A stretch of 64,000 nucleotides of DNA from Asterias amurensis. Taxonomy: Eukaryota > Echinodermata > Asteroidea > Forcipulatida > Asteriidae. The number at the start of each line of letters is the position of its first letter. Positions within the stretch are counted from its first letter, which is position 1. Under the pieces are notes generated by a model. The model was given only the letters and a program-made list of their open reading frames with translations. It did not search any database and was not told where the DNA came from. Of the stretch, positions 1-64,000 are shown one piece after another. Location: positions 23,977,332-24,041,331 of the forward strand of contig NC_092649.1 in NCBI RefSeq assembly GCF_032118995.1, read 5' to 3'. Position numbers and translations under genes: made by a program.

Positions 1-662
1 GCGCCTATAAACTACTGTGCTATATGATCTTTGGTATTAATTGAAAGTTCGGGTCTCATATAGATCATTCGAAAATACAGAGCACCGTGAAATTATGGTA
101 AACTTGTTTAGTGACCTCTTGCGTTTAAATGTTTATGTCTGCGCTGATTTGGGCCGGGTACGTGACGCGGTCGGTTACGGGCCGGGTACCTGACTCGGAC
201 TTTTACATACAACGGGATGTGGGAATGGATAACTCGCCATGTAACCGAGAGACGACCAGAAAAACTTAAATATCGTCAACACAAGGGGGGAAAACATGAA
301 ACAAACACTATTTATTGGGAAGTGGTGCAGCTATAGACTGATTTCCGTGTTTGGGTTTTCATTAATCTGTCGATTTGTTCTGAATTTACGTGAATTACGT
401 GCCGCGTCACAGGCTTTTTGACGTGTACTTAAGGAATAGTATGGCAATTCGGCACCGAAAATGACGAAGTCGTCCGCTTGCAGCAAATTTTAAAACATCT
501 ATAAAACAGGTAAGAATGACGCAATGGTGACGTCAAGTATTGGAATAACTAAGTTGAGTTATAAGCTACAATTTGGAGTGTAATGTGTAACGATGGGACA
601 TTGTTTAGTACAAGATTATTTCATAACAAAATTTGTGTTCAAACTTTATGGGAATAGGGCCG

Positions 663-722
663 GTAAAACAAATAATAAGAAGAATAATAATAAGAAAAAG
701 AATAATAATAAAAAACTAAAAA
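663..722. repeat. AAT/AAG-rich microsatellite
   Basis: Imperfect run of AATAAT and AAGAAT units inside the leftmost USP19 intron. Apart from this, bases 1-849 show no exon or repeat I can identify. Confidence 0.7.
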
Positions 723-849
723 ATCTCTACGATTACAATAGGCATTTCGGCTGTTAGGTCGAAACTCCTAATTATTGAAAGCATTCCCCTACATTTGGTG
801 GTTTTATTTGGTCAACTTAAAATGGTAATGTTTTTTTTTTTTTTTGCAG

Positions 850-910
850 ATGTGAAGTTCTTTCTAGGGAGCTCTCAGGGGAGGATGTGCAAGAGGTCAT
901 GGTAATGCAG
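850..910 (+). CDS. USP19: USP19 exon preceding the MYND finger
   Basis: A poly-T tract and GCAG acceptor precede 61 bases that read LSRELSGEDVQEVMVMQ in the only useful frame, followed by the strong donor GTAAGA. It ends on a complete codon and joins in phase to the MYND exon at 2323. The short acidic-helical peptide has no diagnostic motif, so the call rests on splice sites and phase. Confidence 0.72.
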
Positions 911-3900
911 GTAAGAATGTCTTGGAGCAATAGTCTTAAGAAGTTGTCTATTCAGTTCGATTACAAATAGATTAATAATAATAATAAACATTTCTATGGC
1001 GCTCTACAATTAACACAGCGCCTTACAAGAAAAACAAAATAACATAAGAGGCTCTCAGTGGGGAAACAAACGTTTGAGAGACCGCTTGAAGATCGAAGTA
1101 GACTCTGCTTCTCTGACGTCACAGGGCAGTTGGTTCCAAAGCTTAGGAGCTGCATTGAAGAATAGATTGTCTCCAGCCTTTTTATAGGAGCGAGGAACAA
1201 CCAAGCGTGTAACATCAGAAGCAGAGCGGAGCCTTCTACGGTCTTCAGAATGACCAGTATTGTAGAGGATGAAGTTTTCTGTGAGGTATTTTGGTGCTTG
1301 ACCATGAAGACATTTGTGAACATACAGGAGGATTTTGTATTTGATTCTTTCTCGTACTGGCAGCCAGTGAAGAGATCTCAGCAGGTCAGAGGAATTTTGT
1401 TCTCTGCCAAAGGCAAACACAAGACGAGCAGATTACATTGGGTAATGAGAGTCAGGGCTTGAATTTGACACTTGATGGCAAGCCTGAGGAGGCCAGTGTT
1501 TTTAGCCCCCTTACCAGTAGTCATGACCTGACAAGTCTAGCAATCTTGTGTTTTTCAACTGAATAATAATAGGGCCTACTTCTCTATGTAGTATTTGAAA
1601 GATGTGATGCATTAATTTGCGATACCTATTAAACGCAAGGGACACTATTCGTAATTACTCAAAACAACTGTTTGCATAAAACCTTTCTTGGTGACGAGTA
1701 ATGGGGAGAGGTTGATGGTATAAACATTGTGAGAAATGGCTCCCTCTGAAGTGCCATAGTTTTCAAGAAAGAAGTAACTTTCCACGAATTTGATTTTGAG
1801 ACCTCAGATTTAGAACTTGAGGTCTCGAAATCAACCATCTAAACGCACACAATTTTGTGAGACAAGGGTTATTTTTCTTTCATTATTATCTCGCAACTTC
1901 GATGACCGATTGAGCTCAAACTTTCACAGATTTGTTATTTTATGCATATGTTGAGATACACCAACTGTGAAGGCTAGTCTTTGACAATTACCAATAGTGT
2001 CCACTGTCTTTAAAGGCAGTGGACACTATTGGTAATTACTCAAAATAATTGTTTGCATAAAACCTCGTCTGACAAGGGTGTTTTTTTTTTCATTATTATC
2101 TTGCAACTTGGCAACCAATTGAGCTTACATTTTCACCGGTTCGTTATTTTATCTTTGACAATTACCAATAGTTTCCAGTGTCTTTAATTTACAATACCTA
2201 TTAAGCACAATAATTTCAAGATCATAATTTTCTAGTCTATAACTTTTCAAAATTTACCCAGTCAGTTTCCCTTGTGGTTGATATTGATATCTATAACTTT
2301 TGTGTTTGTTTGTCTGTGCCAGCGGATGATGATGCCACCTCCTGCTGCTAGATGTTCATACTGTAGGAAAGAAAGAGAATCGGATCACTCCCTGAAACAC
2401 TGCACCAAGTGTTACAGAGCAGGCTACTGTGATCGGTAAGTACACCTCCTTGATTGGTATGACACTGCTCTACCATTGCAAGGGTCATGGGTTCGAATCC
2501 TACCCGAATTATATGCCTGTGATTTGTTTTCACAGAGCTCGGGGGAAGTACTGAGTACACCGTCATCACACACATTTGGTTTATATGCATAACACAAAAA
2601 TGAACATTTTTATCCCCAATGCAAATTTAACATCTATATGGAAAGGTTTGCGGTAACACCATGTAATGACTATCTCTAAATGAGTTGCGGTGGTTCTGAA
2701 AAGAACCGTTGGTTTCAACTCGACGTTTCGATATGCTCTGATCGTCTTGTGGAGAAAGCTTTAAAGGGAAGGTACACGTTTGGTAATTACTCAAAACAAA
2801 TATTAACTTAAAAACTGACTTGGTAACGAGCATTGGAGAGTTGTTGATGGTATAAAACATTGTGGGAAACGACTCCCTCTGGAGTAATGTAGTTTTTGAG
2901 AAAGATGTAATTTCTCACTAAAATATTAAAAGACTTCTGGAAGCACGCAAATTCGTCCAACAAGGGTGTTTTTTCTTTCATCATTTTTTCGCAACTTCGA
3001 TGACCAATTGAGCCCAAATTTCCACAGGCTTGTTATTTGATGCTTATGATGGGATACACCAAGTGAGAACACAGGGCTTTATTTCATAGAGCTGCTTAAG
3101 CAAAAAATTTTGCTTAAGCAAAAAATTCCTTGCTTAGTAAAATCAGATTATCGGCCAAGACCCCACTCAATTGTTATGCTTAGTAAACAATAGCTAAATA
3201 CCAGTCACAAGCAATGTACATGGCATGAAATTTTGGCCAGTAACATGTGTAAAATAAGCCAGCTATTTTCGTGCTTAAGCAAATTTTTTGCTTAAGCAGC
3301 TGTATGAAATTAGCCCCTGGTCTTTGACAATTACCAAACGTGCACAGTGCCTTTAACATCTGTTAAATTGTTTTTGTTGTCGGACTACTTGTATAGTAAC
3401 TGTCAGAAGAAACACTGGCCAACCCACAACCTGACATGCAGACGTGATCTTGAACCTCTTGGATGTCCGTTCGTTATCAGCCTTCCTGTCTCTCACTGCA
3501 CGTATGCAAGACTCAGTCAGGCCATGGAGGCGTATGCAAGGTAATAATAATATTAATTTTGGGTGCGTTCGTTTAGCTTCCCTTGGTCATCCCCGGTCTG
3601 CCCCGGTGCGTTCGAATAGCTTTTGATGTCATTCCAGGGGCTCACCCAGGTCAGCCCCCAGTGCCCTGCTTGTGGAGTGGGTCACTTGGGGGCTGGCCCC
3701 AGGTAAACGACGTCATTAAGAGAGCGGTGAGTGGTCGTTAGTTTAGCTCTTGTCAGGGGCTCACCCGAGTGAGCACCACGGGGGAGACCTAGGGAAGCTA
3801 AACGAACGCACCCAATAATAACGATAAGAATAACACAGCATTTGTAAAGGTGCACTGTAGTCTGATATAAAACCACTCAAAGGCACCGGCCAAAGTTGAA

Positions 3901-6900
3901 AAAGAAGGAATTCTCAAATGGTAGGGAAAGCAAGCGTGTACAGGTGTGTCTTCAGTTGCTGCTGAAAGAGGGAGATGTTGTGTATTTCCCTGAGGTTTTC
4001 AGGAAGTGAATTCCAGGGCCTGGAATATGGCTTGTTGTGGCTGAACGGATAAGACCTCTGGACTCGATCACTGGTGCTTTTGATCAGCAGAGAGTCATGG
4101 TGTGTCTTTATCAAGATTATTGCTGCATCCTTCAGATGAGACATAAAGCCGTAGATCCAGTGTGTTGTTTAATGCATGTAAAAGAACCCAGTTGTACAAT
4201 CTGTTGTACACGCGTACATGCTAAAATAATTTTTGGCTCACTGAGACAAACATTTTTTGTGTGTGAAGTTGTTTAACTTTTTTTTCAACAACTACAGCAC
4301 CTAAGCAAGTAATATTTTAAGGGAAGCTTTCTACCATCACTATCTTTAAAGGCGATAGACACTATTGGTAATTACCGGTACTCCAAATAATTAATAGCAT
4401 AAAAACTTACTTTGTACCAAGCAATGGAGAGCTGTTGAACTCCCTCTGAAGTAACGTAGTTTTTGAGAAAGAAGTAATTTTCCACCAAAATATTCAAATT
4501 TTATTTTGAGACCAAAATAAGATTGTGGGGTGTCGAAATCAAGCATCTGAAAGCACACAACTTCGTGTGACAAGGGTGTTTCTTCTTAAACAATCGATTC
4601 CCATATACTTCATAGGTACTCTACAAACATATTCCAACCACCGGTAACAGCTACCTGTAAGCCACCGAACTCTGCTGCATCTCCCACTGGCAAACCCCCC
4701 TCTGATGCAAGTGAAATGGCTGAACCATCCACACCGAGTAGGGGGCAAGGGGATGAAGCTGGTCCAGCCCACTCACAGGATAGGGTAGAACTAGATGTGC
4801 AATCGATGGAGGGTGAGACTAGCTCTAGTGAGGTAGCATCAGGAGAGGTTATTGTGGACGGTGAATCGGACGGCACCAAACAGAAAACAGCAGATGGTGT
4901 CGCTAAAGGTAAAGATTGAGTGTATATTATTGCAAAGAAACGTATAAGGGCGGCTCGATCTTTTAGCTTGACAGCTTTTTACATTGTGATATTGTGCCCT
5001 GTAGGCCTATAAAGCATATTGTAAAATATTAAAAAAAAACATTAAGCACTTTAATTACCATAAAAATAGATGGAAAAATAGATGTTAATTTTGCATTGGG
5101 GTTTAAGACTATAGTTTGTTTTATAATGTGTACTAAGCACTGTATATTTAGTACTTTTCCCAAATTCTGTGGAAAAAAAACCTACAGGCAAGTCTTTTGG
5201 GAGGGATTTGAACCCATGACCTTAAGTTCCAGTCATAAACATTGGGTGGGATTCAAACCCACAACCTTAAATTACTAGTCATATGTACAGTGTACATTGC
5301 TTGAGTTTAGTTCCTTGCTTAAAGACACTGGACACTATTTGTAATTACTCAAAATAATTATTAGCATAAAACCTTACTTGGTAACGAGTAATGGGGAGAA
5401 GTTGATGGTATAAAATATTGTTAGAAACGGCTCCCTCTGAAGTAACATATTTTCGAAAAAGAAGTAATTTTCCACGAATTTGATTACGAGACCTCAGAAT
5501 TAGATTTTGAGGTATTGAAATCCAGCATCTGAAAGCACACATCTTCATGTGATAGGGGTGTTTTTCCTTCAATTTCTATCGCGCAACTTAGAAGACCAAT
5601 TGAGTTCAAATTTTCATAGATTTGTTATTTTATGCATATGTTGAGATACACCAAGTGAGAAGACTGGTCTTCAATAACCAACAATAACCAACAGTGTCCA
5701 GTGTCTTTAACACACAATTCTGCATTCATAGTACCCTGTGAAATGCCTGTAGGAGGTTGGAAGTGCTGGGCCCTGGGGTGAGTTTCACAAAGAGTTAAGA
5801 CTAATCTTATATCGAGTTAAGATCACCAAGCTAATCCGCCTCCACAGTACTAAAGCAGCATCAGAGTCCAGCTTTCTCAAGAAGACGATCAGAGCATACT
5901 GATCGAAACGTCGAGTTGAAACCAACGGCTCTTTTCAGAACCACCCCAACTCATTAGAGATAGTCATTACACGGTGTTACCGCAAACCTCTCCATATCGT
6001 ATTTCCACCATGCAAAGTTTCAAACCTACTTAAGACGAGTTACTGTCCTAACTTGGGACTAGCCTGAAGTTTTTAATATCTCCTAGGACTAGTCCTTAAA
6101 AGTTGGGTCTAGTCCTAACTCTTTGTGAAATGGACCCTTGATTGGTCACTAAGGTATGTTGGTCTGACTTACCTTGAAATGTTTTCTTTTGAAATTTTCA
6201 GCAACTGTTCACGGTCAACCTCAGTTACCGGAGAGGACAATGCCGCCATTCTTCATCAAGCCAGTTCATATGTCAGGACATGGTTCGATCGGCCATAATG
6301 GGGAACGACTCTCCGACAGAGGTAAGTTCAGTAAAGCAGGGGAGGGGGGAGGGGTGGTCATAACAGGCAAATTGACTGCAAGTAACTGCCCCATTTGTAA
6401 ATTGACACTCCGCTTAGTTTCCTTTCTTGTGTGCAGTCCTGCTTGCTCCTTATCTTCAAAACTCTGTCCTCATTGTTGTTATTATGCCACCTTCGTTTTA
6501 GTATTTATTTGTTCCTCCTCTAAGAGTAAGATTGCAATTTTTTGTTTATTTGTTGATTTTTGTTTTGTGTTTGTCAGGCATTTCAAAACAAGCCTTTCTG
6601 GCTTAAATGCCCCCTTATTGGTTTGCTCCGTATCCATTACATTAACAACAAAATCCATTTCATTTTCACAAGTTATTTTCTTGATCGGTTCTGGACTGTC
6701 TTTGACTTGAATAGTTGTACTTAATTTGTTCATTATTCTCCGTTTCTGACCATTATGGAAACAAATGTTGATTTAGTTGAATTGTAGCACAAGAAGGTGG
6801 TTTCTTTGATAAATTACAGACAATTGCATGCAATCTTTGGAACCACAAGTAACCAGTACCCAAACAGATGGTGCTCTCGTACGTTGTAAAGAGTCACCGA

Positions 6901-9900
6901 CACACATTCTGTTGTTTGTATCCATGTGGATACATCTTTTGTTCTTTCCTTTGTTCCCTTTACTTCACATCCTTAGTACACACTCTTTGTAGAGCACCCC
7001 AGTCATTAGAATTCCCCTATGGAGATCCTTTGTTTTCCCTTTTCTGTCTTGTTCTCGGGCCACCAGAAGGTATTGAATCTAATATCAGGATTGTCACTGC
7101 TTGTGATAAACTTTAGAATTTATTTTGTTTGTTCCTTTGATTGAATATATAAAGTTTTGTATGAAGCTTTGTGGTATAGTTTCTTGATTCTCCCTTGGTC
7201 TCAGGCGATACACCGATTAACATCAAACACTATGATTTCCTGTCCATGGATTGGAGGAATGATCCCAAGATGCAAAATCACGTCCTGGTGGAATCTAAGT
7301 CATTGGTAAGTGGAAAGTCCAGCGACACTCTCCAGGGCTCGGGTTAAAGGCAGCTGGACACCTTTGGTCATTGTCAAAGACCAGTATGCTCACTCGGGGT
7401 AACTCAACATGTGCATCAAATAACAAACCTGTGATAAGTTGGTCTCCTCAGTTTATTTGATACAAAAATGCAGTTTGTAGTCATGGCTTGTGCTCCTATT
7501 AGACCATTTTAATTGGTAAGGGCTGTGATCTACACCCCCCCCCCCCCCCCCCCCCCGGGAAAAAAATAAAATAAATAGAAAGGCAACAATTGTAGGAAAA
7601 TATTCAAACCCAAATTCAAACCAATAAGAATTTCCATGAAGGTTATTATGAAATTTGTTTTCCTGTACAAATACAAATTGATTATTTGACATTTTATCTT
7701 TGTGCACACTTTGTTTGTGGACACCGCCCTCTGTTGGCATAGCATTGAAAGGCTGTTTACAATTTGTTTCAACCGATAGGAATACACAGAAGATGAGTCT
7801 GTGTATGAACACTATGAAGAAGAGAAGAGCACCAGCCTAGACCATTGCCTTAACCTCTTCACTGAGCCTGAGAGGCTGGCACCAGACGAAGCATGGTAAG
7901 GATTTTAATGATGGAGTATGTGAATCCATTGGGTGTATGAATGATTGGTGATTCACAACTCATTGCGCCTGCTAAAAGATTTGTCCTAGTTCTGACCACC
8001 AGACTCTTTCAATAAAATTTCATAAAAATTTAACAAATTTGTGGCATCTCTGTGATCAATCGACTCTCGCTACAACAAGATCACTTTAGGAGAATTTTCC
8101 GTATGGTGCCACCACTTTTCCATTCAATATGAAATAATATAGTATCTAATTTACCTCAATGAGATGTCCCTTTTTGTAAAAATGAGCGAAAAGGAGGTGG
8201 CGCCATACGGAAAGTTATCCTCCCTTTTATAACAGAAATTTTGTTACAAGAAACACAAAGTAGAAATGAGATTCAGGACTTCAGAATGTAATCTTTAAAA
8301 AGCAGAATGTCCTTTAAATTCTCCTGTTTTTTAATATAAGAAATGTCGGGTCGCACTAAGCTCCTTGTGAGTTATTTTTGTGGTTTGTTGTTTTCATCTG
8401 TTTTCAAAATGAATGTGTGTTTTTATTATGTTTTTAATGGTTCTAATCTTTTTTGACTGTGGTAAATGACATTGTAATTGCTCATATTTAAAGTAATTTG
8501 ATTGCTGTTTCCTTTATTCATTTAAATTAATGTAATAGCGGCGTATAGGTATATTTTTATTGTGTATTTTCTATGTTCAGAGCATTTAAACAAAATTATA
8601 AATTATTATTATTATCATTAAAATAATGCTGTTTATAAGGATTGTTAACTATACATCAGTGTCTTGCAAACCCGAGGTGTATATTGTTTTTTATCCCTGA
8701 TGCAAAATGCTACACAAATACTTAGTTTATTTTCTTTGTTTCACCTGAAGGTACTGTCCACAGTGCAAGGAACACCGTGAGGCAACAAAGCAAATGTCTC
8801 TTTGGCGTCTGCCATCTTCTCTTATCATCCAACTTAAAAGATTCTCCTTTAAGAACATGATCTGGAGAGATAAGATTGATAAGATGATCCGCTATCCAGT
8901 CAGGTAATCTTAATACTGCGTCCATATTTGTTTAAGCAATATGAATGTTCTGACGGCCCTTACAAGTCGTTGTATGGCCAACTGATGTAATTACCTATTG
9001 AGGATGTTTAAACTTTTTTGAATTGAATTGAATTGATTTGTCCTCGTAATTTAAACTTGGGTAATTATCTGCACACGTTCATCCTGGAGAAAAAAACCGC
9101 CACACACTGGGGTTGACCCAGGGAAGCTAAACGAATGCACCCATTGTGTATCCCCAAAGCAAATTTAACATCTTAAAATAACAGATTTGTTTATAGTTTG
9201 TTTTTAAATAGTTTTGATTGATTGGTTTTTTGTCTCAGGGGTCTGGATTTGTCGCCGTACTGCCATGGAGTGAAGGGCCCTGTCCCTCCGATCTATGACC
9301 TTTACGGGGTCATTAATCACCATGGAGGAATTTTAGGTGGTCATTATACCGCCATTGGTCGCCTCCCCAGTGTAGAAAGCTGGAAGAAAAATGAACATGG
9401 TATGTCTGCTCCTTCATTCATAAACTAGCTTATTATCAAATATTCTTGAGGTTTTTTTTAAAGACAGTGGACACTACTGGTAATTGTCTAAGACCAGTCT
9501 TCTCACTTGGTGTATCTCAACGTATGCATGAAATAACAAACCTGTGAAAATTTGAGCTCAATTGGTCGTCGAAGTTGCGAGCTAATAATGAAAGAAAAAA
9601 CACCCTTGTCACACGAAGTTGTGTGCGTTTAGATGGTCGATTTCGTGGAAAATTACTTCTTTCTCGAAAACTACGTCACCTCAAAGGGAGCTGTTTCTCA
9701 CAATGTTTTATACTATCAACCTCTCCCCATTAATCGTTACCAAGTGAGGTTTTATGCTGATAATTATTTTGAGTAATTACCAATAGTGTCCACTGCCTTT
9801 AAAGGTTTTAAAATTTTAAGTTTGAAACAACTATTTCTTGTTTCTATACTTGTACTGATCGTCTCCAAAAGCTTATTGATAATGCTAATGACTATATGAC

Positions 9901-10913
9901 AAGAACACTTTATCTTCAGACCCCTTTGGGGCAGGCTTTTGGGTTGGCTTTTGGGTTCTGAATGAAAGGAAACTCAATATCACTGACTCCATTACCAATG
10001 TAGTAGGTGTTTTGCAAATGATCTGAAACCTAATTTTACATTATGAGGAAAGAATTTGTATTATGTCAAAAGGCCTTTTATTCATTGCAATGTACTGGCA
10101 TGTGTAGGACTGTAGGAACGGCTGTTCAACCTGTGTTTAAAAACGAAAGGTTTGGAACACAGCTCTGACTCCTGTTCGTTCCTATACATGTGTGTTAATT
10201 TCAATGCCACATCTTTCCAATATCCAAAACACAGGGTAAGCTTGGTAAATCCGACGATGGTCCAGGGTAGGGGGTCGTCCATGAGTTTCAGGGTTATCCT
10301 ATTTCCTCAAACATGTGTTTATGTACCTTCTACTGTAAATGTTATGTGTTTTTATCTTCTCCATTTTTTGAGGTTTTGTTGAAAAAAAAAAAAAAAATAG
10401 GCTTAGAGTTGTTTGCTTATATAGTATATAGTTTTAACTTGTTTCTTGCAAACTGTATTTTGGCTTACTTTATACTTACATGTTTGCTATTGTTTTGTAT
10501 CTGTGAAGCGCCTTGAGGCCAACACATAATGCACGCTTTAAATATTTGATTATATTTTTATCATTATTACAGAATGGCGCCTGTTTGATGACAGTCATGT
10601 TTCCTTGATCTCCGACAAGAATGTCTGCGCCCAGTCTGCTTATTTACTGTTCTACCGGCTCCGTCAGCCATACATCCCATACGTACCATGCCCGCTGGAA
10701 GCAGACCCACCCATGGAGTGCAGTGGTGGGCCGGAGGTAGCCAATGCTGCCGGGGGGCACGGGGGCGAGCCAGACAAGGATGTAGAAGACAACGATGAGA
10801 AGGAGGATGAGGTAGTGGACAAGTCATCTCTAGATAATCGTGATGTACATGAAGGATGTGTTAAAGACTCTGTTGATGAAATCCCGTATACTAACATGGA
10901 AGATATTGACTAA
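850..10913 (+). CDS. USP19: USP19-like ubiquitin-specific protease, C-terminal 533 residues (gene starts left of window)
   Basis: Cysteine protease that removes ubiquitin; vertebrate USP19 acts in ER-associated degradation and protein quality control. Ten exons join in phase: 850-910, 2323-2435, 3397-3540, 4616-4908, 6202-6321, 7205-7305, 7780-7895, 8751-8903, 9239-9399 and 10573-10913. Visible in order are a MYND zinc finger (CSYC, CTKC, YCDRNC and H-W-P-T-H...C), the motif YARYSTNIFQPP, a long low-complexity insert, the finger motif YCPQC, LIIQLKRFSF, the His box GGHYTA and the WRLFDDS block. A MYND finger embedded in a USP domain is diagnostic of USP19. The catalytic Cys box and the CS domains must lie upstream of base 1. 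The C-terminus is acidic and ends in DID without the membrane anchor of the vertebrate ER isoform, so this model is a soluble form. Identity is secure; the first exon is the least certain. Confidence 0.95.
972..1470 (-). mobile_element. 3' end of a CR1/L2-type LINE (reverse transcriptase tail)
   Basis: On the minus strand a 121-residue open frame at 1420-1055 contains LHWLPVRERIKYKILLYVHK, KYLTENFI, RRLRSAS, APKLWNQLP and STSIFKRSLK. This is the well-known C-terminal segment that follows the reverse-transcriptase domain in CR1/L2/Rex-like LINEs. A short 3' untranslated part and a TTA-rich microsatellite tail follow at 972-990, as expected for the 3' end. The frame is open but the upstream RT core is missing, so this is a 5'-truncated dead copy in a USP19 intron. 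Confidence 0.82.
1629..2013. mobile_element. MITE family A copy (TTAA-flanked)
   Basis: About 385 bases with terminal inverted repeats; the 3' end shows the family terminus GACACTATTGGTAATT in inverse form. The interior includes a small palindrome around GAGACCTCAG...CTTGAGGTCTC. No coding capacity. It abuts the next copy. Confidence 0.85.
2010..2187. mobile_element. MITE family A copy, internally deleted
   Basis: Starts with TTAAAGGCAGTGGACACTAT and ends with the inverse repeat CCAGTGTCTTTAA. The central part of the element is missing. Its first TTAA coincides with the last TTAA of the preceding copy. Confidence 0.85.
2323..2435 (+). CDS. USP19: USP19 exon: first half of MYND zinc finger
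   Basis: The exon encodes a proline-rich lead-in and then CSYC, a spacer, CTKC and YRAGYC, the first zinc ligands of a MYND finger. It is bounded by a CCAG acceptor and a GTAAGT donor and ends two bases into an Arg codon that the next exon completes. Confidence 0.93.
2444..2590 (+). mobile_element. tRNA-derived SINE-like fragment
   Basis: Contains a B-box-like GGGTTCGAATCC preceded by a degenerate A-box region, but no cloverleaf closes. It sits just downstream of a USP19 donor. Confidence 0.55.
2640..2760 (-). repeat. Penelope-like-element-type repeat, copy 1
   Basis: On the minus strand the block has GAAACGTCGAGTTGAAACC and GGTTCTTTTCAGAACCACC, shared with copies at 5866-5995 and 20350-20462. 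See the hammerhead-like entry at 5876. Confidence 0.6.
2761..3356. mobile_element. MITE family B copy with a nested family C element
   Basis: Ends are TTAAAGGGAAGGTACACGTT and, inverted, ACGTGCACAGTGCCTTTAA. The interior resembles family A (ACACCAAGTGAGAA, GACCAATTGAGC). A family C element interrupts it at about 3080-3318. Confidence 0.85.
3080..3318. mobile_element. MITE family C (CTTAAGCAAAAAATT termini)
   Basis: About 240 bases with inverted ends built of GCTTAAGCAAAAAATT and AATTTTTTGCTTAAGC. A second copy lies at 22785-23037 with the same interior, so this is a genuine repeat family. Confidence 0.8.
3397..3540 (+). CDS. USP19: USP19 exon: second half of MYND finger and return to the USP fold
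   Basis: The exon reads RNCQKKHWPTHNLTC, which completes the MYND zinc ligands, then CPFVISLP and an alpha-helical segment ending EAYAR. It begins with the last base of an Arg codon and is followed by donor GTAATA. A miniature transposon ends about 40 bases upstream of the acceptor. Confidence 0.95.
3561..3814. mobile_element. MITE family E (GGTGCGTTCGTTTAGCTTCC termini)
   Basis: Terminal repeats GGTGCGTTCGTTTAGCTTCC and its inverse AAGCTAAACGAACGCACC flank a GC-richer interior. Other copies or fragments lie at 15880-16032, 9076-9143 and 62845-62880. Confidence 0.8.
3823..4030 (-). mobile_element. LINE 3' end fragment, second copy
   Basis: On the minus strand the peptide RPWNSLPENLREIHNISLF and QQLKTHLYTLAF matches the same post-RT LINE tail as at 1055-1420 but from a different element. 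A stop, a short 3' segment and an ATT-type tail follow towards 3823. Confidence 0.7.
4030..4265 (+). mobile_element. SINE-like element (shared with 49740-50110)
   Basis: Contains CATCCTTCAGATGAGACATA, AAAGCCGTAGATCC and CATGTAAAAGAACCCAGT, nearly identical in order and spacing to the block at 49828-49895. The start resembles a degenerate tRNA head (GGATAAGACCTCTGGA). Confidence 0.6.
4345..4590. mobile_element. MITE family A remnant abutting a USP19 acceptor
   Basis: Starts with a family A-like end (ACACTATTGGTAATTACC) and breaks off after GACAAGGGTGTTTCTTC. The right terminal repeat is absent. The USP19 acceptor at 4615 follows within about 26 bases. Confidence 0.75.
4616..4908 (+). CDS. USP19: USP19 exon: low-complexity insert in the catalytic domain
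   Basis: After YSTNIFQPP, which matches the conserved USP19 stretch following the MYND finger, the exon encodes about 85 residues rich in Ser, Pro, Glu, Asp and Gly with no predicted fold. In vertebrate USP19 this position is also a variable disordered insert. A MITE remnant ends about 26 bases before the acceptor and seems to supply its pyrimidine tract. Confidence 0.9.
5190..5290 (-). repeat. Two tandem tRNA-B-box-like fragments
   Basis: On the minus strand, GGGTTTGAATCCCACCC and GGGTTCAAATCCCTCCC occur about 50 bases apart, like two SINE heads in tandem. Neither forms a complete tRNA. Confidence 0.45.
5319..5710. mobile_element. MITE family A copy
   Basis: Full-length copy from TTAAAGACACTGGACACTAT to CAGTGTCTTTAA in a USP19 intron. 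Confidence 0.85.
5775..6137. mobile_element. MITE family H-prime with nested Penelope-like fragment
   Basis: Inverted ends GTTTCACAAAGAGTTAAGAC and TCCTAACTCTTTGTGAAA. A related copy without the insert lies at 55139-55313. The block at 5866-5995 is a nested Penelope-like repeat. Confidence 0.7.
5876..5910 (+). ncRNA. Hammerhead-ribozyme-like core in a Penelope-like repeat
   Basis: CTCAAGA is followed by a stem (GATCAG at 5887-5892 pairing with CTGATC at 5899-5904) and then GAAAC, which is the order of the hammerhead core CUGAUGA, stem II, GAAA. Hammerhead motifs are known in Penelope-like elements. The first core segment deviates at two positions, so self-cleavage is doubtful here. Confidence 0.4.
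6202..6321 (+). CDS. USP19: USP19 exon: end of insert
   Basis: Encodes PPFFIKPVHMSGHGSIGHNG and ERLSDRG, equivalent to the 'PQFFIYKID' and 'LEDKGD' region of vertebrate USP19. The acceptor TTTTCAG and donor GTAAGT are strong. A long open frame runs past the donor into the intron but loses all similarity there. Confidence 0.92.
7205..7305 (+). CDS. USP19: USP19 exon: DTPI...FLSMDWRND block
   Basis: The exon reads GDTPINIKHYDFLSMDWRND followed by NHVLVESKSL, the USP19 segment corresponding to LVWRNNERLQEFVLVASK in vertebrates. Phases are two bases at the start and zero at the end. Confidence 0.93.
7533..7558. repeat. Poly-C tract
   Basis: Uninterrupted run of about 24 C followed by GGG. Similar C or G runs occur at 14791, 20731, 21596, 29504, 39026 and 52760. 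All are outside exons; their lengths are likely to be imprecise in an assembly. Confidence 0.8.
7780..7895 (+). CDS. USP19: USP19 exon: LDHCLNLFTEPERLAPDEAW
   Basis: An acidic lead-in is followed by the highly conserved USP block CLNLFTEPERL and APDEAW. A 27-base poly-C tract lies in the preceding intron. It ends two bases into the Trp codon completed by the next exon. Confidence 0.96.
7896..8750. other. USP19 intron with no recognisable feature
   Basis: AT-rich, only short simple sequence (for example TTATTATTATTATCATT near 8610). No exon, repeat family member or inverted repeat was recognised. Confidence 0.6.
8751..8903 (+). CDS. USP19: USP19 exon: zinc-ribbon finger and LKRFSF block
   Basis: The exon contains YCPQCKEHREATKQ, which is half of the USP 'fingers' zinc ribbon, then LWRLPSSLIIQLKRFSFK and IWRDKIDK. 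These are among the best conserved USP motifs and leave no doubt about the family. Confidence 0.97.
9239..9399 (+). CDS. USP19: USP19 exon: catalytic His box
   Basis: Encodes YDLYGVINHHGGILGGHYTA, the USP histidine box; the His of GGHYTA is the general base of the catalytic triad. Flanked by acceptor TCTCAG and donor GTATGT. Confidence 0.97.
9458..9802. mobile_element. MITE family A copy, inverted orientation
   Basis: Same termini as the other copies (AAGACAGTGGACAC and GTGTCCACTGCCTTTAA), with the interior reading in reverse relative to 1629-2013. The rest of this intron (9803-10572) has no recognised feature. Confidence 0.85.
10573..10913 (+). CDS. USP19: USP19 terminal exon, WRLFDDS block and acidic tail
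   Basis: The exon opens with EWRLFDDSHV, giving the third triad residue region, and YLLFYRLR, the final strand of the USP fold. About 80 Asp/Glu-rich residues follow, ending at TAA. No hydrophobic segment is present. Confidence 0.96.
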
Positions 10914-10962
10914 GAAAAACATGGGTATGGAGTCAGCGTTCTCCCTTAAAAGCACTGCGGCC

Positions 10963-11128
10963 GATTTCACAAAACTCTCGGATTAATCCTAACTCGAGTT
11001 AGGACGAGTAACCCGTCCTAACCTAGGATGGGTTCAAAGCGTCCAACCCCTTTGAATACGGAACTCAACTACTCCTAAGTCCTAAGATTAATCCTAAGTT
11101 AGGAAGAGTTTGGTGAAATCGACGGCTG
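10963..11128. mobile_element. MITE family H copy
   Basis: Inverted ends GCCGATTTCACAAAACTCT and AGAGTTTGGTGAAATCGACG, with inner repeats of GGATTAATCCTAA type. A second copy at 47455-47624 shares the whole layout. Confidence 0.8.
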
Positions 11129-11187
11129 GACAGGTTATTGTCAAAGACCAGTATTCTCAATTGGTGTATCCCAACATATGCAGGTGT

Positions 11188-11400
11188 TCCTGGCTGTGCC
11201 TGCTGTATGCGCCGTAGCACCTTGTAAACCGTAGCGCCTTGTCCGCCGAGCGTCTTATCCGCAGGAAAATACGGTACATGGTGTGCTAAGGATTAGGTCT
11301 CCTAATTTCAAGAAATCTTTGTCCCACTCACCTTGCAGTACAAATAATTGGCGCTTTATAGCCTTTAGAAAAGGCGTATTATAAATACTTTGATTATTAT
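11188..11400 (+). mobile_element. SINE-like element, 3' half
   Basis: Shares TTCCTGGCTGTG...GCTGT and CACCTTGTAAACC with 49930-49975, and ends in a short-repeat tail (GATTATTATTTT). Confidence 0.55.
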
Positions 11401-11607
11401 TTTAATTTTTTTGTTTGTCAGGAATTTTTTTAAGGCTATTTCACTATTGAGTTATTACCACGAGGGAAACAGGGTAACTTCTAAATAGGTTGGGGTTAAC
11501 CAAAAGAAAAATTTACTAGCTGCATCCCATTTAGGTGCTCTCTTTGCTGCTGCTTCCCAGGTTGTATCGTAAATTTTGACAAAAAAGGGAAACTGCAGAC
11601 ATTGGCA

Positions 11608-11690
11608 CTAGATAGCTCAGTTGGAAGTCCCCCGGCACATCAATCCAGAGGTCATTGGTTCAAATCCTGCTCTGGTTAAAATTTCTTTTA
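11608..11690 (+). repeat. tRNA-like SINE head
   Basis: A-box-like TAGCTCAGTTGGAAG and B-box-like GGTTCAAATCCTGC are about 35 bases apart, as in a tRNA, and an A/T-rich run follows. The acceptor stem does not pair, so it is a SINE head rather than a tRNA gene. Confidence 0.55.
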
Positions 11691-11724
11691 ATCCCAAAAA
11701 ATGTTCTTGATCGATAATTTATTC

Positions 11725-12098
11725 TTAAAGCCATTATACACTTTCGGTAAACAGTATTGTCCAAGTCCCACACTTCGTGTATCACAACTTATATATAAAA
11801 TAACAATCCTGTGGAAATTTAGGCTCAATCGGACATCGGAGTCGGGAGAAAATAACGGGAAAACCTACTCCTGTTTTCGCGCGTTTCGCCGTGTCATGAC
11901 ATGTGTTTATAACAAATCCGTAATTCTCGTTAACGAGAATTTATATTGTTTTACCGTTTTCTCAAAAAGTAAAGCATTTCATGGACTAATATTTCAAGAG
12001 AAGTCTTTCACCATTACCTTCTGTAAACCCTGTAAATTATTTGTAAATCTGTGAACTTTTTTTTTTTTTTCTGTACCGAAAGGGTCCAATGGCTTTAA
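11725..12098. mobile_element. MITE family F copy
   Basis: Ends CACTTTCGGTAAACAGTATT and, inverted, ACCGAAAGGGTCCAATGG, inside TTAA. The interior (ATAAAATAACAATCCTGTGG, CAATCGGACATCGGAGTC) is a diverged version of family A read backwards. Other copies: 25204-25577, 27975-28322, 35666-36002. Confidence 0.82.
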
Positions 12099-12278
12099 TA
12101 GAATCAAATTGCTGATAGATTATAAAAAAGCTTTTTAAATGTATTGTGACTTAAAGGGAGGGTATACCTTAGGTAAATACTCCAAAATGAATGACCGTAA
12201 AACTTTACTTGGTAGAAACATGGAGGATGGAAATCAATGTTAGGAAGCATTGCAGCTGTTAATAATGTATTTAACATT

Positions 12279-12663
12279 TTAAAGACAGTGGACACTATTG
12301 GTAATTACTCAAAATAATTATCATCATAAAACCTTTCTTGATTACGTGTAATGGGGAAAGGTTGATAGTATAAAACATTGTGAGAAACGGCTCCCTCTGA
12401 AGTGACGTAGTTTTTGAGAAAGAAGTAATTTTCCACAAATCTGATTCGAGACGTCAAGTTTAGAATTTGAGGTCTCGAAATCAAGCATCAGAAAGCACAC
12501 AACTTCGTGTGACAAGGTTGTTTTTTCTTTCATTATTATCTCGCAACTTTGACGACCAATTGAGCTAAGATTTTCATCGGTTTGTTATTTTATGCATATG
12601 TTGAGAAACACCAAGTGAGAAGACTGATATTTGACAATAACCAATAGTGTCCACTGTCTTTAA
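12279..12663. mobile_element. MITE family A copy
   Basis: Full-length, TTAAAGACAGTGGACACTAT to GTCCACTGTCTTTAA. Confidence 0.85.
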
Positions 12664-13146
12664 GAAACAATTCTCTTCAATAGAATGTTGTTTTAGAGAG
12701 AGGGATTCTAAAATATTTCAATCTGAGAAACATTACTACGTATCTCAGATTGTGTTGTCCAATTATGGATAATTCTCCCAGCTTGGGAATAGCGCCCCAA
12801 ATTTTCAGCGATATCTAAAAATGCTTCTGCGACTTTTTGTCTGATTAGTATTATTGTATAGGCCTATTTCTACATTGATATTATATGGTTAAAATCAATC
12901 GAACATTTGCAACGACCAAAGGTGCTTGTGTGTACTTAACCTTTAAACAAAGCCAATCCAGCTTAGCCAAACAAATGAACACTTAAATCACTGGCAACAG
13001 GTTCCCTAAAATTAGAAAACAATCTCTGGATTCCCTTTTCATATTTTGATGAAGTATTATCAGTCATAGTGAGTTTCACGCCCTCGTGGTTCAATTAAGG
13101 AGAGTAATTGAAGTTGGGTAGAGATGAACTTGAACTCTGTAATTGT

Positions 13147-13772
13147 TCATTCATAAATAACTTAGACAGTTTCGCTATTCCTATTGGTGGAGAGCGCGTC
13201 ACGTGGGGGTGTTTAAACCGTTGATAACGACCAGTGTTTATAACCGACTGTGAGCGGAGGCTCCGCGCTAGTCTTGGTGCAAGACGTTTCTTGTTACGGG
13301 TGATGCAGGCGATGTCGGTGAGTTGGCCGCGCTGTGTGTGAAAGGAAAACCAGCGAATTTGCACCAAGACTATACGCGCATGCGCACGAACGGAACCGGA
13401 AAACACACGCGTACGGACGTGGTACATGTGCATGTAACATGTACTACTGAACGGAACATACCATGGAGGTGGAGACATACAGAGTTCAAGCACTCGGAAA
13501 CGGATAAGTTTTACAGAGTTTCTTACTTTATTGAACAATTAAAAATTTTGCATTTATTTTACCTTTTGACCAAAAAGTGTTGACGTTTTTTGACTGAAAA
13601 GGTATTATGAATGGGAATCAAAGTGTGTTGAATCGGTTTTCAACTAGTTTAAACCCGCCGTGGCCTGGTTCTAATTTACCTCGACTTCGTCTCGGTAAAA
13701 TTATCAAGAACCAGGCCTCGTTGGGATTAAACCACTAGTTGAAAACCTCTTCAGCACACATTGATTCTCTTT
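13147..13772. mobile_element. Family G element with promoter-like motifs and a long hairpin, copy 1
   Basis: About 625 bases. The left part has CCTATTGGTGG (inverse CCAAT), CACGTG at 13200-13205, GCGCATGCGC at 13376-13385 and ACCGGAAAAC. The right part (about 13620-13770) is a near-perfect palindrome whose arms include CAACTAGT, TTTAAACCCG and GGCCTGGTTCT. Copies: 22076-22648 and, inverted, 59394-59935. Confidence 0.8.
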
Positions 13773-13779
13773 TTCAATT

Positions 13780-15879
13780 GATTTATTTTCCACTAAAACA
13801 ATTTAACAAGAATATACGTCTCCTTTGTTGAACACAATGTCACTATAGCAATTTCAATTTTTTTAATTCAATAAATAATTTCATGTACCCGATTAAATAA
13901 GGATACTGAATCTACATAATTTACACAAAGTTATACAACGTAGATTACCATGATTGCTGTAAACATATAAGAAGATATGCGGTTGTTGGTTGTTGCTGGT
14001 TTTTTTTTAATAGGCCTAGTGTCTACTCTATGGAATTAAACCGCCCTTACCTACAAATGATAGGCATACTAACAACCAAACGTTTCAAAAAAAAACAAAC
14101 GACTAATTTGCCTTTAATTATAATATTAATTCTTTAAATTAATTTTCCCATTTATCCCTCTATTGACGAAAATTCATCCTTGGTGTTTCCTCTCGACTGT
14201 TCTCGATTTTTTTGTGGTAATCACAGACCCCTAATCATGGATGTAGAACTAGCCTATATGTACATGCCCTAATCAACCTTGCATTACTGCCGGATTCCCT
14301 CTCGCATTGACCGGACCGGAGAAGTATCTTCCGGCCGATAATTCGAGGTGTACCACGGCACGCTTCCTGTCACAACAACATGCTCCTTACCGGTCAAATT
14401 TTGAACTTGGCAAAGATCCCACGTTTTTCAATCAGAAATATTTTGGCAGTTTTCCAAATGCCTCTTTGAAAGTGAGTTTTGAAAAGAAGTGGAGAGTGAA
14501 CTGCCTTATTTGTTTATTCTTCTAAAGCGACTTCAAGGACGAAACATTGAAGTGTTTTTTTTTATAGCCATACAATTCTCTGAAGAATAAACTCTACCTG
14601 ACAAGTAGACACACACTTCGTGTTACCGCATTAAAAGAAAAACATGCATATTTGATACCTCTGCAATGCTTCAAATCCCATAAGACTGTTTATTTAGTTG
14701 CTCATTTAGGAACTCTGAAATTTAAAAACGAGAACAAAAATGATGAACATCCAAGATTATAAGATTGTTATTTTTTATTTATTTTTTTTTTGGGGGGGGG
14801 GGCTTTAAACGCACAGTGAACGGATTAAAAATAATTATAATAAATATTTTTCAAATTGATTTATTGATAATATCTATATAGGATAACCCTGGACACATTT
14901 TTTAAATTGATAAAGTGGTACTTATAGGCCAAGTGGCTTGGAGGTCTTATTTAATGAATTGTTTTGTCACTGAACACGAGTGAGTGATTTTACCGTCTCG
15001 AGTTTCCAATTCCTACAGATTCCTGTTATACAGTTGTTAAACTTTGAACTTAAAGGGGAGGTATACATTTGGTAAAGAATGTAAATTTAAAAAAACATTA
15101 TTAGAGGTAGGCCCACAATCTGTATTTTTATTCAGTCTTTGGACTGCGACAAACATGTTTTTTTTTTTTTTTAATTTTTTTTTTTACAATAAACCAGTAA
15201 TAATAATAACATCATCTTTCGGTAGTTTAAAGCATTTTGAGAATCATTTCACTTCGAAGTTATATGGTTACGGAACAAGATGTAAGTATTTCTCCCCAAA
15301 TTTGAGTTTGAGAGACACTGTTAGAAAATAAGTCGCGAACATAATTAAGGTCTCGGGATACGAAAATTATTTAAGCACGTAAAACGAATTTTCGTAACAT
15401 TGTTTTACTCATTTCTCAAAAAACTACACCACCTCAGCAAGTATGTATTTTAAGGGAAGCCTTCTAAATACCATTATCTTCAAACGGTGTAAGTTTAATG
15501 TAATGTGTGGAAATTCTGTTTTGTGTTAACAAATCCAATATCCTTTAAACGTTTGCTAAGCTTTACTTAAAGATTGAGCGAGACTGCGCGAGGTTGGAGT
15601 AATTTAGTCGATTTTGAACGTTCAATGATTCTGCTATCGAAAATGCTGTTACATTGAGTGAACAAGTTTGGATTGGAGACGCCAAACCATTCTTCAAAGC
15701 ATGCTCAAAGATTGAGGATGCTAGAATGTACATAATGTAAGGTGTAATTTTGGAATTATCTTGTGAATAAATTAAACAGGTTTACGTACGGGTGCAATCT
15801 CAATTTTGTTCTACAAGTTTGGTCGATTAGGCATGTGGCAGGGCATAGTTTGAATTTGATGTATTTGGAAAACCTATAG
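13780..15879. other. Intergenic, mostly featureless
   Basis: AT-rich. It contains a repeat fragment at 14583-14690 (CTACCTGACAAGTAGACACA, shared with 32625 and 59302), a poly-G run at 14791-14802, and a diverged TTAA-MITE-like block at about 15050-15490. No gene seen. Confidence 0.5.
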
Positions 15880-16032
15880 GGTGCGTTCGTTTAGCTTCCC
15901 TGGGTCGACCCCGGTGTGTGGTGGGTTTTTTTTTCAGGACGAACGTGTGTTCAAAAATAACTCACGTTCGTCCTGGTAAAAAAAAAAACGCCACACACCG
16001 GGGTCGACCCAGGGAAGCTAAACGAACGCACC
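15880..16032. mobile_element. MITE family E copy, near-perfect hairpin
   Basis: GGTGCGTTCGTTTAGCTTCC at the left is repeated inverted at the right, and the arms pair almost end to end around CTCACGTTCGTCCTGG. It lies about 170 bases upstream of the 5' end of the coiled-coil gene. Confidence 0.85.
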
Positions 16033-16202
16033 TATTATAAATTCCTCCATGTTGTTTTTGCACACAGTATGAACTCGGTGCTTAGTTTTCCCCGCGCGTC
16101 ATGCATGCTGTGTAGGTGCGCGCTTTGTTATGTACCACGTGGTCTTCCGAGTTCTATGTGCGCCTGTTTAGACATTTTGTAGTGCGTGCGTGAAGGAAAA
16201 AC

Positions 16203-16262
16203 ATGGAAAACATAAGAGCGAAACTTGTAAAATACGAAAGACTTTTTCTCTCTAAAAGATAA
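16203..16262 (+). CDS. Upstream ORF of the coiled-coil gene (20 codons)
   Basis: ATG at 16203 opens a 19-residue frame ending at TAA, 40 bases before the main ATG and out of frame with it. It begins MENIRAKLVK. Whether it is in the transcript depends on the start site, which is not visible. Confidence 0.3.
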   Translation: MENIRAKLVKYERLFLSKR

Positions 16263-16302
16263 AGCAAGTTGTTATTGTGATATTACGCTGCAAAAGTTAA
16301 TA

Positions 16303-16455
16303 ATGTGCGAAGAAGGCGATGATTTGCAACCGCTTGGCCCTGGGGAAGGTCCGGGTGGCTCACGTCGATCCGTCTCAACGAATACAGTCGACAATGGAGG
16401 TGAAGATACTGAGGCGTTGAAGGAGAAGGTGGACTACTTGCAGCTCAAGTTAGAG
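16303..16455 (+). CDS. Coiled-coil gene exon 1
   Basis: 51 codons from the start ATG, ending in a helix (KVDYLQLKLE) directly at donor GTAAAC. The upstream 200 bases are CpG-containing (GCGCGTCATGC, GGTGCGCGC), consistent with a promoter. Confidence 0.75.
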
Positions 16456-19400
16456 GTAAACTGAAGGGCTTTTGATGTTCATTGTGTCCTGGAACAATTT
16501 ATGTTGTATTTTATTTATTTTTATTTTTTAAACTTTTAGACTATATTGATAACATAATGATTACAATACAAGTTGCACATGGTCTTATAATATTTCCTTA
16601 ATACAACCTTCCTTTAAACCCTTGGTAAAATTTTATTGATTGATTGATTTATTTATTTGTTTTAAATCTTAAGACATACCTAATGATTACAAGTTGGACA
16701 GGAGCTGTTATGGCTGTCAAGGTTTTAAAACAAAAACTGTCGTCGTGTAAAACCAAACACCTGCCAACGATAAAAGTATAATTATATAAGGAGATTGCAC
16801 TCAAACATTTTAAAGTCACACATTGGAAAACATTGAAGCAAAAGCAAATTCTGATTATTGCAAAAGCATCACCCACAACAAAACACCACACAAAAGGAGG
16901 ACGGGACAACAATAAAAAATAAAAAAACATAGCCAAACACGAATTGACTAAAAATGCAGTGCGTCATGTATAGGCCTAAACTTCTCTAATCATCGACCAT
17001 TCATAAATCATGAATGAAACAGTGCAGGTTTCTAATAAATCCGGACCATCAAAGAAAGAAACATGCTCATCAATGCACGGTTTTAAATTACTCTCACTCT
17101 TAAGTCCAAGACGACTGTGGAGACATCTTCGTTAATCATCACCGAGACTTCCAAACCATTTCCCCATCAGTCTTCTGGAAATTATAAACAACTAACTCCA
17201 GACGAGACTAAATTAAGACTTGTGGTAATAATTGATGACGCTCTCATGTTAATAAAAGGAAACATTCGCTGAAATAGGAACTCATATTATAGGGCCTTGT
17301 CACACGGGGCAAGTTTTTACAGGCAACCTCAAAGGGACACGTTGCCTTGGATCGGTCGAGTTGGTCCATGAAGAGCCTTTGAAACCGTTTGTTATAACAT
17401 CGATATGGTTAGAAAGATTAAAATGGTAGAATATAATGGTCCACACAAACATGCATCGAAATTGCATGGTTTTCCTTACACGTCACGGCAGTACGCCATT
17501 TTGTGGAGTCAAGTTTTGGACTCCATAAAATGGCCGACCGTGTTAGTTCGCAAAGTATAAGAAACCCACCCAATTTCGAGGCATATTTGTGTGGATCATT
17601 ATATTCTACTTTGAAAACATCTTTCTAACCATGTACATTTCATAACAAATGGTTTCAAACGTTTTTCATGAACCCAATTCAAGGCAACCTGTCCCTTTAA
17701 AGGCAACCAACAGCAGTGCATGCTGCATAGTGACCACTTTGGTAGCACATGAGTAATTTCTTCAAACATTTTCTTGCGATCCCCAACAATGATAAATTAT
17801 GTGAACATTCGAATGGCATTACTCTTCTTGTAGATTCTCTAGCCTCGAACTATACCTGTAAATTTCCTCCACGAGGAAAGTTGTACAGCTGACAACCGTT
17901 GAGGTAACCCAGTGCATGCTATAGGAGCACTTTGGTATAGCACATATGGATAATTTTCAAATACGAAATGTCTCACCTTCCAATGAAAACTATTTGAACA
18001 TTCAACTGTGGATGCATTTCGTCTTGGATATTGCCTTGAGCTGGTTGCATGTAAATTGCCTCGTGTGACACGAGCCTTAGATTTATACCGTCGTGTTAAT
18101 TTTCTCGGTAAGAAAAACGACACAAGACGTGGTCACTGAAACATAGGGGACGGTCATTTTCAGTTTTGTCTTCTCTATGCAAACAGGGAGAGATTGTTTC
18201 AGGGAGAGATGTTGAAGACAATAAAGATTATGAATACACATCAACGCAGATCTCCTCACATAATTATTCATTTTTGAAAAAATTGCTCTTAAACGTTTGC
18301 TTCACACATCAGCTGGTCCAATTTCGTAGTGTTGTAGTGTAGCACTCAACATTAAAAAACTCTTCTTTTTATAGTAGAAATAATTATATTTACTATCACA
18401 CCTTGAAATCGGCAATGTTATAATAGATTGATTGCACATGACGTCACTGGCCACCATCTTTGATGACAAACAACGTGGTAGGCTCTCAGCCAATGATAGC
18501 ATTCCCGCGCGCACTTTTCACTTTTAAGCAGCCTTTATAGTTCATACTAAGACTGAGCAGGATTTTGTTATTCTTCCTCTAGCGTTAGGCCATGTCACAC
18601 GAGGTAAATGTACGAGCAACCTCTTCCAGGAAATCTTCACGAAACTAATCCATTCACATTAAATACTGACACATTTCTTATTGTTGATCGTTAAGACAAT
18701 GTTCGAAAAATTACCCAATAAAAATGTGCTACTTCAAAAGTGGTACTGTAGGCACTGCAGTTGGTTGCCTCCAAGTTGCATGTAAAAAGTTGCCTCGTGT
18801 GACAAGGCCCTTATCCAAATTCATTTGAGAGACCAAACCGGTTCTTCTCAGAAGCAACACTCGCACAACAGAGATTTACACATGGTTGTACCCGCAAGTT
18901 TACTATTTATTTAAGTTTCTTCCTACATTCATAACGATCGTTATATCTGTGTATACTAGGAAGTGCAAGGAGAATCCTCTTTACTGAAGGAATGGGGTGC
19001 AAGGATCGAGCTGTACATTGACTGTCTTGGTGATGCACTAGAACGTCACAACATCAGCCACGTCTCTGATGTGGACGGCTCTTTGGTAAGGTCGTCTTAA
19101 ACTTGCTTCTTGCGTTTTTATCCGTGAACCAAAAACTGGTATTGAAAACTGACAAACTGCAGAGATACCACGTGTTGCATAGCCTACTGAGTCAATAATT
19201 ATGTGAGTTTGAAATAGTTTTGTAGGTTTTTTTTATGGTCGCGGGAGGACATAGGAAACCATAATTAAATTAACTTGCATTTATTTTGTTGTATAGTATT
19301 TGAGTATATATTTTATTGTTTATTTAATTGACACAAGGTATCTCTTGAGGAATGCAGACAAAAGGCCAAGACGTTACCACACACTAAGAAACCACACTGT

Positions 19401-20042
19401 GACGAGGATCTCCGTACAAAGCAGTACGATGCCGAGCTCGAGAAACTCCGGCAAGAGATCGCTACCTTAAGAAGCGATCAGGAAGACTCTGCTCTGCAGA
19501 GGAACTCCGAGCAAGAGGTGTTGCTGATGCAGATACAGGCTGCCGAGTATCACGCTAACAGCCGGTGGGAGGTGTACCACGAGACCGCCATGCAACAGTG
19601 GGGACAGACCTACTCCCAGCTCCAGATGCAGTACAACGAGACCATGGGGCAACTGAACCAGCTCAGAGCGGCTTACGACAACCTGAAAGGAGCGACGAAT
19701 CACGGTAGACAGATTGACGAAGACTCGTTCATCAACAACAGGAGAAACGGACCGGCAGCTGTGGATTCGATGCATGGTGATGAGGAGGTCATGAAACCGC
19801 CTGGTCAGTACCATCGCCACCGGCCGATGACAGCGGCATTCAGACCCCATGGACACTACCAGGACAAGCCCGCTCGAAGCTGCCCGGACAACGCACCGAT
19901 CCTCCTGAGGGCTGAACGCACTGAGATCCTGAGGCAATATTTCGCCAATCTGGATATGATTCAGCGCCAGCAGGATAGCGTAGGGTGGCAAAACCGCCAA
20001 CAGATACCGCCCCAGCGTCCTGGACCTCACGGTGAAAATTAA
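16303..20042 (+). CDS. Coiled-coil protein of unknown function, 327 residues, three exons
   Basis: Exons 16303-16455, 18960-19085 and 19338-20042 are joined by phase-0 introns with good GT-AG sites. The start is the first in-frame ATG (MCEEGDDLQPLG). A Gly/Ser-rich, probably disordered head (1-35) is followed by heptad-like helices at about 36-55, 58-80 and 110-190, rich in Glu, Gln, Leu and Lys, with segments such as EALKEKVDYLQLKLE, AELEKLRQEIATL and YNETMGQLNQLRAAYDNLKG. The tail after about 195 is basic and Pro/Gln/His-rich, ending PQRPGPHGEN. No enzyme motif, signal peptide or membrane segment. I do not recognise the family; a cytosolic scaffold or adaptor would fit the composition, but that is a guess. 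Confidence 0.78.
17292..18079. mobile_element. MITE family L copy interrupted by a family D element
   Basis: Outer ends GGGCCTTGTCACACGGGGCA and TTGCCTCGTGTGACACGAG are inverted repeats of family L, seen also at 18590-18812 and 21009-21200. A family D element lies inside at 17331-17700. Confidence 0.78.
17331..17700. mobile_element. MITE family D copy nested in family L
   Basis: GGGACACGTTGCCTTGGATC at the left and CAAGGCAACCTGTCCCTTTAA at the right are inverted. The interior holds a second palindrome around GGACTCCATAAAATGGCCGACC. Copies: 42774-43163, 46711-47099. Confidence 0.82.
18590..18812. mobile_element. MITE family L copy
   Basis: AGGCCATGTCACACGAGGTA and TTGCCTCGTGTGACAAGGCC are the inverted ends, in the first intron of the coiled-coil gene. 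Confidence 0.78.
18960..19085 (+). CDS. Coiled-coil gene exon 2
   Basis: 42 codons, EVQGESSLLKEWGARIELYI and so on to DVDGSL. Flanked by a TATACTAG acceptor and GTAAGG donor; phase 0 on both sides. Confidence 0.75.
19338..20042 (+). CDS. Coiled-coil gene exon 3 (terminal)
   Basis: 234 codons plus TAA. GC content is clearly higher than in the surroundings and third positions are G/C-rich, as expected for coding sequence. It carries the main coiled coil and the basic tail. Confidence 0.82.
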   Translation, partial: VSLEECRQKAKTLPHTKKPHCDEDLRTKQYDAELEKLRQEIATLRSDQEDSALQRNSEQEVLLMQIQAAEYHANSRWEVYHETAMQQWGQTYSQLQMQYNETMGQLNQLRAAYDNLKGATNHGRQIDEDSFINNRRNGPAAVDSMHGDEEVMKPPGQYHRHRPMTAAFRPHGHYQDKPARSCPDNAPILLRAERTEILRQYFANLDMIQRQQDSVGWQNRQQIPPQRPGPHGEN

Positions 20043-20228
20043 ATGATATATCTGCAAAAGTTGATTAGCGAGTTCAAGGCACAACAAAAAGGGACCAAAA
20101 GCTAGATGAACGAAGATGCCTTTAAATTTATATAGCATGCGTCATCAAATATTTCAACACGGTGATGTGTTACCAATTAGTTCTATTGCTATTTGGCTTT
20201 GGTTTGTTGTCGTTTAAATATTATTACA

Positions 20229-20234
20229 AATAAA
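20229..20234 (+). terminator. Polyadenylation signal of the coiled-coil gene
   Basis: AATAAA about 187 bases after the stop codon, in an AT-rich 3' region. The cleavage site itself cannot be placed. Confidence 0.55.
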
Positions 20235-20349
20235 ATTCCAAATTACTCCAAATTACTCGTTTCATACTTTTTTAAAGTTGCAAATTATCTTCAAGCAACA
20301 TTCAAGTATAATTTATTTATACAATCCAAATTATTATGGTTAATTGCTT

Positions 20350-20462
20350 TATCACAATGTAATGATAACTCTAATTGAGTAGGGCTGGTTCTGAAAAGAA
20401 CCGTAGGTTTCAACTCGACATTTCGATCAGTATGCCCCTTTCGTCTTCTGGAGAAAGTTAGC
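20350..20462 (-). repeat. Penelope-like-element-type repeat, copy 3
   Basis: Minus strand contains CAGAAGACGAAAGGGGCAT, ACTGATCGAAATGTCGAG and the TTGAAACC extension found at 2640 and 5866. The stem is broken in this copy. Confidence 0.6.
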
Positions 20463-20499
20463 TTCCAGGTTTAATGAAGTTAATAATCACACTGCCAAA

Positions 20500-22075
20500 A
20501 CATAATTAAATTTCTGTTGCATACGGTGCCGTCTTTGTGAAAGAAAAAAAAAAGAGCTTCACCGATGGAACATAGCTTGATTGATAGCCAATTAATACAG
20601 ATGACAACATGAACAAAGACTTGGAGCTACACTAAATCGAGTCCTTTCATGGAAAAAGAACGTGGGAGGAACGAATCGTGACTTCTGAAACCTGGCTTTT
20701 CAAACCGTGTTGCTCGCTCTCCGTCCTTGGGGGGGGGGGGGGGGGGGGGGAGGGAGCCGGGACGCCCCGGCTAGCCGCGGCTGTATCCGGCCCATCGGGA
20801 CTCGCTCGACGAACGGAAGTCATGACCAATGTTGGTTCCGGGGGGAAAAGAAGACCCATCTTTTGACCATACATGTGCTTTTAATTAAAAACTGTCTTTT
20901 TGGATTTCATGAAGAGATTTGGCAAATAGTCTGGGTAAGAGAGTTGAAGTCGCCTCTGGCGTTGGGGGAAAGTTAATCTTTAAAGTTAAACCGTTTTGTA
21001 AACGTTTAGGTCTTGTCACATGAGGCAACTTTTAAAGACAACTTACAACAGTGCATGCTACAGGAGTACTTTGGTATGCACTGGAGTATTAATTTGTCTA
21101 ACAATGTCTTATAATTTCCAACATTGAATGTAAATGGATATTTTTCATGGAGATTGCCTGGACCTGGTTGCCTGTAAATTGCCTCGTGTGACATGACTTT
21201 TAGATTTCATGAAGTGACCGTGAGTGGCAAACAGTCGATGGGTAAGAGAGTTGAAGTATAGCGCTGTTGGAAGTCTTTAAAGTTTAACCGTTTAAAAAAA
21301 ATTACACTTTAGGCCCACAAGCTCCTCCTAGAAAGGGTCATAATATAGGCATTATGTGTACATCGGGACTATATGATTTTATTAATGTTTTGATTTATTC
21401 CCATTTGAAATATAATTTATTTACTCCCGGGATGTTACTGTAATCTGGTTCTAAACATTTCTTCGTTAAAAATGTTTCTTTAGAAAATGTAAGCATTATT
21501 TTATTGTAACTTTCCAGAAGATAACTTGTCTGATGTAGATTTGTTTGATTGTAATTTAATTCAATAGATTAACATTTTAAATGCAATACGTTTACCCCCC
21601 CCCCCCCCGATGATCAATTTTGTTACACGTTTAGTTGAATTTAATAATCAATTTGGCAGCTGTTTGCTTTTTATTAGAAGGTTTTGTTATAAAAAATAAA
21701 ACAGAATAATCCAACAAAATTTGTCAACAATAATAAATGTGTGAGAAATGTTGTGAATCCCGAGTATATATCAATCCGTGTTTTGGGGGTCTTATCTGTT
21801 AAGTTTCAGTCCACAAACCTTGTAAATATCATGAGGAAAAAAAACCAGCATACGCAGCATTTCCCGCTAAACTTAGAAATACAATTATTGATGCTATTTA
21901 CTGCTTCCGCAAGCGCCGATTCTTTGCTTACGGTAAGCAGAGCCATGAAATTGGGCCCTAGTGTATGGTCGTCTTCCACACCGTCTTATTGTACTTTTAT
22001 CGCGAACATTGTACACAAACAACCAGTAGACATCAGTATGCAAATTCTCCTAAGCAAAACTCTTAATTTATAAAC
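20500..22075. other. Intergenic with one MITE and two homopolymer runs
   Basis: Contains a G run of about 20 at 20731-20750, a family L MITE at 21009-21200 and a C run at 21596-21609. A GC-rich patch at 20750-20860 follows the G run without a recognisable gene. Confidence 0.5.
21009..21200. mobile_element. MITE family L copy (uninterrupted)
   Basis: Ends AGGTCTTGTCACATGAGGCA and TTGCCTCGTGTGACATGACT. Shows the intact interior that is split by family D at 17331-17700. Confidence 0.78.
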
Positions 22076-22648
22076 GTTTATTCATAAACACCCCAGACAG
22101 CTTTGCTATTCCTATTGGTGGAGAGCGTGTCACGTTGGGGTGTTTAAACCGTTGATAATGACCAGTGTTTATAACCGGTTGTCCGCGCTAGTCTTGATGC
22201 AAGACGTTTCTTGTTACGAGCGATGCAGGCGCTGTCGGTGATTTGGCCGCGCTGTGTGTGAAAGGAAAACCAGCGAATATGCACCAAGACTATACGCGCA
22301 TGCGCACGAACGGAACCGGAAAACACACGCGTACGGACATCGTACATGTACATTCATCATGTATACTGAACATACCATGGAGGTGGAAACATACAGAGCT
22401 CATCAACACTCGGAAACAGATAAGTTTTACTGCAGAGTTTCTTACTTTATTACACCTTTAAACCAAAAAGGTATTTATAAATGGGAATCAAAGTGTGTTG
22501 AATCGGTTTTCAACTAGTGGTTTAAACCCGCCGAGGCCTGGTTCTTGATAATTTACCTCGACTTTGTCCCGGTAAAATTATCAAGAACCAGGCCTCGTTG
22601 GGATTAAACCACTAGTTGAAAACCTCTTCACCACACATTGATTCCCTT
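22076..22648. mobile_element. Family G element, copy 2
   Basis: Retains GCGCATGCGC at 22296-22305 and the terminal palindrome at about 22490-22630. The CACGTG of copy 1 is CACGTT here. Confidence 0.8.
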
Positions 22649-22784
22649 AATTTAGAATTCACCAGTTGCCGGTGTTATGCTTAAATGCAATGAACACCAT
22701 GTCTTCTTACTTGGTGTATCCCAACATAAAAATAATTATTGTTGCACCAATATTTGTGTGCTTTCAATTTCCCCAAAAGGGCGT

Positions 22785-23037
22785 CAGGCCTGGGCCCAAT
22801 TTCATGGAGGTGCTTAAGCAAAAAATTCTGCTTAAGCAAAGAATTCCTTGCTCAGTAAAATCAGATTATTGGCCAAGACCCCACTCAATTGTTATGCTAA
22901 GTAAACAACAGCTAAATACCAGTCACAAGCAATGTACATGGCATGAAATTTTGGCCAGTAACATGTGTAAAATAAGCCAGCTATTTTCTTGCTTAAGCAA
23001 TTTTTTTGCTTAATCAGCTCTATGAAATTGGCCCCCG
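22785..23037. mobile_element. MITE family C copy 2
   Basis: Same layout as 3080-3318: inverted GCTTAAGCAAAAAATTCTGC-type ends, with the interior sharing GCCAAGACCCCACTCAATTG. Confidence 0.82.
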
Positions 23038-23039
23038 AT

Positions 23040-25203
23040 GAAGTCTTTCTCAGAACGGCTGACTTGCCAACAAGATGGAAAGAAATCTGAAGTTAAGTTG
23101 TAAACAAAATGTACTTGATTGGCTACTCAAGCGGCTGAGAGACTTTAAAATAAGTTCTCGAATATTCTTGAAGATTTAAAAATTTAGAATTGGTTACTAC
23201 GGGAAGTTTATGGAGTCCAACGACCTCCAACCAAGTTTCCGGTTTGCATGGTTGTTATTAGTGACCACGATGTGTATAAATGGAGGTAACCAGTCCATAG
23301 ATATCGGAAGGAATTATCCTTTGGCCAACCCACATAACCCGGTAACAGTATTATGCAATGGGAGGGTATTTACCGAAGCGGAATAACACACACTGTTACA
23401 TTTTTCTCTTTATTCAAAACACAATTCCCCCAAAACTGATCTTTCCCTAAACTAGCCGCATTGGGTAATATAACCTTGATAAAGTACTATGCGGCTGTAT
23501 AATGTGTTATGTTTACAGTGTCCCAACTTAACATTATTTTTGTCCAGTTCCGTAATTAAGGATTACTCAACATGCGATTCAATGGAAGTGAATTCAATTA
23601 AACGATTTCAACGAAACCCATGAGTATGCAAGGTCATTGAGAGGTAAAGCTTGATGGTGGTGAGGATACCTTCTAATCAGTATGCTTGGTTGCTGCGTGT
23701 AGGTGTTCACATTCAAACCGGGCCCTATAACAAAATAAAAACAATAGAGTCAACAGTTCGGGAAAGGTCCGCGATTGGAAAACGTGTACAAAACCAATGG
23801 GAGCTGTTGCAAACAAGTATAAACAAAATAGGGACATTAGGAGGTCCGCAGTTACAGGCTAGGCGTATACAATTCCAAGCTTGTGTGCGTTAAAATGGAG
23901 ATATCTTTGGTGTCCAAGTTACCCATGGAACTTAATAGGGCAACTTGTGCAAATTTTGCGGTTAAAAACCCCTTAGAATAGGCCTCTTTGCAATCGGATT
24001 CTACAGTGGCCCAAAATCGACAACATTGGATGTTTAATTCTACCTCCATGATTGGATGCTCTCATATAACCGTCACCCATTCCGGAAATAGCGTTCAACA
24101 CATCGCATTTCGATCTTTGTGGCATTGTCGACCTCACAACACAGTGGCCGCATTTGGGCGTGCGTTTTTGTTTGTTGAGAATTCTTCCGCTCTTTGAGTT
24201 CTGTTGGTTGAGTTTCTCAGTACTTTTGAAATAAATGTTAACCAAACCATGACCAAACCTAATTTCACATAAAGGAGTATCAATTTGACATGACGAAGAA
24301 CCCAATTTTATAAACGATGGCGGCAGGTGCATTTTGGTTTTACAATTAATTACAGCTACGCGCGTCAGGGATCTATACCGACTCATCTACACAACGCAGT
24401 GACAACCAAATCCGGGAATCGCAGATGCGTGCACGGGGCAGTTCGTGACGTCATTGCGTCGATCGCCTAAACGAATTACAAAAGCTCAAGGTTTTTACAA
24501 TAGTATTTGGTTGGCTCAATCAGGTTTACTCATTACAAAGGTACACTGTTGTTGATAAACAATGAATGTTGCCATGTGTGATTGGCAATTTGGCCTGAGG
24601 TCAGTTGTCCAATTACCCATATTGGCAATATTGACAAGATGATTGGGGCGAAGTGGTTCCTCCACGCATGGTTTAGTTTCAGGCCGTTTCCGAATTGGCA
24701 GCTACAGCCACGGCTACCATAGAGCAATACTCTATGCGGCTACGGCTGTTGTTAAGTGTGTTCCTTAGGATTTCCTATACCTCAACGCATGGTGACGCGG
24801 GAATCTAGCCGTAGCCGTAGCTTAAGCCGCCATTTTGGGCACGACCATAGTCTCAAAGCGCACTTATTACATATACTACATATTACGATTTACCCAGATA
24901 AATAGTTCCATTAGAAATTCTGGGGGAAAAAAGACGTTTGAAGAAAAGTGAAGTGGTGGAACTGGGGTCAACGAAATTTATGGCAGTCACTGCTGATTTA
25001 GCTTGCGCTCGCCGTCGCTCCAATGAAACTAGCATGTAAAGATTTCGTTTCAAAAGGGGACCGCGTTTTTGAGATGTCGCGGAAATCCAGTGCGAATAAT
25101 AGTTATGGAAATACAACGTAGGCCTACACAATAAATGAGAAGCTTACTCTACAGTAGTAGCGCTTCTCAGATTTAAATTCGGGGGCATGAAAACTGACAT
25201 CTT
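23040..25203. other. Intergenic, no recognisable feature
   Basis: AT-rich single-copy-looking DNA. Short inverted CGGCTACGGCTG / CAGCCACGGCTACC elements near 24700-24830 suggest a decayed MITE. No gene or conserved ORF. Confidence 0.5.
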
Positions 25204-25577
25204 GTTAACGCCAGTGGACACTTTCGGTAAACAGTATTGTCCAAGGCCCACACTTCGTGTATCACAACTTATATATAAAATAACAAACCTGTGAAAAACT
25301 AGGCTCAATCGGTCATCGGAGTCGGGAGAAAATAACGGGAAAACCCACCCTTGTTTCCGCACGTTTCGCCGTGTCATGACATTGTGTTTACTATAAATCC
25401 GTAATTCTCGATGTCGAGAATTGATAATTGTTTTAATGTTTTCTCAAAAAGTAAAGCATTTCATGGAATAATATTTCAAGAGAAGTCTTATACCATTACC
25501 TTCTGTAAACCCTGTAAGTTATTTTTAAATCTGTGAACTTTTTTTCTTTCTGTTCCGAAAGTGTATAATGGCTTTAA
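25204..25577. mobile_element. MITE family F copy
   Basis: Ends CACTTTCGGTAAACAGTATT and CCGAAAGTGTATAATGGC. Internal ATTCTCGATGTCGAGAAT palindrome. Confidence 0.82.
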
Positions 25578-26003
25578 ATATAACAACACGCTTTATAATA
25601 TCCAAAGCTATACTGCAGGATTCGAACCAAACGTTTGTTATCGGAATTATTTTTACCAAACGTAAAGCTTCTCTTTAAGTTTATTGATTACAATCAAAAT
25701 GATGTAGATTTTTTTTCCTCAAGAAAAGGAAGAAGAGAAAAACACATCAATTTCTCAACCCGGACCAGCCTTTCCCACACCTCTCTTCCTGATTACATTG
25801 TGTACTAATGAGTTGCCTTCATCTATAGTACCGTGATTGAGGCATCTCAGCCCCCGAGCAGGTGCTCTCTCTTCCCCTGTCCTTGGGTGCCGGAAACACA
25901 AGTCATATTGCTTGGTGCTGATTAAGGCCACATCGTGACTGACTCCATCATACAGTGTGAGCATCATGTGTTCCTGCACCTCCCCTCATCAACACTCTCT
26001 TCA

Positions 26004-26310
26004 TTAAAGGCACTGGATACGTTTGGTAATTACTCCAATAACAAATCTTATACTTGGTAAACGAACAATGAAGAGCTGTTGATAGTATAAAACATTGGGA
26101 GAAATGACTAACTCTGAAGTTGCGTGGTTTTTGAGAAAAGGTATTTTCTCGCTAAAATATTTCTTAAAGGCACTATAGACACGTTTTTGGTACATTATCA
26201 TAAATTATTATACTTGGTAAACGAGCAACGAAGAGATGTTGACAGCATAAAACATTTATTTGGGAGAAACGACTCCCTCTGAGGTAGTTTTTGAGAAAAT
26301 GGTATAAACT
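26004..26310. mobile_element. Two truncated family B-like MITEs in tandem
   Basis: TTAAAGGCACTGGATACGTT starts at 26004 and TTAAAGGCACTATAGACACG at 26166. Both have lost their right ends. Confidence 0.65.
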
Positions 26311-27974
26311 TCTCTCATTCTCAGTCGGAGTTGTTACTATTAGCCTTGGGCAGTCCTAAATAAGATAAACTAAACTTAAGATTTCTTTCCAACTGTTGGC
26401 AGGTCAGCCATTTTGAATACTATGGTAACCAGTTTGGCGCACAAATTTGGTGCATTGATCAAGCAGCAACAGTTTTAATCACAATATCTGCTGAATGTGA
26501 TATCATTGGTGGTTTAGCATTCAGACCTCGCTTTGGTCACACTGATAAAGGGGACACAAAAGATGCCTGCATCACAATAAATTCCATGATAGGTTACATT
26601 TTTATAAGACTTGCGGTATTGCAAAGCAAGTAGCGCGATTTTGTCATCGTATATTTCCGGTTGATTTTTTTTTTGTCACCCTGCCTCCGTTTCAGACGTG
26701 TTCCCAGAGTCCAGTGGCATTCAGAGAATACTGGTTCCCTAATTTCAAAATGGCGCCAGACGACTGCAAGGCGAATTTCGGTGACGCAATAATCGGTACG
26801 CGCTTCATGTTGTGACGCAATGAAAATTCTCTTTGCATGAAGGATTTGCCGGAAGTATGAACAGTGCTTTACCTTTATTGGGTTTGTTTTTTGTGTTCGG
26901 GTTTAAGGTACAATGTGTCAAACTGCACGTCGCTGCATACCGAGTAATATGAATCATTTTAGTTTCACAATGATGTGGTAAATGATCAGTCTGAGTCAGA
27001 TATTGACCGAAGGTTTCGTTCGTTTGTCATGAATTAGAAGTATTTAACCCAGATATTTTTGGATAGATTCGTATACTCATAACGGCTTCGAGTGGTCAAT
27101 ACATTGTGGGCACAGGCTGAATATTTCGACATCCAGTCCTTTTATTTCATGGCAGAAATATCCAAACGTTTTACCCTTTACCTTTTTGTTAAGAAATGTT
27201 CTGTCTCTCCAAAGTGGAGTCACAGTTTTGAAAAAAAAAGAAAAACAGATTGTTAGAACTCATTCGGACATGTTTGTCTGGTCGGGCAACTTACATAAAC
27301 TTCCTACACAACGGCACCATAAAATATGATTTTAAATTAAAATACGTTCTCGGTTACGCGAATAGTTGGACATCACGTTTTCTTCCTCGCATTGAAAATC
27401 CTCGTATAATTCAATAAATTTGTTGCTCGTTTAGTATTTGTAATTTGCTGGTAATAGTTCTGGTTCAGTTTTAAAAAGTCCGTTTCGTAGTGACGTCTGT
27501 GTGACGTCAATGTTTATGGAACGTGACGTAATGATTCATGAAGGCGTTACTTTGTTTCCTATTTGAAATCTATAGCATCTGATCGAGTGTTTGCCGAAAT
27601 CCTTATAACAATAATCATATATTTTTCTTTATTATTCTCTTGCAACTTCATTGACCAATTGAGTCCAGATGTGCACAGAGTTGTTAATTTATACACATGT
27701 TGGGATACACCAAGTGAGAATACTAGTCTTTGACAGTAGATTACCAAAGATGTGCAGTGCCTAAATATACCTGCACTGTTTTCACAGAGTTAACATACAA
27801 CTATTCAATTTCTACTTCTGGCTAAATCATATGGTTTACTTCTCGGGATGAAGTTTTGGTTACATTTAATTGAGGCATTATCTAGACGTACGATCGTGAC
27901 TTTCTACTCAAGAAAGTTTTGTACTGGTAGAGTTAGACTAGGAGTACGGCACGTTCTAAACGCAAGAGAGGAGA
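26311..27974. other. Intergenic, one MITE fragment only
   Basis: A family B-like right half lies at about 27600-27765. Otherwise no feature; CpG-containing patches near 26690-26830 and 27480-27545 (two GTGACGT motifs) could be regulatory but have no gene nearby. Confidence 0.45.
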
Positions 27975-28322
27975 TTAAAGCCATTGGACACTTTCGGTAA
28001 ACAGTATTGTCAAAGCCCCATACTTCGTGTATCACAACTTCTATATACAATAACAAACCTGTGAAAATTTAGGCTCAATCGGTCATCGGAGTCGGGAGAA
28101 AATAACGGGAAAACCCACCCTTGTTTCCGCACGTTTCGCCGTGTCATGGCATGTGTTTAAAATAAATCCGTAATTGTCGATATCGCGAATCGATATTGTT
28201 TTAATGTTTTGTCAAATGTAAAGCATTTCATGGAATAATATTTCAAGAGAAGTCTTTCACCAGTACCTTTTGTAAACCCTGTGATTTTTTTTTCTGTACC
28301 GAAAGTGTCCAATGGCTTTAAA
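27975..28322. mobile_element. MITE family F copy
   Basis: TTAAAGCCATTGGACACTTT to GTGTCCAATGGCTTTAA; the terminal repeats match almost perfectly. Confidence 0.85.
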
Positions 28323-28560
28323 CCAAACCTCGGTGTTCCGTTTCCACATAACTCCGCTGGTCAACGCACCTTTGTTATTACAACAATGTATTTCCTGAAA
28401 TTAGGACTAATTGTTTTCAAGTGGCGTGGACAGTATACCCGCACCAAACATTGATACCTTTGATTAGCTTTCTCTACACATCGATATTTCTAATAAAGTG
28501 TGAAATTTCATTTTGTAATTACAGCGCCTTAGAGCGTGTAATTATAATACTGCAGCCGTG

Positions 28561-29463
28561 ATTACTCAAAATAATTATTAGCATAAAACCTTACTTAGTA
28601 ACAAGTAATGGGGAGAGGTTGATAGTATACAAATATGGACTGCTTTGAGTGCTATGGTTAAAACTATGACTCCCGAGGTGATCCCCGGAGCGTTCTGTTT
28701 TCCCGAGGCGAAGCCGAGGGAAAATAAAACGCTCCGGGGATCACCGAGGGAGTCATAGTTTTTAACCATTGCACGAGTAAAAGCAGTCAATATTTGTTTA
28801 TAACACCCCAAACATTTCTAAATACTGTACTATTATTATTAAGTTACAGACCTGAATGCTACAATCCACGGACGACGCGAATACAGATTGCAAACACTTT
28901 TACTTACTGTGTTGCATGTAGTGTCATGCAATCCGAAATGGTTACAGACTATTAATTTATCATCCTCGTACACGCAACGGACGTCTGGGTACTGCACACC
29001 GTGTGCTAGTCTGTCGGACTAGCGCACGGCGCCGTGTGCTAGTCTTCGGACTAGCGCATGGCAGACCGACGCACTATCACACGGCCGTCGTCTAGCAAAA
29101 CTAAGACATGTCATGTGACGCGCTCTAAACCAATGAGCAGGCAGAATACTTGCAAGGGGTGTCATAATATAAAACATTGTGAGAAACGGCTCCCTCTGAA
29201 GTGATGAAGTTTTCGATAAAGAAGTAATTTTCCACCAATTTGATTTCGAGACCTCAGAATTAGATTTTGAGGTCTCGAAATCAAGCATCTGAAATCACAC
29301 AACTTCGTGTGACAATGGTGTTTTTTCTTTCATTATTATCTCGCAACTTCGACGACCAATTGAGCTCAAATTTTCACAGAATTGTTATTTCATGCATATG
29401 TTGAGATACACCAAGTAAGAAGACTGGTCTTTGACAATTACCTATCGTGTCCAATGTATTTAA
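28561..29463. mobile_element. MITE family A split by a family J insertion
   Basis: The left part of family A (28561-28632) and the right part (29165-29463) are separated by about 530 bases of family J. The first terminal repeat is lost on the left. Confidence 0.8.
28633..29164. mobile_element. Family J element nested in family A
   Basis: Has a strong palindrome at about 28668-28770 (GATCCCCGGAGCG...CGCTCCGGGGATC) and an internal repeat of GTGCTAGTC.TCGGACTAGCGC. A second copy at 62880-63224 is followed by the same family A half. Confidence 0.75.
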
Positions 29464-29503
29464 GCGTTACAAGCGACTTTTAAATTGGGACCTGACGATT
29501 TTG

Positions 29504-29522
29504 ACCCCCCCCCCCCCCCCCC
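29504..29522. repeat. Poly-C tract
   Basis: About 18 consecutive C, interrupted by one A. Confidence 0.8.
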
Positions 29523-29888
29523 ACCAGCCTCGGTTTATGTTACGTTGGTTTCAAACGTAACTTTAATAGTCTGCGTCTACAAGAGATTATTTTTGAATGA
29601 ATGTTTTAATAGCGTCACGGTTTGAAGAGTGTACAAATACAAATCTGTATCTGAATCAAAGTAGTTTGCTGATTGGATTAGATGCACCCATACGGTTTTA
29701 ATTGGTGTGAGTGATACCCACAGCAAGTCTTTTGTCAAATCACTTTCTCTAAACAAGCCATTCATCTTCATTGATTGGCTCAGTGGTTGAAAGGATCATT
29801 TTATTGGCAGCCGTAACGGGTTGGATTTGTTATAAATTAAGTCAACTTAAATGACAAAATATATAGTAGAAACTATAACTTCTTCGAT

Positions 29889-30345
29889 TGTGACCACTCC
29901 CTGACTATGAAAACTGTGTGAATGGTGTATGATTTGAACATGGTTGTTCCACACAGAAAACACACTTAAGATCATGTACGTTCACAGTGACCATTTCACG
30001 TTGCGACTACTCCGACTATGAAAACTGTGTGAATAGTGTGAGATTTGAACATACTTAGTCCACACAGAAAACACACTGAGATCACTCTGTGTTCACACGG
30101 TGACCATTTCATATTGTGACCACTCACAGACTAGGGAAACTGTGTGAGTAGTGTGTGATTTGAACATGCTTGGTCCACACAGCAAACACTCTGACATCAC
30201 ACTGTGTTCACACTGTGACCAGTTCACGTTGGGACCACTGGTGTGTGATTTTAACATACTTGGTCCACACATAAAACAATCTGAGATCACACTGTGTTCA
30301 CACGGTGACCATTTCACGTTGTGACCACTCACAGACTAGACCATA
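29889..30345. repeat. 113-115 bp tandem repeat, four units
   Basis: Units begin TGTGACCACTC (or variants) at 29889, 30002, 30115, 30230 and 30320. The first three are 113, 113 and 115 bases; the fourth has lost about 24 bases (AGACTA...AACTGTGTGA); the fifth is a stub. Each unit has GGTCCACACAG-type and CACGGTGACCATTTCA segments. Confidence 0.88.
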
Positions 30346-31409
30346 CCCTTACTATATGAAAGCAGTATGAACAACATGTGATTTAGTCATGGTTTAACGG
30401 TAATCGATTAATCTACGTACATACACATGTACTCTTAATTTCGATAAAAATAGGGGGAAACGGTACCGGTACGCATGTATATCTAAAGAAACAAATAAAC
30501 ACAATGTAGAAATATATCTCAGTGTTGTCCTTTATTGAAACATTTTTTCCGAAATAGATTGCAAGTTTTGAAATATATACTTATCCGTACACCATTACCT
30601 TTATTTTGTCTTAAAAATAATAGCACATAAGTATTTCACACCTTTTATGATTTGGGATAAACAAAACTACGGTGTATACGTGCATGATAAGGTTGGTTTT
30701 TATAAAACACGCCGCCTAGCATCTTGATTGGAAACCAATGAATAACGCTTATTTCGAAATGATTAGAAATCGAGATTATTACCAACAACCCCCGACGGGT
30801 CTAATTCGAAACCTAAAAGAGCTGCTTTGTTTTCTAAAATGAAAGAGAAATTACCCCAAAGTGGCACAACATCAAACAGACCAATTATTTCCTTTCACAG
30901 ACATTCTTGCTAAAATCATTAATTTGTCACCACTTCAAAGAACTTTTCACACAATTTCTGCTTTGTTAAAAACATCCGTCAACAATTACATCCCTTTGTA
31001 TCAGTTACCTCTAATCATGTGATGGTTTACTGGGAATTACACTTGCATGGAATTCTTTTAATGGGATTCCCATTATAATGTTTTGTTTTACTCCAATGGT
31101 TTTTTTTATGAGCGCAGCGCAACGGCAGATTGTAGAAACATTACTCACAAGTTCAAATTTCCTGGGCGTTCACTACTAACTCATTGATCCCGGTGCTATT
31201 TTACTACATGCACGTCATCTGTTTATTCTAAAATGACTGAAATAAGAGTAAAAGGTGAGCAAGTTGACTGTCAAATGTACCCGATATCATGAAAGAGAAC
31301 CCCAGCCTGTGTAAAGTATTTATATAAACCCATGTCCTCCGTCGCTCCGGGTGATGAAAGCCAATGGTTTCGTATGATCGCCTTGGCGCCCGATTTTTAA
31401 ACAATCTTT
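30346..31409. other. Intergenic, nothing recognised
   Basis: AT-rich with no repeat-family member, hairpin or convincing ORF. Confidence 0.5.
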
Positions 31410-31785
31410 TTAAAGGCACTGATAGATTCTATTGCAGGTTATTTTTCAGAATAATTGTTAGCATAAAAACTAACTTTATAACTAGCAATGGAGAGCTGTT
31501 GGTGGGTTAAAACATTTTGAGAAATGGCTCCCTCTGTAGTAACGTAATTTTTGAGAAAGAGGTAAATTTTCACTAAAAAAACTTGAGACCTGAAGCCCTT
31601 TTTAAGCATCTGAAAGCACACAACCCCTGTGCAACAAGGGTGTTTTTCTTTCATTATTCTCTCGCATTTTTGATGACAAATTGAGTCAATTTTTTTCACA
31701 GAGTTGTTATTTTGGGCATATGTTTGGATACACCAAGTAAAAATACAGGTCTTTGACAATTACCAAAGGTGTCCAGTGCCTTTAA
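31410..31785. mobile_element. MITE family B copy
   Basis: TTAAAGGCACTGATAGATTC to GTGTCCAGTGCCTTTAA. Shares its right TTAA with the next element. Confidence 0.78.
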
Positions 31786-32076
31786 AGGAACATTACAGAA
31801 TTTGTCAGAAAAAAAAACTCGTCTAAGTTCACAGTCTTACATAAATTTTACATAGTCTTGATGATGTTAAAAGTAGTTTATTGCTCAGTGAGCGTATATT
31901 CAAATTTATTTTTTAAATCGATGTCATGGAAAAATGTGTAATCGGTTGGACTATTTCCTCATGACCCAGATGGCCGATCGATCCCAAACTTCTACTGATG
32001 TGTATATGGTGGATTACATAAAGTGCTGACACTGCCAGCAACTGTTAGCAAAAACAATTCTGTAATGTTCCTTTAA
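31782..32076. mobile_element. MITE family P
   Basis: TTAAAGGAACATTACAGAAT at the left and ATTCTGTAATGTTCCTTTAA at the right are perfect inverted repeats of about 20 bases. The interior is unlike families A, B and F. Confidence 0.85.
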
Positions 32077-32289
32077 ACTTAAATATAAACATCTCTTGGC
32101 CTAGGTCGGAAGCACCAAAGTGCCCTCGCTTTTAGGACTGTACGAAAGGGGTGATGGTTTTGGCACATGGGAAGCTGACATAAACGAAAACCTTTGATCT
32201 GACTGTAAGCACTTCGTTTATAAACGCACATAAATCATACACAAATAATATGTATAGGCCCCCTATATATTTTTCCAAATTTGTTTTAT

Positions 32290-32435
32290 CATTTGGCCTG
32301 ACCCACTTTTGGATTCAGCATGACCCGGATTATGTGTCAAATTGACAAAGAAATGGGATGCAAACTGACGCAGAATCCTAATCAAACTCATGTATTTGAC
32401 AAGTTTCGGGTCAGCATGACCCAGAAATGTTGAGA
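32290..32435. mobile_element. MITE family N fragment
   Basis: Repeated CGGGTCA / TGACCCGG motifs in inverted order, similar to 53570-53765. Confidence 0.5.
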
Positions 32436-32436
32436 A

Positions 32437-33999
32437 TCCACGTCGTGAACAGCTCACATATATTAAGTTACATTTTTTTTCTAAAATTATTTTACGGATT
32501 TGATTCCAGGGGGCCTGGAGTCGTCTTTACTTTAAAAGGTTCAGTTCAGTTATGAATACATTACCCGCAGTCCAATACGCAATTTAAAACCCAAGTTAAA
32601 ACATTCGCAGGAATGTAAAGAACAAACTCTACCTGGCAAGTAGATGCACACATGGTGTTACCGCAAACCAAATATACATTGATACCTCACCGTGCAATGC
32701 CTAAAATCATACATAATGTAGTTAAAGTTATGACTTATTTCCAGATGATATCTTGGCTTAGTTCCTTTGTGTTAGTCGTTGTTGTTTAGTCCAATGATGT
32801 ACTTTTTTGTTTGTTTAGTAAAAACATTCGCAGGAATGTAATTAAACTTATGACATATTTCTAGACGACATCTTGTCTTAGTTCCTTAGTCATTGTTGTT
32901 TAGTCCGTTGATGTGCTTGTTTGTTTGTTTAGTGAGTATAGTTTCTGTCAGGACGGGAACAAACGTTTTGCTTCACCCTTAGCCTAAATGTTGTCCCGTT
33001 TTTGTGATTATTTATCCAGCGTTCGTGTAAATTGTAGTGCTGTTACTTTTCTGGTTCGCATTATATTTGTAACCATGTACCTCGATTTTCACGACTAATG
33101 TGTATTTTATCGTGACAACATTTAAATAAATGTAGTATCCATCTAGTTACAACCAAACCCTTCATGATGGATGACAGAAAATCAAATCTGTATTGGTTTT
33201 CCATCAGTTCATTCTCACACGACCTTGTTCTCATTCCAGTTCAATCAACCTCGATCTGGCACACGGGTTCGATCATTAGGTGTATACACAACTCGCAAAA
33301 CAACATGTTTCCGAGAAATGAGCTCTACTCCTTAATTGTTCATAGCTGAACTTAACAAGTCGAAAGAATAAAAGTAATTCCGACAAAAAAAGGTTCTCTT
33401 AAATCATTTCAATTTTACCAAAGTAAATTAAGTAAGGATTGAGCAATGTTGATTTCATCACGTGATGCAGTAAATCATACGTTGTAAATTTTCTAACTTT
33501 TGATAGAAATTTATAGAAGGAACATAAGGTCATGCACAATTTAGTAACAAGCAATGCACATTTATTAATGTCTAACGAGTGCAATCTGCAACATTTCGGC
33601 CCTACATACAAATTCAAGTTCAAATTCAAATTTAATATTCGTTTATTCTATAAATATACATCACCAAATAAAAAAGCAAAGACAAAGGAAATTTGTTTTA
33701 CAATACAATTTCATTAAAAATATATTTCAGGAATATTATGTTAATGGTTAAATACAATATTAAAAAGATTACTTGAGTGAAGAAACAGAAATGGTGAAAG
33801 CAGCATTTTCAAAAAGAAAAACCTAAAAATCTCCTTGTCGATATCCTTTTTGAAAAACGTGCTTTTAGTTTCTCAAGTTAGACCTTGAAAAGGTAAGCAA
33901 TTAACACCACGTGACATACCCTCCCCCAGGAAGTGTCAGATAATGGTCACTACCTAATCAAGTAGATGAACTTACGTCATAATACTCCACCATTTGCGG
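32437..33999. other. Intergenic upstream of properdin-like gene A
   Basis: Contains a repeat fragment (TACCTGGCAAGTAGATGCAC) at 32625-32700 and a tandem duplication around GTAGTTAAAGTTATGAC / CATTCGCAGGAATGTAA at 32700-32940. No gene. Confidence 0.5.
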
Positions 34000-34048
34000 A
34001 AGTGTTGCTAGTAAGTGACCCTTTGTAGTGCGTTCTACGTGACAACAA

Positions 34049-34071
34049 CCAATGGCAATACCTCATATAAA
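34049..34071 (+). promoter_or_regulatory. CCAAT and TATA boxes of properdin-like gene A
   Basis: CCAAT at 34049-34053 and TATAAA at 34066-34071, followed by GGCAACGG. They lie 178 bases before the signal-peptide ATG, placing transcription start near 34096. Gene B has a TATTTAA box at a matching distance. Confidence 0.6.
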
Positions 34072-34243
34072 GGCAACGGTACGGGGTTTAGAAAGTAGAA
34101 ACCAACACGACTCGTGAAAGCATACAGCAACACTGCGTTATACAACTCGCCAAGGATTATTATTACACGCAAGATATATTACCAGAGCGAAGTTTTAGTG
34201 TTATCGTTATCGCCTCAGTTTTGCAGGAATTTTCTCTTCAAAG

Positions 34244-34325
34244 ATGACTTCAATTTTAAGATTTCTGTTTGTGGCTGGCTGCACGGTCCAGCTTCTTTTC
34301 TCTTCAACAGCATTTGCGACGTCAG
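34244..34325 (+). CDS. Gene A exon 1: signal peptide
   Basis: 27 codons with a hydrophobic core (ILRFLFVAGC, VQLLFSS) and a small-residue cleavage zone (TAFATS). Donor GTAAGC, phase 1. Confidence 0.85.
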
Positions 34326-37300
34326 GTAAGCCGGGTATGTTATGCCATAGTTTTGTAGCCTATACTTATTGTTGTTGTTTAAACAAAAGTAGAACACGAA
34401 TCATATGCGAAACTGCACAAAAAAGGTGTTTGTTTTTTTGCAAAAACATAAAGCTGCCATTCGTTCAACATACTTTTTCAGAAACTGGGTACTAACTCAA
34501 TATGCTTCAACCTTAATGTATGTTCAGTAGTTGTGATGTGGATGTCTTATGGTTCGTCTTTTCATATTGGAAGGCTCAACAATTAAAAGACGGCTCTAGT
34601 GTTCTTTCGGGGACATGTGGAACTAAGTGGAACACTTAATGTACCACCTCTAACACAATCATTGTACTTTATTGGGCCTACATATTTTCTATAATTTGCT
34701 ACTAAGAAACCCCACCACCATTATCTAACATCCAAACGGAGTTCGTGGCTGCTCCTTTTCTGTCCCTTTCTTGTGTGTTCAATTTTGAACTTGACCTGAA
34801 CGTTAGAAACTGTGCACCGTGTGGCGTTTGAAAACGTTTTGGACGCGAAGCTGGCACTATTTAACTTGATTCAAGCCCCGTTCTCGTGAGAGAGGTCCCT
34901 GTATAGCTATTGTGGTCCCGAGACAAGTTGTGAGTTTTCTGGACTGAAAATAAAAAGTCTTTCATGGGATTGGCACTTGAGTTTAAGCGGTTATAATAAC
35001 TATAAGTCTTTGAGGATGTGGAATGTTTTCGGTTCGATTCGACCTAGTCTTGCCGAATCAAGGCAAAATATACAATAGTAAGTGATTTTTTAAATTAATC
35101 TACTGTGAAAACAACAGCAACTGGTAATTTTTACAATTATTGGCACTGTCAAAATTAAGAAGACTCTTACTCTCGCTGTTTTAAGACTATCGTGGTTTTT
35201 GGTTAAATACATCGCTTATTTTGTGATCCGCGCGTCTTTTGGGGTTTACGGCCGGACTTGAACACTATAGCCAAACGTAAATTTGACATAGTGCTGGAAC
35301 CGATCTGGACACCAATTTTTATTAGCAGGAATTTTTGTAACTGAAAACAATTTATTATAATAAAAAATTGATAGATAAATAAACATATAACCAACAGTAT
35401 GGATTTTGTTTTGTGATAGATAGTCATAAAATGCTTTCCCAAATAATTATTTAAATAAATAAATAAACAAATGCAAACTAAGCGAACGATCAAGAATAAC
35501 TTCTACTGTATAATTGTGTTCCGAGTTCCAAATGTATGACTTTAATATATTATGATTAAATTAGCGCACTTATATTATTATTCACTGGAAAAAAATGGTA
35601 TTTTTGAGTTATTTAAAACGATGGAGTTAGAATTACCTCTCCGTGATTAAACGTAGTACGTACAGTTAAAGCCGATGGACACTTTCTGAACAGAACAAAA
35701 ATTAAAAGTTCACAGATTTACAAATAACTTACAGGGTTTACAAAAGGTAATGGTGAAAGACTTCCCTTGAAATATTATTCCATGAAATGCTTTACTTTTT
35801 GAGAAAACATTAAAACAATATAAATTCTCGATATCGAGAATAACGGATTTATTTTAAACATATGTCATGTAACTTTCTCCCGACTCAGATGACCAATTGA
35901 GCCTAAATTTTCACAGGTTTGTTATTTTATATATAAGTTGTGATACACAAAGTGTGGGCCTTTGGGCAATACTGTTTAACGATGTTGTGCCATTACTTTA
36001 AAACACTACTCATTGCAAAAACTATTGCTTGTATACGAAAGACACTTGAAACTCATTGTCAATAACGACGCAACGTTAGTGGGGCCTGTGCCATTTAAGG
36101 AAAGTAAAATCTCACACCAACTTAGCCAAGAACCCAAACTATGTTTGTCAATACTCAATAATGTCAGCTGCAGGCATTCTTGAAAATTCGTTATTCTCGC
36201 GCTACTGTGTAAGTTTTATTTCCTGTTTACACGCATTTACCGCTGAAGAGTTCAGGTGGCTACAAAGGGGGCGTGGCTAGCTTCTCACTTGAGGATATCC
36301 ACTACGTGGGGCCCTCCACTGATCTCTTTTACTGACTTATCAGTGGGCACCTCCCGCTAAACGTCTTTTGGTGAGGGCGTATAAAAACCGCACCTTGGCG
36401 TCGTTCCACGAAGGACTCCTTTTGGGGTGTGTGGGGAGCCGCGTTGCCCCCGTCCTGTCGTAGCACCACGCCCATGACCACGCCCACCGACGGCACATTC
36501 AATGCGATTAGAAAAACCATAGAGGTAGCAAAACACGCACACAGTTTATTCGCATCATGTTCTACTAGACAGTCTTAGGCCTTTTTCGAATCCCACGGCT
36601 GTGGCTCTACTTTCGGTTCAGGCTAGCTTGGCCCCGCGGTTGTTTGAAGTGCGTGTTTTTGCGTATGCGCTCATCTAGGGCTTCACACAAGAGGACGGAG
36701 CCTGAAGCCGAATCCAAAGCATGAGCTGTGGTTTCGAAAAGGGCCGTAGATAAGAGTTTAATTGCATAAGTTCTAACCGGGCGCTCTATATGATGGCATG
36801 AACTGTCAAAATTACCTTAAAAATGTTCTTCTAATAATTAAGAATCCACATCAAAAACCAATTCAAACTGAACTTCCATTCACTCAAACTGAACCCGTTT
36901 TTTTTAAGAGTAACCTAATACAACATCCTCGGTTTCGTTTCTATTTTAAAGAGCTGCAAACCCTTATCACTTTATCGATCTGTAATACACTCGGAGGATT
37001 TCCGTGTTGTGTTCAAACACACGGCCTTGCCATCGGAAATTGAATTTATATGTGAAAGAACTTTGAACACGGGGTCAAATCCATAAGAGTTGCCTAAAAG
37101 TAACTGGATAGCCGGCCTCAACTATAGTGGTAGTAAATAATGAACAAACCACACATGGGAAGTGAGACTTCCTGCTGAAACTGTATAGCAGGATAGTGAA
37201 TGGAAATACCAGAGGAAAGGTGTGTTGGGCGGTTATAAAAAGAAATTCACTTCACCCTTATGTTAATAGACAAGATGATTAGTCGTAATATGCTTGCTTA

Positions 37301-40300
37301 TACTACCAGTGTACCACCAACCGAAAAGCAAACTTAAAGAATTTGCAATTTGTTTTTGTGATCTATAAAATGTTTAACATTTGGAAATCTGTACCACCGT
37401 CACAGAGGCCCTACAACACATAATTTTATAGTTTATCCTTGGTGTGATGGTGTGATGTGTGATGAGTAAGGACGAAGTAGTGTTCCATGTTCGGGCGTAT
37501 CAGACTACATACATCGAATTGAACTGAACTTTAATCATCAAACCTTGACTACAAGGTCCTTTCGTGATACAACCAACCATAGAGTAATGACCAAACCCAC
37601 GCCGGTCACTTTCACTCCAGAGCACTACTGTGGAAGATTATAGAGGTTAACCTCGGTGTTTCTGGCCTTCAAAGCCATCAACAACATCCTTGTTTGTAGT
37701 TTGGCTTGCGAGCTTCAGTAAGGTTCACTTATATTATGAGGCATCGTCGGTTTCGTTACCAGAAATATGTAATAAAAATAAGAACATTGCAACGGTGGAC
37801 GTTTTGCCATAAAGGTACAAAATGCTTTGTTGTGATGGTATGTCTACATGGTCTTTGGTATACACAATCCACCGATGTATAGGCTAGTTTTCTGCATTAA
37901 TTTTACTGGTTTTTATTTTATTTTATTAATGCCAATGTTGTGGTAAGTGTTTGTTTTTGTGGGGAGTTCTGTTTTTGTTGTTGGTCAGTGGAGTTTTGTT
38001 GTGTGTGGTTCTTATTCTGTCCTGATGGGACTGTCGTGGGTTGGGCATGTCTTTACTTTTATTTTATTTTATAGTGCCAATATTGTTTTAAGTCTTTGTT
38101 TAGTGTGGAGTTCTGTTTTTATTTGTTGTTGTTCAATGGAGTTTTGTTGTGTGTGGTTCGTATTCTGTCGGTAGGCCTACAAGTAGGTGTTGCATTGTGT
38201 CCTTCGGTTGACTTTGATTCATGGTCAACTCGTGGGGAATAAAATTCACCATCACACGACATCATAATTAAATCCTGGTTCCATCATCAGATCGAAAACC
38301 TAGAGTTACGGGATACTGTTTTGGTCAGCGCACCCCGATAGGTCAAAGAGGCCGGTGTACTGACGAAATACGCCCGCCGTCCAACCAGACGAGATGGTCT
38401 GGTGCGAAGGAGTGTTGCATGCTCGGCGGTGTGGGCTGGACCACCAAAACCAACGGCAAGAGATGTGAAAATGCCTGCGAGGAGGAGGAACCGGTACCCT
38501 ACATGAAGGATGTCCAGTCCCTGGTGGAAACTCCGGTTATACATAAAGACAAGACGAATTTTCAGAATGGTACGCCTGCAGAACTGCACTTTAATGATAA
38601 TCTCAAAACATGCACAGACATTTTTTTACTAGATGTAAGTGGGCATTATAGCTCTATGGCATTATGTGAAATAAAGCATAGAGAGGGCGGCAATTAACCT
38701 GGTGTTGAATTCATTGAATGATATGGTCAAAAGAGGGCGCTCCTCAAAAACAAAGAGGGTGAACCTTTGCGTGGTACAACAACTTGTCAATCTTACTCCG
38801 TGGCCTGGACTTTTCGGACATTCAATACTGATCATAAAAGAGATCGATTACACAACTTTAAAATTATTGTCTTCAAAATGCGAAAGGTACAATTTCAGGT
38901 TTGTGACGTTGGTTGTTGTTAAGAGAAAAGTTAAGGAAGTTATTTGTGTGGTTGTCTCCCCCAAAATTCACATAGTCACGAACAATGCATTATCGGTGAC
39001 TGTTGGGTGTGGGGCGCACCTGGGTGGGGGGGGGGGGGGGTGTCAAGATTATAAATTGGGCCACAAACGATTAGGTTTCAGCTACAATGATATTCTGAGT
39101 AATAGGTTGTTATGACACTGTGACAGATTCGAACAATACTGCAACTGTCTTGTGGAGCGAATGGGGAAACTGGCTGAACTGCACGGCGTCATGCGGAGCT
39201 GGCAATATGACAAGATATCGGACTTGTAACAGCACAGATCACTGTAACGGCTCGAATGAGGAGACTATCCCATGCAATAGCACTACGAGCTGCAAAGGTA
39301 GTGAAAACAATTCAACTAAAAAGGAAATAAATCACATTGTTTTAAACTGTACATACATTTACCACCACTATTAACCACCACCAGCAACAACATACAAAAA
39401 CACCTTTTGCATTCAAGATTTTGTTTTAAATTACTTGGCTCAACTTCAACCAAACCATACTCATGGTGTAACGTAACGTTACTGTTGTTCGCGTGACAGA
39501 TATTGGTAACGCTACTTGGAGTGTATGGGGTGACTGGCAGAACTGCACGTCACCATGCGGTGTTGGCAATGTGACCAGATATCGGACTTGTAACGGAGGA
39601 CAGAATTGTAACGGCTCGAGTGAGGAGACTATTCCATGTGATAGCAATATAACATGCCAAGGTATTTTAAAGAGCGGCTGTGGAAATTTGAATATAACGC
39701 ATCAAGCGAGATTTTCAAGTGGTGCACACCCATCTGCCATTTTACATGTTCAACATGTGCTTCATAATTAAATTGACATTCCATGTAACTGTACATTGTT
39801 TGTCTGTCTATACCAACATGTTTTGTATACGGCTTTCTTCTTCGTTGACCAAGCTCTTATTATGCATTATAAGTCCTTTCAATAATTAGCGTTATTCTGG
39901 TTTAGGAATCTTGGTCTTTTTTCCATTCAAATTATCTTTATGGCTGCTATTAAATAACAATTTCGATGTTGTGGCTCTATCATTGAAATGACGTTTTTCT
40001 TCAATACCGCTTCATGCAGTTATCGGCTAAGGCCGCAGCCATGATAACATCGCTTGATTTGGACACGGCCCATCTCTATAACCGAAACCCCTCCAATACA
40101 TTTCATTTATTTCTGTGCTTGTAAATCCCAGGGACTCTCAGAAAAAGTGAACTTAATCACTGTTTTTGTTTGTATAGTGTGCACAGAGAGCACGACAAGG
40201 TTGAAGTCATTAGTGTAACCATTTTGTTAATTAAAAAAAAAAGGCAAAAAACGAAATCGCAGTCAGAGGCTCCATTGTGTTTAGAGGGTGTATAAAATGT

Positions 40301-43300
40301 TGATAAATGGTGTATGTGTGATTAAATCAGGACCGTTTTCAATGGGGGTAGTCAAGAAATAAGTTTCTGAATACGTCTTCGGTTTCCGAACATCATGAAA
40401 TGAGCCATAACTGCTCAACAATCTGCCACTTGATCACGGTTTAACGACTTCCATGCGTACAAGTCACAGCTCCGCTGTGTAAACGGAGTTTGGTTCGCAA
40501 TGATCTTCGAACATTTTACCAACAGAATGGAACCGAAAAAACAACAGAGATATTTTGTTTCTGTTAAAAAAAAAATCAAACAATCAATCTTTTTTTTTAA
40601 ACCGTTTTCGTTAGGCAACATTCGGATCATTCTTTTTGTAAGAATGCGTTCGAGATACTCGAAAGGTGCACAGTTATTATCCTTAAATCGACTTTATCAG
40701 TAGAATTATTGATTGATTGATTGATTGATTTATTGATTGTTATTCTGATTGATTGTTAATTTATAGGAGAAACTCAGCTACCATCCCAATCCCTTTTTTT
40801 TTTTAAAGAAGAAAACAAAGTTTCCCGATTGACAAAATTTAGCAGTAAATTAATGCAGTATTGAAAAAGATGGCGTTGGACTTTCCACTTACAAAGAAAT
40901 AATATCACTTGTTTCTTTGGAAGTAGGTGTTGTTATTAATTAATGATTTTATTTCTCATGTATTTTCTGTGTTTTCTGAGAGAACACTTCGAGGGAAATA
41001 AAGGGTAACAATTATATAAATTTATATGCTTAACAAACATATTTACGGTATATTTATTGTTACCAATAACATATTAAATTCGAAACAGGTGACCCAAAAG
41101 GCCAAAATAGATTCAATGTACAAAGTTAGAAGATACAAATTTGCATTAAAGGGAAGGTACTCGTTTGGTAACTGTCAAAGACCAGTCTTCTCTCTTGGTG
41201 TATCCCAACATAAGCATAAAATAACAAGCCTGTGAAAAATTGGGCTCAATCGGTCATCGAAGTTGCGAGAAAATGATGAAACAAAAAACACCCTTGTTAG
41301 ACGAATTTGTGTGCTTTCAGATAGGAATAAAAGACTTCTATAGTTAGAAGTCTTTTATCTCTTTTCTCAAAAACTACGTTACTTCAGAGGGAGTCTTTTC
41401 CCACAATGTTTTATACTATCAACTGCTAATTGAGTAATTACCAAACGTGTACCTTCCCTTTAAATTACAAACCAATCACACCAAATATTTGATATTCACA
41501 CCATTTTATTCATGTATATTTTGTTATTTTCTTGTTCTTTTCAGTCGATGGAAGATGGACAGCCTGGGGCGAATGGTCAGACTGTGATCCATGTGACAAC
41601 AACTCAAAGACAACACGTTCTCGAAGCTGTACCAATCCTCCACCGTCCGGAGACGGAAGCCATTGCGCCGGCCTCCAATCGATGACACGTAATTGTCCAG
41701 GAAATTGTCCGGGTACGTTTACACGTCTTTGCATTAGGCCAAAAGAATAACAAATACCAGTTGATCGTACCTTCCCTCATCTTTTTTTTTTTAAAGCCGC
41801 AGGCCTTTTTAATTCTTTCCCCCAATTTTTGTTTTGCATTTTTTTCTTCAAAAATACAATTTGTTTTAGTATTTTTCATTAAACTTACTAATCTTTTAAA
41901 GGCAGTGGACACTATTGGTAATTATTCAAAATAGTTATTAGCGTAAAACCTTTCTTGGTGACGAGTAATGGGGAGAGGTTGATGGTATAAAACATTGTGA
42001 GAAATGTCTTCCTCTGAAGTGCCATAGTTTTCGAAAAGGAAGTAATTTTCAACGAATTTGATTTCGAGACCTCAGATTTAGAACTTGAGGTCTCGAAATC
42101 AACTATCTAAACGCGCACAACTTCGTGTGACAAGGGTATTTTTTCTTTTATTATTATCTCGCAAGTTTGATGACCGATTGAGCTCAAATTTTCACAGGTT
42201 AGTTATTTTATGCATATGTTGAGATACACCAACTGTGAAGACTAGTCTTTGACAATTACCAATAGTGTCCACTGCCTTTAAGAAAGTATGTGGTGACTTT
42301 AAAATGAAGAATCGGTGGCCAGTTTGACTAATACAATGTTTGGCGGCCACCGTTGAAAAAAACAAATCCTCCTCTTTTTGGAAAAACCCGGACGATCAAC
42401 TCGTATTTTGTTTATTTGGCCTTATGTTGCTGCTTTCACCCTTGAAATAAAGTACCGCAACCTTTCTGTTATCTTATCACTGTACCTTGATAAACACCTG
42501 TTTTTTAAAGGATCAATTATTCCCTTTTTTTCACAGAACTCGAGAAGGTACACAGTACTATACTTAGTAAACAGTGCTAATGCACATTGGTGTAAAGGGT
42601 GACACCCAGAATGATTGTTCTTTTATTATAATATTATTATTTATTCGACCAATACAAACAAATCAAAGTTATAGCACAAGACAGAACATTAACAGTTGTA
42701 TAAAAATAAAAAAAATAAGGAAAAAATAAATGCAAAATTATATAAATTAATAAAGTAAATCCTCAATGCAAATTTAAAGGAACACGTTGCCTTGGATCGG
42801 TCGAGTTGGTCTTTGAAAAGCGTTTGTAACCGTTTGTTATAAAATGCATATGGTTAGAAAGATAATTTAAAAGTAGAATACAATGATCCACACAAGTATT
42901 ACTCGAAATTGCGTGGTTTTCCTTTTACCTCGTCGACTAACACGGTCGGCCATTTATGGGAGTCAAATGTTTGACTCCCATAAATGGCCGACCGTGTTAG
43001 TTTGCAAAGTAAAAGGAAAACCACGCAATTTCGAGGCAAATTTGTGTGGATCATTGTATTCTACTTTTAAATTATCTTTCTAACCATATGCATTTTATAA
43101 CAAACGGTTACAAACGCTTTTCAAAGACCAACTCGACGGATCCAAGGCAACGTGTTCCTTTAACATCTAAGAATTATAATTACATGACATCTTTTTGTGT
43201 TGGAATTCTAACACTGTTTTTTCAAGTGTAGCTTTACTAAATTGGCCCCGCTGGGAGCTCTAAACTATTATCATCACCCACTTTTGTCCTTTACACTTGA

Positions 43301-43529
43301 AGTCATAATTTGGATTCTTATGAGCTTTGTTTTAATCGTGTCTATTACAGACCAGAACAATGGCTGGAGCGAATGGTCTGACTGGACGCCATGCTCAGCA
43401 GTTCAATGCGGCAAACAGGGCTTCTCTCTTCGCAGCAGAACCTGCACCAGAGTGTCACCCCAAACTTGCCCCGGTAATTTCCTGGACATCAACACGTGTG
43501 CAGCACCCGGATGCTCTACTGGTAGATAA
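34244..43529 (+). CDS. Properdin-like secreted protein A: N-terminal six-Cys domain plus four TSRs (346 residues)
   Basis: Six exons: 34244-34325, 38291-38569, 39127-39297, 39500-39661, 41545-41712 and 43351-43529, all joined by phase-1 introns. A signal peptide (residues 1 to about 27) is followed by a domain with Cys at 37, 50, 69, 70, 86 and 90, an acidic linker and four TSRs at 121-177, 178-231, 232-287 and 288-346, each with Trp and six-Cys TSR hallmarks. A short CF...GKC...CC...C..C domain before TSRs is the layout of complement properdin, which oligomerises and stabilises the C3bBb convertase; vertebrate properdin has six TSRs. The homology call rests on architecture and cysteine pattern; complement function is inferred. 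The gene model is complete from ATG to TAA. Confidence 0.88.
35666..36002. mobile_element. MITE family F copy, inverted
   Basis: The interior reads opposite to the other three copies and includes ATTCTCGATATCGAGAAT. The right end is partly eroded. Confidence 0.78.
36583..36748. mobile_element. MITE family R copy 1
   Basis: Inverted CTTTTTCGAATCCCACGGCT / GTGGTTTCGAAAAGGGCC ends; shares AGCTTGGCCCCGCG and GAGCCTGAAGC with the copy at 62064-62217. Confidence 0.72.
38291..38569 (+). CDS. Gene A exon 2: properdin-type N-terminal domain
   Basis: Encodes GYCFGQRTPIGQRGRC, KECCMLGG, GKRCENAC and an acidic linker (EEEEP). Cysteine spacing C-x12-C-x18-CC-x15-C-x3-C nearly equals that of gene C exon 2. 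The donor is GTACGC; an open frame continues past it without similarity. Confidence 0.87.
39127..39297 (+). CDS. Gene A exon 3: TSR 1
   Basis: WSEWGNWLNCTASCG, TRYRTC, then three more Cys. All three Trp of the WxxWxxW ladder and the O-fucose motif CTASCG are present, plus several N-x-T/S sequons including N-C-T. Confidence 0.9.
39500..39661 (+). CDS. Gene A exon 4: TSR 2
   Basis: WSVWGDWQNCTSPCG and VTRYRTC. Very similar to TSR 1 (both have HCNGS- or NCNGS-E-E-TIPC), so a recent exon duplication. CTSPCG lacks the Ser/Thr needed for O-fucosylation. Confidence 0.9.
39662..41544. other. Intron between gene A TSR 2 and TSR 3
   Basis: Contains a GATT microsatellite at 40705-40760 and a family B MITE at 41146-41463 ending 81 bases before the acceptor. 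Confidence 0.6.
41146..41463. mobile_element. MITE family B copy, inverted
   Basis: TTAAAGGGAAGGTACTCGTT to ACGTGTACCTTCCCTTTAA, with a central AAGACTTCTATAGTTAGAAG palindrome. Confidence 0.85.
41545..41712 (+). CDS. Gene A exon 5: TSR 3
   Basis: VDGRWTAWGEWSDCDPC, TTRSRSCTNPPPSGDG, then C-C-C. The CSxTCG motif is replaced by CDPCDN, so it is an atypical TSR. Confidence 0.88.
41896..42281. mobile_element. MITE family A copy
   Basis: Full-length copy inside the TSR 3-TSR 4 intron, very similar to 1629-2013 (both have CACCAACTGTGAAG). Confidence 0.86.
42774..43163. mobile_element. MITE family D copy
   Basis: About 390 bases, palindromic nearly throughout: outer GGAACACGTTGCCTTGGATC arms and an inner palindrome centred near 42972 (CGGTCGGCCATTTATGGGAG and its inverse). 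Confidence 0.87.
43351..43529 (+). CDS. Gene A exon 6: TSR 4 and stop
   Basis: GWSEWSDWTPCSAVQCG, LRSRTC, QTCPGN and TCAAPGC end with STGR and TAA. All six Cys are present, so the domain is complete. A weak donor (ACTG/GTAGAT) near the end would also be phase 1 but is not needed. Confidence 0.85.
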
Positions 43530-45164
43530 CCCTGTTCACACGAACAGCCTGGATGTACGTCCGGTTCACCCCCGTCAACTCAGTGGAATTAACACTCCCC
43601 GTTGAGGTATTCACTATTGAATGTATGGTTGATCGAGAGGAATGAACGATTGATTTGACGTACTCATTGATTCTACATACCCCCAGACTCAATATCATCA
43701 CCAACTCTTAAATCTCTTAATACACTTTGAATCAATTCAACTATGATTATTAATCATACTTAGCTTAGGGCGCTACATATTGGGCAGCACGGGCTGATGT
43801 ATATTCTTCAGGGAGCTGAGATGGTTTAAGGAATGAAATGGCCCAGTGATCAGGGTTATAATGCTGGAAGCGCTTTGAGACATGGTGCATAAAGCGCTAT
43901 ATAAATACCGAATATAATCATAGTTATTTTACTCGGTCAAACCACAACCTGTGTCTAAACTGTCACTTGATTTGGGTCCGCACATTGTAAGCTACTGGCT
44001 CGCCTGTAGTGAGTGAGTAGTAACCAAAGACTCCAATCTGTGACATAACCCTAACCCAGGAATTAGGAATCATTTTTTTAAACCCAGATTTGGATCCCAT
44101 CTCCCCCTCGACGTAGCCTACCCATCACCGAAACACGAGGTTGATATGGTACTAGCCTGCTTACATTCCTCAGCCGGTTTTGAGAAACTGTATTTTTTTG
44201 TTTGTAGAAAGCTGATCCCCTTTTATTGTTTAAAAATGTTACCGTTATAAGAATTGTCCATAAGTCTACACAAAATAACAAAAGATTTCCTCTCTGGGTC
44301 ACAATTTTTAAACATCTTCCTGGTGGGTTGGATAAGACCACCTCTACCCGCACCTCACTATCAACGCGCCTCATTTGACCCGGAACATGGCAAACTCTGA
44401 CCCGGAACCTTTACAATGCTGACCCTGGCTAAAACTGTTGCCAGGGAAGTTTGATATCAAACATGTTAAAACGAAAAGCACATTATTTCCTTAGGTTTTA
44501 GTCCTTTGAATTTTTTTTTAAGTACGATTTCTGTCAACTTTAATTCACAATGATCGATGGTAGCGCGTTTGCTTCGACGATCGATGTTTATCCTTTGTAT
44601 TGATGTTCAAACTTTGTTATTCTATTTTGTACGTTGTATGTTGTACGTTTACTGTTTAATCATAATGTTTCGTAACTTTCACCTTTTATTAACCATAATG
44701 TTTCGTAAGAGTATAGTTTTACCTTGTAAAGAATATAATGTTTGAATTATTTAATTTTGTAAGTGCACAATGCTGTACGTATTTAACTGCCATTGTATTT
44801 ATACAGGTAAATATAAATTAATTTTAAACAAAACACCAGTTGTTTTCCGTGTAAAGTCATTCAATTTCGAACCAAAGAAAAAAAATATGTAGTATAATGT
44901 GAATTATTTTTTGCTTAATATTTAAATACTATTACACAACTAAACAAAATTGTTCTCAAGATTTGGGTGTTGTGTCTTCTTTTTTTAAGGAAAAATACAA
45001 ATCAATAATTAGTTTAGTAGGGAGACACAGACAGTTAATGATGCTTACTGAAGTTACTGACAGGGATAAGTGATGTCAACACTGAATAGTCGTTTTAAAT
45101 TGTCTCTGATCCAACCAATTGGTGGCGCCCTTTTTTCTTTTAGTTGTTGGTGATCCATACTAAT
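43530..45164. other. Intergenic after gene A
   Basis: A repeat tail resembling a SINE 3' end (AAAGCGCTATATAAATACC) lies at 43765-43935. The rest shows nothing recognisable, and no polyadenylation signal could be assigned to gene A. Confidence 0.45.
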
Positions 45165-45905
45165 TTTTATTATTTATATCAGGCTTCCGAGGCTAAACTA
45201 TATCAGCGTGTTGAATGCTTTCGTGAAAAGTACCCGGTTGACAGCAATATTGTGTCATTAAAAGTTCCCGGATACAGCAACATTGCTTCAATATTGCCCC
45301 ATCCGGGCATTTTAACAAGTTTCACTGGTTCCCATAATTTAGTTAAGAGCGTGCGCTCACCCACTGTTGTTAACCAGCGAACGGAGCTGCAGATAATCAA
45401 CAACAATGGCTGCTTCTACTAGCGGCGCGAGATTCACTTCGGTTTCCGATGAGGATTTTGAAGAACTTTTGAAGAACAAAGACGTAGAAAACACCATGAA
45501 GGCTACACAACAAGCAGTACATGTTCTTATAGCTTACCTGACGGAAAATAATCTTCCAACGAATTTTGAATGAGTAGATAAGCTACGCTTGCGATTGTTT
45601 TGTCAAAATTGTATGTGGAAGCATGGAGGAATGAAAAACAGACGGCGAGCATTAGGCCTACATACAACAAGGAGCGTCATTGAACAGCATTCGAGCACGA
45701 ATTTAAATCTGGAATCAGGTGAGCCAAAATAAGGTTGCTTTGATCAAGTCCTCAGCCTGATACAAACAACAATAATAATATTTGATGTCTTTTTTCGGGG
45801 GGTAATACATTGCACTCGCTATGACAATATTGCACTCGTCTTCGACTCGTGCAATTTTCGTGCATTCTTGTATCCCCCTGAAAGCCATCCAATATTATAT
45901 AATTA
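45165..45905 (+). mobile_element. Element carrying a Crypton-like recombinase fragment
   Basis: The left part (TATCAGGCTTCCGAGGC, TATATCAGCGTGTTGAATG) and right part (GCAATATTGCACTCGTC-like) are shared with 50112-50345, which lacks the middle. The middle carries the pseudogene at 45406-45725. Confidence 0.6.
45406..45725 (+). pseudogene. Degenerate Crypton/KCTD1-like tyrosine recombinase N-terminus
   Basis: ATG at 45406 opens 55 residues (FTSVSDEDFEELLKNKD, NTMKATQQAVHVLIAYL, NNLPTNFE) before TGA. The similarity to the N-terminal part of Crypton-type tyrosine recombinases then continues in another frame with KLYVEAWRNEK and a further stop. At least one stop and one frameshift break it, and the catalytic domain is missing. 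Family recognition comes from the pattern 'NT-KAT...V...YL' then 'L-YVEAR', so it is moderately sure. Confidence 0.55.
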
Positions 45906-46710
45906 TACACTCGTTGTGAAAACAATGCGATGCAGCTGCACTGCTCCCCTACTAATTACATACATAATTATACATCGGTTTGCATTCAGCCCTGGTTTTA
46001 TTAACTTGAATATTATAACTGAGTGGTCAACAATGCGCGCAGATACATTGTTTTGCACAAAATGTCAATGTTTATTAAAAATATATATTATATATTTTTG
46101 TGTGGTTGAATATTGTATTCTGATTGCATTCTGTCATTTTTTTTTAAACACAGTGTGTTAATAATAATTTGTAATTTAACGTGTATATTTCCCAACTATT
46201 GTTGAAGTATTTAAAGTATAATTTTTGCTCAGTATTTATGAGTTTAACAAAATGAGTCTGTAGTGTTGTATCAAAGCACATCTGTAAACTTATTGAAAGT
46301 ACATAAACACACATCGATTAAAGCTATGGAAACTCGTTTATAAAGAGTTGAGTCATTTTACGCGGCATTTGTACAGAATCGTTTCACAGAGCATTGATAA
46401 TGACATACTCTTTGTGTAAAAAAAAATCAAAGTAAGACTGTGCAAGTCTAGTCCATACCACATTGGTTTTACATGTGTGCGATTCATTTTCGTTAAAAAT
46501 ACCATAGTCGTAGTTTATGGCTACAACAATAATTATTCGTATTAGGTGATTGGGAAAGTAGAAATTCACAGTGCATGACGGGGAAATAGTAAAGTAAATG
46601 TAACAAACCAATAACGAAAACCCGAGTATGGGGATAAGTTTCCGGTTAAGTGCACTGGGTAAACCATTTAAGCACGTTGCCCGGCTGAGTTTCACTCAAT
46701 TTGTTACGTC

Positions 46711-47099
46711 TTAAAGGAACACGTTGCCTTGGATCGGTCGAGTTGGTCTTTGAAAAGCGTTTGTAACCGTTTTTTATAAAATGCATATGGGTAGAAAGAT
46801 GTTGTAAAAGTAGAATACAATGATCCACACAAACATGCCTCGAAATTGCGTGGTTTTCCTTTTACCTCGTCGACTAACACGTCGGCCATTTATGGGGGTC
46901 AAAATTTTGACTCCCATAAATGGCCGACCATGTTAGTTCGCACAGTAGAAGGAAAACCACGCGATTTCGAGGCAAACTTGTGTGGATCATTGTATTCTAC
47001 TTTTAAAACATCTTTCCAACCATATGCATTTTATAAAAAACGGTTACAAACGCTTTTGTTTTGACCAACTCGTCCAATCCAAGGCAACGTGTTCCTTTG
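46711..47099. mobile_element. MITE family D copy
   Basis: TTAAAGGAACACGTTGCCTT to GGCAACGTGTTCCTTTGA, with the same inner palindrome centred near 46905. Confidence 0.86.
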
Positions 47100-47454
47100 A
47101 AGGTGGTCGCACAAAATTCGAGTGTGATTGGCAAATGGGGTTTCTAAAAATCAGCCTCTCGTCCCAAAGTTTATTTTGTTCTAAGTTTTAGTTAACAAAC
47201 CATTCGCACTTTATGAAAAATTTAAATTGTCTTGATAACAAATTGCTCTTAATTGTGTTTTAATATTTTTTAGGAATTTTGTATACTTAGAAAGATTTCT
47301 TTTCATAGCAAAAAGCGTAGGCCTAGTCTTCGTTCAAGCTGTTTTCTGATTTTCGATTCGCGCGAGACTTTACCATGCAGTCTATAACCTAATTCCTTTG
47401 TCATAAAAATGTTATTATCGTTTCAATTTGACGTTGAAGATTCAAAGGGGGACT

Positions 47455-47624
47455 GCAGCCGATTTTACGAAACGCTAGGATTAATCCTATCTCGGGTTAG
47501 GACAAGACCGTCCTAACTTAGGATGGACTCAATGCGTCATCATGTCTTCGGACACATAACTGAACTCGTCCTAGGTCACAAGATTAATCCTAAGTCAGGA
47601 AGAGTTTGGCGAAATCGACGGCAG
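47455..47624. mobile_element. MITE family H copy 2
   Basis: GCCGATTTTACGAAACGCTA and AGAGTTTGGCGAAATCGACG ends; same inner ATTAATCCTA repeats as at 10963. Confidence 0.8.
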
Positions 47625-49537
47625 GTTCCGTTCATAGGCAATTGTCATATTCCTTGGTAGAATTTCATTGCAACAAAATTGATCAGGACCACACCCAATA
47701 AGACCACACCCAACGCACCAAGTCTAGAACCCCCACCACACATCGGTGAATGGTAAAAAATAAAAAATATTATTTTTAGGCTTTTTCCCCAAGCAAATAT
47801 TTACTCAGGAACAAAATAGCATTCTTCACTCCGGTGCCCTTATCTACAGACATTTTATTGTTTCGGTATCCGCTGTTATTTACAGAAACCGAACCGGCTC
47901 CTTTCACCCGGACACAGTTTGAACGGCAGCTAAGCACAAAATATTTATGCTTACCAGAATAAGCTTTCAAGCCAATTTAGTGACCATGTCACATGTACAC
48001 CTTTTGACTGTATATCCTGCTCTCTTTTGTTCAACAGAAAATTGTTAAGCAACCTGCATAAAAGCAGCTCTAAACGAAAATTGTCCCTGGGCTCAATTTC
48101 GGTGGCGGTCACGACATCGTGACGTTATTTATATTGTGCTTTTTATGTCTGTTTACATAAACTGAAACATTAACACCTCAAAAACATTTGGATATAAATA
48201 AAACATTTGTTTCCCTTTAATACAGAAATCATTTTAACAACATTTTAAACAACATTTATTCCAGGTCATAAAACTAATCGAAATGTGTTTTCACAACTTA
48301 TTAAACAAATTAATTTATCAATCTCGTCTTCTGACAAGTTTACTAAAATTCTATTGCTACCATAGACTTGATAATAATAGTCGTGTTCATGGTGGTGATT
48401 TATGCGTAAATCTATAAGAAATTTTGATTTTATGTGAGTCTAGCAAATTACAATGAAATTTGAACGCTAAAATTGGATTATCAAAGCGGTGACCGGACCT
48501 ATGATTCCTACGAATGTTATAGGGTTTCGCTTATTGGAGAACGTTACATATTACCATCTTGCACTCTGTAAATTAAACAAACTTAGTATCAAAAGGACGT
48601 ATTTGTCATCTGATGTCAGGTGTCAAATTGCGGTAATATCAAAGCTTTTTGTTTAAAGACACTGGATACCTTTTAAAGTAATTGTCAAAGACCAGTATTC
48701 TCACTTGGTGTATCCCAATATAATATGCATTCTAGAATAACAAACCTGTCAAAGTTTGGACTCAATTGGTCGTCGAAGATGCGAGAGAATAATGGAAGAA
48801 AAAACACACTTATCGCATAAAATGTGTGCTTTCAGATGCATAGAATTCGAGACTGGCACCGTCTGAAGTAACATAGTTTTTGAGAAAGAAGTATTTTTCC
48901 ACGAACTTGATTTTTGAGAGCTAATTTTGAGGTCTCGAAATCGAGCATCTGAAAGTACACAACTTCGCGTGACAAGGGTGTTTTTCTTTCTAAAATTGTT
49001 CACTAAAATACTTGAATTGAATTCGAGACCTCAGCTGTACGGGAAAGGTCAAAGTGGGTTCATCCATAAGTTCTTAACTTTACGTATCATATCTCCTGAT
49101 CGAAATATGTTTGTGCCGTCTTGTAGTATGACACATTTCACAATAGTGTTTTTTAAGACATGACCCCTTTTTACCTTTCCTTCCAGTCCAAACAGGGAGT
49201 TAAACAAATTGTAGCTTAAACCTTGTAGCAATACGACACATTTTAACCTTACGAATGACCTGTCCTTCCGGTCCAAACAGGAATTTAATCAGCTATACCT
49301 TTTTTTTATCTTAACGGACCATAGATGGCTTACAAAATCATCAGTGGTTTGTGTGTATTGAATCACTTAATTAAACAAAATAGAGAAAAGTACTCGTTTT
49401 TTTAACAGATATATTATAATGTTAAAAGTTGATATACTTCAATTCATTTGCTCGTGCTGCTAATAAATACGTTGTCTAGTGGGGGACAACACGACCAAAC
49501 CAGCCTAACAGATCGGAACTTTCGGATTGCTAGATGA
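47625..49537. other. Intergenic between genes A and B (3' flank of B)
   Basis: Holds a family B-like MITE at 48652-49005 and two tandem similar blocks at about 49125-49275 (CTTTCCTTCCAGTCCAAACA and CCTGTCCTTCCGGTCCAAAC). Otherwise nothing seen. Confidence 0.5.
48652..49005. mobile_element. MITE family A/B-like copy, right end lost
   Basis: Starts TTAAAGACACTGGATACC and has the usual core in inverted orientation, then a second copy segment in direct orientation. Probably two overlapping remnants. Confidence 0.6.
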
Positions 49538-49662
49538 TCACCGTCTGGAACATATTTCACTCTCAAGGGGGTTTCCCTGTACGGACGCACAATCACCCGC
49601 TCTGTCTCTTATCCTCAGTCGGAATCCTCCGGAACAAGCACTCCACTCACCCCAGGGGCAAC
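49538..49662 (-). CDS. Gene B exon 6: partial TSR and stop
   Basis: Acceptor TACACAG, then CPWGEWSACSGGFRLRIRD, GDCASVQGN and SEICSRR before TGA. It has the second Trp and CS start of a TSR but lacks the first Trp, the TCG cysteine and the end. Joining donor T/GTAAGT of exon 5 gives TGT, the sixth Cys of TSR 4. Confidence 0.75.
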
Positions 49663-52600
49663 CTGTGTACAGTCAAACATCAATCAATATTATAAATATA
49701 AAGGAGTTGTACAAACAAAAAGTAAATTTCTTGAGAGTTTGCCTTACGTAATTATGATGAGGGCTACGCCAACCGATCTGTCGACCCAAATCAGCCGTGA
49801 CACTTAAGCAAGACACATAACCATTGCTTCGTCCTTCGGATGGGACGTAAAGCCGTTGGTCCCATGTGTTGTGTAACGCATGTAAAATAACCCAGTACAC
49901 TTATTGAAAAGAGAAGGGTTTGCCCCGGTATTCCTGGCTGTGGCTGCTGTAGCACATTGTAAACCCCATTTAAGGTGCTAAATAATTTGGTCTCAGAATT
50001 CATCACTTCAATAATCTTTCTGAAAGTTTGTATTTACTCAGCGCCTTGAGTATCTTCTTTGGTAGTTACGTGCGCTATATAAGACTTCGATATTTATTGT
50101 TATTATTTATATCAGGCTTCTAGAGGCAAACATATATCAGCGTATTGAATGGTTTCGTAAAAAGTACCCGGATGACAGCATTACTGCTTCAATATGGCAT
50201 TTTAACAAGTTTCGCTGGTTACCATAACATATAGTTGGATGGCCCTTTTTTCGGGGGATACTCGCTATGGCAATATTGCACTCGTCTTCGACTGTTGTCA
50301 TAGCTCGTGCAATATATTCTTGTACCCCTCAAAGCCATAAAATATAATATAATTGTTATTATTTTTATTAACTATCGTGCTCAACAGGTGTACTTACAGG
50401 GTGCCTGCGTGGTCTGGTCACACTCACTTGTTTCACTCGAATCGCCCCCACAGGGTAGACCGCCATTGCTCGGTGGGGGATTATTGCAAGCACGGCTTCG
50501 CACTTGTTCACCTCCTGTGCCACATGATACCGTACAGGGGCTCCAGTTGTCCCAGTCGCTCCATCCCCCATTTACTAAAAGAAAACAGCGTGAAACAATA
50601 GACTCTCGTTAATTAATGATGTTATTAAAATGTTTATCAATGAACCGGAACAAAGCTAAACTCGACTAAAGTCATGATGCATGTATACATGATTGTATAC
50701 TATGGCCAGTTGCCCCTCACACCTTTAGAGGTCATGGCTTGGGTATAATGAAGACGACGTACGTGCGGTTTCTAATGATAATTTTTTGAACGCTAGGTGG
50801 CAGCAGACTTACCAGGTAAATTGGCATTGTTTACGTCATTCTGAGCATAATCACATTTCCAAGAAAATTGGCTTTACTTCGGAATGTGTTAAAGGTTTAT
50901 TTAAAGGCCCGAAACTGCAGTTTGTTCTTTTAGTTAAAAAAAAACACACCTTAAAAGAACATAAATGTGAGGTTATATTAGTTTAGAATCAAAATGGTGC
51001 TGGGAAAGGCTTACGGGCAACTATCTAACCGCTAGAGGGCCGGTATTTACCCATACCTGGACACGTGACGTTGGTATCACAAGGTTTTGACTCTTGGGCT
51101 GTTCCATTACATTGGGATCCTCCATTCTCTGGGGAGGGGTTTGTACACGTCCGATATCGTGTTATATTTCCAGTACCACATGACGCTGAGCAGTTGTGCC
51201 AAGCCCCCCATTCACTCCAATTACCATCCACCACTAGTAAGGGTCAGACAGAAAAAGATATCAGCGCACTTAAAACTCTGTGGGGCTAAGGTGTGTTTTG
51301 TGTTTTCAACTTTCTGTTTTTCGCCTTCACCCATACCCCTCTAGCTCCCCTCTCTCCCGTCGCTCTTTCCAACGCAATATTGGAACAACATGTTTTTAAT
51401 CAATAAATCGGTTTGCTATGCGTCAATCCTCATTTTGACGTCCGGATGCATACTATTGGCAATGCCCTTTCCTCTAATTGCAATACTGTTTTGGATCTTC
51501 TGTGTAAATAAAAGAATATGAAAATAACATGCATAAAATACATGAAGTTTATAGTATTTCCTTCTGCTTCTGCATTTCTTCAAACGGTGCCTCCGGAAAA
51601 ATTTTGTTTCCAAAGAAAAGTTTAAAACAGAAACAAGCAAACAATCAAAATTATTCAACCAAGACGTTACACATAAAACCAGCCCTCTTAGATCCAATGC
51701 AGGGCCTAAAAAAAATATAATATTGGCGCGAGCTAAAACTCAGAATAATTGTTTATATCAATAAAGTACAACTTTATCAAAACTATTACATTCGCGTACC
51801 TGGACACGTGAAGTTTTCACATAAGTTTGACTCTTCGGATGTTCCATTACATTGGGATCCTCCATTCTCTGGGGAGGGGTTTGTACACGTCCGATATCGT
51901 GTAATATTTCCAGTAGCACAAGACGCTGAGCAGTTGGGCCACGCCCCCCATTCACTCCAGTTACCATTCACTATTTAAGACCAAAATAATGAATAACTGG
52001 TGTTCACAATAACGGATGTTTTGTATTGGTTAATGGTCGCTTACTATCACTTTGCATAGCGAGAGACACATACAAGTTGTACTATATTCAGAAACCACTG
52101 TTTTATAGGCAGTGGACACTATTGGTTATTACTCAAAATAATTATTAGCATAAAGCCTTAATTTGGTAACGAGTAATGGGGAGAGGTTGATAGTATAAAA
52201 CGGTGTGAGAAACGGCCCTCTCTGAAGTGACGTAGTTTTCGAGAAAGTAATTTTCCACCAATTTGATTTCGAGACCTCAGAATTAGAATTTGAAGTCTCG
52301 AAATCAAGCATCTGAAAGCACACAACTTCGTGTGACAGAGGTGTTTTTTCTTTCAATATTATCTCGCAACTTCGACGACCGATTGAGCTAAACTTTTCAC
52401 AGGTTTGTTATTTTATGCATATATGTTTAGATACATGAAGTGAGAAGACTGATAGTGTCCTTTAAGTTATTAAAATGTGAACATTCTTGTAAAATAAACT
52501 TGTTTCGTTTGCTATCTTATTCTGCGTCAACAACTACCGAAGGTCATTGCAACCGAGGTCGGGGAACGACTCGGGGTTTGACACTTTATTTCATTTGTAA

Positions 52601-55430
52601 ATAAACCTACATAGCTTACGGCCATTCATAAAAGTCTCCGTTGAGTCATGGCAGTCAAAATTTTAAAACGGTATTGAATGCAAAATTTGCCTCACCCTAT
52701 CTTGCAAAGAAGGCAAAACTCTAAAAATCTAAACAACATGCATGGTGCCTTTTAATGACCCCCCCCCCCGTTTCTACATTTATATTGTGAATGTAGCAAC
52801 AGATAAATGAGTAGAGTGGCTAACCAAATAAAACAACACGCGTACCTGATGGACATGTGACGTTGGTATCACAAAGTTTTGACTCTTGGAGTGTTCCATT
52901 ACATTGGGATTCTCCGATCTCTGGGGAGGGGTTTGTACACGTCCGATGTCGTGTAATAGTTCCAGTACCACATGACGCTGAGCAGTTTAGCCACGCCCCC
53001 CACTCATTCCAGTTACCATTCACTACTATAGTCGGTAGCGGGGAAAAAAGGGATAAAATCGGACTTTTTGAACTTTGAAAAAGACACACAAGCAAATTGA
53101 TATTTGGAATTTATATAATAATGTTTTAAAGGCTTTGTAAAGTGTGGCCGGGTTTGGCCAATATAAAGTAAAATAAAGCACAGCGCTATTTTGCCAAATA
53201 CACCTAAAAATTACACTAACTTTAATCAGAAGAAGGAACCTGAACTTTTTCTAAATGAAAATGGGTTATTTTAGTGGTTTGGCAAAAATACTTTTTTTTC
53301 CGGAAGCAACGGATTATTCCAGAATACTGTGACGACCGTTTACAAAACTGCGGGTTCTACCAAGTCCTTAACAGAAACTAGTGGTTTTAACGAGTTTCAA
53401 GTATTTAGAGTATAATTTGAAAATCACGTAGGGGGCCTAAGTAACAAAGACACTCAAATTAATACCTCACATGAGTTAGAATTCAAACAGGTTTTACTGG
53501 CTATTAGTTTATATCCTAATTTGTCAAAGAAATGCATCAGCCATTGGTAGCGTGTGGTGTGCACTATAAAATCTGCCGGGTCAGAACTGACCCGGATTCC
53601 AGATTCCGGAAGGTCTGACCCATTTTGGGGTAAAAAAAACCTATAATTGAGTCAAACTGTGACGTAGAATCCGGGATGATTTCCCATGTTTGAAACATTT
53701 TCCCGGGTCAGATTGACCCTATCCACAGTGACCCTAGAATCGGGTCAATTCTGACCAAGTAGTTTTGAAAGTGTAACTAGGCATTTTGTTCTAAATTAAG
53801 TCTTGATTGTAACGACGCCTCGATACACAGAAGAGGTGTTTGGCATAACAATCCAAAAGCTCCTGATAGGGATTGGACCCCATTGTCTAAAAGTCGGCAT
53901 GTGTACACTGCAAAACCTGGGGTGTTTTAACCATTTAAAAATTGATCTGCTTTGTATCTATAATATGATGTGACAGCACCGACACGGTGTTAATTTCACC
54001 AACGATATAGTATGGGGATAAATTACACCATGTTGGTGTTGACACATACCAAGAAGAATCAATTAAACACCCCAGTTTTTTTTAGTGTACGAAGCAACTA
54101 ACTCAAAACCAATAGTTGTTATGTAAAACGCATGTTGTGATAGCCTTTATACAGGAAAGAGTGGCCGGCAAAAGGGTGAAGTGCCGGTCATTTCCTTTTA
54201 ATCCTCTGTGAACTTTTGAAAGCATTCCTCTTATAAAAACAAACACCCAACAGTCATGCCTCTCTGGTACCTCCCTTTGGTGCAAGTACGAGGTTACATG
54301 GAGGTCATTGCAACAATATGTAGTGTTAGTAAACGCATCATGCCAGCCACAAATGGCAGCCTTAAAGACACTGGACACCTTTGGTAATTGTCAAAGACAA
54401 GTAAAGAAACATCAGAATCGGGTAAATTTACTAACCATTATTGATATCAAACTTTGCCATGTAGTATGGGATATTGTTAGGTACAGTAAGACAATGCCTA
54501 CGGTGTGCCCTCCGAAAAAGCCCAACTTGAAAAAAATGACAATTTGGGAACAAAATACGCAGATGAGCCTTTTTGCCTTAAACCGGAATGAAAGAGGCTG
54601 ATTTAAATGGGAAAATCAAATTGAATTGACCCAGAAATGATCTTATTTGAAACCAAACCTTTACTTAGAGTTGGGATGATTGCCATGGAAGGCTACACTG
54701 TGTAACCTTAACACTGACTGGTCTCCATACCAGTTGCTAAGTAACACACCAATTAAATGACCAAAATTATCTCTAAGCGCTCCGGCTGTGTTGAATTTGA
54801 CACCATGGGTGTTTTCACACATAATACAAAAACAAAAATCTAATTTAACACCATAGAGTGTTATAATAAAACCAATGCAATATTGACATAGATAAAATAA
54901 GTGTAAGTTTGACAGTCTATTGTGTAAATTTTGGGTGTTTTGGGGGAAGCTATAATATGTGACAAAACCAATTATGTTTCCACACCCCAGTTGTTGCAGT
55001 GTGGCTAGCTTAGTGTTGAGACGTCTTTGATATAAATATGGACTAGTCAAAAATCTAAGGGACTATAATGCCAAGCTATAACTGGTCCTTATGGACACTC
55101 CTTGAATGAAACGTTTAAGGCAAACCTTGTTAAAAATCTTCAGGGCTCGATTTCAAAAAGAGTTAGGACTGGTCCTAGAGTTAGGACTAGTCCTAAAAAC
55201 CTAGGACCAGTCCTAGGAGATATTAAACAACTTAAGGCTAGTCGAAAGTTAGGACTGGTAACTCGTCTCAACTCGAGATAAGATTAGTCTTAACTCTTTA
55301 TAAAATTCATCCATTGTCCTACTCCCACTTTATGTAGTCTTTGTCTCAACTCACCTGGATTGTCGCAATAACACGTTGAGGCAAGAAGGAGTAAAATTCC
55401 AGCAAAGATACCACCAACTCTGGAAGTCAT
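49538..55430 (-). CDS. Secreted TSR protein B: signal peptide, four TSRs and a partial fifth (301 residues)
   Basis: Six exons on the minus strand: 55430-55355, 53025-52846, 51970-51800, 51233-51057, 50574-50398 and 49662-49538, all phase-1 introns. A 25-residue signal peptide is followed by TSRs at about 26-85, 86-142, 143-201 and 202-260, then a truncated TSR (261-301). TSRs 1-3 are close copies of each other and of gene A TSRs 1-2. The last splice restores a split Cys codon that completes TSR 4, which supports including the short final exon. No six-Cys N-terminal domain was found between the signal exon and TSR 1. Likely a secreted or matrix protein paralogous to A and C; function not shown. 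Confidence 0.86.
49740..50111 (+). mobile_element. SINE-like element, fuller copy
   Basis: Contains CTTCGGATGGGACGTAAAGC, CATGTAAAATAACCCAGTAC and a 3' part ending CGCGCTATATAA-like plus a TTATTGTTATTATTT tail. Shared with 4030-4265 and 11188-11400. It lies in the last intron of gene B. Confidence 0.62.
50112..50345. mobile_element. Deletion derivative of the 45165-45905 element
   Basis: Matches both flanks of the Crypton-fragment element (TATATCAGCGTATTGAATGG and GCAATATTGCACTCGTC) but lacks the recombinase part. Confidence 0.65.
50398..50574 (-). CDS. Gene B exon 5: TSR 4
   Basis: GGWSDWDNWSPCTVSCGTG, VRSRACNNPPPSNGG, LPCGG and SECDQTTQAP; the sixth Cys is split over the donor GTAAGT. Closest in style to properdin TSRs. 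Without splicing the frame would read CKYTC and stop at 50381. Confidence 0.85.
51057..51233 (-). CDS. Gene B exon 4: TSR 3
   Basis: VDGNWSEWGAWHNCSASCG, ITRYRTCTNPSPENGG, SQCNGT and NVTCPG. Over 60 consecutive bases identical with exon 3. Confidence 0.92.
51800..51970 (-). CDS. Gene B exon 3: TSR 2
   Basis: VNGNWSEWGAWPNCSASCA, ITRYRTCTNPSPENGG, NFTCPG. The O-fucose motif has become CSASCA. Confidence 0.92.
52101..52465. mobile_element. MITE family A copy in a gene B intron
   Basis: Left end AGGCAGTGGACACTATTGG; right end reduced to TAGTGTCCTTTAA. Confidence 0.8.
52846..53025 (-). CDS. Gene B exon 2: TSR 1
   Basis: VNGNWNEWGAWLNCSASCG, ITRHRTCTNPSPEIGE, NVTCPS. Acceptor ACTATAG and donor GTACGC. 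Confidence 0.92.
53570..53765. mobile_element. MITE family N
   Basis: CCGGGTCAGAACTGACCCGG at the left and GGGTCAATTCTGACC at the right in inverted arrangement. Confidence 0.6.
53902..54091. mobile_element. MITE family O
   Basis: GTACACTGCAAAACCTGGGG and, inverted, CCCCAGTTTTTTTTAGTGTAC ends flank about 140 bases with ACACGGTGTTAA / ACACCATGTTGG repeats. Confidence 0.7.
55139..55313. mobile_element. MITE family H-prime copy 2
   Basis: CGATTTCAAAAAGAGTTAGG to CTTAACTCTTTATAAAATTC, rich in CTAGGACCAGTCCTAG-type palindromes. Confidence 0.72.
55355..55430 (-). CDS. Gene B exon 1: signal peptide
   Basis: MTSRVGG, then IFAGILLLLAS and TCYCDNP before donor GTGAGT. Shares the MTS start and phase-1 end with gene A exon 1. 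Confidence 0.8.
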
Positions 55431-55605
55431 GATCGTTCAGCAGCCACAAAAAAGACGTACAGACAAAATGTCGAGTTTTCACGGTGCGACTTTCCTTAAA
55501 ATTGAACGTGTAGAATTTGTCATGCGCTGCTGCGGTTAAAACTGAACCGGACTTTACGTTTTTACCACAGGAGATGATTTGGCTTCGGGTAGTAATACAC
55601 GTTGC

Positions 55606-55612
55606 TTAAATA
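55606..55612 (-). promoter_or_regulatory. TATA-like box of gene B
   Basis: Minus strand TATTTAA followed by GCAACG, about 180 bases upstream of the gene B ATG, matching gene A in distance and in the GCAACG that follows. Confidence 0.4.
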
Positions 55613-57488
55613 ATGGTTTCACAGTTTAAAACAGTTCCGTTTTTTGATGAAAAAGACCATACGTAAGGTAACTGGAGCTCATTGTGACATCCACAATATG
55701 TTGATCTAAGTGCGTGGACTGTGCCAGATGAAACGCCAAAAAAACAATGACAAAACACACACAAAGATCACAGGTAGCCTGTCATATCAAAACAAACGTT
55801 CTCGTCATCATCTGGTTGTGGGGTTGTGGTCTTCGTGACAAAGGTTACTGTATGGTACATTTCCTTATTAGCTTCCTTTACGTAGGAAGGAAGGAAGGAC
55901 CATGAACTTGACGGTGTTTGTTGACATGTGTGTGTGTATATTGTTTTAAGAGTGAAAGCAAATTGCAGTCAACTTGATTCAGCCGACGCGAAGATTCACG
56001 ATCTTACTACGTGTTTAGGTACCGCTCTGAGTCCCAACCTGTTACAGATTTGTGAGCTCATTTCCCCCGCGTTTTTGAACTCGCGTATCTTACCAACAAC
56101 GTGGGAAAAAAGATTCGCCGTATAAATGAAGCAACGTTTATCTGTTTAACACCTTTATCTTTATCACCTATATCTCAACGATAAATGTTTAAATAGTATT
56201 TGGTACAGACGATAGACATAATATTAAGAGTTTTTGGGTTCAGATAGTGTCGTTTTGTAGAGTTTTAATGAGGCACTGGGCACTACTAATTACTCAACAA
56301 AATTGTTAGCATTAAAAACTTACTTGGTAACGAGCAAATGGAGGGCGGTTGATGGTATACAATTTTGTGAGAAAAGGCTACATCTGAAATAAAGTAGTTT
56401 TTGATAAAGAGTTAATTTCTCACTGAAATCATTTTGTTTATATGTTGGGATACACCAAGTGAGAATACTTGTCTTTGACAATAACGTGTTCAGTACCTTT
56501 AAAGAGGAGGTTTCTAACAGAAGAATTGGGACGCGATACAAAAGAACTGTTGTAAATCAAGTGGTTTAATTTAAGTACACTCGCTGTATAATTATATTTA
56601 AATGTACACTTCTATATACTATAATGTGTTTGCCAATAACTTAGATAAAAAACATGGCAGGCAATTGCAAGTTGGCACCATCCGATGACGTCACGGCTCT
56701 TTAACCCCCGTTCTACGTGTTCGAAACTCCCTAATGCGTTATGTTAAACACTAACGGACTGTATAGTCCGCAGATGGTACAGGTATGTGCGTGGAGGAAG
56801 GTAGGCGTAGGTTCTCGTTTGAAGGTGGGGTGCAACTTTCGTATTGTCATGTTTCACTTGTGGTGATGAGAGTTGTTTCACATTTACGAATCATGGTAGA
56901 TTAACTATAAACAAGTACGTTGTCGATTTGGTTTTCTTTTTTACACAACCGATGGGGACGTATTTCAAACGGAAAAACAAATATTTACCCATCAACAACA
57001 AAAATGCGTCTTTGGTTTGGGATGTTGGTGGACTGACGTGATGCGTGGCATTGGATGGATGGGGTGTAAACAATAGGAGGTTTTGGGGAACGCTAGGTGG
57101 CAGCAAACTTACCGGGTCAAAGTTCATTGTTTAAAAAGTTATGAGCATGCGCACATTACTGACAACAATAGTTGTTTTTACTGGTAAGTCTGCTGCCACC
57201 TATGGCGTCCAACAAGTGTCAAAGCTTAAAGACTGCAGGAAATGAACTGATAATGTTTGTCTGCATGTGTCCGACATAGTCCAACGTGTAGGTATGAACG
57301 TATGTAATAACACCAACAACCGATTAGAATCTGAACAATAAATCAAAGTACCCAGAACCTATATTTCAGGCCTCACCGGAATATCTGTTGCGTATAGCAT
57401 AGGATTTCCTGCTGTACTTCTTTACAGTCGCTGCACTGTTTATATAGTTTGTGAAGCTGTAACTTGGGACCATTTTTGTAGCCGTGTG
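55613..57488. other. Divergent intergenic region between genes B and C
   Basis: About 1.9 kb between opposite start codons. Contains a truncated MITE at 56275-56503 and, at about 57090-57210, an inverted pair of CTAGGTGGCAGCAAACTTACC / GTAAGTCTGCTGCCACCTA. TATATAG at 57441 is a possible gene C promoter element. Confidence 0.5.
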
Positions 57489-57585
57489 ATGAAGACGAGA
57501 GGCCGTGAGATGATGAGTTGTAGAGCCCAGAAGGCCGTCCTTTTAGCGGTGGCATGCTTTGCCATCTGCAGTATTGCTGTCGCCG
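57489..57585 (+). CDS. Gene C exon 1: signal peptide
   Basis: Basic lead (MKTRGRE), then AVLLAVACFAICSIAVA and donor GTAAGT. The hydrophobic core and small-residue end fit a cleaved signal peptide. Confidence 0.75.
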
Positions 57586-60500
57586 GTAAGTTGTTGTTAT
57601 CAAGTGGATGTTTCTATTATTATGGCTTTCATTATTAGGCCAAGCTATTGCTATGAGGCCCAACCAATCATATAAGGCAATCTGTAGTTTTCTTTCTGAG
57701 TGAAATAAATGACGCCAAATCGAGGATATTAATGTCAATGTTCGGCTTCTCACACCATTTAGGTATATTTAAAACCACTGAGGCCGGTGTGTTCCTTCAA
57801 AACAAACAATGTGATGACATTGACACGAGTGACAAACTTGATGTCATTGTTTATTTGGTCACTCTCAGCCTTTTAGATATCAGTATTCTTATAAATAAGG
57901 TTTTTGTCCAGGAGGAAGTAAGTTTAGTTCTTTGCCGACGAGTACTAGTCTGTTTTGTATTTTTTTAACTTTTCGTTCAGACATTTTGTTCTCTTCTACG
58001 TTCTTGCCGATACGATCTTTTACGAAGAAGAAAACGGAAACAAAAGATCAATGTATTATTGTTGATATCTTTATTATATTTTCATTATTTGTTTGTAGTG
58101 TTAAGTTGTGTCTATTTAATTCTAATCTTCTGAAGGCCAAGTCGAGAAATAAAAACAGTTGAATGGTAGATATAGACAAATATAATTATATCTACAACTA
58201 GTTTATACACACGACTTTCAAATAAGTAACTCACAATGCAAAAAGCAGATTTGTGTGTTGCACAAACTATGGACAACCCCATTTGGTAGATTTAACGTAC
58301 AACCTTAGCCGTTGCAAAAATAACTATTCACAATTTCGGTAGGTTTTAGTCGCTATTTATTTATACATTTATTTGTTGTTGAAGCATAGGTTTTCTCGGT
58401 CAAATTCGGCAAATCAGCAGCCAATTTCATTTTCATGCGTTCGAATTAAAGCTGTTTTGCCTCTCCAGTTGTTACTGCATGTCAAGTTCAGAATTCGGCC
58501 ATTCAATTTCGTTTTGAGTCGAGTCAAATTCCTTTAGCACTATGTTCAATTTAGTGTGTCGTCATTCTTTTTCGAGACACACACGCCTCAAGAAGCGACT
58601 GCGAATTTGAACGCTGCTTTGATGAATTGTTAAATTGAATGATTATTTTGTTAAATCGAATAACGCAACATTACATTTGACTAATCATAAAATGAAATCG
58701 AATGACCCTTTTCAGTAGCATTCGATTTCGCGCGAAATAGAATAGCTTGATGGTTAAATTGGCTGCTCTTTTTCCGAAATTGGCCGAGAAAACCTATAAT
58801 AGTGTATCACACCATTTACCATGCAAACAATGTCCCCGGTTCAGATTCTATACCATCCGGAAGCAGATTTCCGTGGTGTAACCGGATTCTGTTCACATTG
58901 TACTCAAATCACTTTCCTTTCTGGGAAAACCCCCTTTAATCTAATTGTGTGGCTTGAATAGTCAACTTTATCTTTAGAGTACACATTGACACAAAATAAT
59001 ACAGAATTGTTTTTTTGCGAACATATCAGTTTCTGGCAGTGTAATCGCTTTATGTAATCCACTATATACAACTCAAGATAAGACCAATTTAAGAACTCAC
59101 TATTTCTGCAGTAGTGCAGTTAATAACGATCCTATTGATTATTAGCTAAAGTAGTAGTCCCAACCAATTTACTACATTCTGCACAGGTAGTAGTTAAAAA
59201 GCAGGACAGTTCTTTTGCAGAACTGAGTCTCCAGAACAATCCGATAAATCCGGGGGAAAAAATCTACTAGTAGTAGTATACATCTGCTCTCTAGAGAACA
59301 TTACCTGGCAAGTAGATACACACATGGTGTTACCGCAAACCAAAATTAACATTTATAAACTCACAGATAATTCCAAACGAGATTAAATAAGGGAATCAAT
59401 GTGTGGTGAAGAGCTTTTCAACTAGTGGTTTAAACCCAACGAGGCCTGGTTCTTGATAATTTTACCGAGACGAAGTCGAGGTAAATTATCAAGAACCAGG
59501 CCTCGGCGGGTTTAAACCACTAGTTGAAAACCGATTCAACACACTTTGATTCCCATTCATAAATACCTTTTCGGTCAAAATCATCATCACTTTTTGGTCA
59601 AAAAGTAAAATAAATGCAAAAATAATAATTGTTAAACGATTTCTTTCAACACAACACAACGCTGCCCTCGCGTAAACAACTCCTTATAAGGGAGTGCTGT
59701 GCGCGTCGCGCGTATCGCGTGATGTGGCACAACTGTTTCAGCCGTTGCTCTCGACCAATAGGAATGAAGAAACTCTTATAAGAACAGGTGCAAGGTCGCG
59801 TGTCACGCTCATGAATTAACACTTTCAGTCATTATCAAAAGGTTTTTGCACACCCACGTGACGCGCTCTCCACCAATAGGAGTAGAGAAACTATCTGGGG
59901 TATTTGTGAATCATTTATAATAAATAAACGGCATCCAAATACGAGATTCTAAAGTATGTTTTTACACAAAAATGACACTGTTGTAAATAAATATTGTGTT
60001 GTCCAATTCTTAGGTAACGAAGAAGGTTTTTGTTTTCGTCACCGGACACCGATCGGCAAAAGGGGGAAATGCCATGGGTTGGTTGAGATACCTCCCGGGT
60101 CTGGTGCCCAGATGAGCACTGCCGCTGAGTGTTGCGACCGTGGTGGTACCGGGTTGGCAGAGAGGATCACTGGCAAGAAGTGCCGAGATGCCTGCGACGG
60201 GGAAGCTAATGGTCAAGAGCAAATGGCAGAGGAGGATGAGGATTCAGCCCGAGGTATAGGTTAACAATAATCCAATCAGAATAGAACCGTACAAATCACA
60301 GTATTTCGGGAATGAAATGAGTTTACATATACAAAATAAAACACACACACATAAACAGGCATGTTTATGGTGCAGACCGTGGACATCTCTGTGTTCTCCC
60401 ATTGGTTTTGTACACAAAATCTACCGAGGACTGTCCCCGGTGTGACTTTTTCGTTGGATCCCTTTTGTTAATGTCCTCGGTTATCAATGGTAGACATGCC

Positions 60501-63500
60501 CAGTGTTTTACGGATTCGTCCCTCCCGGCTGAACAGTGTTTGGAGCGTGGCAAGAGACATGTTCCCTACAAGAGCCATGCTCCCTAGAAAAAATAGAAAG
60601 AAATACCAGTCAAATATAATGTGCTCTCTCTTGCTCGTAGCTAAATTGGAAAATAGCATATTATATCTTCAGGTCTCGACCCCAAGTAAACTGTGCATCA
60701 CTGAGGGCGCACTTGGGCTCCCTACAACAACAATAACATGATATGCACCTGACGATCATCAAACGAAGTTGACGTTATTAATAGTTTTGATGACGGCATC
60801 ATTTGGCATTAGTTCATGAAAACAGTGCAGTTATTATAAACATATTTGTTTTTCTATATCGTTGTTCTAGGATCTTTTAATATCGTTTTTCACTGTTTAC
60901 TATCACCTTGTTAAAGTCCCAATTATTTATTCAATAATCAATAACATGATTATTTATATTCGTTAGTTTATTTGTTTTTAAGGACTGTCCTCCTCCATTC
61001 CTGGAAGACCTGGAAGTCACACTAAGTCTGTTCTATTGCCCAAATAGCCGACTGGGGCAGGTGTGTCCCTTTAAGTGGCTACGTATTTTTTTGTCATTTA
61101 TCTGATGAGTGCATTAGTGGATCGAAACGGTCTGTCCAAAAGAGAGATACGCAAAGGTTTAATTAATAGCTCATAATCTGAATTTATTGCATAAATATTT
61201 ATATATATTAAAGGGAAGGTACACGTTTGGTAATTACTCAAAACAAATATTAACTTAAAAACTGACTTGGTAACGAGCATTGGAGAGCTGTTGATTAGTA
61301 TAAAACATTGTGGGAAACGAAGATACGTAGTTTTTGAGAAAGAGGTAATTTCTCACTACAGTAACGAAAAAACTTCTAGCTAGAAGTCTTTCACTCTTAT
61401 CTGAAATCACACAAATTCGTCCAATTAGGGTGTTTTTTTCTCTCATCATTTTCTCGCAACTCCGATGACCAATTGAGCCTAAATTTTCACAGGCTTGTTA
61501 TTTTATGCTTATGATGGGATACACCAAGTGAGAACACTGGTCTTTGACAATTACCAAACATGTACCTTCCCTTTAAATAATAAATAGGGTAGATGGCCTT
61601 AGCTTTCGATCCAAACCGGACCTTCTTCAGAGGACCTTCCTCTTTATATATCCTTTTTTTTTTACACATAGTTTTTACATAGAGACCATTCCTTCTTTTA
61701 TGATGATAAACATGCATTTGTATGCAAAGAATGACATCCAACTCATTTTAACTCCGCAGTGGGAGGAGTTTTGGGTGAGTGGGGTGAGTGGACGCCATGC
61801 TCCGTCTCGTGTGGGGAGGGCACTATGCAGAGGCAGCGGGAGTGTATCTGCATGTCTCCTGGAAACAAGACGTGTTGCAACGGTCAAAATGTTGAGGAGA
61901 AGCTCTGCAATACTAATGTGTTGTGCCCAGGTAAATATACCTTTATCATTCCTACACCATCTCGGTCATATCCCACGTATCTAGCAGCGGTAAAGGGATG
62001 CTATCATTCATTGTGCAAAAAGAAAAGACTATTTTGCCCTTCCAGCCTCGGTTGTTTACATTGGCCCTTTTCGAAACCACGGCTTCGGCTTTGGATTCGG
62101 CTCAGGCTGGCTTTGGATTCGGCTCAGGCTAGCTTGGCCCCGCGCTCAGGACTTTAGATGAGAGAACGGAGCCTGAAGCTGAATCCAAAGCAAAAGCCAT
62201 GGTATCGAAAAGGGCCACTGATTGGAATGAGAGAGAATCAATAGACCACGGGACGATGTTCCAAATTCTGATTTCCAGTAGTCTACCCCACACAAATGCT
62301 TTTATTGGTCTCAAAATTTGTAGGAAATTCCACTAACCACGTCTCAAAAGTCGTCAAGCCCAAAACTTGCATATTATAGATTCACTTGCGAAGTAAGTAA
62401 CAAAATACGCTAATGAGTTGCAAAAAATAAATAGATGACCATAAAATTATACGTTCGGCCAATCATAGCGCATTCAACATTTATGTGGATGTGTGGACCA
62501 ATGAAAGAGCTTGTTTCTGAATACTTTGGTCCTAAGGATTTCAAAAAGATGTCGTCTTATCGGGAAACGTTGCCTTTGAAGGACTACTCGACCTCTATAA
62601 AACTACATTATACTTCAAAGGTGGTCGTATTTAACAAGGTTTATTACACAACCCAGTGCACTTTACTAAAATAAGGTTTTACTGTCATTAACTTGTGGAT
62701 TAATTACAAAAAAGTACATCTTGTGTTTCATGGTCGTATCCAAAATGGCGGCAGTGGTTAGGGCTGCGGCTGTTGCTCAGGGATTCTACGAGCATGGGTA
62801 CGAGCACAAAGTCTCTTGATGTGTCTGATTTGGCGGTTAGTATTTGGTGCGTTCGATTAGCTTCCCTGGGTCGACCCCGCGCAGCCGAGGGAAAATGGAA
62901 CGGTCCGGGGATCACCGAGGGAGTCGTAGTTTTAACCATAGCACGAGTTAAAGCAGTCAATAATATTTGTTTTATTACACCCAACAGACTATTTATCATC
63001 TTCGTACACGTAACGTTCGTATGCGCGTTTCAGATACACAACTGATTGGATTTAAGGTGGGTAAAAAGACGTCAGGGTACTGCACGCCATGTGATAGTCG
63101 TCGGACTATCACACGGCAAACGATGCACCATCACACGGCCGCCGTCTAGTAAAACTAAGACATATCATGTGACGCGCTCTAAACCAATGAAAAGGCAGAA
63201 TATTTGTAAGGGGTGTTCAAATAAAACATTGTGAGAAACGGCTCCCTCCGAAGTAACGTAGTTTTCAAAATAAGTAATTTTCCACAAATTTAAATTAGAG
63301 ATTTTGAGGTTTTGAGGTCTCAAAATCAAGCATCAGCTGAAAGCACACAACTTCGTATGACAAGGGTGTTTTTCTTTCATTATTATCTTGCAACTTTAAC
63401 GACCAATTGAGTTCAAATTTTCACAGGTTTGTTATTTTATGCATATGTTGAGATACACCATTAAGTGAGAAGACTGGTCTTTGACAATAGTATCCTGTGT

Positions 63501-63729
63501 CTTTAAATCTATTCTTTATTTTGCACTTTACAAACGTGTCAACTACTTAACGTAATAGTGAATGGACAATGGGGCGAGTGGAGCCAATGGAGTGAATGTA
63601 GCGCCACCTGTGGTGAGGCAATGTCCCGATCCCGCGAATGCGACTCCCCACTACCGCAGCATGGTGGTGACAACTGCACGGGAGACTACATGGATGTCGC
63701 ATGGTGCAACAATAAAAGAAAGTGCCCAA
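57489..63729 (+). CDS. Properdin-like secreted protein C: N-terminal six-Cys domain plus TSRs (continues past right edge)
   Basis: Exons seen: 57489-57585, 60014-60253, 61760-61930 and 63559-63729, all phase 1. The first in-frame ATG gives an 8-residue lead before a hydrophobic signal core; a second start at 57510 is equally possible. The N-terminal domain has Cys at 39, 52, 72, 73, 89 and 93 with GFCFRHRTPIGKRGKC, AAECCDRGG and GKKCRDAC, then an acidic linker and two TSRs. The last donor (CCCA A/GTAAGG) implies more exons to the right. Same architecture as gene A and properdin. A further open exon at 60375-60585 would end the protein early if used. Confidence 0.85.
58386..58797. mobile_element. 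MITE family M
   Basis: ATAGGTTTTCTCGGTCAAAT at the left and GGCCGAGAAAACCTAT at the right; the inverted repeats extend about 40 bases (inner CAGCAGCCAATTT / AAATTGGCTGCT). Single copy here, in intron 1 of gene C. Confidence 0.8.
59394..59935. mobile_element. Family G element, copy 3, inverted
   Basis: Palindrome at about 59400-59550 and CACGTG at 59855-59860 with CACCAATAGGAGTAG. The NRF-1-like site is not kept; that part is GCGCGTCGCGCGTATCGCG. Confidence 0.8.
60014..60253 (+). CDS. Gene C exon 2: properdin-type N-terminal domain
   Basis: Spacing C-x12-C-x19-CC-x15-C-x3-C. RTPIGKRGKC is shared almost exactly with gene A. The acidic tail AEEDEDSARG precedes donor GTATAG. Confidence 0.88.
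60375..60585 (+). CDS. Possible alternative terminal exon of gene C
   Basis: After GGTGCAG the frame in the right phase is open for 69 codons to TAG: GHLCVLPLVLY, EDCPRCDFF, AQCFTDSSLPAEQCLERG, and so on. Six Cys and a frame open exactly between a phase-matching acceptor and a stop are suggestive, but the pyrimidine tract is weak and there is no donor. It could be an isoform end, a decayed domain or chance. Confidence 0.3.
61208..61576. mobile_element. MITE family B copy
   Basis: TTAAAGGGAAGGTACACGTT to CATGTACCTTCCCTTTAA; central ACTTCTAGCTAGAAGTC palindrome. Confidence 0.86.
61601..61630 (-). ncRNA. Hammerhead-like core, second family
   Basis: On the minus strand CTGAAGA, a stem GGTCCGG...GGATC and GAAAGCT follow in hammerhead order; one base differs from the core CUGAUGA. 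Typical of Penelope-like element ends. Confidence 0.35.
61760..61930 (+). CDS. Gene C exon 3: TSR 1
   Basis: LGEWGEWTPCSVSCGEG, RQRECICMS, KTCCNGQN, LCNTNVLCPG. The first Trp of the ladder is Leu, and eight Cys rather than six are present (extra CIC and CC). Confidence 0.88.
62064..62217. mobile_element. MITE family R copy 2
   Basis: GGCCCTTTTCGAAACCACGG and GGTATCGAAAAGGGCC ends, with an internal tandem of GGCTTTGGATTCGGCTCAGG-like units. Confidence 0.75.
62880..63506. mobile_element. Family J element fused to the right half of a family A MITE
   Basis: Family J (62880-63224) is followed at once by family A from ACATTGTGAGAAACGGCTCC to TGTGTCTTTAA, the same junction as at 29165. It ends 52 bases before a gene C acceptor. 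Confidence 0.72.
63559..63729 (+). CDS. Gene C exon 4: TSR 2
   Basis: NGQWGEWSQWSECSATCGEA, SRSRECDSPLPQHGGDNC, WCNNKRKCP. Full Trp ladder and O-fucose motif CSATCG; PLPQHGGDNC resembles the loop of vertebrate properdin TSRs. Donor GTAAGG. Confidence 0.9.
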
Positions 63730-64000
63730 GTAAGGTGGACCTGACATTTTCTTTGTACAGTTTTTTTTATGTTAAAATACTTATACTGTATATTATTATA
63801 GAAAAAGAGTTCATTTCAGAACATGAAAATGGAGACCAAGGTGACAACGTCATGCACACGTCAGAGTTATACGATGAAAGAAATACAATACTGATGTTAC
63901 GGGTTTTTTTCTGGCAAATTTAAACTTGAAGGCAACCAATTCATTCTGAGATATGGACACACTCATCATATGACACTATTAAGTTTGTGTAAATTGGTCT
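63730..64000. other. Intron of gene C at right edge
   Basis: AT-rich, no further exon before the window ends. Confidence 0.6.

Follow-up and report, generated by a model that had tools for sequence, protein, structure and literature searches.

Three neighbouring properdin-related genes are present in the 64-kb stretch of Asterias amurensis DNA analysed here (the window). Properdin is a blood protein that strengthens the human complement response. Genes A and C lie on the plus strand and gene B on the minus strand; A and B are convergent, while B and C are divergent, with start codons about 2.06 kb apart. The exon models of all three genes have GT/AG splice sites and consistent phase-1 boundaries, the domain exons being phase 1, and their first exons were judged by eye to be signal-like. 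An earlier note on this DNA had described a cluster of three TSR genes. The gene structures and domains bear out this description, but its wording needed correction, since gene B is read from the minus strand and C exceeds the window.

Gene A encodes a six-Cys N-domain followed by four TSRs. Exon 1 (34244..34325, plus strand) carries the start codon and signal-like peptide, and matches the start of the public A. rubens protein P0001. Exon 2 (38291..38569) carries the TB-like N-domain and an acidic linker. These are followed by TSR1 (39127..39297) and TSR2 (39500..39661), both sequon-rich, TSR3 (41545..41712), whose first Cys loop has 2 residues, and TSR4 (43351..43529), whose exon also holds the stop codon. 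TSR4 is the TSR5-like abnormal unit, with a first Cys loop of 4 residues (C-SAVQ-C) and no O-fucose motif. The gene A protein and P0001 are of equal length, with 335 of 346 residues identical. Gene C has its start codon and signal-like peptide in exon 1 (57489..57585, plus strand), its six-Cys TB-like N-domain and acidic linker in exon 2 (60014..60253), TSR1 with an extra Cys at 61760..61930 and TSR2 at 63559..63729, after which the gene overruns the window edge. The 226 residues lying inside, exon 1 included, are identical (226/226) to the beginning of P0002, annotated 'properdin-like [Asterias amurensis]', and P0002 continues with three more TSRs, making five in all, and an acidic tail.

Gene B has four TSRs and a broken fifth, without an N-domain. 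On the minus strand, exon 1 with start codon and signal-like peptide (55355..55430) is followed by TSR1 (52846..53025), TSR2 (51800..51970), TSR3 (51057..51233) and TSR4 (50398..50574), each detected by HMM search, and by a last exon (49538..49662) containing a degenerate fifth TSR without the C-x-x-(S/T)-C pair, and the stop codon. When the whole window was searched by HMM in six frames, the N-domain appeared at exactly two places, in C (E 3.3e-21) and in A (E 4.6e-21), E-values that are not independent since the HMM was built with A and C themselves. Thus, B has no N-domain exon. The same kind of search, with an HMM that included C-type repeats, gave strong TSR matches in ten stretches (E 4.7e-19 to 3.2e-9), whereas the broken last repeat of B reached E 0.13 only. 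Four further matches in the window (E 0.16 to 0.87) were taken as chance. The exon models and window-wide searches together agree with the earlier description of A and C as a signal-like first exon, a six-Cys N-domain and TSRs, and of B as a paralogue lacking that domain. B could instead be a decaying duplicate and not a functional gene, given that its last TSR has lost one cysteine pair and it possesses no N-domain exon of its own. We regard this as doubtful, however, as its ORF and splice sites are intact across six exons and its first exon is signal-like.

The N-domain of A and C looks like a TB-fold domain. The best PDB fold match for both was the TB domain of properdin, though statistically weak. 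In second-look fold alignments, restricted to the 18 and 48 chains ranked highest by Foldseek, fibrillin tied with properdin within 1 Z for both N-domains. The TB and hybrid domains of fibrillin/LTBP and the N-domain of follistatin belong to the same TB-like fold class, and the properdin TB disulphides 32-56, 43-73 and 57-75 correspond, in order, to C1-C3, C2-C5 and C4-C6. When the N-domain profile was compared with the properdin N-terminal domain via intermediates, hhalign gave a probability of 94.3 (E 1e-7), as against 0.1 in a single control comparison with TSRs; a comparison with a smaller set was weaker (probability 64.6, E 6.3e-5). Intermediates are required for this tie at sequence level. 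Single-sequence searches with the N-domain of A recovered only the same gene of A. rubens (P0001), and those with the N-domain of C only P0002; against the PDB, A gave nothing and C three chance matches. One weak PDB match of a profile of seven N-domain sequences, the protease inhibitor LmKTT-1a (E 0.076), was judged to be chance on account of its CC motif. In Pfam, neither A nor C was listed for PF18487 at the curated cut-off, even with a maximum E of 10, and 2 of 11 related N-domains matched this family; for the N-domain HMM tests, 11 N-domains from non-vertebrate proteins served as the set, with P0064 and P0070 omitted. Trees of the N-domain and of the N-domain plus late TSR had very long branches and good support for just one inner branch each (out of 13 and 12, respectively), and no orthology is therefore claimed from them. 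Fold, with its weak scores, and profile comparison through intermediates thus support kinship of the A/C N-domain with the properdin N-terminal TB domain, as the earlier note had proposed; placement of the domain in an unrelated family, the outcome it had named as speaking against this, did not occur in fold or profile searches.

Among solved structures, properdin gave the best score for the TSRs of all three genes; this first rank is no proof, since six-TSR chains outscore three-TSR chains. A further feature is seen late in the array. Besides the four-residue loop of A, the penultimate TSR of gene C is abnormal, with a loop of normal length (C-PEE-C, 3 residues), no O-fucose motif and a W-x-C; gene B has no late TSR of this type. 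The abnormal cysteine loop in a late TSR, comparable with TSR5 of properdin, appears to be a second mark common with properdin. We examined its association with the TB domain in 121 proteins, of which 20 (13 non-vertebrate, 7 vertebrate) formed the TB set. A loose pattern had listed 21 TB proteins, from which P0061 and P0114 were removed by eye for their other cysteine pattern and to which P0108 was added; P0050, named complement factor properdin, had no TB pattern and was counted as TB-less. By Fisher tests, with species relatedness uncorrected, the TB domain and the late abnormal TSR were found together well above the TB-less background. The tests used the raw count of four-residue loops in TB-less proteins (8/101), of which five look by eye like parser slips, leaving 3/101. 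The loop parser had also read N-domain cysteines as TSR in P0049, P0079 and P0108 and slipped on one unit of P0077; a later filter removed most such slips.

When A, B, C and P0002 were scanned with Pfam, the complete C being covered via P0002, only TSR families scored above cut-off. The summed score of PF22195, the properdin C-terminal TSR model, exceeded the cut-off in A, B and P0002. Of the 90 positions of this model, the best stretch, one per protein, reached no further than position 37 in A, B, C and P0002 and position 41 in eight invertebrate proteins, P0002 and P0001, as against a nearly full-length stretch (1-84 or 2-86) in vertebrate P0046 and P0079. The TSR6 insert does not appear in the sequences of the final TSRs of A and P0002.

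Like vertebrate properdin (CFP), A and C have a signal-like peptide, an N-terminal six-Cys TB-fold domain, a TSR array and an abnormal late TSR. Human properdin ends in an acidic tail, and so does the C product (P0002). Human properdin has six TSRs, as compared to four in A, four and a fragment in B, and five in C (P0002), and B, unlike properdin, has no TB domain. Human properdin possesses a TSR5 thumb loop (residues 328-336) and a 31-residue TSR6 insert, and the insert is found in none of A, B and C. The thumb spans 9-11 residues in 7/7 vertebrate proteins, but 4 in A and 3 in C, and B is without such a unit. The C3b/Bb contacts of human properdin are made by its TSR6 index finger and its long TSR5 thumb, both of which are absent from A, B and C. 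The three thus look like genuine relatives of properdin, and at most candidate properdins themselves.

Similar proteins occur in other invertebrates, at least four of which carry the NCBI name 'properdin-like' among the matches listed. Amphioxus P0015, crinoid P0104 and nemertean P0077, all so named, have a TB-like N-domain and TSRs, as in A and C, and one TSR with a 4-residue abnormal loop, where C instead has its 3-residue non-O-fucose loop and W-x-C. The abnormal TSR is the last unit in both A and P0104. Coadhesin-like P0016 of Patiria miniata and hemicentin-1-like P0025 of Acanthaster planci share 46% identity with P0002 (97% and 85% covered), along with the plan of TB and five TSRs and the W-x-C penultimate TSR of C; no further protein was named for these two starfish among the matches listed (120 of 276).

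Such database names (coadhesin-like, hemicentin-like, and ADAMTS adt-1-like for the A. rubens counterpart of A) raise the alternative that all three genes encode TSR proteins of the extracellular matrix or of cell adhesion, the TB domain having been joined on independently. In addition, the best non-echinoderm hits of C among the matches listed are long TSR proteins, molluscs and a coral contributing several of them, and fibrillins also carry TB domains. We nevertheless consider this unlikely: at Pfam's cut-off, metalloprotease, Ig, EGF and VWA domains were all missing from A, B, C and P0002, and the TB domain and late abnormal TSR co-occur well over background, even if species relatedness is uncorrected in that test. 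The names of P0016 and P0025 reflect their TSRs rather than their N-domain, the ADAMTS name was rejected for want of a metalloprotease domain in Pfam scans, and these scans, which covered A, B, C and P0002, likewise gave no VWD/TIL domains of the SCO-spondin type.

At the other extreme, C might be a working properdin that, in coelomic fluid, binds starfish C3b and stabilises C3bBb, A and B being its tuned paralogues. The domain order, acidic tail and abnormal late TSR, the summed PF22195 scores and the sea star contigs resembling properdin, C3 and C2 described in the available part of one report (PMC4503460) are in its favour, but it appears quite unlikely with the C3b/Bb-contacting index finger and long thumb absent. 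A reading of the N-domain as a TB of follistatin or LTBP type, in proteins binding TGF-beta-family ligands, is highly improbable, as properdin came first in both fold searches, cbEGF, Kazal and follistatin domains are absent from A, B and C (Pfam), and a TB domain leading directly into TSRs is the properdin order.

We favour, as reasonably probable, the view that A, B and C are secreted-protein genes of an animal-wide TB-TSR family which includes vertebrate properdin, acting as rod-like TSR proteins. C is predicted to be the conserved form, with TB, five TSRs including an abnormal penultimate one, an acidic tail and relatives of the same architecture in two other starfish; A would be a shorter, divergent paralogue with TB and four TSRs, the TSR5-like unit being last; and B, which lacks TB, would be a paralogue with A-like, sequon-rich TSRs. 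Secretion, oligomer formation, ligands and an immune role we infer for them. The rods would stand in coelomic fluid or extracellular matrix, where the TB domain of A/C may pack on a TSR of another chain, as in properdin TB-TSR4. Such packing would yield multivalent chains bridging glycan- or opsonin-bearing surfaces to other fluid-phase proteins. C3b binding by the TSR5-like face is possible; mammalian-type convertase stabilisation would not be expected of proteins that have no index finger and a short thumb. Having no TB, B cannot use the TB contact and is perhaps a monomer or competitor. A bolder version, which we hold only as a long shot, takes the TB-TSR plan with its special late TSR as an animal-wide properdin ancestor predating the convertase-gripping loops; in Asterias, a conserved multivalent scaffold (C) and a glycan-shielded paralogue (A) would be joined by a TB-less, glycan-shielded competitor (B) that limits assembly or the binding of ligands, so that a single locus would hold a positive/negative pair of regulators. 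The 'expanded, diversifying system' of the earlier note was overstated, as it rests on one locus.

Amphioxus properdin was reportedly the subject of an earlier paper. Occurrence outside vertebrates, presented earlier as a surprise, is not new, since a sea star match to properdin has been in print since 2015, as the available part of that report shows (PMC4503460), and NCBI names C 'properdin-like'. In the literature searched, there was no report of the Asterias cluster, the TB-less glycan-site-rich paralogue or the late-TSR mark. Invertebrate relatives that have the TB domain, the TSRs and a TSR5-like unit, yet lack the convertase loops, would point to an older scaffold that gained C3b/Bb stabilisation at a later stage. 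Sea stars offer a practical testing ground for this order, with C3- and C2-like contigs on record; for each of the properdin-, C3- and C2-like components, at least one contig had a higher level in treated animals than in controls, according to the available part of the same report (PMC4503460).

Three neighbouring properdin-like genes, A, B and C, span 34.2-64.0 kb of the window, with A and B convergent and B and C divergent. Gene A (plus strand) has six exons encoding 346 aa, gene B (minus strand) six exons encoding 301 aa, and gene C (plus strand) four exons inside the window, beyond which it extends. All three have GT/AG splice sites, one exon per domain in phase 1, and first exons judged by eye to be signal peptide-like. 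The A protein agreed with an A. rubens protein (NCBI name ADAMTS adt-1-like) at 335 of 346 residues, and all 226 in-window residues of C matched the start of P0002, an A. amurensis protein of 453 aa annotated as properdin-like; these agreements make A. amurensis the most likely source of the window.

The earlier note had proposed that A and C combine a six-Cys N-terminal domain (N-domain) with TSRs, repeats coded by single exons, and that B is a paralogue without it, and six-frame HMM search of the whole window confirmed this. The N-domain HMM (11 rows, A and C themselves included) matched two places only, exon 2 in each of A and C, and the TSR HMM matched ten strong stretches. The broken last repeat of B (E 0.13) did not rise above a chance match of E 0.16, and was identified from its position, splice sites and reading frame. 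Thus, A consists of signal peptide, N-domain and four TSRs, B of signal peptide, four TSRs and a fragment, and C, when completed by P0002, of signal peptide, N-domain and five TSRs with an acidic tail. TSR families were the sole Pfam content above cut-offs in A, B, C and P0002. TSR1 of C (61760-61930) carries extra cysteines (C-I-C ... C-C) as compared to ordinary TSRs.

Single-sequence searches with the N-domain found no relatives beyond the same gene. The whole C protein as query gave 276 matches, 120 of them listed, among which four invertebrate proteins were named properdin-like. A six-Cys domain of the same pattern preceded the TSRs in 20 of the 121 proteins examined (TB proteins). Thirteen were non-vertebrate: two Asterias proteins, Patiria, Acanthaster, an ophiuroid and a crinoid among echinoderms, and amphioxus, a nemertean, a bryozoan, a snail, a scallop, a jellyfish and one further protein. 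All seven vertebrate ones carried PF18487, and six were named properdin. The six cysteines were invariant across 11 aligned N-domains.

Testing the N-domain by sequence for homology to the vertebrate domain gave results that varied by degrees between proteins. Out of 1000 Cys-preserving shuffles per N-domain, those reaching the real score with the vertebrate HMM numbered 16 or fewer in six cases: amphioxus (0), one further non-vertebrate protein (1), crinoid (2), nemertean (6), Acanthaster (15) and jellyfish (16). Patiria and the snail gave 61 and 83, gene A and the ophiuroid 219 and 230, and gene C 966. An HMM of seven non-starfish N-domains detected both C and A (0/1000 each), and one of all eleven detected each of the seven vertebrate domains (0 to 3/1000). 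Profile-profile comparison of N-domains with vertebrate domains gave a probability of 94.3 (E 1e-7), against 0.1 for its single control, TSRs.

In human properdin, an enlarged, non-glycosylated TSR5 loop takes the place of the three residues that normally separate two cysteines and, together with a 31-residue TSR6 insert, contacts C3b and Bb (PMC6713926, PMC10087229). In our loop listing, a longer-loop TSR was penultimate in all seven vertebrate TB proteins and present in 9 of the 13 non-vertebrate ones (penultimate in five, last in three, fifth of eight in amphioxus). In the raw background of 101 TB-less TSR proteins, four-residue loops occurred in 8 (p 2e-6) and any loop above three residues in 13 (p 3e-5). 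The longer-loop TSR of A is its last (C-SAVQ-C); the O-fucose motif is also absent from its TSR2 and TSR3. The penultimate TSR of C and of its Patiria and Acanthaster relatives is differently abnormal, with W-x-C, three residues and no O-fucose motif. The loop listing showed no late abnormal TSR in B or the jellyfish TB protein. By local alignment, TSR2 of C was 65% identical to Patiria TSR2 and 60% to amphioxus TSR3.

Unlike human properdin, none of A, B and C has six TSRs, the 9-11-residue thumb (long TSR5 loop) or the index finger (TSR6 insert); the final TSR showed no insert in either A or P0002. In none of the invertebrate proteins scanned did the best stretch matching PF22195, the properdin C-terminal TSR model, extend past position 41 of 90, compared with end points of 84 and 86 for two properdins of vertebrates; the summed score was nevertheless above cut-off for A, B and P0002. 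With thumb, index finger and six TSRs missing, the mammalian convertase grip is not to be assumed. We classify the locus as a variant within the TB-TSR (properdin-like) group rather than as properdin. On balance we favour, with moderate confidence, A, B and C as secreted proteins of an animal-wide TB-TSR family that includes vertebrate properdin, a confidence tempered slightly because the profile comparison covered vertebrate domains and TSRs and stopped short of fibrillin and follistatin. In the most likely reading, the products act as multivalent TSR scaffolds in the coelomic fluid or the matrix, where A and C would be able to assemble via the TB domain; an immune role is putative, as is everything beyond domain content. 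A sea star contig similar to properdin has already been published (PMC4503460); the literature searched contained no account of this cluster, a TB-less paralogue or the late-TSR mark.

TSR1-3 of B were 75-85% identical among themselves and up to 57% identical to TSR1-2 of A. Predicted N-glycosylation sequons numbered 14 in A, 13 in B and 4 in the 453 aa of C; per residue, among 123 TSR proteins compared, B ranked second, behind a rotifer protein, and A joint third. In the sequon-rich TSRs of A and B (39127-39661; 51057-53025), some sequons adjoin the first cysteine.

Elsewhere in the window, a 236-aa open frame at 19332-20042 (+) has a coiled-coil-like reading and no Pfam family above cut-off. 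The open frame at 10542-10913 (+) weakly resembles the terminal part of a ubiquitin-specific protease (USP) domain (PF00443, E 0.00088; 19.4 bits against a required 23.9), and is perhaps the final exon of such a gene. A dispersed repeat with a 28-base core occurs at 14 places from 1918 to 63442, some within introns of A, B and C (14 matches in the window with up to three mismatches, 0 expected). The last intron of A contains a near-perfect inverted repeat at 42774-43163, whose 194-nt arms are 95% complementary and separated by 2 nt; it probably represents a foldback transposable element.
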